Origin: Nereocystis luetkeana
Taxonomy: Eukaryota; Sar; Phaeophyceae; Laminariales; Laminariaceae
Direction of reading: 5' to 3'
DNA: 64,000 nt
NCBI GenBank assembly: GCA_031213475.1
Contig: JARUPZ010000036.1
Span: 310,001-374,000 of the forward strand
Below are positions 1 to 64,000 of the stretch, one piece after another. The notes under the pieces were generated by a model. That model worked only from the letters and a program-made list of their open reading frames with translations, did no database searches and had not been told where the DNA came from. A program made the position numbers and the translations under genes. The first letter of the stretch is position 1. Each line of letters begins with the position of its first letter.

Positions 1-215
1 GCCTGCGTTGTGCTTGGTCTCTGAGTGGGCTGGCTGAGGGTGCTATTATGGTGTTACCAGGCTCCTGTACTGTGTGCTGTATCAAGAACAGCCAGAGTTT
101 CTAGAAATTGTCCTGACTTAAAAACCCAACAGGTTGGCAGATTTCGAAATTGAATGGGAGGCTCGCCTGTCTGGAAGTACGGCAGAGGCCGAGGCTGCTG
201 CAAGGAACACGGTAA
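1..215. other. no gene seen
   Basis: I see no supported coding region, RNA gene or repeat here. Confidence 0.4.
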
Positions 216-329
216 CATACGTGGGACCATAGTTAATAGGACCTACGGCACACGCAAAAACCTACCGGTATATATCTCGCTATTTTTAACAACAATATGT
301 GGTCCTATTTACTATGGTCCCCCGTAATA
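216..329. mobile_element. MITE-1 copy (TA-target, GGGGGACCATAG ends)
   Basis: A short palindrome-ended element. The left end is TACGTGGGACCATAG and the right end is CTATGGTCCCCCGTAATA, enclosing an AT-rich core with the family string AAAACCTA. Intact family copies run TA|TTACGGGGG...CCCCCGTAA|TA, which fits a TA target duplication of Tc1/mariner type (inference). It has no coding capacity. Confidence 0.8.
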
Positions 330-2780
330 AAAGCATCTGCTCTCTGTATGAAGTGAGTTCGTGCAACGTCTGTATCACTCCAAGCCTGTTGTGTACGAAA
401 AAAATGACGTAAAAACATACAACAAAATAGAACTGGATCATTGAGAGGCTCAAACTCGGCACTTAAAAAAAAGACAGTACGCACCAATCCGACCCACCAT
501 GATACTTGTAACAGCTCAGTAATGAGGATGCCCACACTACTAACCAATGAGATGTTTAACCCGCACGTTGTTTTTTTTATTCGCACAAAATCATTGCCAT
601 TGACAGATTCCATCACGGTGGCAAGCAAGGTGCCTACAGTAAGGTTTTCTCCAACGCGAACATGGACCCGGGCAATGTACCAACCCTTCACAACGAACCG
701 CCTCACGCCCGTAGAGCAGATGCTCATCGCCAGATCCTGCCGCCATCATGCGCGCGTACCGCCTTAAGGGGGGGGGTGTACTCGATAGGAGACATGTACT
801 CGATCTCATGCATGGCCGTAGTCGTATGACCATAGACCCTCGCACCCCTACAATGCCGGGTTCGGAGGTCACATAGTCAACCCTGCTCAAGATGACAAAA
901 GAGTTTGTCTCCAGGTTTCCTTTTGCCCGGCGGCAGATCACCACCAACACACACCATGCGTGTTTCTGTTATCCCCCCAATGCACACGAGTTGACGATAG
1001 TTCTAAATATCCTGCTGCGCGACAGTGTCATGGTGCCTCATAGAGGAGAATACAGGGATGTCAATGCTGGCCAGGGCACGCTTCTTGTTGACGAAGTTCT
1101 TCTTGTTGCTTATTTCACGAAGAGCTCAATCAGGGTAAAGGAATAGAGTGAGATCGAGAGGGGACAGTCGAGTACCAGGCTGTGCCCTGAACCACGTATC
1201 TTCCTACATGTACGATTTACCGAGACGTTTCCGTTACTACAATAGCACATCACATGATTCACGTGATCTCATACGCGTGGTACGTATCTGCCTATCTTGT
1301 TCTGCTGGTTCGTAATGCACCCCCTCATAGCTACGTAATACCACCACAATAGCCCACCCTGAATAGTCGTGGATGCAGATCACACGATCGAAGGATATTC
1401 TCGCGTTCTGCCCACTACTAATACGTAGTGATATTATACATACGCACGTACTCAACTAGTTTTGGATAAATCACTTGGAGTTAGACCGAGAGAAAAGGTT
1501 GCCAGTACCGTACATATTCAAATTCAAAAGCCAAAAACAGGTACACATGTTACATTTGAGCCAAAAAAAGGTACATACTGACACCAAGCAGAAACACACA
1601 CGCCACATGCGGTGTTTTTGGCCATGAGAAACCACAAACATGTTTTGTTTCGCGCATAAACAGTGAGCGTTCTCGAAAATAATGTATAGCATCTACCAAC
1701 ATTTTGATGTTTTGATTGATTTCGTGATCACACTCGCTACTGCGTAGTAGCCACATCGTTAGCATACGTACAGAACAGCCGTAATATCGGTCTTAATTGG
1801 AGGTCACAGTTGTTCGGTACCCATATCATTTCAGCACGCAGCATTAGTTTTCACATGGGAAAAGACCTGCGCCATAACAAAAACACTTCTGGCGTCCGCC
1901 GCCGGCGCCAGCTTAGGAGCCTCGACTATCCTCGAGAAACCGCCTGCACAGCGGCACGAAGTTCCTTTGTTGTATGTACTCGTACTATACAATGAAAGGG
2001 ACCCCACCTTGACGCGGGGTTTGGCAGACGAATTGCAGTCTGCGCCTATCGTGATATATACGACCGTATCATACATATGTAGAGGTATGTAGATGTGGTG
2101 GGTCATATATACGTAGTGTGGTGATGTCTTCGTGTAGGGCGTGCAGGAGACAGCGTACGTATGTCCTCTGATTGGCTCAAAATTCGGCAAAAACAATTGA
2201 AGTGGTTGAAAGCTATTAATAGGCAACACCAATCAGGTGTATCTGACCCTTTCAAACCTGAATCAGGCACGACGTGACGCTGGACAATCACAGGGCTTCT
2301 GGCGTGTGCTTTTGACTTGATTTGTGGGGTGTGCCTGTTTTAGGTCCAAAATTGACCAGCTATACCTGTTTTTGGCTGAAACCCTACCATGTCATGCTAT
2401 ACCTCGTACATACAGCAGCAGGATTTTTTTGGTTGAAATGGCTGTTCCCCGCAACACAGGTTTTGGGCGCCACAACTTTCCGCCGCCGCAGGCGGCGTCA
2501 TTGTTTCGGCGTCTCATTCGTCTTACCGAAAAAAAAATCAGCCCTGTTTTCCGTTCGCCTTTGGGGATACGATTGATACCGATGGGTGTTCATATGGTTG
2601 TTGTGCGTTCTTTCAGTGGTCGCACCGTACGTTGCGCGTCTTGTTTGGACGCAGTGATCTATACCTCTTTTGTGGATTTTAGCGAAAACGTTTGCAATTT
2701 ATCCTCGGGAGAGTGGAACACTACACACATCCTGGCGTTCTGTTTCGAGGCTCGGGAAGCCCTTAATAAGAAACGCATGA
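330..2780. other. unassigned DNA
   Basis: No ORF here resembles a protein I know. Short stretches near 1500-1600 and 2320-2460 carry strings such as GCCAAAAACAGGTA that resemble the ends of the R1 element, but they are too degraded to delimit. The small ORFs look like chance ORFs. Confidence 0.35.
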
Positions 2781-2784
2781 AATA

Positions 2785-3390
2785 TATGTTTTTCTTTCTT
2801 CTTTTTGAACCATCACTTTTACTTTCCAGCCTACTATAACTCGTAGGAGGTTTTACCTCAGCGATCTTCTGGACAAGCCGTGGTCACAGGTTTCGTCCCT
2901 TCTCCCCGGTACGTGCCTCTATTTTTTGTCGCGCATAGGGTTCAGCATTCCCACTGTTCGTCGATTTCCATCGAATGTAGCTAACTCACGGTCGCCCCGG
3001 TGGTTCAAGTGGTTAACCTCGAATTCTACTTGTTTGAGTCCTGGGTTCGAGCCCCAGGAGGGTCGGACTTTGACTTTATTTGCAAAAATAAAAAAAAGGG
3101 ATTCAATTGTTGAGAGCGCCTTGCAGCGTGGGTAGGCACAATTCGATGCGAGTCGACGAGGGAAGAAAAGGCTGAAATCTTCTCGCGATAAAAAATGGAA
3201 GCACGTACCGTAGCGGGAAGGGGGGAGAAGAGCCTGCTATGTGACCCCGGATCTGAGTTACGAGTTGGAAGGAGAGAGAGAAGAAGATGTGCGAAGATAA
3301 TGAATGGGATGAAAAAAAAAAAAAAAAAAAAAAAAAACTCACGCTCTGCGTGTATCTCAGCAACTACTGGGAGTCTCGGCTAACTTCAAA
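2785..3390 (-). mobile_element. SINE B fragment, split by a SINE A
   Basis: Antisense SINE B: the part before 2990 matches 35000-35180 and the reverse complement of 28020-28210 (shared CTCGTAGGAGG, GGACAAGCCGTGGTCACAG, GTTCAGCATTCCCACTG). It breaks at AACTCACG (2983-2990). After the inserted SINE A the same octamer recurs at 3336-3343 and the SINE B match resumes briefly (CTCACGCTCT). This is a nested insertion with an 8-bp target duplication. Confidence 0.7.
2991..3335 (+). mobile_element. SINE A, full length, tRNA-derived head
   Basis: The head is tRNA-like: A-box-like TGGTTCAAGTGG, B box GGTTCGAGCCC and a CTGGG/CCCAG T-stem. The body has invariant segments TTGAGAGCGCCTTGCAGC and GAGTCGACGAGGGAAG, and the end is GAATGGGATG plus poly(A). 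Target duplication AACTCACG flanks it. Short ORFs in the body recur in every copy and are not genes. Confidence 0.93.
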
Positions 3391-3594
3391 GTTTTTTCTA
3401 CGCCCCATATTCCAGGAAGCGCAGCAATGCCGAAGATTCATCATTCGCATGAGACCTTGGCTTGAAAACCAAAGAAGTCGGGAGACATGTCAAGCAAGGA
3501 AAAACATGCGCCGTCAAGGGTTTAGGGCCGAACGGTTTCACACTAAAACCTAGTAGTTTGGTGTCAGTCACGGCATGTCAAGGCAACACAGGCC

Positions 3595-3945
3595 GGTCGC
3601 CCCGGTGGTTCAAGTGGTTAACCTCGAATTCTACTTGTTTGAGTCCTGGGTTCGAGCCCTAGGAGGGTCGGACTTTGACTTTATTTGCAAAAAAAAAAAA
3701 AAAAAAGGGATTCAATTGTTGAGAGCGCCTTGCAGCGTGGGTAGGCACAATTCGATGCGAGTCGACGAGGGAAGAAAAGGCTGAAATCTTCTCGCGATAA
3801 AAAATGAAGGCACGTACCGTAGCGGGAAGGGGGGAGAAGAGCCTGCTATGTGACCCCGGATCTGAGTTACGAGTTGGAAGGAGAGAGAGAAGAAGATGTG
3901 CGAAGATAATGAATGGGATGGAAAAAAAAAAAAAAAAAAAAAAAA
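3595..3945 (+). mobile_element. SINE A, full length
   Basis: Same head, body and poly(A) tail as the copy at 2991, nearly identical in sequence, with an internal A-run after TTTGC. The high identity suggests recent activity (inference). Confidence 0.93.
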
Positions 3946-4315
3946 GGCAAAGCTGCTGTCTGTCAAAGGTTGAAAGTCCTGTCTCCCGACAGCTTTGTTG
4001 AAAACTCATCCCCTCTTCGAATACCGTAGATTGTGATCGCCTCTTTTTACCGACCTTTACCTCACCCTCAACCAAACACCTCCGGCTATATGTAGCATCG
4101 TTGGAAAGCTGGAGTCTTCACCTTTCAGTAGGTGCTACCCACGCTTTCGGCGTCTCCCTGTGTGTCTATGTGGCTCCGAAATAGTCCAGCTCTAAATCCG
4201 TTACTTGAAAAAATATGTGCGGAGGGTATGTTTCAAAATTTCTAATTCTGAGACGAAAAGAGAAATTCCGTGGGTCCATTCATCATTCGGCCCTCCGCAA
4301 TATTAATATTATTTT
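3946..4315. other. unassigned DNA
   Basis: No repeat family or gene recognised. Confidence 0.35.
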
Positions 4316-4411
4316 ATACGGGGGACCATATTAAATTGGACCTACGGCACAGACAAGAACCTATATATTTCCTATTTTACTCACAAATATTTTGTGGTCC
4401 TCCGTGATATT
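4316..4411. mobile_element. MITE-1 copy, diverged
   Basis: Left TACGGGGGACCATA and right TGGTCCTCCGTGATA, with the family core string GACCTACGGCAC. The right inner TIR is shortened. Confidence 0.7.
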
Positions 4412-4636
4412 GATAGCCGATCTGGTATCTTGCTATCCGGTCTTTCCCCTTCTTCCTGCTTTCGTCACCCGTGCCCCACCCCAGGTGAAGATGCGCCCGG
4501 CAATACAAGAACAGACAAAACAGGCTCGGCATCCACCCACGAGACAAGACTTCCTTTCGTATAAGGGAACGGAGGAAGACAGATGAAATAATATTCATAC
4601 CAGGTACCGTGGTAGTAACGTATAAAAAAAAAAGGT

Positions 4637-5394
4637 TTTTAGCCTAACCAGGTACACCTGGCCACGCAGTTACATACTAAAAACAAGTACAAATCACACA
4701 CCAGGAGCCCTGCTGTTGGCCAGACTGACATCGTACCTCTGATTTTGGCTCGAAAAGGTCAGGATATGCCTGACTTTGTCTGCTCATCTGTCTAGATGCA
4801 TATACGCAGAGAAAAAACAGTGTACGCGCCTCCCTTACTGGTTCAGAATTCGCCAAAATCAGTTGGAAGCTCTGTGTGTACGGTCGTGCGGTCCCTCGGT
4901 AGCAATTCTGGTTTGTACTCGAACGTACGAAGGTACTTACGTACTTGCGTACGTACGTATTTATACATGCATACGTACGCTGACTTCATTTTTTCTCCTC
5001 TGGGGTGTATGATGTTTGATGATGTGTGATGTGCTTCAATTATTGCGATGTCTACGCTGTTGTTTTCTCGTGGTCACAGGAGTCATTTACATGTTACAGC
5101 ATCGTGGACAAACAGGGCAGTTCGTCTGCCCCACCCCGTGTCGATGGGGTCTCAGGTTTGGTACGGCAACATAATTTCATGCCGAGCAGGCGGCTCCGCG
5201 AAAATGATCGAGAAGGTTCAAAGCTGGCAACGGCAACGGGGGGGGGGGGGGGGGGGGGAATAAATACTCTTGGCGCTCCCGCCGTGGCGAAACAAACAAG
5301 CCTGGTGACACCCTCTGCAGGTCGAAGTGGAGCCCGTGGTACCTATACCCTAAAAAAAAAAAAAAATCAGATTGAGGAGGCCACACGTTCAGGC
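4637..5394 (+). mobile_element. R1 element copy a, 3' truncated
   Basis: Matches the R1 consensus seen at 14196-15029 and 29657-30862. Shared strings include CAGGAGCCCTGCT, CCCCACCCCGTGTCGATGG, AATACTCTTGGCGCTCCCG and GGAGGCCACACGTT. A poly(G) run sits at about 5240-5258. The 3' terminal repeat is missing. It does not encode a protein. Confidence 0.75.
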
Positions 5395-6290
5395 TGAATC
5401 TCACGGGAAGCCGAAACCGGAAAACAAAAACAGGATTTCCCTTCATCGTGTAGAAACCCCAGGGTTGTTAAACATTAGCCATTTCCGATCACTGCTGAAA
5501 CGTACTGCATAACACCTGTGTTGCATTGCCCACAAAATCGTTTTTGAGGTGCAATAAAAAAGCGAATATTATTTAAACCGGGGTTTGGCAGAGGTCAGCC
5601 CCACAGCGGAGGGCCTTTTGAGGCACTCTTCGCGGTCACCGTGCTGCCCACTGAAGCCCCCAAATGACGCAGGGCGCTCAGAGGAACTCAAGCAAGTCAT
5701 GATAGAGCCTGTTATGTGGCTGGTTGGTGCTTGGCTGTCCTAGGCTTGGATATATTCGGTTCATCGCAGCTTCAAGCAAACGGCAGCTTCGGTCGAGGCT
5801 ATTGCGCCGCCCGATTAGGCCATTTTCACGGCCGAGGTCCGACTCGAAGACCTTGACGAAATTGACCAGATTTCCGTCTGTGTGCTCGCATATAGCCAGT
5901 CGTGTCATTTCCGCCTTGCGACATTAGGGATCGAACCTCTAGCTGCCACGGTCGACCTGAGAATGGTGCCTAAAAAATCACCAAAAACATGCACAAAACG
6001 ACTATCTTACTTTCGCTTGTGCCGACTGTCGAAACACGCTAAACAACTCCGTTTTCTGTCCCGATGCATACGCAGACACGTGGTACGTGCTGGACTTGGT
6101 AATACAGCAGCTACAGTATCCTTGGGAAGAGCAGCGGCAGAGCGACGGAGCATGTTCTACACTTCTGCTGCCGGGCTAAACCAAATATCATTTTTTAAAA
6201 GTCGTTACTCAAAAGAATCCCAAGGAAACTGGTACGAGTGTGTACGAGCAATTTTTTCCACAGCAGCCAAACATTTACTCGGCTCCAGCC
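5395..6290. other. unassigned DNA
   Basis: The 152-codon ORF at 5882-6340 runs into the SINE and shows no domain I recognise. No other feature seen. Confidence 0.35.
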
Positions 6291-6636
6291 GGTCGCCCCG
6301 GTGGTTCAAGTGGTTAACCTCGAATTCTACTCGTGTTTGAGCCCTGGGTTCGAGCCCCAGGTGGGTCGGACAATTGACTATTTGCAAAAATCAAAATCAA
6401 ATGGATTCAATTGTTGAGAGCGCCTTGCAGCGTGGGTAGGCACAATTCGATGCGAGTCGACGAGGGAAGAAAAGGCTGAAATCTTCTCGCGATAAAAAAT
6501 GAAGGCACGTACCGTAGCGGGAAGGGGGGAGAAGAGCCTGCTATGTGACCCCGGATCTGAGTTACGAGTCGGAAGGAGAGAGAGAAGAAGATGGGCGAAG
6601 ATAATAAATGGGATGAGACAACAAAAAAAAAAAAAA
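6291..6636 (+). mobile_element. SINE A, full length
   Basis: Starts GGTCGCCCCGGTGG and carries the B box GGTTCGAGCCC and the standard body. The A-tail is interrupted (GAGACAAC then A). Slightly diverged: CTCGTGTTTGAG in the head and GGGCGAAGATAATAAATGG at the end. Confidence 0.92.
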
Positions 6637-6911
6637 TGTACAAGAAAATCAAATTCAAACGCCTGGAACAATATTTTTTACCAATTTTCAAACTTCAGCG
6701 ACGAAGCAGCAGGGCACGGACACTGCTGCGGCTTTGCCACCGTCACGGGAGTGCACCAAGGAGCCCATATCTGCCTTGCCAAATATTGGCTAAATGGAAA
6801 ATTATTGAGCTAAGGCAGAAAAACGAAATTTCGGTGACGAAACACACGGAAGTAGAGGTGCTTCCAAGCATTTATTTGATTGTACGATTGGCCTAACTTG
6901 AGTTTTTTTGC

Positions 6912-7405
6912 GGGCAATGCGACACAGGTGATAAAAACCTGTGCTTTCAACACACAGCACCTGTCGCCGCCGATCCCTCGCCTCACAGGGCACGAGATGA
7001 CGTCAAACCTTCTATAGGCCGTATGCTCCACTGCTCGGAGAGTGCTCGCTACCTAGTTCGAGGGTCGTAGATGCTGTGTGGCCGGAGTTTTCGCTCGGCT
7101 CGAGACGTGTGGGCCCGCCCCATTCCTGGAGTTAAAATTCTAAAAAAAAACGGTCAGAAATGGGTTTCTGGCCGGGAAATTAAAAAAAAGGCCAGAAATG
7201 GGTCAGAGGCCCTCACGTCTCGAACGAGAACTCTCGGACATACAGCATCCACGACATTCAAACTTGATAGCGAGCACTCTCAGAGCAGTGGAGTAGACGG
7301 CCTCGAAGGTTTGACGTCATCTCGTGCCCTGTTAGGCGAGGAATCATCGACGGTCGTAGGTGTTGTGTGTTGAAAGCGCAGCTTTTTCCTGATGCGGCAT
7401 ACCAG
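6912..7405. repeat. long imperfect inverted repeat (foldback)
   Basis: The left arm, from GCTTTCAACACACAGCACCT through GGGCACGAGATGACGTCAAA to CGAGACGTG, recurs reverse-complemented on the right. Each arm is about 220 bp and the two meet at two near-copies of GGTCAGAAATGGG around 7150-7200. It could fold into a long hairpin and looks like a foldback or long-TIR non-autonomous transposon. No coding region. Confidence 0.8.
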
Positions 7406-7514
7406 ATAATACCTCCCATCGGCTGTGTTGGTTACAACACCATCAAGGGCAAATCCTGTTCTGCTTTCCGGTCTCAGGCCCCATAAGAGTCAGCCTTAAT
7501 GTTCGGACGCATTT

Positions 7515-7625
7515 TTTTTAATGGATTTTCGTGGACAAAACACCTCTCGTGGCGCACGTTTTTATCTTGGTTTTATTATGTACCTGATTTTGACCCGAAT
7601 GGATCAGATGTGTAACTAATTTTGG
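7515..7625 (+). mobile_element. R1 3'-end fragment
   Basis: Shares GGATTTTCGTGGACA, CTCGTGGCGC and ATGTACCTGATTTTGACCC with the R1 ends at 14930-15029 and 30765-30862. Confidence 0.55.
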
Positions 7626-7949
7626 GCACCAGCAACATATACGTACTCGTTTACTGCTACCACGTGTACTCACGTACTTTTGATATTAATAGCGGACTTT
7701 GGGACAAAACACTTGGAAGTTTTTACCGGAATACATGGATGCAAGTACCTGGTGCATACGTAGCGCGATGTTTTGTTCATGGCGCATACTGCATAGTAGA
7801 ATCGCACCTGCGCCAGCATGTACGATCGACGGCACTTTTACCAGGTATTGGTATATTTCGTATCAGGTATATCAGGCACATCAGGTACATGGCATATAGC
7901 AAGGCGCTCAACTTCGCGGGCGGTTATTCGCCGCTCGCTACGCGGTGGG

Positions 7950-8175
7950 TGGTGCCCAAGGGAAAGAGGGGAGGGGGGGAAACAGGAGGAATGGAATAAA
8001 ACCCGACCAAGGGAAGGCGGGGGCAGGGGGGGGCTAGAGGAGAAGCAGAAGAGAAAGCGCGGGGCTAAGTAGGAAGGAGACGGCGCACAGGGTGGCAAGG
8101 CATCAGGCCGACTGCAGTAGTAAGTGGAATATGTCCATGCTACTCGTGCCGCCAACTAACTGCTGCAGCTGGTTC
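7950..8175 (+). mobile_element. LINE-1 fragment (ORF end and start of 3' UTR), sense
   Basis: Matches the region around the ORF stop of the intact element (52590-52830). Shared features are G-runs, AAACAGGAGGA, AAACCCGACCAAGGGA, GGGTGGCAAGGCA and the post-stop CAGCTGGTTCGAACG. It is decayed and not translatable as a unit. Confidence 0.7.
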
Positions 8176-8179
8176 GAAC

Positions 8180-8506
8180 GTTATTATGTGCCTGGTATGC
8201 ATGCAGTACGCTGTAGCAGTAGACAACGCAATGCCCTGTCATCATACTGGATATGAAAGGCACGACATACACACTCTATGAAAGAGAGAAAACGAAAGAA
8301 AACAAAGAAGACCAAAAACAAACGAAAAAAATCAAGAGAGAAAAAATAGAAGAAAAAACTGTCATGCCTCTCCACAGGGGATGTGGCAGACACTTGGAAA
8401 AAAACGAGCTTTCAATACATAAAAAACACCACTACTCATACACAGAGTAATACTAAGAACCAAAGGAAAATACCAGGCAACCGAAACACGAAGCACCCTG
8501 GCCTTG
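8180..8506 (-). mobile_element. LINE-1 3' UTR fragment, antisense
   Basis: Carries antisense 3' UTR strings such as GTCATCATACT, GGCACGACATACAC and AACACCACTACT and lacks the terminal (CA)n. It is followed head-to-tail by a second antisense copy. Confidence 0.7.
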
Positions 8507-8651
8507 TGTGTGCGTGTGTTTTCACATTAAACCATTTTTCTACCGGTCGACATCCAGCACAACCAGTGTCCGCGCCGATTCTTCAATCCTATTAGAGAAA
8601 TACAAGTTATGTGGTCACAAAATTACGGCACAGAAATTCTACATTATTACG

Positions 8652-8667
8652 TACCAGGTACCAGGTA
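8652..8667. repeat. double TA micro-insertion TACCAGGTACCAGGTA
   Basis: Sister LINE-1 copies read CGTATGC here (38536-38541). This copy reads CG, then TACCAGGTACCAGGTA, then TGC: two successive CCAGG+TA insertions at one TA. Confidence 0.75.
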
Positions 8668-8712
8668 TGCAATAAGCACAGCAGTGAACAATGCGATGCC
8701 ATGCCATCATAC

Positions 8713-8722
8713 TACAGCAGTA
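8713..8722. repeat. TA micro-insertion TACAGCAGTA
   Basis: Sister copies read CATACTAGATACGAC; this copy reads CATACTACAGCAGTAGATATGAC. That is an exact 8-bp addition, CAGCAG plus a duplicated TA. Confidence 0.75.
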
Positions 8723-8960
8723 GATATGACAGGAAGGATATACACATTCTATGAAAGAGAAAAAACGAAAGAACACGAAGAACAGACGAAAAAAAAAGAA
8801 AACACGTCTAAAGAGAAAAATAAAAAAGATCGGAAAAAACTGCCGTGCCCCCCGGCGCAGGGGATGTGGCAGACACATGAAAAGAACGAGCTTTCAATAC
8901 ATAAAAAACACCACTACAGCTAGCAATACTTATAAACAGAGTAAAAAATACTAAGCTCAG

Positions 8961-9621
8961 GTGGCCAACTCTCTGGCTGACCGGATTTCGCTGACCCGAG
9001 ATATCGCTTTGTATTCTTTGGCTTTCTATTCGATGCGTAGGGGTTACGATCTTTCCTTTATCATGGGTTCGCACGTCTTGAGGCTCCCTGCGTCTAAGGG
9101 TTTGATATTCAACTTTCAGTTTGGCAAGACGCTGCGGGCCTCTAGTGAGGCGGTGGTAGTGTTAGCGGACCGGGACTGCCCGGCGATTTGCGCCTTTCGG
9201 GCGGTTACGGCGTACATCGCGGCCGCACAGCGGTTTGGGTGGGGCTTAAGCACTGGGCACCTCTTCCCCGTTGCGACGGCAGAAGGTGGCCGGGGCCGTC
9301 TCTCTCTATCCGCGGCCCGTATGACGGCGAACTTGCAGAGCTATCTGCGAATGGCAGATCTGCCGGACCACTTCACGATGCACTCCTTTCGAGTGGGAGG
9401 TTCACTCAAGCAAATCCCTCGCAGGGACGGCTGTGGACGAGATCATGAAAATTGGTGGCTGGAAGACAGAGTCAGTTGCGAAGTACTACATAGGGGCTAC
9501 CTCGAGCGGACAAGTGCGGGGTAGCAAGAAGAAACGGGGCCAGAGCTATGCGGACGCTAGCGAGCTACCGTTGTCGCCCGAGTTCAGAAAGGACTTTGCG
9601 GCGTTTGCGGGTAAGGACTGA
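8961..9621 (+). pseudogene. tyrosine recombinase catalytic domain, frameshifted
   Basis: The first reading frame (8961 to about 9410) contains YSMRRG, a plausible first catalytic Arg, and HSFRVGG, matching the family box H-x-x-R. A second frame (9433-9621) contains GGWKTESVAKYY, matching the C-terminal box with the nucleophilic Tyr, and ends SPEFRKDFAAFAGKD. One extra A in CTCAAGC near 9408-9411, compared with CTGAGC in the 15.3-kb copy, separates the two frames. The N-terminal part is missing, because LINE-1 DNA abuts at 8955. Tyrosine recombinases of this kind drive Crypton and DIRS/Ngaro-type elements and some integrating viruses; I cannot decide which. The locus is inactive as it stands. 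Confidence 0.85.
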
Positions 9622-9730
9622 GTTCAGGTGATATAAGTTTTGGTGAGACAGTTCTGCTCCGGACCAGCGATCAACAAAACAAAGGCAATCTGAAAGGAGG
9701 CGTAACGAAGTATGGGCGGGACCACAGGCC

Positions 9731-9800
9731 GGCGCAGGAGGCCTCATCCACTCCAATACTTACATCAAATGATCCACGGTAGAGAGCCAGAATACTACAG
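9731..9800 (+). repeat. 70-bp direct repeat, first copy
   Basis: Starts GGCGCAGGAGGCCTCATCCA and ends AATACTACAG, about 110 bp after the recombinase stop. It pairs with 10098-10167, with about five differences, and a related segment follows the second recombinase (15625-15688). Confidence 0.85.
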
Positions 9801-10097
9801 TGAAATGGAGATCCAATCCATGGACTCATATTTGGCACAAATAATGGAACCATTGATTATATCGAAATGTCTCGGAATTTGTATCGAAGCGAGGTCACTT
9901 CTTCCTTTCGCTCCCGAAACCTCGGAAGTAGAGTTGGTCGCGCCATTTCTTGAGACAATCCCACCCCCCCGGCAGTAGGGTGAGTATTCTTGGGCTTGTA
10001 TACCCAGTTCATTTACAGGTACTAACCCCGCGCAGAGTTTTGTGATAACGCCACTTTACTCAGCGCGGGGGGAAATACCGGACGAGACCTCCTGCCC
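9801..10097. other. spacer between the 70-bp repeats
   Basis: No convincing coding content. A possible non-coding part of the recombinase element. Confidence 0.4.
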
Positions 10098-10167
10098 GGC
10101 GCAGGAGGCCTCATCCAATCCAATATTTACATTAAATGATCCACGGTAGAGAGCCAAAATACTACAG
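10098..10167 (+). repeat. 70-bp direct repeat, second copy
   Basis: Same length and order as 9731-9800. It ends ACTACAG exactly where an antisense LINE-1 copy begins. Confidence 0.85.
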
Positions 10168-12290
10168 AAAAAGACAGGCAAACCGAAGCTCAAAGCACCC
10201 TCCAGGTAGCCGCAGCAGTTTGTGGTCTCGGTCCTGCGTTCGTCAACTATGCCCCGCCCCTTGGCGTCAGACAATACGGAACAAGCAAAGCAGGCTCGTC
10301 ATCCACCCACGCCACACGACTCCTTTCTTAAGGCATATCAATAAAAGAAAGGAAGAGAAAGCAATTAATGAAAACCACACAGGATCAAAGGCACAAAAAA
10401 AAAGACAAGGGAAGACCACGTTCGAATCAGCTGCACCAGTTGGCGGCGCGAGTAGCATAGGCATGTTACTTCCCAGTCGGCCTGGTGCCTTGCTACCCTG
10501 TCTGCCATCTCCTTCCTACTTTCGTCCTCCGCGGTTTCCCTTCTACTCCTCCTGTTTCCCCCCCTCCCCGCATTCCCTCGGTCGGGTTTCCTTCCACTCC
10601 TGCTGTTGCCTCCCCTCCCCCCACTCCCTTGGACACCACCCACGGCGGGTGCGCGGCGCTGTCTATTCAGCTGTGCCTCACCCTCGTGCCACCGCACCAT
10701 GAACCGTTCGGCTGCTTCAAGGATCCCCGGTACTGCTTCCCCGCCTTTTTGGCTGCAGCGGACCACAGTGCGGTCTCAACTCCGAACACCAAGGGGGAAA
10801 AGTTCCGCTGACGCTATGGTGGTGAGGTCTTCGACTATGCATCTATGCCGAGTCTTAGACTGCCCGCCACGTCTCGGGTTCTCCCCACCAGCTATCGTCC
10901 CGAACATTCCCCGACTGGGTAGTCGCTCCTTGCTTTGCCGTGCCACGGCCCCCGAAAAAAAGAGCCACCGTTTACGGATGGTCGTTTCGATGCTCTCGCA
11001 ACGTGTCATCTTGAGGGCCTTCGCGTACGAGAGGGTGGCGTGGTCAGTACGAAGTCGGCGCTGGAAGCCAATGACTCGCAAAAGAACTTGGTGGTGAGCC
11101 GTTCGAAGGTTGGCAAAGTGTTCCGCTCTGAGGGTCCACGTCACACACCCGTACAGCAGGGTCTCAATCACCTCGGCTTCAGCATTCGGATTTTCAGGCT
11201 AAGGGGGGCGGTCGTCCTATCATACAACTCCGGGCCGAACCGTTCGAGGCAATGCCCGCATGAGACGGATCCGTCGGTCGATTGCGAGCGAGAGGTCAGC
11301 GTTTTCGTGGGTAATGCCGCTTAGGTACAATATCTGCCGTATGTTTATACCTTTGGCCTGCTGCTTCGATGACAAGCGGAGGTGCAAGGATTGTCAGGTC
11401 TGGTGTTACTGCAGTAGAAACATCGTCTCTGTCTTATTTTCTGATACCGCGAGGCCTGCTGCTTCGAAGACAGTCACGATGGCTGCCATCGTTTTCGCGA
11501 GCCCTTCAGCCGACTTCGAGACAGTCCCTGCGTCATCGGCGTACAACATGCCCCATACAGCCCTTCGTACGCTTGCAAACGGCTCCTGCTCCTCTGTTCC
11601 GACTACTCCAGCGTCACCGAGTTGAACCAAATCCCTTACGATGGCTTCGTCTTGGCTGAAGCGTACTAGTACGACGTGTAACGCAGCAGCGAAGAATACG
11701 TTGAACAGTAACGGTGATAGCACGCAGCCTTGCCGCAGCCCCTGCGTGACATCAAACCATTCCGGGTACTCGCCGTCACCCGTACGCATGCGAGCCCGCA
11801 TACCTTGGTGGAAATTACAGATAATTGTCAGCATCTTGGTTGGTACGCCAAAGCGTGTGAGTACCTCCCATAGGAGCTTTCGGTCGACAGAGTCGTACGC
11901 TCTCTGCAGGTCGATAAAGCACACGTACAGGAAGATTTCTCTCTGTTGTCCGAGTTCTTGCAACCGGCGCACGACGAACAACATATCAATCGTTGATCGT
12001 GCGGGGCGGAAGCCGCAATGTTTCTCCGGGAGTAATCCCTCGGTCTCGCAGTAGTTTCTGGGGCAGGACGCGACGATTTTCTACAAAACTTTGCCCGGGT
12101 GGGCAACAAGCGAAACCCCTCTGTAGTAGTTGTAATCATTTCGGTCCTTTTTGTGAAGGGCCTTGATGATCGCATCTTTCCATTGCTGGGGGACTTCTCC
12201 TGATACCCAAACATTGACAAGGATCTTGAAAAAGCGATGGGCAAATGCGGGGTGGTCGGTTTTTAGGAATTCGGCCGGGAGACCATCTTA
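10168..12290 (-). pseudogene. LINE-1 copy B, 5'-truncated, broken ORF
   Basis: Minus strand. From 12290 down, it covers the RT domain (GFRPARSTIDMLFVVRRLQ, then FIDLQRAYDSVDR, GLRQGCVLSPLLFN and the catalytic MLYADDAG), then the C-terminal domain (LLYGCVTWTLRAEHFANLR), and then the 3' UTR down to the promoter-distal A-rich segment. Compared with the intact ORF, frames change near 12080, 11400 and 10770 and stops are present. The endonuclease domain and RT fingers upstream of 12290 are absent, and the (CA)n end is missing at 10168. Typical decayed 5'-truncated LINE. Confidence 0.88.
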
Positions 12291-12296
12291 GGGTTA

Positions 12297-12345
12297 AGTG
12301 CTGGATGTCGACGGGTAGAAATAACGGTTGATGTGGGAACACACA
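12297..12345 (+). mobile_element. LINE-1 3' terminus, sense
   Basis: Contains GTGCTGGATGTCGACGGGTAGA, a diverged GGTTGATGTGGGAAC and a short CA tail. It abuts the 5' end of copy B head to head. Confidence 0.65.
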
Positions 12346-12420
12346 CAGGTTCGCTCAAAGACATAACTTAGGCCGGTAGAACAAAGCGTGATACACACGT
12401 TCGCTCAAAGACGGATGACA

Positions 12421-12529
12421 TATTACGGGGAACCATAGTTAATAGGACCAAATATTGTTAGTAAGAATGGTTAAATATATAGGTTTTTATGTATACCATA
12501 GGTCCTATTAACTATGGTCCCCCGTAATA
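12421..12529. mobile_element. MITE-1, complete (109 bp)
   Basis: TATTACGGGGAACCATAG at the left and CTATGGTCCCCCGTAATA at the right. Perfect family ends with flanking TA on both sides. Confidence 0.88.
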
Positions 12530-12725
12530 GAACAAACTGTGACTTCAGACAGGATCCTCATGACGTGGCGCCAAGGGCGGCTTACAAGCGCCAAGACTTT
12601 AGTTACGCGGGAGACCCACGCCTGCTTCGCGGTTCATGACGTGGTTTCGCAGGCGAGTTTGCAAATGCCAAGAGCTAAATGGCGCAGGACAAAGCAGGCC
12701 GGGCTCCAGACGTTTTCATTTCAGT

Positions 12726-13120
12726 GAAGGAGGGGCTATCTCGCTCAGTTTTTACTGCTTCTCGATTCTGCCTGGAGTTCTGAAGATCAATTTCTTGGCC
12801 TTTTTTTGGCTCTTGAAAAAAAAAGGACTTTAAATTAGTTTGTTTTCTTGTCTTGGATCAAGTCTCAGCTGAGCTGATCGCGGAGTAATGATCGAAAAAA
12901 CGAAAACAAAAAAAATGAAAAAAAAAAACATCCTGAATTCAGTCCGGGAAGGGCTATCTCGCTCAGTTTTCACTGTTTTTCGATTCTAACCAGAGTACTG
13001 ACGATCCCGTTCTTGACTTTTTCTCGAAAAAACATAACTTGAACTTAGTGTGGGATTTTTTTTCTTGGATTTAGAGTCAGCTGAGCTGAGCTGTGTGTGA
13101 TTTTCGAAAAAAAAAAAACG
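12726..13120. repeat. diverged tandem duplication, unit about 220 bp
   Basis: GGGCTATCTCGCTCAGTTTT, GATTCT, TCAGCTGAGCTGA and an A-rich GATTTTCGAAAAAA-like end occur in the same order in two consecutive units (about 12730 and 12950). Function unknown. Confidence 0.7.
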
Positions 13121-13309
13121 AACAGAAAGGAAAGAAGAGGAAGAAAGATGAAAGAAAGGGACGAGTGTTCCGGCAAGAAATCGAAGAAGGACGCCCGAAA
13201 GGTTCTCCGAGAGGCGGAGTTCGGCAAGAGTGTTCCGGGTGGGAGCTCTGAGAGCGCAGCTAGGCCTTTCAATCAAGTGTGGCCAGGACAAGTCACTTGC
13301 GGAGGTTGA

Positions 13310-14190
13310 TGTAACTAGAATATTATTGCGAGCTGATTCCAGGAAAAAAGATGAAAACCTACCTCGGAGCAATAAAAAGCGGAATACCTGATGCGTTGAG
13401 TTTTCCTATACTAAAGATATCCACATGACCGCAGCATGAACAAGGGGAACATATGGGCGAAGAGGTTTATGGCGTACGAGCTGTAGTTCGCGCGTTATGG
13501 GCATTGTTTGTATGACTTGGGGAGGTGATATCTAATAGGGATTTTAGCTTTATACGGTAAAATCATTTCTATTCGTATTCGGGCAATATATCGGTGACTA
13601 CGGCGGATAATTCGACACTAGACTTGTTGACGTGATGTTGACGCGATTGCGTCAACAAAGGGAAGACGTCCATGTCGGTTTTTTTTCTGCGAGCCGTACA
13701 ATGCTGTTGTAACAAAAACATGTCGAAGTGCTAGAGCAATAAATTAAGTTCTTTGGAAACCCTTAAGGGAGAAACATACTCTTCACGGAATCATTTGTTC
13801 ACCTTGGTTTTTGAGAGTTGGAAAGCAAACTTTCACAGGGTCGTGCTTCATAACAATTGCAAAACAAACCACGACTGGGCTTTTTACTAAATACTTATTT
13901 CGTTCATCTTGGGACGGTCAAAGTCGCCGAAAAATCCAGAAAAAAATGGTAAAATGTATACTCAATCCGGGTCAATTTTGCCATATTGTGACCCCCACTC
14001 GTTCTCGCTCAATTTTCAGAGTTGTACGGAAGGCGAAACAAAGTTGGCAAGAACTGTTGAGAGGAACTTATCCGGTCGCTTTTTTTGTTTCAATTGACCA
14101 CTTTCGACCAAAAATGGCCCGAATTGGGGGGAGGGGGAAGACTCGACTTTTTGCTTGTGTTTTCTTCCCCGTATAAGTATACGTGGCCAA
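13310..14190. other. unassigned DNA
   Basis: The 121-codon ORF at 13811-14176 has no recognisable domain. No repeat family assigned. Confidence 0.35.
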
Positions 14191-14195
14191 TTTTG

Positions 14196-15029
14196 GACCA
14201 AAATCAGTGACATCTCATGCTAAGAACAAGTACCAGGTACAAATCACAGCTATTGGCCAGACTGACATCGTACCTGATTTTGGCTCGAAAAGGCCAGGAT
14301 GTACCTGATTTTGTCCACTCGGTCTATTAATAACTTTCAACTGATTTGAATTTTTTTTCAACCAATCAGAAAGGCCATACCTACACTCCATATCTTTTCT
14401 CTGCGTATGCGTCTGCGGTCCCTCGGTTCCACTTCTTGTCTACGTATTAACTCTGTACTCGTACGTACGTATTTGTACATAAATACGTACGCCCATTCGT
14501 ATACTTTTTTTCTTTGGGTATGACAGATATGACTGATGATGTGATGTGTACTCTGTTGTTTTCTCCTGGCCACAGAAGTCGAGTCAAATTACAGCACTGC
14601 TGTGTGGACAAACACAGCAGTTCGTCTGCCCCACCCCGTGTCGATGGGGTCTCAGGTTTGGTATGGCAACATAATTTCATGCCGACCAGGCGGTTCCGCG
14701 AGAGCGGTCGAGATGGTTCAAAGCTGGCAACGGCAATGGGGGGGGGAAGGGCGCCAGAATAAATACTCTTGGCGCTCCCGCCGTGGCGAAACACACGAAG
14801 TCTACTAATAGTGACCCTCCGCAGGTCCAAGTGGAGCCCGTGGTACCTACCGGTATACCCTGAAAAACCCCCCAACAAATCAGATTTAGGAGGCCACACG
14901 TTTGATGTTTAGGCGCTTTACAAAAAACGGATTTTCATGGACTAGACGCCGCTCGTGGCGCGCGCTTTTACTTGATTTTACTATGTACCTGCTTTTGACC
15001 CAAATGGATCAGGTAAAGCTGATTTTGGC
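14196..15029 (+). mobile_element. R1 element copy b, both ends present
   Basis: Begins GACCAAAATCAG and ends CTGATTTTGGCC, so the termini are inverted repeats (consensus GCCAAAATCAGGTATACC). The internal marker strings are shared with copies a, c and d/e. No ORF is conserved among copies, so it is a non-autonomous DNA transposon by inference. Confidence 0.75.
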
Positions 15030-15064
15030 CACAGCCCTTAATATAATAATAAAATACAGTTGTA

Positions 15065-15139
15065 AAAAGCGGATTGGGTGGCGGGACTTACCCACCGGGC
15101 ACCTCTTCACCGTTGCTACGGCAGAGAACGTGGCTGGGG

Positions 15140-15198
<59 letters not shown>

Positions 15199-15536
15199 CA
15201 GCCCGTATGACGGTGATCCTGCAAAGCTATCTGCGGATGGCAGACCTGCCGAACCACTTCACGATGCACTCGTTTCGAGTGGGACGCTCGCTGAGCAAAT
15301 CCCATGCCGGGATGGCTGTGGGCGAGACAAATGAAACTTGGTGGCTGGAAGACAGAGTCAGTTGCGAAGCACTACGTACATACATCGGGGCTGCCTCTAG
15401 TGGACAAGGGCGGGGCAGCACAGAAAGAAGAAACGTGGCCAGAGTTACGCGGACGCTATATAGTAGCGAGCTACCACTGTCGCCAGAGTTCAGAAAATAG
15501 TTTGCGGCGTGTGCAGTGTGCAGGAAAGGGTTGAAC
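15065..15536 (+). pseudogene. tyrosine recombinase fragment with TC-expanded frameshift
   Basis: Homologous to 9235-9621. TGHLFTVATAE lies before the TC run and AARMTVILQSYLRMADLP plus HSFRVGRS after it. The two halves are in different frames; both read (SL)n through the dinucleotide run, so the repeat length sets the frameshift. The Tyr box is also damaged: WKTESVAK is split and the expected KYY reads as CVHT/RTYIG depending on frame. It is 5'-truncated near 15065. Confidence 0.8.
15142..15196 (+). repeat. (TC)n microsatellite inside recombinase remnant
   Basis: About 27 TC units replace the short TCTCTCTCT present at the same place (9300-9308) in the other copy. Confidence 0.9.
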
Positions 15537-15624
15537 TAGGTTGGGTGAGATAGCTTTGCCCCGGACCAGTGATCAACTAAAAATGCAATCTAAAAGGCGC
15601 ACCGAAATATGGGCGGGACCACAG

Positions 15625-15688
15625 GCCGGCGCAGGGGGGAAGCCTCATCCAATCAAATACTTGATCGACGGCAGAGAGACAGTACAGG
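15625..15688 (+). repeat. recombinase-element 3' segment
   Basis: GGCCGGCGCAGG, CCTCATCCAATC and GGCAGAGAGAC correspond to the 70-bp repeat at 9731-9800. The segment lies at a similar distance downstream of the recombinase remnant. Confidence 0.65.
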
Positions 15689-15870
15689 TACAAGTAATAT
15701 TTATATAACGGTCACATGATACGTACCGGTATACAAAGATCATGCATCTGATATACCAGTAACGTTACTCAAGTACGCCGTGTATGCCACAATATATACC
15801 AGATACTGCATACCTGGTACTTCACTGTTCCTCTCGATACCTCCTACTGCTACTGCTGATGTACGAGTTT

Positions 15871-15960
15871 GTACACATACGAGATGGGACAATGGGAACA
15901 GAGGGTGGCACGTGGTGTACGATTGTACACATACGAGATGGGACAATGGGAACAGAGGGT
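15871..15960 (+). repeat. 36-bp direct repeat, two copies
   Basis: GTACACATACGAGATGGGAC through AACAGAGGGT occurs identically at 15871-15906 and 15925-15960 with an 18-bp spacer that itself contains GTACGATT. Confidence 0.9.
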
Positions 15961-16123
15961 CGCATCGAATTGTGCCTACCCACGCTGCAAGGCGCTCTCA
16001 ACAATTGAATCCTTTATATATATTTTTTTGCAAATAAAGTCAAAGCCCGACCCACCTGGGGCTCGAACCCAGGACTCAAACAAGTAGAATTCGAGGTTAA
16101 CCACTTTAACCACCGGGGCGACC
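15961..16123 (-). mobile_element. SINE A, 3'-truncated copy
   Basis: Antisense head and proximal body (B box complement GGCTCGAACCC). It stops at CGCATCGAATTG, lacks the distal body and tail, and joins directly to the 36-bp repeat. Confidence 0.85.
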
Positions 16124-16406
16124 GGCTATTCCATTGTTATGCAATGAAGAAGTAAAGCAGGCAGCAGCAATGCAATGCCATGTAATCATACTGCTGTTTA
16201 CGATAGGCACGACATATGTTCTCTACCTGGTACAAAAGAGAGAGAAAAATAAAAATGTCTGACTACGAGTATTAATAATACATCGCACCTGGTACATAAC
16301 AATACTCGTAGGATGTGCACCTGGTGCGAGGGTAATAGTCCGCAATCGGTCTTACGGTGTGTTTGTTTTTCATGTTAAACCGTTTTTGTACCCGTCGACA
16401 TCTATA

Positions 16407-16469
16407 TGTGGCGTAGCTTTGTGACCACAGAACTTGGATCTCTTCCAGGATTGAAGAATCGGCACGGAC

Positions 16470-16501
<32 letters not shown>

Positions 16502-16882
16502 CCATCCCATTCATTATCTTCGCACATCTTCTTCTCTCTCTCCTTCCAACTCGTAACTCAGATCCGGGGTCACATAGCAGGCTCTTCTCCCCCCTTCCCG
16601 CTACGGTACGTGCCTTCATTTTTTATCGCGAGAAGATTTCAGCCTTTTCTTCCCTCGTCGACTCGCATCGAATTGTGCCTACCCACGCTGCAAGGCGCTC
16701 TCAACAATTGAATCCCTTTTTTTATTTTTGCAAATAAAGTCAAAGTCCGACCCTCCTAGGGCTCGAACCCAGGACTCAAACAAGTAGAATTCGAGGTTAA
16801 CCACTTGAACCACCGGGGCGACCGATTTGTGCTGGATGTCGACGGGTAGAAAGAACGGTTTAATGTGAAGAACACACACACT
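16407..16882 (+). mobile_element. sense LINE-1 3' end, interrupted by a SINE
   Basis: TGGCGTAGCTTTGTGACCAC ... GGCACGGACAC up to 16471 continues after the SINE as TTGTGCTGGATGTCGACGG ... GAACACACACAC. This is the second level of a three-level nest. Confidence 0.75.
16472..16823 (-). mobile_element. SINE A, full length
   Basis: Poly(T) of 29, complement of the body, and head ending CCGGGGCGACC. It is inserted in the sense LINE-1 tail between GGCACGGACAC and TTGTGCTGG. Confidence 0.93.
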
Positions 16883-16990
16883 GTAGCCCAACCAGTGTCC
16901 GTGCCGATTCTTCGATCCCATCAAAAGAGTTACAAGTTCTGTGGTCACAAAACTGCTTCAAGCCCGCTTTCCTTACGTATATATGTACAT

Positions 16991-17330
16991 CGCCCCGGTG
17001 GTTCAAGTGGTTAACCTCGAATTCTACTTGTGTTTGAGTCCTGGGTTCGAGCCCCAGGTGGGTCGGACTTTTGACTTTATTTGCAAAAAAATAAAAAGGA
17101 TTCAATTGTTGAGAGCGCCTTGCAGCGTGGGTAGGCACAATTCGATGCGAGTCGACGAGGGAAGAAAAGGCTGAAATCTTCTCGCGATAAAAATGAAGGC
17201 ACGAACCGTAGCGGGAAGGGGGTATAAGAGCCTGCTATGTGGCCCCGGATCTGAGTTACGAGTTGGAAGGAGAGAGAGAAGAAGATGGACGAAGATAATG
17301 AATGGGATGAACAAAAAAACAACAAAAAAA
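16991..17330 (+). mobile_element. SINE A, nearly full length
   Basis: Head begins at CGCCCCGG. It carries small private changes (GGGGGTATAAGAGCC, ATGTGGCCCCGG) and an interrupted A tail with ACAAAAAAACAACA. Confidence 0.9.
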
Positions 17331-18341
17331 CATAGCGCATATAAGTTTCCCGTGCATTTACATTTATATAATACTGCTGTCTGTACATGCCTAATACAGG
17401 AGACATCAGGGCGCGTCTTAAGGGCCCATCTTAACGAGAACTTTTTTTATGATACTCCGCCGATCTTTTTATCGTTTTATTTGGTTTGCATATGATTGGT
17501 CAAAAAGTGAATCACCCATCATCAGGCATTTTGATGTTTGATTCGAATTAAAACGAAAAAAACGGATTCGACAAGAACTCTTTTGGGACTTCTTTCGCTC
17601 GTGACGTGTTATTCAAATCGGGGAGTTTGTCCAACTCGACGTGGCATGTTCCTGAAACCGAAGCAAGCCACGCAAACTTGAGCCGTGTCGTCGACTGCTT
17701 CACTGGTGAGATCCACCATTCCCGACAGACAGGGCCACCTGAGCAGCCGCAGCGCGAGGTCCGACGGTCCCTAGCACAGAGTAGACCATCGGCGGCTCCT
17801 CAAAAAAATACAAGGCCGTCGCAACCCCAGTTTTTCATTCATCTTTGCCTCGCGAACCACACGAGCACCGACCAGGTCACGACTTCGCTCAGAAAATCGA
17901 TCGCTGTATCCCCGTCGCTGCTGCCTGAGTGCGGCTTCGGGGCTGCGCCAGCCACCCAAGACATCCCAAGAGCGATAGCCTCTTCGGCGATGCCGGCAGA
18001 AACAACCGGCCGCTGCCCGCGGCGCCCCGGGGAGGACGCGGGCCGTCGCTCGCCTCGTTGGTTGCCCTCTGGTGTTCGTTGACCCTTGTGCGTTATTCGA
18101 TCTAAAACAAATATACGCTTATTCCTCGAAAGGACCCAAAGGCATATTTTTCACGAAATTATATTCGATTCAAATCTTCTTTTTTTTCCTATTCTATTAT
18201 CATGAAAAAAGTTGTTCGTTAAGATGGGCCCTAACGGAAAACCTTTTTCATGATAATCGAATACGAAAAAAATAATTTGAGGGGATTTGAATGGAATTTC
18301 GTGAAAAATATGCCTGTGGGTCCAATCGAGGAATAATAGCG

Positions 18342-18471
18342 TATTATGGAGGACCATATGAAATACCAGGTAGGATCTACGGTAGGCACAAAAACCTACC
18401 AGGTACCAAGTATATATTTCGCTATTTATACTAACAATTCATGGTCCGATTTACTATGGTCTCCCGTAATA
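18342..18471. mobile_element. MITE-1 with two micro-insertions
   Basis: TATTATGGAGGACCATA ... ACTATGGTCTCCCGTAATA. Extra TACCAGGTA motifs at 18364-18372 and 18397-18405 are absent from most family members and make this copy longer (130 bp against 109). Confidence 0.85.
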
Positions 18472-18493
18472 GTAAAAAAAACGAGTAACACAC

Positions 18494-18501
18494 TATTAAT
18501 A
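18494..18501. repeat. TA micro-insertion TATTAATA
   Basis: The right arm of the long inverted repeat reads CACTATTAATAGGGTCAACG; the left arm complement reads CACAAGGGTCAACG. Removing TTAATA restores the alignment. Confidence 0.65.
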
Positions 18502-19157
18502 GGGTCAACGAACACCCGAGGGCAACCAACCAGGCGAGCAACGACCCGCGTCCTCCCCGGGGCGCCGCGATCAGCGGCCGATTGTTTCTGCCGGCACCGT
18601 CGCTCTTGGGACATCTTTTGTGCCTGGCGCAGCCCCCAAGCCCCACGCAGGCAGCAGCGACGGGGATACAGCGATCGAACTTCTGAGCGATTTCGTGACT
18701 TGGTCGGTGCTCGTCGTGTGGTTTGCGAGGCCAAAAGGGATGAAAAGCTGGGTTTGCGACGGCCTTGTATTTTTTCAAGGCGCCGCGGATGGTCTACTCT
18801 GTGCTAGGGGCCGTCGGACCTCGCGGTGCGGCTGCTCCGGCGGCCCTGTCTGTTGGGAATGAATGGTGGATCTAACCCGTGAAGAAGTCGACAACACGGC
18901 TCAAGTTTGCGTGGCTTGCTTCGGTCTCAGGAACATGCCACGTCGAGCTGGACGAACTCCCCGAATCGAACAACATGAAGAGCAAAAGACGTTCCGAAAG
19001 GCTTCTTGTCGCATTCGTTTTTATTCGTTTGATTCGAATCAAATGTCAAAATGCTTGATTGATGATTCACTTTTTGACCAATCAGATGCAAATCAAATAA
19101 AACAAAAAAAAGATCGGCGGAGTATCATAAAAAAAAGTTCTCGTTAAGATGGACCCT

Positions 19158-19212
19158 AAACCGTTTTCTGTACCCGTCGACATCCAGCACAACCAGTGTC
19201 GGTGCCGTACGA
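19158..19212 (-). mobile_element. LINE-1 3' UTR fragment, antisense
   Basis: AAACCGTTTTCTGTACCCG and CAGCACAACCAGTGTC match the tail region. It directly abuts the right end of the long inverted-repeat element. Confidence 0.65.
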
Positions 19213-19315
19213 TGTATCATTACTTATTACGTACTTTATAGAAAGCATTATTCAGCAATTCTAAAGTTCGATTTTTAAAGTCTCGACAGCAAACGCCAGA
19301 ATTACAGAGGTCGTC

Positions 19316-19316
19316 A

Positions 19317-19354
<38 letters not shown>
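19316..19354 (+). repeat. (ATG)13 microsatellite
   Basis: Uninterrupted trinucleotide run. Confidence 0.95.
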
Positions 19355-19643
19355 CGTGCTCACATTATTAATATTAATAGTTCCCTCTCCTGAAATCTTG
19401 CCTGTGGTGATAAGAACAGGCTGTAAAACAAAAACATATACATACACAACGCACGGCAGCTTCAGCGTGTGTATGGTCTTGACATTCAATCGCCTTTTCT
19501 GCCCAGCTTCATCAGTACTCCAAGTGTCTGTCCCAATCCCTTACCCTAGAGAAATACGAAGAGGTACTACAGCAGTAATTCTGTCGGCACAGACTGTGAG
19601 ATAGAGTTAGACCAAAAACAAAAATAATCGCGGATGCATGGGT

Positions 19644-19716
19644 CAAGCAAGTGGAGATGCAAGCGTATCGGGTACGAGAACAAGCAAGTGAGATGCAAGC
19701 GTATCGGGTACGAGAA
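19644..19716 (+). repeat. 36/37-bp tandem repeat, two units
   Basis: CAAGCAAGTG(G)AGATGCAAGC followed by GTATCGGGTACGAGAA occurs twice in direct contact. Confidence 0.9.
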
Positions 19717-20149
19717 CGCAACTACACAAGCAAGAACGGAAAATAAGAACAGAAAGACAATAAAAAAATATGAAGTGAAATATAATACGATGACACGAGG
19801 AGACCAGAAAGGCCGCTATGCTTTGTAAATAATAGACGGAACGCACACGTACTCAGATAACTGCTGCACATATATACGAAGCAACACGAAGGAGAGGAAG
19901 ATACCGGTGTAAGGACGGCGGGGAGGGGAGAGGAAACAAAGAGAGAGACAAGGTAAAAAGAAAAAAGGAAGAGAGAAGGGGGGAAAAGCGAGCATCGCAC
20001 CCCAGGCGGTATAGTAAGAACATGGGTGCCCATTTCACCTAGAAAATCGATTCGGGTACAAAAGGGAAACGATATTCACGAGCTATGACCAATTGGTGTG
20101 TGTACACCCCGTATCACTTTCAACCTAGGACACCAGGAATATATCCACG

Positions 20150-20380
20150 TTTTTTCTTTTTTTTTCTTTTGCTCATCCCATTCATTATCTTCGCACATCT
20201 TCTTCTCTCTCTCCTTCCAACTCGTAACTCAGATCCGGGGTCACATAGCAGGCTCTTCTACCCCCTTCCCGCTACGGTACGTGCCTTCATTTTTATCGCG
20301 AGAAGATTTTAGCCTTTTCTTCCCTCGTCGACTCGCATCGAATTGTGCCTACCCTCGCGTTCCCAAGTATTGAATCCTTT
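20150..20380 (-). mobile_element. SINE A lacking the tRNA head
   Basis: T-rich tail and body complement. Part of the GAGAGCGCCTTGCAGC segment is altered (CCCTCGCGTTCCCAAGTATTG) and the head is missing, so it is 5'-truncated. Confidence 0.85.
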
Positions 20381-20753
20381 TGATGTACGCCCGAAAACGG
20401 GAAAAAAAAACAAGAGAGAAAAACGCGGAGAGGTAGGCGTGGAAAAACAAAACCAAGCAGAAAGGAAGGAAAAAGAAAAGGAAGGAAAAACGAAGCACAC
20501 ACACATGGGCTCAGAGCTCAGAGCGCTTGCTGGTACGATCAGTCCTAGGATACGTCCAGCAGTACAGCAGTTCCGGTTTGAACAAACACTCACAGCAAAG
20601 CAGCGTGAGCCGCCAGCAGTAGTACAGGTAGATATTTTTGGGGCCGTGCGACTCCTTGCATATGCGGACGCCGATTGTGTGCCATCCCTCAATCACCCGG
20701 TGGCCGGTGCTGTAGTCGTCACTTTCGACCATTAATTCTCTCCTAAACGCCTA

Positions 20754-20883
20754 TATTACGGGAGGGCATACCAGGTATTAAATAGGATCTACGGCAGACA
20801 CAAAAACCTACGAGTGTATTTACCTATTTTTACTATTAATAACAACATTTATTAGGTCCTATTTACTATGGTCCCCCGTAATA
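20754..20883. mobile_element. MITE-1 with micro-insertion
   Basis: TATTACGGGAGGGCATA at the left and CTATGGTCCCCCGTAATA at the right. TACCAGGTA at 20769-20777 lies inside the left TIR. Confidence 0.87.
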
Positions 20884-20905
20884 CACACATCGTGGAAAAT
20901 TTTGA

Positions 20906-21102
20906 TATTACGGGGGACCATAGTTAATAGGACCTATGGCATACATAAAAACCTAAATATTTAACCAATTTTACTAAAAATATTTGGTCCTCTTAACTAT
21001 AGTAACTATAGTTAATAGGACCTATGGCATACATAAAAACCTAGATATTTAACCAATTTTACTAACAATATTTGGTCCTGTTAACTATGGTCCCCTGTAA
21101 TA
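20906..21102. mobile_element. MITE-1 tandem dimer
   Basis: Two near-identical units (GTTAATAGGACCTATGGCA at about 20924 and 21009) are fused at CTATAGTAACTATAG without the two inner GGGGG ends. Outer ends are TATTACGGGGGACC and GGTCCCCTGTAATA. Confidence 0.87.
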
Positions 21103-21160
21103 GTAAGAACTAAAGATCTGTCGTTATGAAAAGCTATTCGATGTCCTTCAGCTTTCAGCT

Positions 21161-21250
21161 GCTTTATCCCTTTTGGAGTTCGGACCCGTTACGGGGACAA
21201 AACTGCATGCAATTTGAGTGGTTTGTGATTTGCCCTCAAAACGAAACCGC
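21161..21250. mobile_element. MITE-2 copy, degenerate
   Basis: CCCTTTTGGAGTTCGGACCCG, GGGGACAAAACTGC and CCTCAAAACG resemble the MITE-2 arms. The TTAA ends are degraded. Confidence 0.5.
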
Positions 21251-22011
21251 AATATATCCTATTCATATTAATACCAGGTGTTAATAAAAGGGATAAGACC
21301 GCATTTACTCCCGGTATGTACGTGTGGGGATAACCCATCAATATCAATACTTGGGATTACAAGTAGTAATACATACCTGGTACGTTTGTTTACAGAGTAG
21401 TACAAAAGGTACACGCGTGCATGTTGTTTATACGTACGTGAGGCGAGGTAGTCCCATTCTCCTGGTAGTCGTAGAGCTCGACGGATCGAGTACGCCTTCG
21501 CTGGACCCCATGCTGGACTTGAATCGACCACAGTGGGACTTCAATCGGTCGTTCTTGCTCGTTTTGGCCCGGCACAGGACGAGGAACATCGCGCACAGCC
21601 AGGAATCGCATGCTCAACATGCTTCTCTCTGTGTATTGCTGCGGTCAGATAATTCTCCAGATGTATGTAAGTAAGCCGCAGGCTAGTTGCTCGTGGAGGC
21701 CGGGGTTCTTCTTGTGTGCTGCGGCTGCTGCTGCTCTTTGTCGTAGTATGTACGCACCCTATTATAGCTGCTGCTGCTGCTCGTTGGCGTTGTATGCTGT
21801 ATATATGTACCTGGTATATATATATGCGCTCGCCGTGATTGTCGAGCTGCAGAAGTGGTTGACGTATTTTGTTGTACACACGATGAGTACAACAGGTATT
21901 CGTGGTAGATACAGGTCAGAGCTGTAAAATATGACAGCATGGGCGAATGGCGAATGCGGCCACTCTTACGCGTTGTGCCCTTATGCCTTAGTTAATAAGT
22001 TCACTCTGCAC
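21251..22011. other. unassigned DNA
   Basis: Several ORFs of about 75-115 codons overlap on both strands without a recognisable domain. CTG/CAG-rich patches near 21720-21790. Confidence 0.35.
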
Positions 22012-22120
22012 TATTACGGGGGACCATAGTTAACAGGACCTATGGTACAGATAAAAACCTATATGTTTAACCATTTTTACTCACAATATTTGGTCCTGTT
22101 AACTATGGCCCCCCGTAATA
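22012..22120. mobile_element. MITE-1, complete
   Basis: TATTACGGGGGACCATAG ... CTATGGCCCCCCGTAATA, 109 bp, perfect flanking TA. Confidence 0.9.
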
Positions 22121-22552
22121 GTTCGGCCGTGTTCCTCGAACGCGGTAAAGAAAGAGTAAACAGCAAAATCAAACCTCGCTGGCTGTGGCCCTCTAACGTC
22201 CCCACTATTTCTATATTTAGGGTCATAGTCCATAGGTTGCCATTTGTAGAAGTACCACCTGCGGTGCTCAGAAGTTGAAAATACCCTGTAGTTATGTAGC
22301 GATTCGAGATGCCCGAGTATGAAGCATTGATTTTATAATATGAACTTGCGGGTTGAAAGTTTTGATAAAAATCAACCTATGAATGGATGAACTATTTCTT
22401 TTGTACCTGGTATATTTTTATATTGTTGTTGACGTATTACCAGGTATATTCTTACTTACCTGGTACAAGGTACATATATATGAAAATTGAACTTACGGTA
22501 CCAGCCTAAAGTTTATAATCAGGTGTTACAAGTATAGAATACAGGTATTATT

Positions 22553-22760
<208 letters not shown>

Positions 22761-22800
22761 AAACAATAAGAAGGACCAGGTATGTATGTCATGATGTATG

Positions 22801-23157
22801 TTTTTTTTCTTGTTTTTTGTTTTTTTTGCTCATCCCATTCAATATCTTCGCACATCTTCTTCTCTCTCTCCTTCCAACTCGTAACTCAGATCCGGGGTCA
22901 CATAGCAGGCTCTTCTCCCCCCTTCCCGCTACGGTACGTGCCTTCATTTTTATCGCGAGAAGATTTCAGCCTTTTCTTCCCTCGTCGACTCGCATCGAAT
23001 TGTGCCTACCCACGCTGCAAGGCGCTCTCAACAATTGAATCCTTTTTTATTTTTATTTTTGCAAATGAAGTCAAATGTCCGACCCACCTGTGGCTCGAAC
23101 CCAGGACTCAAACACAAGTAGAATTCGAGGTTAACCACTTGAACTACCGGGGCGACC
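22801..23157 (-). mobile_element. SINE A, full length
   Basis: Interrupted poly(T), complete body complement, and head ending CCGGGGCGACC. Carries CTGTGGCTCGAACCC, a one-base change next to the B box. Confidence 0.92.
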
Positions 23158-23677
23158 GGCTCATCTGTACGAGCTGACAGTTCATAAAAAGGTCGTATCT
23201 TGTGGTGTGAACCACTACGAGTTCGTACTTGGAAAATCGAATCACCGCAGTAGTGCACATGCCGTTCCTGACGTTTTTTGGAATCCGGCTCGATTTCGCC
23301 GATCTACCCAACGAAATTCCTAACATCATCACTGATACTTTGTTTTTTCGCCGACATTTCGACATAAAATCTGTACGAATTACAGACAGCAATGGTTGCT
23401 AAAATGATCGTTCCCGATCAAAGTGAAATTCGATATAAACCGCAGTTCTTACTGCTTACTGCGATTCGTTACCCGTAAGAAACGTAAAAGAGTTACGACA
23501 ACGTTGCGGATAACCCGTTCGCTCACTTATGGGATTTTTCACTCTGAAAATGTGAACCCGAGGATTACAGGGCTCCAGCACCTTTGTGTGACCACGGACT
23601 CTTTGATTTGGGAAAACAACAACATATATATACGCACGTATAGACACGGGAAAAAAGAAACTATTACCTGGTACGTC
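23158..23677. other. unassigned DNA
   Basis: No gene or repeat family recognised. Confidence 0.35.
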
Positions 23678-23810
23678 GTACGGGGGACCATAGTAAATAC
23701 CATGGTACCTGGTAGCAGTAGGACCTACGGGACACACAAAAACCGTTCTATGAATCCATTTTTACCTTCTGCTGATAATATTTGGTCCTATTTACTATGG
23801 TCCCCCGTAC
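23678..23810. mobile_element. MITE-1 with micro-insertion, GTAC ends
   Basis: GTACGGGGGACCATAG ... CTATGGTCCCCCGTAC. The outermost TA has become GTAC. TACCTGGTA at 23706-23714 is embedded near the left TIR. Confidence 0.87.
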
Positions 23811-24184
23811 TACGCACCAGGTATGGTACAGCAGTACAGCAGTCCTTCGCGAGGTCAGAAGGAGAAACAAACCACAGACAGCCACTACTGCTGTAGTACT
23901 GTAGTACCAGGTACCTGGTATACTCGTATTTTGTCATGTGACATGATGAGATTTCTGGACGAATAACAAAGTCGACATTTTCTTTTCAAGAACAACTGCT
24001 GTGTGTATTACATATTTTTAGAATTCCCCGTCCCCCCCCTGTCTGGGGCTAAAATATACGAGTATAGTGTGGCGTGTTGTTTGTTCTTCGAATACCCTTG
24101 GTTAATGTATTTGGAATGTACGTTCGAAAGTATGCCCCGCCTGCCATCTGCCACCTGCCAGTTTTTTCAAGGCTTATCACGGTA

Positions 24185-24485
24185 TTTCGGCGGGACGGTA
24201 ACGGCGGGACGGGACGGTAAAGCCGTCGTCAAAATGGCCCCGCCGTCCCGCCCCGCCGACAAATTCCCTGGCCGTCGTCACTTACCGTCCCGTCCCGCCG
24301 ATAAAATATCTCCCCTTGGAAATTACCGTCCCGTCCCGCCGTGACATCGAACAATTACCGTCCCGTCCCGCCGTGACACCGAACAATGACCGCCCCGTCC
24401 CGCCGTGACACCGAACAATTACCGTCCCGTCCCGTCGATAAAATATCTCCCTTTGGAAAAAATCGTCCCGTCCCGTCGTAACACG
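24185..24485. repeat. minisatellite of CCCGTCCCG-type units
   Basis: Repeated GACAC/ATCGAACAAT(T/G)ACCG and CCGTCCCGTCCCGCCG blocks, unit about 31 bp. A stretch ATAAAATATCTCCC recurs at both ends. Confidence 0.85.
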
Positions 24486-25250
24486 GCTTCCGGCGGACAT
24501 ACCTTGCCTCTTCCCCTGCGAGATACATCGTCTGTTCCCATCCATTCCCACCACGAATTACGAAAGTGACAAAGAATTTCGAGTTGTACTAAAGTTCAGT
24601 AGTAATTCCTAAATAAATGAATACCTGGTACCACATGTCATCATAGATTATGCACAAGTCCCATACTACTGCTGAGAATGAAATACGTATAGAACAGCAG
24701 TAGTAGTAGTAGTAGGCGTATTGCGCAGCTTGCGAAATTGAGTACTGAGAAAGGGATTTCAATTAACCAGTCGAACTCACAGCTGATGACGTAATTTCAT
24801 CATTTTAATCTTACAGAGTGCGTATATAGAATGTACAAGGACCCCCTTCGGGATGTGGGTGGCATGAAATCCGGGGGGTGTCGCAAGTTGAAAAGGGAGA
24901 CGCATGTAAAACCCTTGGACCTCTTTTTTGAGGAAAAATGATCTCGGAGTGAACTGAGTCATGGGTTACTGATTTATTGCTAAAAGCGAAGAGCAGTAGC
25001 CTAGTCTTCGATGCTCTCGCATGTCTTGGCGTATACCTGGTAGGAGACATGGACTACTGCTGTATTGCTCGAAGGAAAGCGTAGCACTCAGAAGGAAATT
25101 GACGGGGTTTGTATCATCCAGGTATTTATCGCCTGGGTGGGATCTGTATCATCGTTAGATGTGATCCTTGATGATCTGAACACATCTACTGGGTGGGGTC
25201 TGCACGATCTGCATGAACCACACATGCATGTTAATCGAACATACATGTGC
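24486..25250. other. unassigned DNA
   Basis: No supported gene. TAG-rich microsatellite-like patch near 24700. Confidence 0.35.
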
Positions 25251-25269
25251 CGTGGTTAACTGATGAATA

Positions 25270-26180
25270 CGTGGCTTTGCGTGGGTGGGTCCGTATGATC
25301 TGAAGGATCTGTACGATCTGCAGGGTCTGTATAATGTGGATGTATCACTCTTTTTATGGCGGTGATATCTGCTTAGTCTTCATGATTGCACTTGCGTGCC
25401 GGGTGGGATGATCTGAACGCCATGTATGTGTGAATGATGTAGAGGATCTGCATGAACGATCCCAAGGATCGATTATCTACACACTCCAACTACAACTCGT
25501 TTGCCTGGAGAGACAGGTATATTCCGGGTCATTTCCACTTGTGTGCCAGGTGGGATCTGGTTGATCTCAATGACATTTCAAATGTTTAGCCGGAAGGGAA
25601 TCTGTCTGGTTACATTTTTCATAAATGTGTACCTGAGTAGAATCTGTGTGATCTGTACAATCAAACACAGTTTGACCGGTATAGGATCTGTCCGATCTGC
25701 CGATCTGTACATCTTTAGCGAGATAGGGTCTGTACGATCTGCATGATCTGCACATGTTTATCGGTGTGGGTGTCATAAATCTGCAGGATCTGTATAATCT
25801 GCAGGATCTGTATGATCTACCGGTGTAATCTGTATGATCTGTAGATCGGAATGGGGTATGTACGATCTGCATGATATGCACATTTTTATCGGTGGGTCTG
25901 CATGATCTGCAGGATCAGTATGATCTGCGGGATTTTTGTATGGTCTGGAGGATCTGTATAATCTGGATACTTCACGCTTGTTTGCATCATGTTTACCCGG
26001 GATGGGTCTGTGTGAGGCGGATATTTCACAGGTGTGTACCTGAGTGGGATCTGTGTGATCTGTACATATAACCGGGTTGGATCTTTTTGATCTGCAGGAT
26101 ATGTATGATCTGCAGGATCTGAATGATCTGCAGGATCTGTATGATCTACAGGATTCCGTATGATCTGGAGGGTCTGTAAA
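25270..26180 (+). repeat. degenerate GATCTG-rich satellite
   Basis: About 900 bp dominated by GATCTG(C/T)A and GGATCTGTATGATCTGCA motifs in irregular 9-18 bp spacing. Longer units recur with GTTTA(C/G)C and TTCACACTTGT around 25300, 25980 and 26190. No ORF shared between units. Confidence 0.88.
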
Positions 26181-26405
26181 AGGCTGGATACTTCACACTT
26201 GTTGCAGCATGTTTAGCAACAACAGGAGCAGCAAGAGAAGCAACCGCGTGGCACGGGCAAAAAAAAAATAAGGGTAGCCGCAAGAAAAGCAACCTGTGCC
26301 AGCAACAGCTATACCGCGATTGTGTGTAGTGTGTAGTAGCAGTAGCGGCAGCAACAACAGGAGTAGCAGAGTGATAAACAAACCGCGCGACACGGACACG
26401 TTGTA

Positions 26406-26849
26406 CAAAGGGCAGTGAATACTCGGCTACAGTATTACACGCAACGCTCTACGTACGAAGATCCGATAAATAAATGATGAATCGCACTGAGATACTAAAA
26501 TAAATCTACCAGGTATGTACGAGGGGGATACAGCGTGTTCTCAGGTCTTGTGGCCAAGCAGTCACGAGCACACGAGCACTCAGCAGCAGCAGCAGCAGCA
26601 GCAGCAGCACTCAGCCGCACTCGAGCAACACTCGATTCGAGCAGCACTCGTACGCCTGTTGTTGCTGTTCTTGTACAGCTGCGTACGGCTCGAGCAGCAC
26701 TCGAGCGCACGAGCATGAGTAGGTTTCCAAGCCTGTATTGCACCGCAAAAAAGGACACGGGACCACGATCACTCGATTGCTCAAGCGCAAAAAGCACGAG
26801 ACAAACACGAGCACGGCGTGGCGAAGCAGTCACGGGCACACGAGCACTT

Positions 26850-26904
<55 letters not shown>

Positions 26905-27300
26905 CCCAGCGGCACTTGAGCAACACTCGCCTCGAACAGCACTCGTACGCCTGTTGTTGCTGTTGTTTTAATGCTGCGTACGGCTCGAGCATGAGCTCGA
27001 CAGGATTATTACAGGCAACGCAATACGTGGTGCAAATATCCGATAAATGATGAATCGCAACGAGATACTAAAACAAATCTACCAGGTATGTACGTGGTGG
27101 ATACAGTGTGTTCCCACGTCTTGTGGCCAAGCAGTCACGAGCACACGAGCACTCAGCTGCAGCAGCACTAACAGCAGCAACCAGTAGCACTCGAGCAACA
27201 CTCGATTCGAGCAGCACACGTTCGCCTGTTGTTGCTGTTCTTGTACTGCTGCGTACTGCTCGAGCTCAAACTCGAGCAGCACTATGGGTGCTGTTGTTGC
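26406..27300 (+). repeat. tandem repeat with CAG arrays
   Basis: A module AAGCAGTCACGAGCACACGA ... GAGCAACACTCG ... CGCCTGTTGTTGCTGTT recurs at about 26552, 26825 and 27127. A leader GATGAATCGCA(C/A)(T/C)GAGATACT precedes the first and third. Pure CAG runs lie at 26581-26609 and 26851-26902. The Ala/Ser-rich ORFs are translations of the repeat, not genes. Confidence 0.85.
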
Positions 27301-27865
27301 AGATGCAGCAGGAACGAGAAAAACAAAATCTTTGCAGCTGAAAATACATTTTTTTTTCTTGATCCAATCACTTACCTGGTACCAGGTATGTAGTTTTTCG
27401 GCTGTTGGACCGGCCATATCTCTCGAGCAAAAAAAAAGTTCCGGCAGGCGATCAATGTGTCGACTATTAATACTGCATGGCCGTGTCGGAAACTCACGTC
27501 CAATTACATAGTATACGTACCATACGTAAAATTGAGTGGGGCACGACCGATCTGCCGTTTATGCAACGTCTTGGCTGGCCAAGCTCGCATTCGTTCAATG
27601 TACATTCACAAAGTAGTACCTGGTAGTATACCAGGGTATACCGCAATAATGCTACTGCTGTGAGCAAACGTGAAAAGACGATCAGGAGTGTTCGCGTTTT
27701 TCGCATTTTTGTTCAAGTAGTAGGGGGCGTTTACTGGGATGGTGTCCGTTTTAGCCGAACTGGCGCGTTAACTCCGGGGGGGGCCTTTTTTACAATTTAA
27801 TAGCATCGTTACGGTACTCGTTCGAGAGTCTGGATGACGGTGCTTTTAACCCTCTTTGTGCTGCA
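27301..27865. other. unassigned DNA
   Basis: No supported gene or repeat family. Contains TACCTGGTACCAGGTA near 27372. Confidence 0.35.
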
Positions 27866-28213
27866 GTCCCCGGTGGCTTAGTAGGTGGTCCGTGTGCCTA
27901 CTACTGTAACCAACCCCCCCCCTCCCTACCCTCACCCGCTCAATTTCGTGGGTTCAAGTCTCACCGAGTGCATACGAGCTCGTACGGGATTTTTTTGCAT
28001 AAAAATTGATTAGCGGAAAGCGCGAAAACGTGAGTTAGCTACATTCGATGAAAATCGACGAGCAGTGGGAATGCAGAACCCGATGCGCGACAAAAAATGA
28101 AGGCACGTACCGGGGGGGGAAAGGGACGACACCTGTGACCACGGCTTGTCCAGAAGAAGACCGCTGAGGGTCAAACCTCCTACAAAGTGTAAGTGATAAT
28201 TGGAAAAAAAAAA
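27866..28213 (+). mobile_element. SINE B, full length
   Basis: The head GTCCCCGGTGGCTTAGTAGG and B box GGTTCAAGTCTC are tRNA-like. The body has CGAGCTCGTACGGGATTTTT, AGCGGAAAGCGCGAAAACG and CATTCGATGAAAATCGACGA, with poly(A) at the end. Partial copies lie at 2785-3390 and 34962-35286. The middle shares TGAAGGCACGTACCG with SINE A, so the two families may share a module. Confidence 0.85.
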
Positions 28214-28214
28214 C

Positions 28215-28282
28215 GTTTTGGGGACAAACGACGTAGAATTGACGGGTTTGTCCCGACAATGGGACTGCAGTCCTAAAAGGGT
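28215..28282. mobile_element. MITE-2 copy, partial
   Basis: GTTTTGGGGACAAACG and TTTGTCCCGACAATGGGACT, right end TCCTAAAAGGGTCAA. The left terminus was lost at the SINE B poly(A). Confidence 0.65.
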
Positions 28283-28755
28283 CAAAAGACAGAAGGTGTT
28301 GATTTTTTTTATTTTCTGCCCTCGGCGGAATGTCTGTCCTTCTGCTGCTACGCAACATATGTACCTGCTCATCTGTCGACATTCCTATGTGAAACACCCC
28401 CTTGCCTGCTTCACAAATACCTTCTCCATTCCTCTCATTCAAATGGCTTGTCCGCTTTTCCTCTTGGCTTTCAACTCAACCATTTAGAAGGGGGGGGCGT
28501 TTACTACGTGGCCGAGGCGTTTTTCGTATTTTTGTTCAAATAGGGGGCGTTTACCCCCGAATATCCTTGTTTTCGCTCAACATAGGGCCCCGGGGCGTTC
28601 ACAATTTGTAGCACTTCTACTAGGGCTGTGAAGTGGCGAGCTGGGTTCGCCACTTTGTAGATATAATAATTTTCGAGGAAGGTTCCTATTTTCAGTACAT
28701 GCTCGTACGTACAGGTACTGCGACTATAAATAGCCTAGAAAAAAAATGGAGGGGG

Positions 28756-28925
28756 TGGGGAGGCGGAGGGTGATACAGCTCCGCGGTCTATGGTACCCAG
28801 CACCATGATTTCTACGACGGGTTCAATTCCCAGGTTGCGTGGGATGGGGGGGTGGAGGGTGATATAGCTCCGCGGTCTATGGTGACCGGCACCATGATTT
28901 CGATGCTGGGTTCAAGTCCCTGGTT
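28756..28925 (+). repeat. two tandem tRNA-like units
   Basis: GGAGGGTGATA(C/T)AGCTCCGCGG ... GCACCATGATTTC ... GGGTTCAA(T/G)TCCC occurs twice, about 78 bp apart. AGCTCCGCGG resembles an A box and GGTTCAA(T/G)TCC is a B box. I cannot fold a full cloverleaf, so tRNA pseudogenes or a third SINE head are both possible. Confidence 0.55.
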
Positions 28926-28929
28926 GCGA

Positions 28930-29650
28930 GCATCTTTCTTTTTTCATCCGACGATTTAGGTCCGTTTACGGTTCGCGCTAAGCGCTCACGGCCTCCGGCA
29001 ACTCAGGGCTACTCAAATTTCTGCAACTTGTGGGTGGGAGCAGGGTCCCAAATGGGATCACATCCGGGTGGGACGAGGTCCGGGTGGGACCAGGAGAGCC
29101 AAGCAGGGTCCAGTTTTGTTTTCCCGCTAGAATGGAGAATATTCCGACAAACTTGTTTATCTACAACATGGAGAACTCTACTGGCAGCATTTCACGACTA
29201 ATAAAGTAACTCGGCTGGCGCAGCCAACCGACTTGCCGGCGAAGGCCAAACGAGCGAAGCAAGTCAAAAAAATATTCCCTTGGCCGACCGGGGCCCACTG
29301 GAGGCGTCCCTTGGAGGGATCGCCGGAGGCGCCTCCGACGGATCCAGCTGAAAGCGCCGCCGGGGGCGAATAGTACACTATTTAGCTTAAGTTCATAAAA
29401 GAAAAACGCGTCTGCAGATTCACGGAAGTTTCAAGTTTCAACACAAACAAGAGAAAAAAATGGCTTCAACGTACACAGAAAAGTCCAAAAACGAGAAGTA
29501 CAAATAAAGGAGGTTCGGTATAGTTCTCCACGCCGGTAGAGGACCATGACAGCAATCGGTTCAGTCGGAGTCTTACCTCACGGGGGTACGAATGCACAGC
29601 GATATCATCACTAAACTACAGTAGACCACAGAGGTACAAATAAATATAGG
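28930..29650. other. unassigned DNA
   Basis: No supported gene. GGGTGGGACCAGG-like short repeats at about 29030-29110. Confidence 0.35.
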
Positions 29651-29656
29651 GTTTTG

Positions 29657-30862
29657 GCCAGAATCAGGTATACCTGGCCCCTTTTCGCCCAAAATCAGTT
29701 ACATGCTGAAAACAAGTACAAAACGCCTCCCAGGAGCCCTGCTATTGAATAGGCTGACATCGCAACTAATTTTGGCTCGAAAAGGCCAAGGTCTACCTGA
29801 CTTTTTCTACTCTGTCTAGCTTTCAACTGTTTTTTTTTTTTTTTTTTTTGCTCATCCCATTCATTATCTTCGCACATCTTCTCTCTCTCCTTCCCACTCG
29901 TAACTCAGATCCGGGGTCACATAGCAGGCTCTTCTCCCCCCTTCCCGCTACGGTACGTGCCTTCATTTTTATCGCGAGAAGATTTCAGCCTTTTCTTCCC
30001 TCGTCGACTCGCATCGAATTGTGCCTACCCACGCTGCAAGGCGCTCTCAACAATTGAATCCTTTTTTTATTTTTGCAAAATAAAGTCAAAGTCCGACCCA
30101 CCTGGGGCTCGAACCCAGGACTCAAACAAGTAGAATTCGAGGTTAACCACTTGAACCACCGGGGCGACCGATTTAGGCTAACGTTGAATCAATCAGAGAG
30201 GCCATACGTACACTGCTGTTCGTTCTCTCCGTATGCGTCTGCTCAGCCTCGGTTAAATTATTTTATATTAATGTATACACTCTGTACTCGTACGTCGTAC
30301 CAGGTACGTCACAGCAGTACCTATTTATACATACATGCATACATGCGTAAGCTGGTTTTACTTTTGTTATTTGGAGTGTGCGACGTGCTTCAGTTAGTTG
30401 CTGTGATGTGTACTCTGTTGTCTTCTGTGGTCACAGCAGTCTATACAGCACCATGGTCACAAGTCACAAGGCATTTCATCTGCAACCCCCCGCGTCGAGT
30501 TGGTCTCAGGTTTGGTACTCACACGGGAAGATAACTTCGTGCAGAGCAGACGGTTCCGCGAGGACGGTCTAGAAGCTTTAAAGCTGCGCCAGAGTAAATA
30601 CTCTTGGCGCTCCCGTCGTGGCGAAACAAGCGAAGCCTATTACTACTGACTCTCCGCAGGTCCAAGTGGAGCCCGTGGTACCTACGTATACACCCTAAAG
30701 GAAACGAAACAATTCAGATTTCGGAGGCCATGTGGCCTTGAGCACATCCTTTTTTTTACCGGATTTTCATGGGCATAATACCGCTCGTGGCGTGCGTTTT
30801 TTACTTGGTTTTAGTATGTACTTGACTTTGGCTCAAACGGATGAGGCATACCTGATTTTGGC
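29657..30862 (+). mobile_element. R1 element copy c, split by a SINE
   Basis: Starts GCCAGAATCAGGTATACC and ends ACCTGATTTTGGC, inverted termini. All internal R1 marker strings are present. The SINE A at 29830-30169 interrupts it after CTTTCAACTG. About 0.87 kb without the SINE. Confidence 0.82.
29830..30169 (-). mobile_element. SINE A, full length
   Basis: Poly(T) of 20, body complement, head ending CCGGGGCGACC. Inserted in R1 copy c. Confidence 0.93.
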
Positions 30863-33800
30863 ATTTGCACATAAATATTTGTGACCCCTGGGGTACACAC
30901 CGTACGCGACGGTGTGTATCACCCTATCGTGCAACGCGCAAGAATACACACACCATGTGAAGAATTTCAGACCCGGTTTCCTCGAAAATTTGGGGGGCAC
31001 ACCCAACGAAAATGGCGACTTCGGAAAGATTCCGCCTACGATCGTAGAAGGTTGCATACACGCATCGCTCGTCATACTCAGTAAGCGCGCCCTCCCCGTT
31101 GTCGAGAAAACCGAGCTTTCAAAAGCGTCCGAGGGGGTGTGCTATCTCACCACCCTACGTAGTGCGATAGTGTGATGCGGTTAACGTTGAATACCGCATC
31201 CCCCCCCCCCCCCACTATTCCATATAGGTTGGGTTGGCGTCGGTTGGCAACGACATTGTAAAACATGCCGCTCACTACGTGAGCTGGACAACCAGGGTAT
31301 CGATTTTTTTTGTTTTGTTTTTTGCGGTCGCCCCCAGCTGTTTTTTTTTTGTCGGGGATGGTTTTAGCGTGTTGTGTCCTGCCTAACCCCCCCGCTCAGT
31401 GTCGGGGCTAGGCTGGGTAATCGGGCCACTCATTTGTGGCACAGGACACATCTCCAGAATTGTAGGCTGGCTTTTCGATTTGTTTCTTCGACATAATCCG
31501 TGTTATTTTTCTTCTCGTTTTCGATATTCACTTTTCGCTTTTCCATGCATCTTCCTCGCCCCCCCCCCGTCGCAGGTGACATGGCGATGGTTTCCCTTGA
31601 CGATTTCTTCCTCCCCCTTAAGGCTGGGTCCTCCTTTCATTCGCGTTTTACGTACTTTGCCGGCTTTGTTGCCTTGCCGTTCTGAGGTGTGGGAGCGGGT
31701 TTTGAGGAGCCGCATGTTCGACTCATGTTCCAGTTCGTGGAATCGGGGTTTCCAAGAATTTCCTATAATTCTGCATATACGGCTCATCAGAGTGGGCTAG
31801 TGTTATGATACTGCTTTGTATGAGGTTGAAAGCCCGGTAATTACCTGGGCCCTGGCACTGGGATCGTATTTATAGTACTTGGAAGGCGTATCTTAGGTGG
31901 AAAACCAGGGTTTTCCAGAGAGGCACGAGCGTGGTGTCAGTCTCCGTCGTGCACGAAATAAATAAAGCTCCTCTTCTATCTCTAAGCAAACAACAACGTG
32001 AGTACCAACGAGTACCGAATTAATAGGCAGACCTGCCCAGGGATGCAAAGTGTCCCGCTGTCCATTATCTTAACAGATACCTGGTATTTGTCGAACTACA
32101 GCATCTATCCAAATATATCCTTTATCTAATCTAATCCATCTGCAAATGAAGGAAATACGTTTTTATTATCCCAAGGTTGGCCACCTCATACAAAGTGCCG
32201 ACTGGTGCCGACGAAAGCAAATAACGTGCCGACGCAGCTGTAGCCTAGAGGTCAGCAGTCGCCGCCTTATAGTAGTATTACAGTATGGTGGAAGGCCTCG
32301 TATCAAGCAGGGGGGGGTGGCTCTCTATCGTCCCCTGGTTTCAGTTTTGTATAGAATTCGTTCAGGTGTAGAGGGAGGGGACGGTAGCAGGTACCCCCCC
32401 CCCTGTCGGCAGGGCCCAAGTTGAACAATTCGACGTGAGGTGTCGGGAAAATATTCTGCGTGTGCCCCTGCCTTGTTTGTCACGAAGTTGGTAGCGTCGC
32501 TCATGATCCGTCACTGCTACTGCTGTGCTCAGGCTGCTTTGGTTGCTTTTGGTTTGGTAGAAGGGGGGAGAGAGGGCTATCTATGCTAAATTTGGTCAGG
32601 GGAGAGGAGAGAGAAGGAGAGGGAGGGAGAGCGGTAGTTTTTGTGTGCGGTTGATTCAGCGCTACAGCAGAGAGAAAAACGAACGAGGTAGTCCAGAATA
32701 AACTTAATCATGGACATCACGCAGACGGTTCTTGCTCGTCTTCGTCGGGACGAGAGGCATGAACCTCTAGGTGGGGGTTGGTCGTTGTGGTCGAGTAGTC
32801 GGGCCATTTTCGGGTAGGTTGGTACAATATTCGGGTACCTCTTGGGGGGTTTGTAGCCAAAATCGGGTATATCCGGCGCAAAGTGGCCAGCATCGGGTGA
32901 CGGCCGGCGTTGACCAATGAGATGGCGATCTGGGGCCTTTGCGGTCACCGAAATAAAAGGTACCCGATTTTCGCCACGAAGACATCGGGTATACCCGAAT
33001 TTTGCCACTGCTCTATATTATTCATTACCGGGGTACGTTTATACCACACCCCCTTCGGTAACATGCCTCGTATTCAGTATAACACCCCTAAGATGCCACC
33101 CCCGTGTCGTGCCGTGACGTGAGTGAGCACGCAGTACCCCCAGATGTGCCAGTGTACCGCAACATGGAGGTGGAGGAGGTGCAAAGTCTTGCGAACGTGT
33201 ATGTAGCCCATCGCAGTGGGAAACATCTTCTTGAACGTCAGCGACTGCTGCTTCGGGTACTCTAGGCTCGGTCATGTGCTTCTGGCGGAAAACCACGCAT
33301 GTGCCTCCTGATGCTGCAAAGGCACCCTACTCCACAGCTCGCCGGCAAGCCAGTGCAAGCCTCTGCCACGAAGGACCCCACAGCAGGGCCGGTTTGCACA
33401 CGCCAAGCACGGCATCTGCTGCCGAGGCCCCCGCAACAGATGTGCAAGCTGGCAGCAAAAAAAAAAACTGCTGCCCCCCCTCTAGTTGTCACACACCTTG
33501 CCGCCTTCCTGGAGAGTGCGGCAGCAAAACCTCCAACCACCAACTGCTACCACCCCCCTTTTATCACACCCCTACCTGCTGATGACGTAGAGTGTGGCCG
33601 CCAAACTCATTTGCAACCTTTGTTATCACACGCGTTGTATCACACACCCTACACAGCAGTATACCACTCGGTGATACGCCTTCACAAATCCCCCAAAAAA
33701 CACCCACTTGATCACCGGGGTACGCCGTATATCACGCCCCCGGAGTACAACACACCGGATAATAGTGAGGAGCCAGACGTCGGAGTGGGCGCCGACGTCT

Positions 33801-34486
33801 CTCGTAGCAAACGGTCAGGTGGAGGTGTGTGTGTGTGTGAAAATATCATCAACATCCAAAATCCAAGCATAGCGTGAGTTTATTTTCCTGGTCGACTCTC
33901 TGTATTCGTCGTGTGTCGTGTGTGTGTTTTGTTTCCTGACCGTACTCCACGAAACCAGGACGGGTTTCGGCACCGACTATATCGAGGCCCCTAATAAAGA
34001 CCCCATTCCGTCCTCTGCCACTCGTGTCCAAAGTCGTCGTGAGCTCACGGAGCTAGGTCGTGTTAGGTGGTCGAACTACTCAGTACCCGGGAAAATACAA
34101 AGACGTCACTGACACTGACGGGGCTGTAGGTGGGAACACAAGAGTGTACCGCTGCACCTGGTGCGCTGGCACGAGGGAGCACAGCAGCAGCAGAGACGAG
34201 CGATTTCTGAACACAATGAACAACGATCGAACAACGATCTCCTCCGAAAAACAGAGACACAAAGGTCTCCCATCCACATCAAATCGGACCGAGGCCTCCA
34301 AGGGTAGAGCTCGCAGTGCTCTCTCTGCAGCTAAGCTGCTGTTTTTCCTGTGCTCGTCGCTTGCAGGTCCAACCAACCACGACGGACAAAATTAAAAAAA
34401 TTCGGTCTCGAGTCTCGACCACGACGTATGTGGATTTCGTGAACGTGTTGGCTTCAAACGAGGGGAGCGGAAACTGTATGGATATG
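30863..34486. other. large unassigned region
   Basis: No recognised family over 3.6 kb. Poly(C) runs at about 31201, 31560 and 32393. Around 32830-33000 the motif GGGTA(C/T)CCGATTTT-GCCA recurs in both orientations. ORF 33299-33877 (192 codons, alternative-type start) is rich in Pro, Thr and His and repeats (Y/F)(H/I/N)TP; the same motif appears in another frame upstream (33040-33110), so it may come from a nucleotide repeat rather than a protein. No function assigned. Confidence 0.35.
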
Positions 34487-34490
34487 TTAA

Positions 34491-34512
34491 CCCTAACCCT
34501 AACCCTAACCCT
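34491..34512 (+). repeat. interstitial telomere-like (CCCTAA) run
   Basis: About four CCCTAA units preceded by GTTAA and followed directly by the TTAACTC end of a MITE-2. It is the complement of TTAGGG. Confidence 0.75.
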
Positions 34513-34608
34513 TAACTCTTTTATGACGGCAGTCCCGTTTTAGGGACAAGTTACTTCGAATTTCAGTGGTCTGTCCCCAAAACGGGGCTGCGGTTCTAAA
34601 AGGGTTAA
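34512..34608. mobile_element. MITE-2 (TTAA target)
   Basis: TTAACTCTTTTATGACGGCA at the left and GCGGTTCTAAAAGGGTTAA at the right. TTAA at both ends and CCCTTT-type termini fit piggyBac-like non-autonomous elements (inference). Confidence 0.8.
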
Positions 34609-34725
34609 CCTCCATAATGGTTGATGTCCACCTGTTCGGCGACCGGGATAGTTGCACGGGAGACGGGTGCGCCTATTTCTTTTGTGCGTCGAACAAGTAT
34701 CATACCGGTACGAAACAAGCAGTGG

Positions 34726-34814
34726 GTGTTAGGACTGCAGTCCCGTTTTGGAGACAAATGTCTCAAATTCCAAGCAGTTTGTCCCCGAAACGGGACTCCA
34801 GTTCGAAAAGGGTA
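34726..34814. mobile_element. MITE-2, diverged
   Basis: GGACTGCAGTCCCGTTTTGG and CCCCGAAACGGGACTCCAGT. The right end is AAAGGGTAAA (TTAA mutated). Confidence 0.7.
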
Positions 34815-34864
34815 AATAACGCACCCGGGAAAATGTCGTGCCTTCCATATCCAGCAAGAGGAGA

Positions 34865-34961
34865 TGTGTGTGTTTTCACATTAAACCGTCCTTTCTACCC
34901 GACGACATCCAGCACAACCATTGTCCGGGCCGATTCTTCAACCCCAGAGAGACAAAGGCTC
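34865..34961 (-). mobile_element. LINE-1 3' terminus, antisense
   Basis: TGTGTGTGTTTTCACATTAAACCG then CGACATCCAGCACAACCA. About 95 bp, ending at the SINE B poly(T). Confidence 0.75.
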
Positions 34962-35286
34962 TTTTTTTTGTCTTTTTTTTTTTCATCATGACTTTTACTT
35001 TCCAGCCTAACTCGTACTCGTAGGAGGTTTGTACCCTCAAATAGCTTCTTCTGGACAAACCGTGGTCACAGGTGTCAACCCTTCTCCCCCCCGGTACGTG
35101 CCTTTATTTTTTGCCGCGCAAAGGGTTCAGCATTCCCACTGCTCGTCGATTTTCATCGAATGTAGCCAACTCACGCTCTCGCGCTTTCCGCTAATCAATT
35201 TGTTTATGTAAGAAAAAGCCCCTGCGAGCATGAACTCGGTGAGACTTGAACCCACAAAATTGATTTTGAAAGGCACGCGGACCACC
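34962..35286 (-). mobile_element. SINE B, slightly 5'-truncated
   Basis: T-rich tail, then CTCGTAGGAGGTTTG, GGACAAACCGTGGTCACAGG, ATTTTCATCGAATGTAG and GGTGAGACTTGAACCCAC (B box complement). Stops at GGACCACC against a LINE-2 tail. Confidence 0.8.
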
Positions 35287-35905
35287 TTGTTGTTGTTGTT
35301 GTTGTTCTCACATTAACTCACAATTCAATGCAGTCCGTGGTCGCAGGACAGGCTCCAATAACTCTGGAGTGGAAGAAATACCTCAAGTAAAAACAGAGGC
35401 AAAAAACAAAAAACAAGCATACGCACTCCACCACTGCGGACACCAGGGAAGCAAAAAGGAGACTATTAATAGCAGACAAAAACCTAAAAAAAAGAAGATG
35501 AAGCTAAGCAAAAGAAAAACAAAAACTAAACTAAAACAGAAGCAGATAGCAAAACGCAAAAAAAAGGCAAAACGGACCATACTAACAAAGACACAAAGAG
35601 GTACAAACGGGAATGAAAGAAAAATGAAAGGGACAAAAAAGCGATAATCACGGGCGGGGGGGAAAGAAAATACCAAAGGCAGGCACTGGAGCATACAGAC
35701 ACGCAAAGTTGCCCAGATGGCACCATGCTAGTTACTTGGGTCCCAAAGAAAGGAGTGCATCATGACGATGATGGCCATAACCAGGCTTCAGTCTGTTGGG
35801 CAGACCGCCTCCCCTCCCCCCCCCCCGCCATTCCCCCTCGTCCCCCTTTCGCCCCCCCCCTCTTCCCTGCCATTCTGCACACTCGCGTTGGCGTCACCTA
35901 TTATA
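35287..35905 (-). mobile_element. LINE-2 3' end, 5'-truncated
   Basis: (TTG)n then TTCTCACATTAACTCA, GTCCGTGGTCGCAGGACAG, AAGTTGCCCAGATGGCACC and CATCATGACGATGATGGCC. It matches the complement of 47230-47812 along its length, including the C/G run, and contains only UTR and the last codons. Confidence 0.85.
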
Positions 35906-36667
35906 TACCAAGCCACCGAGAACGCCGACGCTCTGTGGTCACAAAATTACGACGCAAGAGATAGTACGACAGTAGATCGTTATGGATTATAATAAGAAGA
36001 GTGGAAGGTACAATGCCCTGCCATCGTACAGGGATACGACAGGCACGACATACACGCATATTCTAAAAGACCGAGAAAATCGAAGGAAACATGGAAACAT
36101 ATCGGAAAAAAAACTTTGAAAATAAAAATAAAAATGTGTCGTGCCCCCCAGAAGATGTGGCAAAAATAAAAAGAAACACCCTCCAGGCAGCCGCAGCAGT
36201 TTGTAGCACGAGTTGCGAGTAGCGTAAATTGGGTTTACCTACTGTACTACAGTAGCCGGTGACGTACGTTGATATCCTGTCTATCCTCTCCTTCCTGGTT
36301 TCGCCAACCGCGCCCCACCCGGAGAGGATGCGTCAGGCAATACAAAAAAAAACATACTCGTCATCCACCCACAAAACAAGACCTCCTTCAATAAGCAGAT
36401 AAAATAAATAAAAAGTGACCTAAAATAATACAAAACGAATCGAAAATAAAATAAAGAAAATCACTCTTGGAAAAGACAGAAAGCGAAGACAAGAAGCGAC
36501 CCCAAAAAGATGCAAGAAAAAAAGAAAAAAAGGAATACCACTGCTGTATGCTAATTTGCTCCGCGACGAATTTCAAATTGTGTGGGGTTTCCAAAGTGCA
36601 GCACCAGTTTTTTTTTGCGGGCAGGTTCTTAAAGTTCGCCTGAGCGGGCACATTCACGCCGGCTGGT

Positions 36668-36987
36668 CTAGGCCTCTCGTTCCGCAAACCTCTGCCGCCG
36701 CTTCGAATGCGACGCTGTTCTGTCTTTGGTTTTCCTTTCGTTCTTCGCTTTCTTTGTTATTCCTGTGAGCTGTTTTTCTTCGTTTTTCCCTCGTTGGTTC
36801 TTCAGCTATTTTTTGCTCTTGATTCCTCTGTTTAGTGTATTGCCCGTAACAGCTCCCCCAGGGGGGGCACTGCAGCGAAGCTACAACCTCTACAGCAGCA
36901 GCCGGCGTGAAGAACGAAAGGAAACCCAAAGACAGAACAGCGTCGCATTCGAAGCGGCGGCAGAGGTTTGCGGAACGAGAGGCCTAG
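36668..36987. repeat. 82-bp inverted repeat in copy C 3' UTR
   Basis: CTAGGCCTCTCGTTCCGCAA ... CGTTCTTC at 36668-36749 recurs reverse-complemented at 36906-36987 with one or two mismatches. Two opposite LINE-1 3' UTR pieces (the VCGT-coding segment) meet here. Confidence 0.85.
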
Positions 36988-37002
36988 ACAGGTTATCCCT
37001 AC

Positions 37003-37010
37003 TATTAATA
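37003..37010. repeat. TA micro-insertion TATTAATA
   Basis: This copy reads CCCTACTATTAATAGTCGGCC where other LINE-1 copies read CCCTGCTAATCCGCC (38979-38993, 54032-54046). TTAATA is extra. Confidence 0.6.
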
Positions 37011-38400
37011 GTCGGCCTGCTACCTTGTTACCCTGTCGGCTGTCTATTTTCTGCTTTCGTCAACCGCGGTTTCCTTACGACTGTTGCCCCTCTTGTTTCC
37101 ATTCCCTAGGGCACCACCCACAACGGATGCATGGCGCAGTCTGCTCAGCTCCGCCTCATTATTTTTCCACCTGACCATGAACCGTTCGGCTGCTTCGAGG
37201 ACCCCGGTACCACTTACCCGCCTTCTTTGCTGCGACGGTCCACACTTTGGTCTCTATTCCAAACACCAACGGAGTATGTACCGTCGACCCCTCGTTGGCT
37301 CGAACCACCTCGAGAGATCTTCAACAAGGCATCTTTGCAACATCTTCGGCTGTCTGCCCGGTCTCTGGCCCTCCCCACCGGTCATCGTTGCGATCACCCG
37401 ACTGGGTAATCGCACCTTGTGTTGCCGCACCACGGCCCCTGTAAAGAAGAGCCTCCGTTTACCGAAATCGTTTCGATGCTCTCGCATAGTGTATTCTTGA
37501 GGGCCTTCGCGTACGAGAGAGTCGTATAGTCGCCACGCTGTCGGCGCTGGAAGCCAATGTGATGCAGGAAGACTTGATGGTACACCGATCGGAGCCTGGC
37601 GAAGTGTTTCGCACTGAAAGTCCACGTCACACATCCGTACAGCAGGGTCTTCCAGTAGTCACCCCGGTCTTCAACAAGCGGACTTTCAGACTAGGCGGGG
37701 CCGTCTTCAGATCGTACAGCTCCGGGTCGAACCACTTAAGGCATGCCCACATGAGCCGCATGCATGCGTCGTTCGATTTCGAGCGAGAAGTCAGCGTCTT
37801 CGTGGATAATGCAGCCGAGGTTGAGGTCTATATCTCTGGCCAGCTGCTTCGCTCGCGAGGGGTAAAGCAGGGGATGGCTGGTCCTGTGTTCGTAGGAGAA
37901 TCGTTTCCGTCTACGTTTCCGAAACCGTAAGACCTGCTAAATCGAAGAAAGTCACGATGACTGTCACTGCTGTCATGCTTTGAGCAAGTCCCTCCGCTCA
38001 CTGCGAGACAATTCCTGCGTCATTGGCGTACAGCATGCACCACTCTGCCCTTCGAACGCATGTCAACGGCACTTTTCCGACCATCACATCCGCCTCGAGG
38101 GAAACCTAATACCTTACCATGTCTTCGTCCTCGCTGAAGCGTACTAGAACAACGTACAGCAGCAGCAAAGAACGTGCTGAACAGCAGCGGCGACGGCACG
38201 CAGCCTTGTCGTAGCCCCTGCGTGACATCAGATGATTCTGGGTGCTCGCCATCATGTGTACACACGCAAGCCCGCATACGGTCATGGAACTGGCGAGTGA
38301 TTGCATCTTGGCTGGCACGCCAAAGCGTAAAGCGCACCTACCTGCCAGAGCAGGTCTCGGTCGACAGAGTCGTACGCTTTCTGCAGGTCCATGAAGCGCA

Positions 38401-41400
38401 TCTGTGTGTGTGTTCTTCCGTTCTTTCTACCCGTCGACATCCAGCCCAACCAGTGTCCGTGCCGATTCTCCAATCCTAGAAGAGATACAAGTTATGTGGT
38501 CACAAAGCTACGCCACAAAGACACTACGTTGCCACGTATGCAGTAAGCACTGCAGTGGGCAATGCAATGCCATGCCATCATACTAGATACGACAGACACG
38601 ACATACACAATCTACGAAATAGGGAAACGAAAGGAAACAATCAAAGAGAAAACAAAAACGAAGCAGACGAATCGAAAGAGAAAAAAAAAAAAAAAAAATG
38701 AAAGCAAAAACTAGGAGAAACAATCTGTCGTGCCCCCCCCCCCCGCAGGCGAGGTGGCCAACACTTGAAAAAGAACGAGCTGGAAAAAAGAAAAAAAGAA
38801 CAAAAACACCACTGCTTGTAAACAGAGTAAGACAAAGAACCAAGGAAAAAAAATATAATAACAAAACGAATAACAAAAAAAAATAACAAAGGGGAAATAA
38901 CAGGCAGACCAAAGCCCAAAGCACCCTCCAGGTGGCGGCAGCAGTTTGTGGTACGAGTAGTATTATAGCCAGGTTCTCCCTGCTAATCCGCCTGGTACCT
39001 TGCTACCCAGACTGCCGTTTCCGCCCTGCGTTCGTCAACTATGCCCAGCCCCTTGGCGTCAGACAATACGAAACGAGCAGAGCAGGTTCGTCATCCAACC
39101 ACGCCACACGGCTCCTTCAGTACGGCTTATCAATCAGAACAGGAAGAGAAAAAAATAAAATGAAAATCACGGGGAGTCAGGGCAAGAAAGAAAAAAATAA
39201 AACAAAAATAGAAGACAAGGGAAGACCACGTTCGAACCAGCTGCACCTGTTGGTGCCACTAGTAGTATGGTCATGTTTTACTTCCTAGTCGGTCTGGTGC
39301 CTTGCTACCCTGTCTGCCATCTCCTTCCTACTTTCGTCTACCGCAGTTTCCCTTCTACCCCTCCTGTTCCCCCACCTCTCCGCATTCCCTTGGTCGGGCT
39401 TTCTGCCACTTCTCCTGTTGCCCCCTCCACCCCCATTCCCTTGGACACCATCCACGGCGGATGCGCGGCGCTGCCTACTCATCTCAGCCTCAGCCTCGTG
39501 CCACCTCACCGTGAACCGTTCAGCTGCTTCAAGGATCCCCCGGTACCACTTCCCCGCCTTTTTGGCTGCAGTGGACCACAACGCGGTCTCAACTCCAAAC
39601 ACCAAGGGGGCAACTTCCGTTGACCCTTCGGTGGCTCGGAACTCCCTAAGGTCTTCGACTATGCATCTCTGCCAAGTCTTACACTGTCCGCCTGGTCTCG
39701 GGGTCTCCCCACCAGCTATCGTCCCGAACATTACCCGACTGGGTAATCGCTCCTAGCTTTGCCGTGCCACGCCCCCGCAAAGAAGAGCCGCCGTTTACGA
39801 ATGGTCGTTTCGATGCTCTCGCAACGTGTCATCTTGAGGGCCTTCGCGTACGAGAGGGTGGCATGGTCAGTACGAAGTCGGCGCTGGAAGCCAATGACTC
39901 GCAACAGGACTTGGCGGTGAGCCGTTCGAAGGTTGGCAAAGTGTTCCGCTCTGAGGGTCCACGTCACACACCCGTACAGCAGGGTCTCGATCACCTCGGC
40001 CTTCAGCATTCGGACTTTAAGGCTAAGGGGGGCGGTCGTCCTATCATACAACTCCGGGCCGAACCGTTTGAGGCATGCTCGCATGAGGCGGATCCGTCGG
40101 TCGATTTCGAGCGAGAGGGCAGCGTCTTCGTGGATAACGCCGCCTAGGTATAAGAACTGGGTAGTCTGCTTATACCTCTGGCCTGCCGCTTCGATGACGA
40201 GCGGTGGTGCGAGGGTTGTCTGGTCTGGTGTTTGTAGGACCATTGTCTCTGTCTTCTTTTCCGACACCGTGAGGCCTGCTGCTTCGAAGACAGCCACGAT
40301 GGCTGTCATCATTTTCGCGATCTGCAAAGGGATGTCTCTCTAGTCCGACTTCTTATAATCGTCGCACGTCAGCATGTCGACCGTTGATCGTGCCGGATGA
40401 AAGCCGCACCGCTCTTCGGGGATGTCCCGATCTTCGCAGTGTTTGATTTGCTCATTTCGCCCAAGGATGGTTCGTCTCCAAGCAATAGTTCAAGCGGCCG
40501 TGGTGGCAATGGGTCGATGACAGTGGGATCGAGAGTCAGCGATTTCGCGTTCAAGAGTTTGTGGAAAACCTTCACCCATCGTCAACGAATTCGCACTTTA
40601 TCCCGTAGCAACGTGCCGCCCTCGTCCCTTACCCTCCTCGTCCCTGATACCGGTAAACTGCGCACTCCTCGCTTGTCTCCCTTCCAGCCCTCTATCGTAG
40701 TCTTCAGGTGCTTGTAGAGCCCTCGTTGGTCATCATCGACTAGAAGCCTCTCGGTTTCGGAGAGGTACTCTTCAAAGTACGCCTGTACTCCTGCAGCAAT
40801 TACCTCCTGCAGATTCGCACACGCGGTTCTCAAATATTTCCAAGCTAATCTATCCCGGGGGCGGGCGCGCAAAGAGTTGTCACGCATCTTCACTTGCGGT
40901 CCCATGCTATGGTCAAAGCAGCCAGGATTTCAGCACACTCGCACCATCGGCCTTGTCGGCGTGGTGGCGGAGGTTCTTCAGCTTCTACCGCAACGATGAT
41001 GGTTGCGGTGGGTAGGCCAACCATGCCAGCAGTGTTACGGGGCTGGAAAGGATGGCTGAGAGTCGCAACGGCCCTCGCGACTATTCGCTCGTGACACTTT
41101 CCGTCGGACGTAAAACACCTGCCTGTCAATTGGTCACCTTTTTGGCGTCTTGTGCGCTTGTCGGTATTATGCAAAGTGACCAGAGAGGCGAACCGTCATG
41201 CATACAATGTTGTGGTCTGCGTCAGCCTTCGCTGGAGATGGATGCTGAGGGGCGGTACTCTATTATAGGCCGATGAGCTTGGAGCTTGTCGGGTTAGGAT
41301 GTAGGATGTAGTCAATCCGCTTACGGCCAGTCGGGCCTGTGCCGTTGTGCGTATGCGATACTCCACCATCGTGTGTGCTGAAAAGTGTTGGTGAGACCTA

Positions 41401-42517
41401 ATTTGCAATTATTGGCAAACAACAGAGGTCGTATGCCATTATCGTTGATCATATCGCGCCCGCATGCTCCCAGTACTATATTTTCATCATCACTTCACCC
41501 TATCAGTCTCTGATCAGTGTGTGCATTATTAATAGCATCCATCAGTATAAAAAAGCACTCTTTCGTTAGGATCTGTTCTACAAAGTCCTCCAGCTTTTAC
41601 CAGGAAATACGTTTCAGCTCGGCGTCCTTCATACACTCTGTTGGAGCGTACGCAACGACGAAACTAACTGCCACGTATTTACCAGCCAACTCGAAGCGCA
41701 TCGACATAAGCCGTTCGTCAACGAATTCGTGCGTGTACGAAGCTTTACAGCATGTAGACTCCTTGACTGCCAAACCTACCCTGTACAGTCCCGGCCTGGC
41801 TTCATTTTTCTCCTGACCTGACCAGAAAACTTGATGCCCCGCGGCGCGGAACATCCTCCTGCCAGCTCCTCGAGTTTCCTACAGGCCGATCAAGTCACAG
41901 CCAAGTTGTCGGACCTTCGCCAGTACGCGCTCGTCATGCCCATACGCGTTCTTCCCCTTAACAGCCAGGGTGCGCACATTGTAGGTCGCTACCGCCACAA
42001 GTACCTCCTTCTGCCTCTTACGAGCCTTGCGTGCTACTATAGCTTTGTCGCCAGCCGATGAGAAGCTCGTCCCCTCCTCTACTTTTGTTTTTGGCGTTTT
42101 TTTTTTTCTCTCTTGCGAATTTGGGTACTCTCTGTTTTGCGGCTCGGTACGCGCCTTGGTTTCCATTCATCGGGTGCAGCCGTCCGAGCCAACGCCGACA
42201 CTCCGTCCTTCCTCTCGCGCATGCGTACCCATGCGGTGGTCAACCTCTCCCCTCCCCAGGCTGCGCACGTAGCGCTCTCTGCTGTGGTAATGTTTCCGCA
42301 CCGCTCTTGTGGGGACGAACTCCTTGGCGTTGGAGTTGAACATAAAAAGAAATCACCACCACCCCCCGCACCGTCCTTAAAGTGACACGCCCACCAGCCA
42401 GACCGCGCAGGGTTCCCTCGCTACCCAGCCCGAGGTCTGAGGCCCGTGTGGGTGCCGCTAGGCCGCTGCAGGCGGTCCTGGCAGACTTCGTCGGCGCGAA
42501 GGGACCATTCCTAACTA
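38401..42517 (-). pseudogene. LINE-1 copy D, near full length with internal deletions
   Basis: Minus strand. The (CA)n end lies at 38401 and a 5' UTR-like GACGAAGTCTGCCAGGACC at about 42490. Recognisable parts are the APE start (TYNVRTLAVKGKN), MRFELAGKYVAVSFVVAYAP, MLYADD-proximal C-terminal RT and YLGGVIHEDAALSLEIDRR. Two deletions are visible. One joins DEPSLGEMSK to sequence near EDRDIPEERCGF and the other joins GFHPARSTVDML to the AKMMT segment, so the RT core is lost. The rest is close to the intact copy. Confidence 0.88.
41527..41534. repeat. TA micro-insertion TATTAATA in the LINE-1 ORF
   Basis: Copy D reads GCATTATTAATAGCATCC where the intact ORF complement has GCGTTGGCATCC (about 49828-49845). 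The 6-bp TTAATA addition is in the codons for the conserved MDAN segment. Confidence 0.65.
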
Positions 42518-42893
42518 GTGGTTGACTGGGTGGATGGGATTGATTCACGGTTCACGGTTACAGCTAGAGTTTAGTGTCAGTTCTCATTCGTCTTATGCAA
42601 AGCGACCCTCAACGATTTTCTCGAATGAGCGGTAAGGGCTACTCCCTTCCCCTCACTAGTCTGGATTTTTCTCTCGCAACGGTTAGTTCCTCTCGTTCAG
42701 CATCTCCTCCGCTTCGTGCGCTTCTCACTAGTTATGAATAGTTTCCGCCTCAATTCATGTATAGTGTTGTTTTCGTGACCTTGTTCCCACTCTGCGTTGT
42801 GCATTGTGCTTTCTTCTCGTTTCCTGTTCTCCGTTGGGGTAGGGTCGCGATGATAGCAATGGTAGCGATGATAGCGATGCCGACACCGCTTCG
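42518..42893. other. unassigned DNA between LINE copies
   Basis: No ORF or known family. Contains a (GCGATGATA)n-like patch at about 42846-42880. Confidence 0.35.
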
Positions 42894-43937
42894 CGTGTGT
42901 TCTTCGCATCAAACCGTTATTTCTACCCGTCGACATCCAGCACAACCAGTGTCCGTGCCGATTCTCCATTCCTATTACAGAGATATACAAGTTATGTGGT
43001 CACAAAACCGCGCCACAGATACTACACACCTGGTACATTGTTATGCCGTGAGCAGAGTAGGCAATGCAATGTCATGCTCAGATGAGTAGGCAGCGCCGCG
43101 CATCCGCCGAAGGTGGTGTCCAAGGGAATGGGGGGGGGGGGGGGGGGGGGGGAGGCAACAGGAGGAGTGGCAGAAAACCCGACCAAGGGAACGCGGAGCG
43201 AGGGGGGGACAGGAGGAGTAGAAGGGAAACTGCGGTGGACGAAAGTAGGAAGAAGATGGCAGACAGGGTGGCAAGGCACCAGGCCGACTAGGAAGTAGAA
43301 CATGACTATACCACTCGTGCCACCAACTGGTGCAGCTGGTTCGAACGTGGTCTTCCTTTGTCTTCTCTTCCTTTTTTTTTCTCCTTTCTTGCGATGATTC
43401 TCTGTGATTTTCATTTTGTTTCTTTCTCTTCCTTTTTCCGATTGATAAGCCGTATTGAAGGAGTCGTGTGGCGTGGGTGGATGACGAGCCTGCTTTGCTT
43501 GTTTCGTATTGTCTGACGCCAAGGGGCTGGGCATAGTTGACGAACGCAGGGCGGAGACGGCAGTCTGGGTAGCAAGGTACCAGGCGGACCACCAGAGAGA
43601 ACTTGGCTATGCTACTCGTACCACAAACTGCTGCCGCTACCTGGAGGGTGCTTTGTGCTTTGGTTTGCCTGTTATTTTCCCTTTGTTTTTTCCCTTGGTT
43701 CTTTGTCTTACTCTGATTACAAGTAGTGGTGTTTTTCTTTTTTTCTTTTTTTCCCAGCTTACTATTTTCAAGTGTTTGCCACATCGCCTGCGGGGGGGGG
43801 GCATGACAGTTTGTTTCTTCTATTTTTTCTCTTTTTCTTTTTTTCTTTTTCTCTTTCGATTTGTCTTCTTTGTTTTTTTTAATTTCCTTTCGTTTCTCTA
43901 TTTCATAGAATGTGTATGCCGTGTCTGTCGTATCAAG

Positions 43938-43946
43938 TACCTGGTA
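43938..43946. repeat. TA micro-insertion TACCTGGTA
   Basis: GTCGTATCAAGTACCTGGTATGATGAC here; GTCGTATCTAGTATGATGAC at 53459-53478 and 62032-62050. An exact CCTGG+TA insertion at TA. Confidence 0.8.
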
Positions 43947-43988
43947 TGATGACATGGCATTGCATTGCCCACTGCTGTGCTTACTGCA

Positions 43989-43997
43989 TACCAGGTA
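43989..43997. repeat. TA micro-insertion TACCAGGTA
   Basis: CTGCATACCAGGTACGCGGC here. The complement of 38531-38542 reads CTGCATACGTGGC, so CCAGG plus TA is extra. The same insertion is present at 45700-45708. Confidence 0.8.
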
Positions 43998-44850
43998 CGC
44001 GGCAACGTAGTATATCTGTGACGTAGCTTTGTGACCACATATGTGACCTCATAACGTGTACCTGGTTCGTACCTGGTATCTCTTCCAGGATTGAAGAATC
44101 GGCACAGACACTGGTTGTGCTGGATGTCGACGGGTAGACAGAACACACATACATGTCATCATACTGGGTACGACAGGCACGACATACACTTTTGATGAAA
44201 AAGAGATAACAAACAAAACAAACGGACCGAGAAAACAAAATAAATAATAACAGAAAACAAAGAAACAAATCGAAAGAGCGAAAGGAAAAACAAGGTGACA
44301 GACCGCGTGGCAATGCAACGTTTCCCATCCACTTGCATTCGGAACGCCTGTCGGCTTCTGCTTCGAGTCCTATTTTGGTATGTCTAGTTTTCTCTTGGGT
44401 TTGAGCCAAAATCAGGTATACCTGGCCACTTTTCGGCCAATATCAGTTACATTCTAAAAACAAGTACTGGTACGAAACATACCCCAGGAGCCCTGCTATT
44501 ATTGGCCAGGCTTACATCGCAACTGATTTTGGCTTGTAAAGGCCAAGCCAAGGTACCCTGGTATGTTCGCTGACTTTTTATACTCTGTCTAGCATTCAAC
44601 TGATTTTGGCCAGCTTTGAACCAACCAGAGAGGCCATACGTACCTGTGTACTGCTGTTTTTTCTCTCCGTATGCGTCTGCCCTCCCCCCCTCGGTTGAAA
44701 TTCTTCCATATTTTGACGTATTAACTCTGTACTCGTACGTCGTACGTAAACGCACGTATTTATACATGCAAACATGACCATAGAACTTGTATCTCTTACC
44801 GTAGTTAGTTGTTATGGTGTGTGCTCTGTTATCTTCTACCAGGTTTGTTT

Positions 44851-45523
44851 CTCCTAGATTTTGCTTTCATTTTTCTTCTTTTTCTCTTTCGATTTGTCTA
44901 CCTTGTTTTTGTTTTCTCTTTGATTGTTTCTTTTCGTTTCACTATTTCGTAGATTGCGTATGTCGTGCCTGTCGTTTTTTTTTTTTTTTTTTTTTTTTTT
45001 CATCCCATTTATTATCTTCGCACATCTTCTTCTCTCTCTCCTTCCAACTCGTAACTCAGATCCGGGGTCGCATAGCAGGCTCTTCTACCCCCTTCCCGCT
45101 ACGGTACGTGCCTTCATTTTTATCGCGAGAAGATTTCAGCCTTTTCTTCACTCGTCGACTGGCATCGAATTGTGCCTACCCACGCTGCAAGGCGCTCTCA
45201 ACAATTGAATCCTTTTTTATTTTTGCAAATAAAGTCAAAGTCCGACCCACCTGGGGCTCGAACCCAGGACTCAAACAAGTAGAATTCGAGGTTAACCACT
45301 TGGACCACCGGGGCGACCGGTCATCGTATCTAGTATGATGACATGGCTTTGCATTGCCCACTGCAGTGCACACTGCACACGTGGCAACGTAGTATCTCTG
45401 TGGCGTAGCTTTGTGACCACAGAACTTGTATCTCTTCTAGGATTGAAGAATCGGCACGGACACTGGTTGTGCTGGATGTCGACGGGTAGAAAGAACGGTT
45501 TAATGTGAAGAACACACACACAC
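44851..45523 (+). mobile_element. sense LINE-1 3' UTR, interrupted by a SINE
   Basis: TTTGTTTCTCCTAGATTTTG ... GTCGTGCCTGTCG, then after the SINE TCATCGTATCTAGTATGATG ... GAACACACACACACC. 5'-truncated in the UTR. Confidence 0.8.
44975..45318 (-). mobile_element. SINE A, full length
   Basis: Poly(T) of about 26, body complement with two private changes (GGGGTCGCATAGC, TCGACTGGCATCG), and the head. Confidence 0.93.
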
Positions 45524-45646
45524 CAGGTATTCACTTTCGATTTGTCTACATTATTAGCAGAGCACCTGTACTGTTTTTGTTTTCTCTGTGATTGTTTCTT
45601 TTCGTTTCTCTATTTCATAGATTGTGTAAGTCGTGTCTGTCGTATC

Positions 45647-45654
45647 TATTAATA
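45647..45654. repeat. TA micro-insertion TATTAATA
   Basis: An exact TTAA plus TA addition at the same CTAGTATGATG that carries CCTGG+TA in the 43.9-kb copy. Confidence 0.8.
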
Positions 45655-45699
45655 GTATGATGACATGGCATTGCATTGCCCACTGCAGTGCTTACTGCA

Positions 45700-45708
45700 T
45701 ACCAGGTA
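45700..45708. repeat. TA micro-insertion TACCAGGTA
   Basis: CTGCATACCAGGTACGTGGC; shared position with 43989-43997. Confidence 0.8.
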
Positions 45709-45857
45709 CGTGGCAACGTAGTATTATATCTGTGGCGTAGCTTTGTGACCACAGAACTTGTATTTCTTCTAGGATTGAAGAATCGGCACGGACACTGGTT
45801 GTGCTGGATGTCGATGGGAAAAAATAACGGTTTAATGTGAAGAACACACACATGGTC

Positions 45858-46201
45858 GGTCGCCCCGGTGGTTCAAGTGGTTAACCTCGAATTCTTCTTG
45901 TTTGAGTCCTGGGTTCGAGCCCCAGGTGGGTCGGACTTTGACTTTATTTGCAAAAATAAAAAAGGATTCAATTGTTGAGAGCGCCTTGCAGCGTGGGTAG
46001 GCACAATTCGATGCGAGTCGACGAGGGAAGAAAAGGCTGAAATCTTCTCGCGATAAAAATGAAGGCACGTACCGTAGCGGGAAGGGGGGAGAAGAGCCTG
46101 CTATGTGACCCCGGATCTGAGTTACTAGTTGGAAGGAGAGAGAAGAAGATGTGCGAAGATAATGAATGGGATGAGAAAAAAAAATAAATAAATAAAAAAA
46201 T
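45858..46201 (+). mobile_element. SINE A, full length
   Basis: Starts GGTCGCCCCGG directly after a LINE-1 (CA)n tail. The A tail contains AAATAAATAAATAAA. Private change GTTACTAGTTGG. Confidence 0.92.
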
Positions 46202-47812
46202 ACAGCGGACAGCTTGGTGCAACTCCAACAAAAGCAGGAGAAGAAGAAAAAGAAGAGGGGGAAGGCACGGGTCGGGCACGCCGACGGACAGGGGAATGAC
46301 GAAGAGGCCCAGACACTGTGGGCTATGCTCTATGCTGACGATGCAGGCATAGTATCGAGATCACCCAACGGCCTGGAGAGGATGATGACGGTGATCGTGT
46401 CTGCATGTGCCGCTTTCGGCCTGACGGTCTCGGAGGCCAAGACGGAGATAATGTGTCTGCAAACGAAAGATGGGGGGAACGTGCCGTTCACCGTCACCGC
46501 CGCCGGCCAAGTGTACAAACAAACGACCGAGTTTGTGTATCTGGGCGGGGCTATCAGCGCAGATTGGACGGGCAGAAGTGTCGAGGTAACGCGTCGACTC
46601 CAGAGGGCATGGGCATGCTTCGGACGGTTTAAGATGGAAATGTATGACCGCCCGGGTGTGCGCCTACTACGCCTGAAGGTGCGAATGCTGAGAGCCGAGG
46701 TGATCGAAACGTTGTTCTACGGTTGCGTTACTTGGAGCCCGAGCAAGACTGATAACGGTAGGCTACGGGAGGTCCACCACAAGATGCTCCTCCGATGCAT
46801 CGGCTGGCGAAAACGAAAGCGCGAAGACCACATTCTATCCTATGCTAGCGCGCTTCTCAGGACAAAATCTGAAAGCGTTGAGACGACGGTACGCAGACGT
46901 AGGCTCTTGTTTGCGGGCTTTGTGACACGCATGGGAGATGAGCGTCTGCCGAAGAGGGTGATGTTTGGGGAGATGGTTGGGGGTAAGGGTTACTCCGGAG
47001 GACAGGAGTGGGACTGGATGAGGTACCTTGAGGAGGACCTCAAGGAGTTCGGCATCAAGCTCGAAGGGTGGCGCGAGGCAGCACAGAAAGCCGGCAGATA
47101 GATAGTTCCGACAGGTCGAGGAAGGGGCGGAGGCCTTCATGCGGAAATGGCATACAGATGAGAAGGAGGCATCGGCAGAACGGCACAGAATAGCTTCAAC
47201 AACGACCACAGCCGTTGACGCCAACGCGAGTGCGCAGAATGGCAGGGAAGAGGGGGGGGGCGAAAGGGGGACGAGGGGGAATGGGGGGGGGGGGGGGGGG
47301 AAGGCAGTCTGCCCAACAGACTGAAGCCTGGTTATGGCCATCATCGTCATGATGCACTCCCTTCTTTGGGACCCAAGTAACTAGCATGGTGCCATCGGGG
47401 CAACTTTGCGTGTCTGTATGCTCCAGTGCCTGCCTTTCGTCTTTTCTTTCCCCCCCGCCCGTGATTATCGCTTTTTTGTCCCTTTTTTTTCATTTTTCTT
47501 TCATTCCCGACCGTACCTCTTTGTGTCTTTGTTAGTATGGTCCGTTTTGCCTTTTTTTGCGTTTTGCTATCTGCTTCTGTTTTTGTTTTGTCATGTTTTT
47601 TTGCTTCGCTTCATCTTCTTTTTTAGGTTTTTGTCTGCTATTAATAGTCTCCTTTTTGCTTCCCTGGTGTCCGCAGTGGTGGAGTGCGTATGCTTGTTTT
47701 TTGTTTTTGCCTCTGTTTTACTTGAGGTATTTCTTCCACTCCAGAGTTATTGGAGCCTGTCCTGCGACCACGGACTGCATTGTATTGTGAGTTAATGTGA
47801 GAACAACAACAA
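46202..47812 (+). pseudogene. LINE-2 RT fragment with 3' UTR, 5'-truncated
   Basis: A second LINE family. The ORF to 47101 begins after the RT fingers: MLYADDAGIVSRS (catalytic YADD), LTVSEAKTEIMCLQTK, TTEFVYLGGAI, LKVRMLRAEVIETLFYGC, and a distinct C-terminal SKTDNGRLREVHHKMLLRC. It is related to but clearly different from LINE-1. The expected GRWFRQVEEG is broken near 47098-47110 (ATAGATAGTT, stop and frame change) and continues as AEAFMRKWHTDEKEASAE to about 47325. The 3' UTR ends GAGTTAATGTGAG(AAC)n, and the tail lands in R1. Antisense tails at 22553 and 35287 belong to this family. Confidence 0.87.
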
Positions 47813-47949
47813 CAGCACCATGGTCACAAGTCACAAGGCATTTCGTTTGCACCACCCCGCGTCGAGTTGGTCTCAGGTTTGGTACTAGTACGGCAAGATA
47901 ATTTCGTGCCGAGCAGGCGGTCCCGCGAGGACGGTCTAATAATATAATA

Positions 47950-48042
47950 TTAACCCGTTTAGAACCGCAGTCCCGTTTTGGGGACAAACTACTTGAAATT
48001 TGAGTGCTTTGTTCCCAAAACGGGACTGCGGTTCTAAAGGGG
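47950..48042. mobile_element. MITE-2 copy inside R1
   Basis: TTAACCCGTTTAGAACCGCA ... TGCGGTTCTAAAGGGG. It interrupts R1 between GGACGGTCTA and AGAAGCTTCAAAGC. Left TTAA kept, right TTAA lost. Confidence 0.85.
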
Positions 48043-48407
48043 CCAGTAGAAGCTTCAAAGCTGCCAACGGGGGCGCGCGACAGAGTAAATACTAGTGTTG
48101 TGAGTCAACAATCAACGCGATGATTATAACATTAATAGTCACGATTTTTTTGTTCGATTATTTCCAATCACAATCAAATAAAGTTTTCCTTGATTTATTT
48201 ATTAATATTCAAAACAATCATGACTGAATCAATCCCCAGAAATTTGTTGATTTTTGTTGATTTTTGTCAATAAAAATATTTGTTTTCGTCGTGCACAAGC
48301 GCCCCAGCACTTACTTACTTGCTGCTGTGAATCGATTAATAGCAGACAGGCTGTGTTGTGCATATCTGGGCCGGCCTTGCGCCCCATGTGGGGCTGCGGA
48401 AGCCTGA

Positions 48408-48606
48408 TTTTTTTTTTCATTATTATTTTTTTCTCATCCCATTCATTATCTTCGCCCATCTTCTTCTCTCTCTCTTTCCAACTCGTAACTCAGATCCGGG
48501 GTCACATAGCAGGCTCTTCTCCCCCCTTCCCGCTACGGTACGTGCCTTCATTTTTATCGCGAGAAGATTTCAGCCTTTTCTTCCCTCGTCGACTCGCATC
48601 GAATTG
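48408..48606 (-). mobile_element. SINE A, head-less copy
   Basis: T-rich tail, body complement to GCATCGAATTG. The tRNA head and proximal body are absent. Confidence 0.88.
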
Positions 48607-48660
48607 CGATAATTTTTTTAAAACTCAGCCCACTTTGGGGGAGGCGGGTATGGTATTAAT

Positions 48661-48862
48661 AGTGTGTGTGTGTGTGTGTGTGTTCTTCACATTAAACCGT
48701 TCTTTCTACCCGTCGACATCCAGCACAACCAGTGTCCGTGCCGATTCTTCCATCCTAGAAGAGATACAAGTTCTGTGGTCACAAAGCTACGCCACAGAGA
48801 TACTACGTTGCCACGTGTGCAGTGTGAACTGCAGTGGGCAATGCAAAGCCATGTCATCACAC
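48661..48862 (-). mobile_element. antisense LINE-1 tail, left half
   Basis: (GT)n, TTCTTCACATTAAACCG ... GTCATCACACT. It is the reverse complement of 53468-53665 with essentially no difference, including the rare TTCCATCCTAGAAG and GTGTGAACTGCAG. Its continuation is 53666-54283. Confidence 0.85.
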
Positions 48863-51800
48863 TGCTTCGGCCTGCCCCGTCCTTGGGGTGGGCCGAGGAA
48901 GTCTGCCAGGACCTGCAGCGGTCTAGCGACAGTCACACGAACATCGAGCTTCGGACTACGTAGGTAGGGAACCTTGCGCGGTCCGGCTGGTGGCCTGCTC
49001 GCTTTAAGGACCGCGTGGGGTGGTGGTGATGTTTTTTCTTCTTAACCCCGACGCCGAGGAGTTCATCCCTCAGGCGGGACGGGTACATCACCACAGCAGA
49101 GAGCGCTACGTGGGCAGCCGGTGGAGTGGAGAGGCTGGCCACAGCGTGGGTATGCATGCACGACAGGAAGGATGGGATTGTCGGCGTGGGTTGGGACGGC
49201 TGCACCCAGCCAACGGGAACCAAGGCGCGTACCGGGCTACGAAACGGAGAGCCACTTTCGCCATAGCGAAAAAAAAGAAACAAAAAAAGAAAAAAAGAAG
49301 GCGGGGACGAGCCTCACGTCGGCTGGCAAAGAAAGCAGCACGCGAGGCTCGTAAGAGACAGAAGGAGGCACTTGTGACGGTAGCGACCTACAATGTGCGC
49401 ACCCTGGCTGTAAAGGGGAAGAACGGGTACGGACATGACGAGCGGGTACTGGCGAAGGGACGGCAACTCGGCTGTGACTTCATTGGCCTGCAAGAAACTC
49501 GGAGGTCCGGCAGCACGACGTTCCGTGCGGCAGGGTATCGTGTTTTCTGTTCAGGACAGGAAACAACAGCCACCAGGCAAGGGCTGTACGGAGTAGGCCT
49601 AGCTGTCAAGGAATCGTTGTGCAGTAAGTCTGTGTATACTCATCAGTTCGTTGACGAGCGGCTAATGTCTATGCGCTTTGAGCTGGCTGGCAAATGCGAG
49701 GCAGTCAATTTCGTCGTTGCGTATGCTCCAACTGATTGTACCAAGGACGCCGAACTGAAAGGTATCTTCTGGCAGAAGCTGGAGTACTTGGTGAAAAAAA
49801 TCCCGACGAAAGAGTGTCTGTTTGTACTGATGGATGCCAACGCGCGAACTGGACAGAGGAAGGAAGGGTGCGGTGATGATGAAAGCAGAGTGCTGGGAGC
49901 GTATGGACGTGATGTTCGTAACGATAATGGCAGACGGCTCCTGTCGTTCGCCACCAATTGCAAGTTGGCTCTCACCAACACGTTTTTCAGCACGCGCAAG
50001 GGTGGGATATCGCATACTTACAACGGCACCGGCCCGAATGACCGTAAGCGGATTGACTACATCCTAACCCGTCAAGTCCATCGACCTAGAGTACAAGATG
50101 CGAAAGTCGTCCCACAGCCTCCTGCCCCAGCTAAGGCTGACTCAGACCACAACATCTTGTATATTAAAGTCCGACTCGGTGGTCGTTTTGCGCCCAACAG
50201 ACAAATACGTAGACCGACGAAACGCCGAGAGTTCGACAGGCAGCTTTTTATGTCCGATGGAAATTGTCGTGAACGAGTAGTCTCCAGGATCATCTCCACT
50301 CTCAACCAGCCTATCCAGCCCCGTAATACGTCTGGTATGGTTGAGATTTTCACTGCGGCTGTTATTGATGCGGTCGAAAAAGAGGTACCACCCCCTGCAC
50401 GTCGCCACCGCAGACATGGATGGTGTGAGTCTGCCGAAACCTTGGCCGCATTCATGCCAGCATGGACAGCGAGGGAGGATGCACGACAATTCTTGCGTGC
50501 CCACCCCCGGGACAGAACCGCGTGGAAGACCCTGAGATCTGCGTGTGCGAACCTGCAGAAGGTGATTGCCGCAGGACTGCATGCGTACTTCGAAGCGTAC
50601 CTTGCCGAAACCGAACGACTCCTAGCGAACAACGACCAAAGAGGCTTTTACAAGCACCTTAAGAGTACGGTAGGATTGGAAGGGACTAAAGCGAGGAGCG
50701 AACAGTTCATTAGGGACGAGGATGGCACGATCCTACGGGATAAGGTGCGAATTCGTGAACGATGGGCGGGGTTTTATCACAAACTCTTGAACACGAAGTC
50801 GCTGAAACTCGATCCCACGATCATCGACCTCTTGCCACCGCGACCGCCTAAACTGTCGCTTGAAGATGAACCATCCATAGACGAGATGACCGAAGCACTG
50901 AAGGGGATGTCGAATTGGAAAGCTGTCGGGCCAGATGGTCTCCCGGTCGAACTCCTAAAAATCGACCACCCGGCATTCGCCCAGCGCTTTCACAACATCC
51001 TTGTCAATGTTTGGTTAACAGGAGAAGTCCCTCAGCAATGGAAAGATGCGATCATCAAGGTCCTTCACAAAAAGAAGGATCGAACTGACTGCAACAACTA
51101 TAGAGGGATCTCGCTTGTTGCCCACGCAGGCAAAGTGTTGTTGAAAATCGTCGCGTCCCGCCTCAGCAACTACTGCGAGACCGAGGAACTACTCCCCGAG
51201 GAACAGTGCGGCTTCCGCCCCGCACGATCAACGATTGATATGTTGTTCGTCGTGCGCCGGCTGCAAGAGCTCGGACGACAGAGGAAAATCCCCTTATACG
51301 TGTGCTTCATCGATCTGCAGAAAGCGTACGACTCTGTCGACCGAGAGCTGTTATGGAAGGTACTCACACGCTTTGGCGTACCAACCAAGATGCTGAGAAT
51401 TATCCGTAATTTCCACGATGGCATGCGGGCTCGCGTGCGTACTGATGACGGCGAGCTCTCGGAATGGTTTGATGTCACGCAGGGGCTGCGGCAAGGCTGT
51501 GTACTGTCACCGTTACTGTTCAACGTGTTCTTCGCTGCTGCGTTACACGTCGTACTAGTACGCTTCAGCCAAGACGAAGCCATTGTAAGGGATTTGGTCC
51601 AACTCTTGGAAGCTGGAGTAGTTCGAACAGGGAAGGAGGAGCCATTGGCGTGCGTGCGAAGGTCTGTATGGGGCATGTTGTACGCCGACGATGCTGGAAT
51701 TGTCTCGAAGTCGGCTGAAGGGCTCGCAAAAATGATGACAGTCATCGTGACTGTCTTCGAAGCAGCAGGCCTCACGGTGTCGGAAAAGAAGACTGAGACA

Positions 51801-52840
51801 ATGGTCCTACAAACACCAGACCGGACAACCCTCGCACCACCGCTCGTCATCGAAGCGGCAGGTCAGAGGTATAAGCAGACGACCCAGTTCTTATACCTAG
51901 GCGGCGTTATCCACGAAAACGCTGACCTCTCGCTCGAAATCGACCGACGGATCCGCCTCATGCGAGCATGCTTCAAACGGTTCGGCCCGGAGTTGTATGA
52001 TAGGACGACCGCCCCCCTTAGCCTTAAAGTCCGAATGCTGAAGGCCGAGGTGATTGAGACCCTGCTGTACGGGTGTGTGACGTGGACCCTCAGAGCGGAA
52101 CACTTTGCCAAGCTTCGAACGGCTCACCACCAAGTCCTGTTGCGAGTCATTGGCTTCCAGCGCCGACTTCGTACTGACCATGCCACCCTCTCGTACGCGA
52201 AGGCCCTCAAGATGACACGTTGCGAGAGCATCGAAACGACCATTCGCAAACGGCGGCTCTTCTTTGCGGGGGGCGTGGCACGGCAAAGCAAGGAGCGATT
52301 ACCCAATCGGGTAATGCTCGGGACGATAGCTGGTGGGGAGAACCCGAGACCAGGCGGACAGTGTAAGACTTGGCATAGATGCATAGTCGAAGACCTTAGG
52401 GAGTTCCGAGCCACCGAAGGGTCAACGGAAGTTGCCCCCTTGGTGTTTGGAGTTGAGACCGCGTTGTGGTCCACAGCAGCCAAAAAGGCGGGGAAGTGGT
52501 ACCGGGGGATCCTTGAAGCAGCCGAACGGTTCATGGTGAGGTGGCACGAGGCTGAGGCTGAGATGAGTAGACAGCGCCGCGCATCCGCCGTGGATGGTGC
52601 CCAAAGGAACGGGGGGGGAGGGGGCAACAGGAGAAGTGGCATAAAGCCCGACCGAGTGAATGCGGAGAGGGGGGGGAACAGGAGGGGTAGAAGGGAAACG
52701 GCGGTAGACGAAAGTAGGAAGGAGATGGCAGACAGGGTAGCAAGGCACCAAGTCGACTAGGAAGTAGAATATGACCATACTACTAGTGCTACCAACTGGT
52801 GCAGCTGGCTCGAACGTGGTCTTCCCTTGTCTTCTCTTTT

Positions 52841-52884
<44 letters not shown>

Positions 52885-53665
52885 CTCTCTTGCGCTGACT
52901 CTCCGTGATTTTCATTTCATTTTTTCTCTTCCTCTTCCTTTTCTGATTGATAAGCCGTACTCAAGGAGCCGTGTGGCGTGGTTGGAAGACGAACCTGCTC
53001 TGCTCGGCTCGTATTGTCTGACGCCAAGGGGCTGGGCATAGTTGACGAACGCAGGGCGGAGACGGCAGTCTGGGTAGCAAGGTACCAGGCGGATTAGCAG
53101 GGAGAACCTGGCTATACTACTCGTACCACAAGCTGCTGCCGCCACCTAGAAGGTGCTTTGGGCTTTGGTCTGCCTGTTATTTCCCCTTTGTTATTTTTCC
53201 TTGTTACTTTCTCCTTGGTTCTTTGTCTTACTCTGTTCACAAGCAGTGGTGTCTTTTGTTATTTCTTCTTTTTTCCAGCTCGTTCTTTTTCAAGTGTAGG
53301 CCACCTCGCCTGCGGGGGGGGGGGCACGACAGATTGTTTCTCTTAGATTTTGCTTTCATTTTTCTTCTTTTTCTTTTTCGACTTGTCTACCTTGTTTTGT
53401 TTTCTCTTTGATTGTTTCTTTTCGTTTCACTATTTCATAGATTGCGTATGTCGTGCCTGTCGTATCTAGTATGATGACATGGCTTTGCATTGCCCACTGC
53501 AGTTCACACTGCACACGTGGCAACGTAGTATCTCTGTGGCGTAGCTTTGTGACCACAGAACTTGTATCTCTTCTAGGATGGAAGAATCGGCACGGACACT
53601 GGTTGTGCTGGATGTCGACGGGTAGAAAGAACGGTTTAATGTGAAGAACACACACACACACACAC
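48863..53665 (+). mobile_element. full-length LINE-1 element
   Basis: 5' UTR about 48863-49028 (shared with copy D: GTCTGCCAGGACC, CCTTGCGCGGTC), a single long ORF, a 0.9-kb 3' UTR with a 42-T run (52843-52884), a G-run and a terminal (CA)n. It is the only intact copy in the window and a candidate source for the fragments around it. Inserted in an antisense tail of the same family. Confidence 0.88.
49029..52760 (+). CDS. LINE-1 ORF: APE endonuclease + reverse transcriptase
   Basis: 1243 codons from the first ATG after an in-frame stop at 49005. Residues about 80-115 are Lys/Arg-rich (nuclear localisation or RNA binding, inferred). The APE endonuclease domain spans about 116-380: TYNVRTL (Asn122), LQETR (Glu156) and SDHN (Asp373, His374), the expected catalytic set. 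The RT domain spans about 640-960: FIDLQKAYDSVDR (Asp762), GLRQGCVLSPLLFN (about 820-833) and YADD at 885-888. A C-terminal region with LLYGCVTWTLRAEH and a Gly-rich end follows. The APE-RT order, one ORF and simple-sequence tail resemble RTE/Jockey-like non-LTR elements; I do not assign a clade. The protein would nick target DNA and copy its own RNA in the nucleus. No inactivating change is visible. Confidence 0.93.
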   Translation: MFFLLNPDAEEFIPQAGRVHHHSRERYVGSRWSGEAGHSVGMHARQEGWDCRRGLGRLHPANGNQGAYRATKRRATFAIAKKKKQKKKKRRRGRASRRLAKKAAREARKRQKEALVTVATYNVRTLAVKGKNGYGHDERVLAKGRQLGCDFIGLQETRRSGSTTFRAAGYRVFCSGQETTATRQGLYGVGLAVKESLCSKSVYTHQFVDERLMSMRFELAGKCEAVNFVVAYAPTDCTKDAELKGIFWQKLEYLVKKIPTKECLFVLMDANARTGQRKEGCGDDESRVLGAYGRDVRNDNGRRLLSFATNCKLALTNTFFSTRKGGISHTYNGTGPNDRKRIDYILTRQVHRPRVQDAKVVPQPPAPAKADSDHNILYIKVRLGGRFAPNRQIRRPTKRREFDRQLFMSDGNCRERVVSRIISTLNQPIQPRNTSGMVEIFTAAVIDAVEKEVPPPARRHRRHGWCESAETLAAFMPAWTAREDARQFLRAHPRDRTAWKTLRSACANLQKVIAAGLHAYFEAYLAETERLLANNDQRGFYKHLKSTVGLEGTKARSEQFIRDEDGTILRDKVRIRERWAGFYHKLLNTKSLKLDPTIIDLLPPRPPKLSLEDEPSIDEMTEALKGMSNWKAVGPDGLPVELLKIDHPAFAQRFHNILVNVWLTGEVPQQWKDAIIKVLHKKKDRTDCNNYRGISLVAHAGKVLLKIVASRLSNYCETEELLPEEQCGFRPARSTIDMLFVVRRLQELGRQRKIPLYVCFIDLQKAYDSVDRELLWKVLTRFGVPTKMLRIIRNFHDGMRARVRTDDGELSEWFDVTQGLRQGCVLSPLLFNVFFAAALHVVLVRFSQDEAIVRDLVQLLEAGVVRTGKEEPLACVRRSVWGMLYADDAGIVSKSAEGLAKMMTVIVTVFEAAGLTVSEKKTETMVLQTPDRTTLAPPLVIEAAGQRYKQTTQFLYLGGVIHENADLSLEIDRRIRLMRACFKRFGPELYDRTTAPLSLKVRMLKAEVIETLLYGCVTWTLRAEHFAKLRTAHHQVLLRVIGFQRRLRTDHATLSYAKALKMTRCESIETTIRKRRLFFAGGVARQSKERLPNRVMLGTIAGGENPRPGGQCKTWHRCIVEDLREFRATEGSTEVAPLVFGVETALWSTAAKKAGKWYRGILEAAERFMVRWHEAEAEMSRQRRASAVDGAQRNGGGGGNRRSGIKPDRVNAERGGNRRGRRETAVDESRKEMADRVARHQVD

Positions 53666-54248
53666 AGATACGACAGGCACGACATACGCAATCTATGAAA
53701 TAGTGAAACGAAAAGAAACAATCAAAGAGAAAACAAAACAAGGTAGACAAGTCGAAAAAGAAAAAGAAGAAAAATGAAAGCAAAATCTAAGAGAAACAAT
53801 CTGTCGTGCCCCCCCCCCCGCAGGCGAGGTGGCCTACACTTGAAAAAGAACGAGCTGGAAAAAAGAAGAAATAACAAAAGACACCACTGCTTGTGAACAG
53901 AGTAAGACAAAGAACCAAGGAGAAAGTAACAAGGAAAAATAACAAAGGGGAAATAACAGGCAGACCAAAGCCCAAAGCACCTTCTAGGTGGCGGCAGCAG
54001 CTTGTGGTACGAGTAGTATAGCCAGGTTCTCCCTGCTAATCCGCCTGGTACCTTGCTACCCAGACTGCCGTCTCCGCCCTGCGTTCGTCAACTATGCCCA
54101 GCCCCTTGGCGTCAGACAATACGAGCCGAGCAGAGCAGGTTCGTCTTCCAACCACGCCACACGGCTCCTTGAGTACGGCTTATCAATCAGAAAAGGAAGA
54201 GGAAGAGAAAAAATGAAATGAAAATCACGGAGAGTCAGCGCAAGAGAG

Positions 54249-54283
<35 letters not shown>
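52850..54283. repeat. perfect 618-bp inverted repeat with 198-bp loop
   Basis: 52850-53467 and 53666-54283 are exact reverse complements about axis 53566.5. They share variants not found in other LINE-1 copies (CAAGTGTAGGCC, CACCTAGAAGG, CTCGGCTCG). The outer limits are homopolymer runs of unequal length (42 T and 35 A). Confidence 0.92.
53666..54283 (-). mobile_element. antisense LINE-1 tail, right half
   Basis: Continues 48661-48862 on the other side of the full-length element. 5'-truncated at the poly(A) stretch just downstream of the ORF. Confidence 0.85.
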
Positions 54284-54284
<1 letters not shown>

Positions 54285-54323
54285 GTAGTTTGGGTCAACG
54301 ATCGTTTTTTGTGCGCCCTCGAC

Positions 54324-54416
54324 TTAACCCCTTTAGAACCGCAGTCCCGTTTTGGGGACAAACTACTTTAAGTTTGAGTGGATTGCCCCCAAAACGGGAC
54401 TGCGGTTCTAAAAGGA
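54324..54416. mobile_element. MITE-2 copy
   Basis: TTAACCCCTTTAGAACCGCA ... GCGGTTCTAAAAGGAGATAA. Left TTAA intact, right end mutated. Confidence 0.87.
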
Positions 54417-54858
54417 GATAAGCTAACCGCGACAACTGCCGTCGAAGGGGTAACAGCAGTGAACGGATATTAATATTACATACCAAAGCTGAACCGTGGA
54501 GCACACCCTCAAAATCAGACCTCTACCTGGTATATTATGAGAAAACTACGTATCCCGGGCCGTACACATAGTTGAAGTATGCCATGGAGGAGACGGGTAT
54601 TGGCGGGTGGAGGCGCAGAAGAAGTACGTAACTTCTTTCTCGCATGATGAGCGAAAACCATTAGGGAGGTAGCTGGCCCATGGCGAGGAAAATCCCATGG
54701 CAAAGCGTTCGCATTATATATTCCTTCGTTCTCAGCCATCCCTCTGCTGAGCAATGCCTAAGGTCACGCTGGCGCCCAACCAAGCGTCTTCTGGTCCCCG
54801 GGTTTCCGGTTGCTCTACTCTCTAGATGTTTTATCGGAACAGAAAAATCATCGCAACC
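54417..54858. other. unassigned hAT-like interior
   Basis: No gene recognised. Might be original interior of the hAT-like element. Confidence 0.35.
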
Positions 54859-54956
54859 TTAACTCCTTTAGAACCGCAGTCCCATATGTGGGGACAAACC
54901 AGTCAAATTTCAAGTAATTTGTCCCCAAAACGGGACTGCGGTTCTAAAGGGGTTAA
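54859..54956. mobile_element. MITE-2, complete with TTAA at both ends
   Basis: TTAACTCCTTTAGAACCGCA ... GCGGTTCTAAAGGGGTTAA, 98 bp, almost fully palindromic. Confidence 0.9.
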
Positions 54957-55014
54957 CACGCTACGTTTAGAACTTTGGCTGGCTCGTGCTCACCGGAGAG
55001 CGACCGCGACTTGT

Positions 55015-55123
55015 TATTACGGGGGACCATAGTTAATAGGACCTATGGTATACATAAAACCCTATATATTTAAACAATTTTACTAACGATATTTGGTCCT
55101 ACTAACTATGGTCCCCTGTAATA
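55015..55123. mobile_element. MITE-1, complete
   Basis: TATTACGGGGGACCATAG ... CTATGGTCCCCTGTAATA, 109 bp. Confidence 0.9.
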
Positions 55124-55274
55124 GAGGTTCATCACAGAAGCTTGTGTTTCTCTCAAGATTGATCCCCCGCCGGTTCACAACAAGTACAGAGGCGTACATC
55201 TCGACTGAGAGGTGCTCCAGTGGTCGAAATTGGTCGAAATTTTGAGTGCACAAATTTTCACTTGCGGACAGCTA

Positions 55275-55648
55275 CATTGTTGTTGTTGTTGTCTCATCCC
55301 ATTTATTATTTATTAAAAAATATATATATATTATCTTCACGCATCTTCTTATCTCTCTCCTTCCAACTCGTAACTCAGATCCGGGGTCACATAGCAGGCT
55401 CTTCTACCCCCTTCCCGCTACGGTACGTGCCTTCATTTTTATCGCGAGAATATTTCAGCCTTTTCTTCCCTCGTCGACTCGCATCGAATTGTGCCTACCC
55501 ACGCTGCAAGGCGCTCTCAACAACTGAATCCTTTTTATTTTTATTTTTGCAAATAAAGTCATATGTCCGACCCGCCTGGGGCTCGAACCCAGGACTCAAA
55601 CACAACAAGTAGAATTCGAGGTTAACCACTTGAACCACCGGGGCGACC
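55275..55648 (-). mobile_element. SINE A with (CAA)n tail
   Basis: Head and body as usual, but on the minus strand the tail after GGGATGAG is (CAA)n (55275-55291) instead of poly(A). An AT-rich insertion TATTAAAAAATATATATA lies near the 3' end (55310-55331). Confidence 0.88.
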
Positions 55649-56091
55649 GGCTATATACAGCAGTACAGCTCTAAACAGGAACCTGCAGCCCGCGAAACCG
55701 AGGGATGCTCCTGATGGGGTGTGTGAGGGCGTCGGGTGCGCCATACGGCAGTCGTGAGAAACGACTCACGAGGTATTTTCGTGTATTCGAAGTAGCGAGC
55801 GAGTAGCACAAAAAGCTCACAAAAACGCCAAAATATTTCATTTTACGCAAAGAAAGGGTGCAGGGCAGTGCTGGACTCTGTTCTATACCCGGGAGTTTCG
55901 TGGTCGCTATGGAATATTTCCCTGCGTAAAAATGCCCTTCATTACTGTAAAAAATAAAAATAATCATGATTAATCAAGCAACTATCAAAATCATTATTTA
56001 ATCACTACTAATTGATTAAAATCGAATAATCATGATAAATCATTAAAAAAAATAAAATAATAATCAATAATCAAATCAACCCCGTATTTTA
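55649..56091. other. hAT-like right interior and subterminal DNA
   Basis: 55930-56090 is AT-rich with ATCATGATTAATCA motifs in both orientations, typical of transposase-binding subterminal regions (inference). No ORF recognised in 55649-55930. Confidence 0.45.
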
Positions 56092-56659
56092 GTTGATTCA
56101 CAACGCTAGTAAATACTCTTGGCGCTTCCGCCGTGGCGAAACACACGAAGTCTATTAATAGTGACTCTCTGCAGGTCCAAGTGGAGTCCGCGGTACTTAA
56201 ACCCTAAAGAAAACAAAACAATTCAGATTTTGGAGGCCATGTGGCACGCTTAATACTTTAGGCGCATTAGTTTTGTACTGGATTTTCATGGGCATTACAC
56301 CGCTTGTGGCGCGCGTTTTCTACTTGGTTTTAACATGTTTTGGCTCAAACGGATCAGGTATAATACCTGATTTTGGCATTCCCCCTTTTCTGCTTGCTTG
56401 GTTGCTGGATTTTCTTCGCTACGTTTTAACATGTCTTTCCAAAAAACACGCTTCCTCGGAGTACCTCCCTCCCCTCGTTGCGTATCCGCCACAGGCTCTC
56501 TGGGTGTTTCCCTTTCGCTCTTCGGGGTTTTCTTCGCTATCCGTGACAAACCTTTCTTTGGAGTCTCGTTTATGTGCTTCTTGGCTTGTATCTCTTCCTT
56601 TGATGTTTTATTCATTTTTACTTTGTTTACGACCGAACAACAAGTGTCTAATATCCACG

Positions 56660-56746
56660 GCGAACCGCAGTCCCGTTTTGGGGACAAACCAGTCAAATTT
56701 CAAGTAGTTTGTCCCCAAAACGGGACTGCGGTTCTAAAGGGGTTAA
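56660..56746. mobile_element. MITE-2, left end truncated
   Basis: GAACCGCAGTCCCGTTTTGG ... GCGGTTCTAAAGGGGTTAA. Confidence 0.85.
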
Positions 56747-56975
56747 AAAAAGTGGGAACTTGGCTGCCCAATCGAGATGGCTGGAGCCTGTTTTTTGTTG
56801 ATGAAACTACTACTAACTGCTGTGCGGAGCAGCCTCCCAACAAACGCAATCTCTCAAAAAATAATTCTGGGGCGTGCTGCGGAACATTCTCGTCGCGGGA
56901 AATTATTGCGGCGTGCTGCGAATACAACAATTACGAAGTTAGTCTACTTGGAAGTATAACTATTCCCCAAGTGCT

Positions 56976-57327
56976 GGTCGCCCCGGTGGTTCAGGTGGTT
57001 AACCTCGAATTCTACTTGTTGTGTGAGTCCTGGGTTCGAGCCCCAGGTGGGTCGGACTTTGACTTTATTTGCAAAAATAAAAATAAAAAGGATTCAATTG
57101 TTGAGAGCGCCTAGCAGCGTGGGTAGGCACAATTCGATGCGAGTCGACGAGGGAAGAAAAGGCTGAAATATTCTCGCGATAAAAATGAAGGCACGTACCG
57201 TATAGCGGGAAGGGGGTAGAAGAGCCTGCTATGTGACCCCGGATCTTAGTTACGGGTTGGAAGGAGAGAGAGAAGAAGATGTATGTGTGCGAAGATGATA
57301 AATGGGATGAGAAAAAAAAAAAAAAAA
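56976..57327 (+). mobile_element. SINE A, full length
   Basis: Head with TTCAGGTGG (A-box change), standard body with CCGTATAGCGGG and GATGTATGTGTGCGAAG insertions, short poly(A). Confidence 0.91.
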
Positions 57328-57757
57328 GTGCTCGCATTTCTTCTTTAGAGTGCATTGCTTTCGTCATCAGAAGGTACTCGTGTTGTCGTACAAATGGTGT
57401 GTTTTTGGAAATATAATCACAGCAACAGCGGTAAGCGACAACACCGCGGTGTCACGGTCGGGGCGTCCACACAGTTAGGTATGGGGCTAGAATTTTTTTA
57501 GACGTAAAATTTGGAAAAAAAAGAGTAGGTTTAGCAGTCTGGGAGAAGGGATCTTTAGGGAATTTTTTTTACTTGAAAAATGTGTATCGTGGTCTGCACT
57601 TCGGAATCGTCGTCGGCATCTGAGAAATTTCCTGGTTCGATGCAAACTCGGCTCCCATCGAAGCTATGACGCACTGAGGATCATCACTCTTGTCTCATGA
57701 CTCTTGTCTCTCGCCCTGCCGCTGCTGTTGTTCGCTGCGGCTGCTGTTGTTCGCTGT

Positions 57758-57791
<34 letters not shown>

Positions 57792-57856
57792 GCTGCTGTT
57801 CTCTCTGCTGGTGCATGTTCATTTTTATTTTTATTTTTCTCCAGTTCGAGTATTTC
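57328..57856. other. unassigned, CTG-rich at the end
   Basis: Imperfect (TGC)n array about 57717-57800 followed by TTTTTATTTTTCTCCAG (to 57844), which looks like a polypyrimidine tract plus 3' splice site. Confidence 0.45.
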
Positions 57857-58417
57857 ATGAGGAATTTCGGCGAGGACGAGGGTTTTTTCTATGAAGCCTT
57901 GCGTATCTGGAACAAGTGGATGGCGAGGCACCAGCGCTTGCCGTTTGCGATGGCACGTTTGGGGTGCTCGTCGTTTTTCGTGGGGGGATGGGCTGGTGGG
58001 GCTTCACCACTGGAGCGGGCGGTGGGGCAAGAGTTTGCGAGTGCTTTTCTAGCGGTGCTGTACCCTACTAGGTCGGAACGCTCGGCGTCTGTGTCGGAAC
58101 GCGAGGCGTCGTATCGGGAAATTCTTTCGGTAGATCTAGAGGGAGCCGATACTGACAGCAAAAAAGATCAGTTGACTCTCGGGCTTTTTTCGGTTTTTGC
58201 CAAGTCTCCTGCTCTGATGGCAGAGTTGGAGCTCTACGCAAAGTCGGCCAAGGGGGACGTGGAGCTCGGTGTGAGGGGTGTGCCAAACTTTCCATTGGTT
58301 TCCGGGTTCGGGGGTCAGCTGTACGAGTTGTTTTGCCACCGCTTCTTTTTTGCTCCGATTCACTGTAGTGGGCAGGACAGGCAGCAGCACAGCCGCTGCT
58401 CATGCCGTGTGTACTAA
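57857..58417 (+). CDS. candidate exon, unknown protein
   Basis: An open frame of 186 codons from ATG 57857. The frame is open upstream too, and a splice-acceptor-like TTTCTCCAG precedes it, so this may be an internal exon whose start is elsewhere. The translation is not low-complexity (NFGEDEGFFYEALRIWNKW, then a Gly/Ser-rich GGWAGGASPLERAVGQEF, then KSPALMAELELYAKSAKG) and resembles real coding composition, unlike neighbouring ORFs. No repeat family overlaps it and I recognise no domain. It could be a host gene exon or a piece of an unrecognised element. Its 3' end (splice donor or the stop at 58415) is uncertain. Confidence 0.4.
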   Translation: MRNFGEDEGFFYEALRIWNKWMARHQRLPFAMARLGCSSFFVGGWAGGASPLERAVGQEFASAFLAVLYPTRSERSASVSEREASYREILSVDLEGADTDSKKDQLTLGLFSVFAKSPALMAELELYAKSAKGDVELGVRGVPNFPLVSGFGGQLYELFCHRFFFAPIHCSGQDRQQHSRCSCRVY

Positions 58418-59587
58418 TGATGTCAGATTACCGGTTAGGGCCGGAAAAACTTTTTGTTACGCGCATTACGGTAAAATCAGAAAACAACGTGCTTTACGGG
58501 CAACTACGGCGAAAACAGGGGACATTTAAGAGACATCCCCGTTAGGATCGAAACGCAAGTTCAACGTCTACATGTGCCTGCTGGGTAAGGTTTGCCCATT
58601 ACCCCTTTTTTACTGAACCTTCGTTTTGGGGTTAAAACGCTCGGATTAGGCTATTATTAATGTGATCATTTTTGGAGTTGGAAAAGGGTTAAGCTTGTAA
58701 AACCGGAATATTTTGCGACATATAGACCTATGCCGATGGTACAGCGAAGTTGCAATAAAAAGCTTGAATTTCAAAGATACCCGCCAAAAAAATTCAGAAC
58801 ACGCTTCCCATGGGCCACCTAAAAAAAAAAAAAAGTTCCTAACTTTTGGAAAAGCCCAAAAAAAGCAAATCTGGGGCCGATGTTGGGCCAACATCGGCTT
58901 GAGAAAAACTCAGGCCGATCTTTGGTTCGAAGCGGCGAGATTCCGAGTCCTCGACAGACATCGATCAACAAAACCAACGATTGCGTCACGAATTCTGAAC
59001 GGAGTGCGCTCGTTAGGGGCTCCGACCCACCCTAGGGTCACCGTCTTCACACCATGGCCGGTGTCATGTGGCGGGACCTGACCAGGCGTGTGATAAAAAA
59101 ACATTTGGCCGCTGGTTTGCACAAAACAGAAGACAAAACTTCTCCATCCGTCTCGAATGGCAAAAAATAGTCTTTTTTTCAGGTTTGGGAGGATACCGTA
59201 CGACGCCGCCGGCAAGCTCTCGCCCCCTAGACCATGGATCCGCCAGATATCTTCGAGGCCGTCATCTATACTCGTTGGGCTTGCCAGATACCGAGTGGGT
59301 TGGCCGTGGGCTGAGTCTATGTCGAGATCGAGGGTCGATCGTCGCACGAGCTGGTTTCGATCACCGTGTTGACAATTTGCGACCAGAAAAACACAAATTG
59401 CGCCGCCTGCAGCCGTTGGGGGAAAAAAAAGAAAAAATCAAACATTTTTCTCTTTTTTCCCCACAGCGGCGGTACGAGAAAATTTTCGGCTGTTTTTTTA
59501 AAGCAATATATTTGAAAAAAACTTTTGGACTTCGCGTTTCCATTGGCATAGGTCTTCGGGCTTTTCTATCCAGCCCAAGACCAGGCC
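58418..59587. other. unassigned DNA
   Basis: The minus-strand ORF 58910-59347 (145 codons) and the plus ORF 59068-59613 overlap on opposite strands. Neither shows a domain I know. Confidence 0.35.
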
Positions 59588-59932
59588 GGTCGCCCCGGTG
59601 GTTCAAGTGGTAAACCTCAAATTCTACTTGTTTGAGTCCTGGGTTCGAGCCCCAGGTGGGTCGGACTTTGACTTTATTTGCAAAAATAAAAAGGGATTCA
59701 ATTGTTGAGAACGCCTTGCAGCGTGGGTAGGCACAATTCGATGCGAGTCGACGAGGGAAGAAAAGGCTGAAATCTTCTCGCGATAAAAATGAAGGCACGT
59801 ACCGTAGCGGGAAGGGGGTAGAAGAGCCTGCTATGTGACCCCGGATCTGAGTTACGAGTTGGAAGGAGAGAGAGTAGAAAAGATGTGCGAAGATAATGAA
59901 TGGGATGAGAAAAAAATAAATAAATAAATAAA
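59588..59932 (+). mobile_element. SINE A, full length
   Basis: Standard head and body. AGAGAGTAGAAAAGATG is a private change. Tail (AAAT)n-like. Confidence 0.93.
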
Positions 59933-60076
59933 GTACTGGTACCGCAGCAGTGCACTGGTGTGTACCCATTGAAGATCATCCAGTTCGAGGCTGTATCATA
60001 TTAATAGTGGAGTCAGGACAAGGTAAATCGGCTAGTCGCGAGAAAAAAAATACTTCGAATTCGAGTGTTTTTTCAG

Positions 60077-60417
60077 TATCACGGGGGATCACATACGGTC
60101 GCCCCGGTGGTTCAAGTGGTTAACCTCGAATTCTACTTGTTTGAGTCCTGGGTTCGAGCCCTAGGAGGGTCGGACTTTGACTTTATTTGCAAAAATAAAA
60201 AAAGGGATTCAATTGTTGAGAGCGCCTTGCAGCGTGGGTAGGCACAATTCGATGCGAGTCGACGAGGGAAGAAAAGGCTGAAATCTTCTCGCGATAAAAA
60301 TGAAGGCACGTACCGTAGCGGGAAGGGGGGAGAAGAGCCTGCTATGTGACCCCGGGTCTGAGTTACGAGTTGGAAGGAGAGAGAGAAGAAGATGTGCGAA
60401 GACAATGAATGGGATGG

Positions 60418-60449
<32 letters not shown>

Positions 60450-60540
60450 GTAAACAGGACCAAACATTGTTAGTAAATTATAGGTAAATATATAGTTTTT
60501 TGTGTGTACCATAGGTCCTATTTACTATGGTCCCCCGTAA
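60077..60540. mobile_element. MITE-1 split by a SINE
   Basis: TATCACGGGGGATCACATA (to 60095) continues after the SINE as ATAGTAAACAGGACC ... CTATGGTCCCCCGTAA. The SINE landed inside the left TIR. Confidence 0.85.
60097..60447 (+). mobile_element. SINE A, full length, in a MITE
   Basis: Standard copy with A-tail of about 30. Near-identical to the copies at 2991 and 3595 (shared GAGCCCTAGGAGGG with 3595). Confidence 0.94.
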
Positions 60541-61150
60541 GAATAGTGAAAGACACGACCATATTATTAATAGAGAAAATACGGAGTTTGTTGACCTGTC
60601 ACAGGGTGCACCAAAAATGAGTAATACATCATTGCTGTACCTTATTACCTAATTAGCACAGGGGTTGAGAGCGCATACTGCTTCCGTGATTGAACCTGGA
60701 AACATTGATACTAAAAGACGTACGAAAACACGCGTACCTTCTGATGACGAAGCACATGCACTCAGAAATGCGAGCACATAGGGAATACTTGACTTCTCAG
60801 CAAAAAAAAGGCCGAACACTTTCGGGGTCCAACCATTTGGAATGCATAGCCGCCGACACATTCCCAACCAGTATGCACCGAGTGACCGGGTGGAATTTTC
60901 CGGGTAAATTACGAGATTTTACAGTCACTATTGATAATAGTGTTCGGGTGTAATAAGAAGTAAGACCACATTAGTGATTAGACCCCGATTTTTGGAGTGT
61001 CACTGGGTGCTCCAAAGATGGGTCATACATCATTACTGCTGTGTCTTATTAGCTATATACTGGTAGTATTTGGGTTGACAGCGCATACTGCTTCCATTAT
61101 GAAACCTGGAAGATATGACGCATTATTAATATTCGTACGGAAACACATGT
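60541..61150. repeat. two diverged copies of an unassigned segment
   Basis: CACAGGGTGCACCAAAAATG ... GAGAGCGCATACTGCTTCC (60600-60690) recurs as CACTGGGTGCTCCAAAGATG ... GACAGCGCATACTGCTTCC (61003-61095), followed in both by AACCTGGAA and, further on, GTACG(A/G)AAACAC. A duplicated segment of unknown nature. Confidence 0.65.
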
Positions 61151-62236
61151 AGGCAGCGCCGCGCATCCGCCGTGGATGGTGCCCAAGGGAACGGGGGGGG
61201 AGGGGGCAACAGGAGAAGGGGCAGAAAGCCCGACCGAGGGAATGCGGAGAGGGGGGGGAACAGGAGGGGTAGAAGGGAAACGGCGGTAGACGAAAGTAGG
61301 AAGGAGATGGCAGACAGGGTAGCAAGGCACCACGTCGACTAGAAAGTAGAACATGACCATACTACTAGTGCTACCAACCGGTGCAGCTGGTTCGAACGTG
61401 GTCTTCCCTTGTCTTCTCTTTTTGTTTTGTTTTTTTTTCTTTCTTGCGCTGACTCTCCGTGATTTTCATATTATTTTTTATTTTCCTCTTCCTTTTCTGA
61501 TTGATAAGCCGTACTGAAGGAGCCGTGTGGCGTGGTTGGAAGACGAACCTGCTCTGCTCGTTTCGTATTGTCTGACGCCAAGGGGCTGGGCATAGTTGAC
61601 GAACGCAGGGCGGAGACGGCAGTCTGGGTAGCAAGGTACCAGGCGGATTAGCAGGGAGAAAACCTGGCTATAATACTACTCGTACCACAAACTGCTGTCG
61701 CCACCTGGAAGGTGCTTTGGGCTTTGGTCTGCCTGTTATTTCCCCTTTGTTATTTTTCCTTCTTACTTTTTTCCTTGGTTCTTTGTCTTACTCTGTTTAC
61801 AAGCAGTGGTGTTTTTTTCTTATTTTATTTTATTTTCTTTTTTTTCTCCAGCTCGTTCTTTTTCAAGTGTTGGCCACCTCGCCTGCGGGGGGGGGGCACG
61901 ACAGATTGTTTCTCTTAGATTTTGCTTTCATTTTTCTTCTTTTTCTCTTTCGATTTGTCTGCTTTGTTTTTGTTCATCTTTGATTGTTTCTTTTCGTTTC
62001 ACTATTTCATAGATTGCGTATGTCGTGCCTGTCGTATCTAGTATGATGACATGGCTTTGCATCGCCCACTGCAGTGCACACTGCACACGTGGCAACGTAG
62101 TATCTCTGTGGCGTAGCTTTGTGACCACAGAACTTGTATCTCTTCTAGGATTGAAGAATCGGCACGGACACTGGTTGTACCTGATGTCGACGGGTAGAAA
62201 GGACGGTTTAATGTGAAGAACACATACACACACATA
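61151..62236 (+). mobile_element. sense LINE-1 3' fragment
   Basis: Starts in the last codons (GTAGGCAGCGCCGCGCATCC), has the full 3' UTR and ends GAACACATACACACACATATA. Very close to the intact copy but with the common, not the private, variants. Confidence 0.9.
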
Positions 62237-62465
62237 TACCTTCTGATGACGAAAGTAAAGGCACTCTAAATTTGAAATGCGAGCACTTAGGGAACACTTC
62301 CAAGTAGACGATTAACAGATTAATAGCTTTTCATTTCGTTAAAAAATATTTCCAACCATGAAGCGGACAATCAATCACGGAGTCGTATCTCGTAAACCAC
62401 CGCGAATTAGGACTTGAAATTTGGAGGGACTAACCCTGACATATCAGTGCATGTACGTGCAAAAA

Positions 62466-62600
62466 CAATGTTGTTGTTGTTGTTGTTGTTCTCACATTAA
62501 CTCTCTGACGAAGGAGTCCGTGGTCACACAAAGGTGCTGGAGCCCTAGGAAGATCCGAAAAACAAAAAAAAATCGAAAATTCGGCTGCCTCAAAATACAC
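62466..62600 (-). mobile_element. LINE-2-like 3' end, diverged
   Basis: (TTG)n, TTCTCACATTAACTCTCTG, GTCCGTGGTCACACAAAGG and GGAGCCCTAGGAAG. A subfamily different from 22553 and 35287. Confidence 0.7.
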
Positions 62601-63160
62601 GAGACGAAAAAAGCGCACACAAGATAAAACCAATGTGCAAAACTGAACTAACATGGCCGCGGGTATATCCTCTCAACTATAACATAGAAGAGTACCCCCG
62701 TTCCCACCACTAACCAACTCGTGGCTGCTGACTACAGCGGATGCTGTCTGAAGTGCTGCCTGCACCGTACGAAACGCACGGTAGTCGTGAAAACGAAAGA
62801 GGAACACACCTGCCTGCTATCTGGAGTGCTGTGAGAGTGAAGACTCGCGGTTATGCAGTGAAAAAAGGAGCAATCGAACCTTACTACCACACGAATATCA
62901 ACGATCGCCATCTCTTCCTGGACTGTCTGACACAAAAAGGTGCAGCACAGTTATGATACCACGTCCCTGATCATTGCGTAGGTTATTCCCCATGAAGGGT
63001 ATACAACTCGTTAAACTACAAAGACCAGTGACGACGTTTATAACAAGTACCGGTAGATATTATTCTGCCTCGTGAAAAACAATACCAGGAAAAAACAAAC
63101 TATGACTGCTTCTCTCGTGATGATAGTGTGCGCGCAGATCATGGGTCTCCATGCGAAGCC
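62601..63160. other. unassigned DNA
   Basis: No gene or repeat family recognised. Confidence 0.35.
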
Positions 63161-63483
63161 GGTCGCCCCGGTGGTTCAAGTGGTTAACCTCGAATTCTAC
63201 TTGTTTGAGTCCTGGGTTCGAGCCCCAGGAGGGTCGGACTTTGACTTTATTTGCAAAAATATAAAAAAGGGATTCAATTGTTGAGAGCGCCTTGCAGCGT
63301 GGGTAGGCACAATTCGATGCGAGTCGACGAGGGAAGAAAAGGCTGAAATCTTCTCGCGATAAAAAATGAAGGCACGTACCGTAGCGGGAAGGGGGGAGAA
63401 GAGCCTGCTATGTGACCCCGGATCTGAGTTACGAGTTGGAAGGAGAGAGAGAAGAAGATGTGCGAAGATAATAAATGGGATGG

Positions 63484-63513
<30 letters not shown>
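63161..63513 (+). mobile_element. SINE A, full length
   Basis: Standard head, body and A-tail of about 31. Confidence 0.94.
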
Positions 63514-63518
<5 letters not shown>

Positions 63519-63983
63519 CGTCTTCCTGCCGCTCTTCATGGCCGCATCATCGCCTTGGCCCAATCCACCCGCTCCTTTGCGCGTGCACTCGTTGCCATTC
63601 CCTTCCAGTCGATTCCCTTTCTCCGTCATCCTGACAAACAAAATGCTCCTCGCACTCGCGGTTCTGATCTGGAAAATAGAAATTCTCGCGCAGGGGGAGG
63701 TCAATCCGTCTCTTCCCCGCACGTCGACGCTCAGTCTCCCTCCTCCCTCGTCGTCGAATCCAGCCTCCTACCGGCGCAATAGACTGTGCCGTAGTGTGGC
63801 CTGTGCAAAAACAATATATGTACATGAAAAATTATGACATTTTGATAATTCGACTCGAACTCGACGAGATATCGGCGAAAACTCAAAAACACCAACTTTT
63901 TCCGCTACATTTTTTGCTAAAATTCAGTAGTAACGTCGTCGTTCCCGATCAAGGCAAAATCTGGAGGAGACGTTACTGAGGAT
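63514..63983. other. unassigned DNA
   Basis: ORFs here begin inside the SINE and show no domain. Confidence 0.35.
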
Positions 63984-64000
63984 ACGTCCCCGGTGGCTTG
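63984..64000 (+). mobile_element. start of a SINE B head, cut by the window end
   Basis: GTCCCCGGTGGCTTG equals the first bases of the SINE B at 27866. Confidence 0.5.

What the first reader, a model, noticed from the sequence alone, without database searches (positions are those of the whole stretch)
8652..45708. TA-flanked micro-insertions (TACCAGGTA, TATTAATA, TACAGCAGTA) interrupt repeat copies at exact positions
Seen directly: compared with sister copies, several LINE-1 and MITE-1 copies differ by an exact extra 6-8 bp that duplicates a TA around a fixed core. Clean cases are CCWGG+TA (43938-43946, 43989-43997, 45700-45708, 8652-8667 as two in a row, 20769-20777, 18364-18372, 18397-18405, 23706-23714), TTAA+TA (45647-45654, 41527-41534, 18494-18501, 37003-37010) and CAGCAG+TA (8713-8722). 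The CTAGTATGATG site carries TTAA+TA in one copy and CCTGG+TA in another. By eye, ACCAGGT/ACCTGGT occurs some 35-45 times in the window, far more than the few expected by chance. Inference: these are excision footprints (or minimal insertions) of several TA-targeting transposon families. The double and opposite-orientation forms (TACCAGGTACCTGGTA near 23906) would be repeat visits to one TA.
Basis: partly seen in the sequence, partly recalled or inferred. Interest (0 to 1): 0.85.

Follow-up and report, generated by a model that had tools for sequence, protein, structure and literature searches.

The report
Mass transposon excision scars at TA
The genome, apparently of a brown alga, carries a very large number of tiny TA-flanked inserts that look like the scars left when cut-and-paste transposons leave; one kind matches an abundant mobile element still present, while the element behind the commonest kind was not found in the small part read.

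Summary
All 13 listed sites are present as written. In the 465 Mb source genome (a brown alga by protein evidence) TACCWGGTA occurs at 182,395 places against 1,744 for the reversed pattern, TACCSGGTA at 10,882 against 1,899, TATTAATA at 93,112 against 10,689. Between repeat copies, TA is the duplicated dinucleotide in 21 of 103 short insertions; the next, AC, in 9.

Best reading: excision footprints of at least two TA-targeting cut-and-paste families. TATTAATA is the footprint of MITE-1, whose intact ends read TA-[TTACGGGGG...CCCCCGTAA]-TA; its sites share MITE-1's flank preference (p = 8e-13), CCWGG sites do not (p = 0.96). CCWGG sites prefer a second TA 7 bp away (41 of 164 flanks against 7.6%), which would help explain period-7 doubles in both orientations. 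CCWGG, CCGG and CCATGG fit alternative joins of CCA...TGG ends. No such element was found in 221.5 kb (0.05% of the genome), and no transposase was tied to either family. The kind is known (Tc1/mariner-Stowaway footprints); the scale and the unseen source element are unusual.

The parts
43938..43946 (.). TACCTGGTA footprint in a repeat copy (second TA of GTATC-TA-G-TA-TGATG)
   Evidence: one sister with bare TA; sequence
43989..43997 (.). TACCAGGTA footprint
45700..45708 (.). TACCAGGTA at the same place as 43989 in another repeat copy
8652..8667 (.). double footprint TACCAGGTACCAGGTA
8713..8722 (.). TACAGCAGTA footprint; sisters show bare TA or TATTAATA
45647..45654 (.). TATTAATA footprint; sisters show bare TA or TACTGCTGTA
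14325..14332 (.). TATTAATA footprint; sisters show bare TA
263..270 (.). TACCGGTA inside a MITE-1 copy, at an internal TA that holds TA, CCGG or CCWGG in other copies
18397..18412 (.). TACCAGGTACCAAGTA at the same internal MITE-1 TA
18364..18372 (.). TACCAGGTA in a MITE-1 copy
   Evidence: no alignable sister across it
20769..20777 (.). TACCAGGTA in a MITE-1 copy
   Evidence: no alignable sister across it
23698..23720 (.). triple chain TA-CCATGG-TA-CCTGG-TA-GCAG-TA in a MITE-1 copy where a sister has a single TA
   Evidence: sister AGTAAATAGGACC (L010); comparison by eye
23905..23920 (.). opposite-orientation double TACCAGGTACCTGGTA
27373..27388 (.). opposite-orientation double TACCTGGTACCAGGTA
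19366..19379 (.). double TATTAATATTAATA
12421..12529 (.). MITE-1 copy with intact ends, TA-TTACGGGG...CCCCCGTAA-TA, 109 bp with both TAs (proposed source family of TATTAATA)
22012..22120 (.). MITE-1 copy with intact ends
23679..23809 (.). MITE-1 copy that hosts the triple chain; its ends read TA-CGGGGG, without the TTA

Best explanation
These are excision footprints of at least two families of TA-targeting, cut-and-paste DNA transposons that work like Tc1/mariner and Stowaway elements. A transposon inserts at TA and duplicates it. On leaving, a staggered cut leaves the outermost bases of its ends on both flanks; end joining fuses them, so TA becomes TA-core-TA. MITE-1 has ends TTA...TAA; two overlapping bases (TA over TA) give TTAA. 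The commonest scar, CCWGG, fits ends CCA...TGG joined with a single-base overlap: A faces A, and repair makes it A or T with equal chance. CCATGG (no overlap) and CCGG (last base lost) are other joins of the same ends. The CCWGG enzyme prefers TAs with another TA 7 bp away; each scar creates such a pair, so revisits make period-7 doubles. Shown: enrichment, TA duplication, MITE-1 ends, matching flanks, the second-TA preference. Inferred: the cut, the joins, the CCA...TGG ends, and that the CCWGG element is now rare or lost.
For: Genome-wide: TACCWGGTA 182,395 vs control 1,744; TACCSGGTA 10,882 vs 1,899; TATTAATA 93,112 vs 10,689. TA is the top duplicated dinucleotide: 21 of 103 non-tandem insertions of 5-12 bp (next AC 9), and 12 of 24 with exactly 2 bp duplicated. 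Sisters with bare TA: 9 of 41 motif sites with sisters, 0 of 14 controls. 35 of 53 MITE-1 ends in 221.5 kb are preceded by TATTA; blast similarity between copies starts most often at that TA. Flanks of MITE-1 insertions (n=40: -3 T .53, -2 A .57, -1 C .57) match TATTAATA flanks (n=92: T .45, A .53, C .51). Scored with the MITE-1 flank model against ordinary TAs: TTAA p=8e-13; CCWGG p=0.96; control TATSATA p=0.24. TA at -7: 41 of 164 CCWGG flanks (doubles left out) vs 7.6%, p=2e-9 after dropping 5 degenerate ones. Doubles: 6 vs 0.55 expected in 200.1 kb, 3 same and 3 opposite orientation; 8 more among the first places listed (C1:5236-276408), 5 same and 3 opposite, counted by eye. Central base 44 A: 45 T. 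Mechanism of the class: 3-nt 3' overhangs, end joining (PMC7827188, passages); TIR fragments kept inside the TA duplication and re-use of one TA (PMC1925063, passages).
Against: No element with CCA...TGG (or CCWGG) ends appeared in the searches of 164 kb and 221.5 kb, although 89 CCWGG scars lie in the latter. The plain 3-nt scar TACCATA is not enriched once MITE-1-internal copies are removed (18 seen, 19 expected for all), while TACCGTA (2.6x) and TACCCTA (6x) are in excess and unexplained. CCATGG evidence is two sites. Only 2 of 9 CCWGG sites with a sister have a bare-TA sister. TACCSGGTA is itself 5.7 times its control. 18 of 53 MITE-1 ends lack the full TATTA. CAGCAG/CTGCTG (10 and 7, with CAGCTG 0 and CTGCAG 1) and CTCG do not follow from 3-nt overhangs. 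CWG sites also lean to MITE-1 flanks (p=2e-5), so that score is not unique to TTAA. No DDE_3 transposase was found in the genome; DDE_1 gave 28 matches, and the 3 distinct loci read showed no convincing terminal inverted repeats. MITE-1 could not be placed in a superfamily.
Confidence: 0.8

Rival explanations
1. The units are inserted as such: a TA-specific process adds 5-8 bp (for example abortive integration of short end fragments, or a templated addition at a cut TA), with no full transposon ever at the site.
For: No source element for CCWGG in the sample although it is the commonest unit; units are very uniform.
Against: TTAA units match MITE-1 ends and flanks, so at least one kind is explained by excision. 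CCWGG, CCGG and CCATGG occurring at the same or neighbouring TAs look like alternative joins of the same ends.
Confidence: 0.1
2. Tandem duplication or microsatellite-like slippage of a 7-bp unit.
For: Period-7 doubles exist.
Against: 6 of the 14 doubles counted are in opposite orientation, which slippage cannot make; most units are single; only 3 of 106 short insertions kept were tandem duplications.
Confidence: 0.02
3. The motif is an ancestral, functional word (for example a protein-binding or methylation site; CCWGG is a known methyltransferase site) kept by selection in repeats and elsewhere.
For: Strong enrichment and palindromic symmetry; some repeat copies share the motif at the same place (43989 and 45700; also 25034, 26507, 27080 and L015:2945, whose only sisters carry the same motif).
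Against: Some sister copies lack exactly the motif minus TA; chains at one TA; several unrelated cores share the same TA-duplicating layout. The methylase reading is recalled, not tested.
Confidence: 0.04
4. All cores come from one family of elements with variable end joining rather than several families.
For: All cores share the TA layout.
Against: Flank preferences of TTAA and CCWGG differ, and the end bases differ.
Confidence: 0.04

Closest known systems
Tc1/mariner excision footprints (Sleeping Beauty, ZB)
   Same: TA target and TA duplication; staggered cut leaving the outermost bases of the ends; end joining; W at the centre of TACWGTA-type scars (recalled for Sleeping Beauty). 3-nt overhangs: PMC7827188 passages; 0-3 bp scars for ZB, 2-4 bp for the class: PMC7913693 passages.
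   Different: The commonest core here is 5 bp; scars number in the hundred thousands; source transposase not identified.
Stowaway MITEs of grasses
   Same: Short elements with TA duplication; scars made of 1-4 bp end fragments inside the TA pair; repeated use of one TA (PMC1925063 passages; PMC4561436 passages).
   Different: There the scars were inferred at single gene introns; MITE-1 has different ends (TTACGGGGG...), and the host is apparently a brown alga.
Passer (pogo-type) transposons
   Same: Cut-and-paste group with 0-4 bp scars described as like Tc1/mariner (PMC9976928 passages); DDE_1 transposase genes exist in this genome. That DDE_1 marks pogo-type enzymes is recalled.
   Different: No DDE_1 gene here has been tied to MITE-1 or to CCA...TGG ends.
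piggyBac
   Same: A TTAA word is involved.
   Different: piggyBac integrates at TTAA and its excision leaves no scar (PMC7351741, abstract start in the listing); that it duplicates TTAA is recalled. Here TA is duplicated and TTAA is the scar.
TA-bounded eliminated sequences of ciliates (recalled)
   Same: TA boundaries; many thousand excisions.
   Different: Those leave a single TA (recalled); here a core remains. Not tested.

Membership tests
Stowaway-like MITE / Tc1-mariner (for MITE-1) | TA target-site duplication | tested here: met
   35 of 53 ends preceded by TATTA; blast similarity between copies begins most often at TA-TTACGGGGG
Stowaway-like MITE / Tc1-mariner (for MITE-1) | terminal inverted repeats, short element | tested here: met
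   109 bp with both TAs at 12421-12529, TIR TTACGGGG(G/A)ACCATAGTTAA
Stowaway-like MITE / Tc1-mariner (for MITE-1) | scar = TA pair plus a few end bases | tested here: met
   TATTAATA with matching flank preference; excision itself not observed
Stowaway-like MITE / Tc1-mariner (for MITE-1) | mobilised by a DDE/D transposase of the superfamily sharing its ends | tested here: inconclusive
   DDE_3 none, DDE_1 28 matches, no convincing inverted ends at L023, L024, L025/L026; PF01359 did not complete
Tc1/mariner footprint (for CCWGG) | full-length element with matching ends in the genome | tested here: inconclusive
   none in 164 kb or 221.5 kb, 0.05% of the genome
Tc1/mariner footprint (for CCWGG) | TA duplicated around the scar, bare TA in unvisited copies | tested here: met
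   but bare-TA sister in only 2 of 9 CCWGG sites with a sister
Tc1/mariner footprint (for CCWGG) | scar length 2-4 bp | tested here: not met
   core is 5 bp; range from PMC7913693 passage
piggyBac | TTAA duplicated at both ends of the element (recalled) | tested here: not met
   MITE-1 copies have TA-TTA on the left and TAA-TA on the right
PIF/Harbinger-Tourist | direct 3-bp duplication TTA/TAA, usually precise excision | tested here: not met
   TTA and TAA are inverted, not direct, in MITE-1

The most novel reading that the evidence does not exclude
The CCWGG units record an extinct or nearly extinct transposon family that jumped some 180,000 times in this lineage and then vanished, so that a genome keeps a dense, base-precise record of a lost element; or, bolder, they come from regulated excision or from a TA-specific enzyme that adds 7-bp units without any full element.
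Probability: 0.3. Interest if true: 0.8.

Novelty: new variant of a known kind. Interest (0 to 1): 0.62.

Why it matters
Excision scars are usually studied one site at a time (my general knowledge). Here about 180,000 CCWGG and about 82,000 TTAA places in excess of the reversed control give a statistical record of joining rules and target choice in what looks like a brown-algal lineage. They allow inference of the ends and target taste of an element that is hard to find, and they suggest that a sizeable class of short indels in this genome has one cause. I found no paper describing this in eight paper searches, of which I saw listings and abstract starts, plus passages of five papers. Two of the searches returned nothing, none named the motif together with an alga, and subscription journals are mostly missing from the library.

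Tried and rejected
Searching for CCWGG source elements: inverted repeats bounded by TA within 3 kb in 164 kb, words that follow TACC, TACAG, TACTCG and the like (which counted overlapping loci twice), large gaps between repeat copies (mostly telomere and low-complexity noise, output cut), and blast boundaries at TA in 221.5 kb gave MITE-1 and a second MITE-like family (TAACCCCTTTAGAA...), and nothing repeated with CCA/CCW ends. Ten long reading frames from the other stretches gave no transposase in Pfam. DDE_1 loci L023, L024, L025, L026 had no convincing terminal inverted repeats; L025 and L026 are 100% identical over 3,601 bases and so probably redundant assembly. Rfam: no family at gathering score in the window. 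A MITE-1 20-mer was not in viral contigs. Rejected: slippage, a piggyBac target word, PIF/Harbinger.

Caveats: L001-L008 were fetched because they hold TACCWGGTA, so CCWGG densities in the 221.5 kb set (which keeps L002, L003, L004, L007, L008) are biased up; one search leaves all of them out. L001, L005, L006 were dropped for overlap, and the first 3,900 bases of L009 for telomere repeats; L009 was cut the same way. In one search, 43 of 149 events were dropped as low complexity, and some events are the same site in related copies. Flank counts use both flanks of each site, so they are not fully independent. One search crashed on an N and was rerun; one search failed on a blast option and was rerun.
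Full report
What was checked. All 13 quoted ranges contain exactly the quoted words, and the double near 23906 starts at 23905. ACCAGGT and ACCTGGT occur 23 times each. The window is C36:310001-374000 of a 465,085,209-base genome in 1,987 contigs. The host is a eukaryote with a LINE (49020-52760: RVT_1 and Exo_endo_phos). A protein at L019:4797-6548 carries the EsV-1-7 cysteine motif, and a calponin-homology protein at L018 has relatives that sources name Ectocarpus, Sphacelaria and Laminaria, besides oomycetes and others lower down; I infer a brown alga. That the EsV-1-7 motif is typical of brown algae is recalled.

How strong it is. TACCWGGTA: 182,395 places, reversed control 1,744. TACCSGGTA: 10,882, control 1,899, so the centre is A or T about 17 to 1. 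TATTAATA: 93,112, control 10,689. Because these patterns are their own reverse complements, forward and reverse counts are the same places. In 200.1 kb (window, L009 without its first 3,900 bases, L010-L022) there are CCWGG 75 sites (62x expectation), TTAA 42 (34x), CCGG 17 (10x), CTCG/CGAG 33 (7x), CWG 51 (3x), CAGCAG/CTGCTG 17. Density varies: L014 and L017 have no CCWGG in 10 kb, L013 has 8.

Are they insertions? In a test that does not look for the motifs, on 2,341 blast alignments between repeat copies, 149 insertions of 5-12 bp were found; 43 low-complexity ones were dropped, 106 kept, 3 of them tandem duplications. Of the remaining 103, 21 duplicate TA (next AC 9, AA 8), although TA is 5.2% of dinucleotides; of 24 with exactly a 2-bp duplication 12 are TA. 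By my reading of that list the 21 include CCWGG 5, TTAA 3, CCGG 3, CAGCAG 1 and CTGG 1; the other 8 have other or unclear cores. In the motif-first test, 9 of 41 motif sites with an alignable sister have a sister with a bare TA, and none of 14 control sites do. CTCG, CWG and TTA cores gave no bare-TA sister (0 of 16), so for them the insertion reading is open.

TTAA comes from MITE-1. Intact MITE-1 copies read TA-TTACGGGGGACCATAGTTAA...TTAACTATGGTCCCCCGTAA-TA, 109 bp with both TAs at 12421-12529. Of 53 ends matched in 221.5 kb, 38 are preceded by TTA and 35 by TATTA, and blast similarity between copies begins most often at that TA. Joining TTA and TAA with the shared TA overlapped gives TTAA; the 3-base forms TATTATA/TATAATA are also in excess (3.6x). 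The flank preference of MITE-1 insertions (T-A-C before the TA) is that of TATTAATA sites. Scored with a MITE-1 flank model against ordinary TAs: TTAA p = 8e-13, CWG 2e-5, CAGCAG 0.011, CTCG 0.15, control TATSATA 0.24, CCWGG 0.96, CCGG 0.97. With a stricter end pattern one search counts 50 MITE-1 ends, and 49 TATTAATA sites, in the same 221.5 kb.

CCWGG has another taste. TA stands 7 bp before the site in 41 of 164 flanks against 7.6% (p = 2e-9 after dropping 5 that look like decayed CCWGG; doubles excluded). A CCWGG scar makes two TAs 7 bp apart, so this can explain why adjacent doubles are in excess (6 against 0.55). The doubles are 3 same and 3 opposite orientation in that set, and 5 and 3 among the first places listed (C1:5236-276408, counted by eye).

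Chains and alternative joins. At 23698 a MITE-1 copy reads AAA-TA-CCATGG-TA-CCTGG-TA-GCAG-TA-GGACC where a sister in L010 reads AAATAGGACC: three visits to one TA, by eye. At one internal MITE-1 TA, copies hold TA, CCGG (window 263, L010:5630), CCAGG (L022:1943) or CCAGG-TA-CCAAG (window 18397). CCWGG, CCGG and CCATGG are the one-overlap, trimmed and blunt joins expected of CCA...TGG ends; CCT...AGG ends would give CCTAGG, seen 0 times against 2 for CCATGG, and TACCAGTA is 4.1x against 2.0x for TACCTGTA. This is thin: TACCATA, the plain 3-base scar, is not in excess outside MITE-1, and TACCGTA and TACCCTA are in excess without explanation. CAGCAG/CTGCTG (10 and 7) with almost no CAGCTG or CTGCAG (0 and 1) fits annealing of a near-palindromic overhang longer than 3 bases, resolved from one strand; this is inference.

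What is missing. No element with CC-type ends was seen in 164 kb or 221.5 kb, the latter about 0.05% of the genome, so a family of up to a few thousand copies could be missed. DDE_3 gave no match in the genome, DDE_1 28; the 3 distinct loci read have no convincing inverted ends. Most genome searches did not complete, so MITE-1 number, PF01359 transposases, doubles and CCATGG could not be counted genome-wide.

Known background. Sleeping Beauty and mariner enzymes leave 3-base 3' overhangs that end joining turns into scars (PMC7827188, passages); scars of 2-4 bp are quoted for the class (PMC7913693, passages) and 0-4 bp for Passer (PMC9976928, passages); grass Stowaway scars are end fragments inside the TA pair, with evidence for repeated use of one TA (PMC1925063, passages); in yeast, excision sites of a Stowaway-type element are repaired mainly by end joining (PMC4561436, passages). 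So the mechanism class is known. Unusual here are the numbers, the 5-bp rule, the second-TA preference and the absence of the source element from the sample.

Noticed in passing
window 49020-52760: Long LINE reading frame with endonuclease and reverse transcriptase domains; best database relatives 78-81% identical (unnamed), and one relative named Ectocarpus (59% over 15% of the query).
   Followed up: partly
window 54325-54955, 47960-48036, 34512-34608: A second palindromic MITE-like family with ends TAACCCCTTTAGAACCGCAGTCC, also in L010, L016 and L025.
   Followed up: no
L019:4797-6548 (-): Protein with six stretches of the EsV-1-7 cysteine-rich motif.
   Followed up: no
window 20920-21088: An 88-bp tandem duplication inside a MITE-1 copy.
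   Followed up: no
window 34488-34512: Short interstitial telomere-type repeat (TAACCC, 4.2 copies); the first 10 kb of contig C1 (L009) is rich in the same unit.
   Followed up: no
221.5 kb sample: TACTCCGAGTA/TACTCGGAGTA (7 and 3 sites) and TACTCGTA/TACGAGTA (24 and 12): further TA-bounded near-palindromic cores without a known source.
   Followed up: partly
L025 and L026: A stretch of C2 and a small contig (C1099) are 100% identical over 3,601 bases; three more small contigs give the same DDE_1 score, so some small contigs may be redundant.
   Followed up: no
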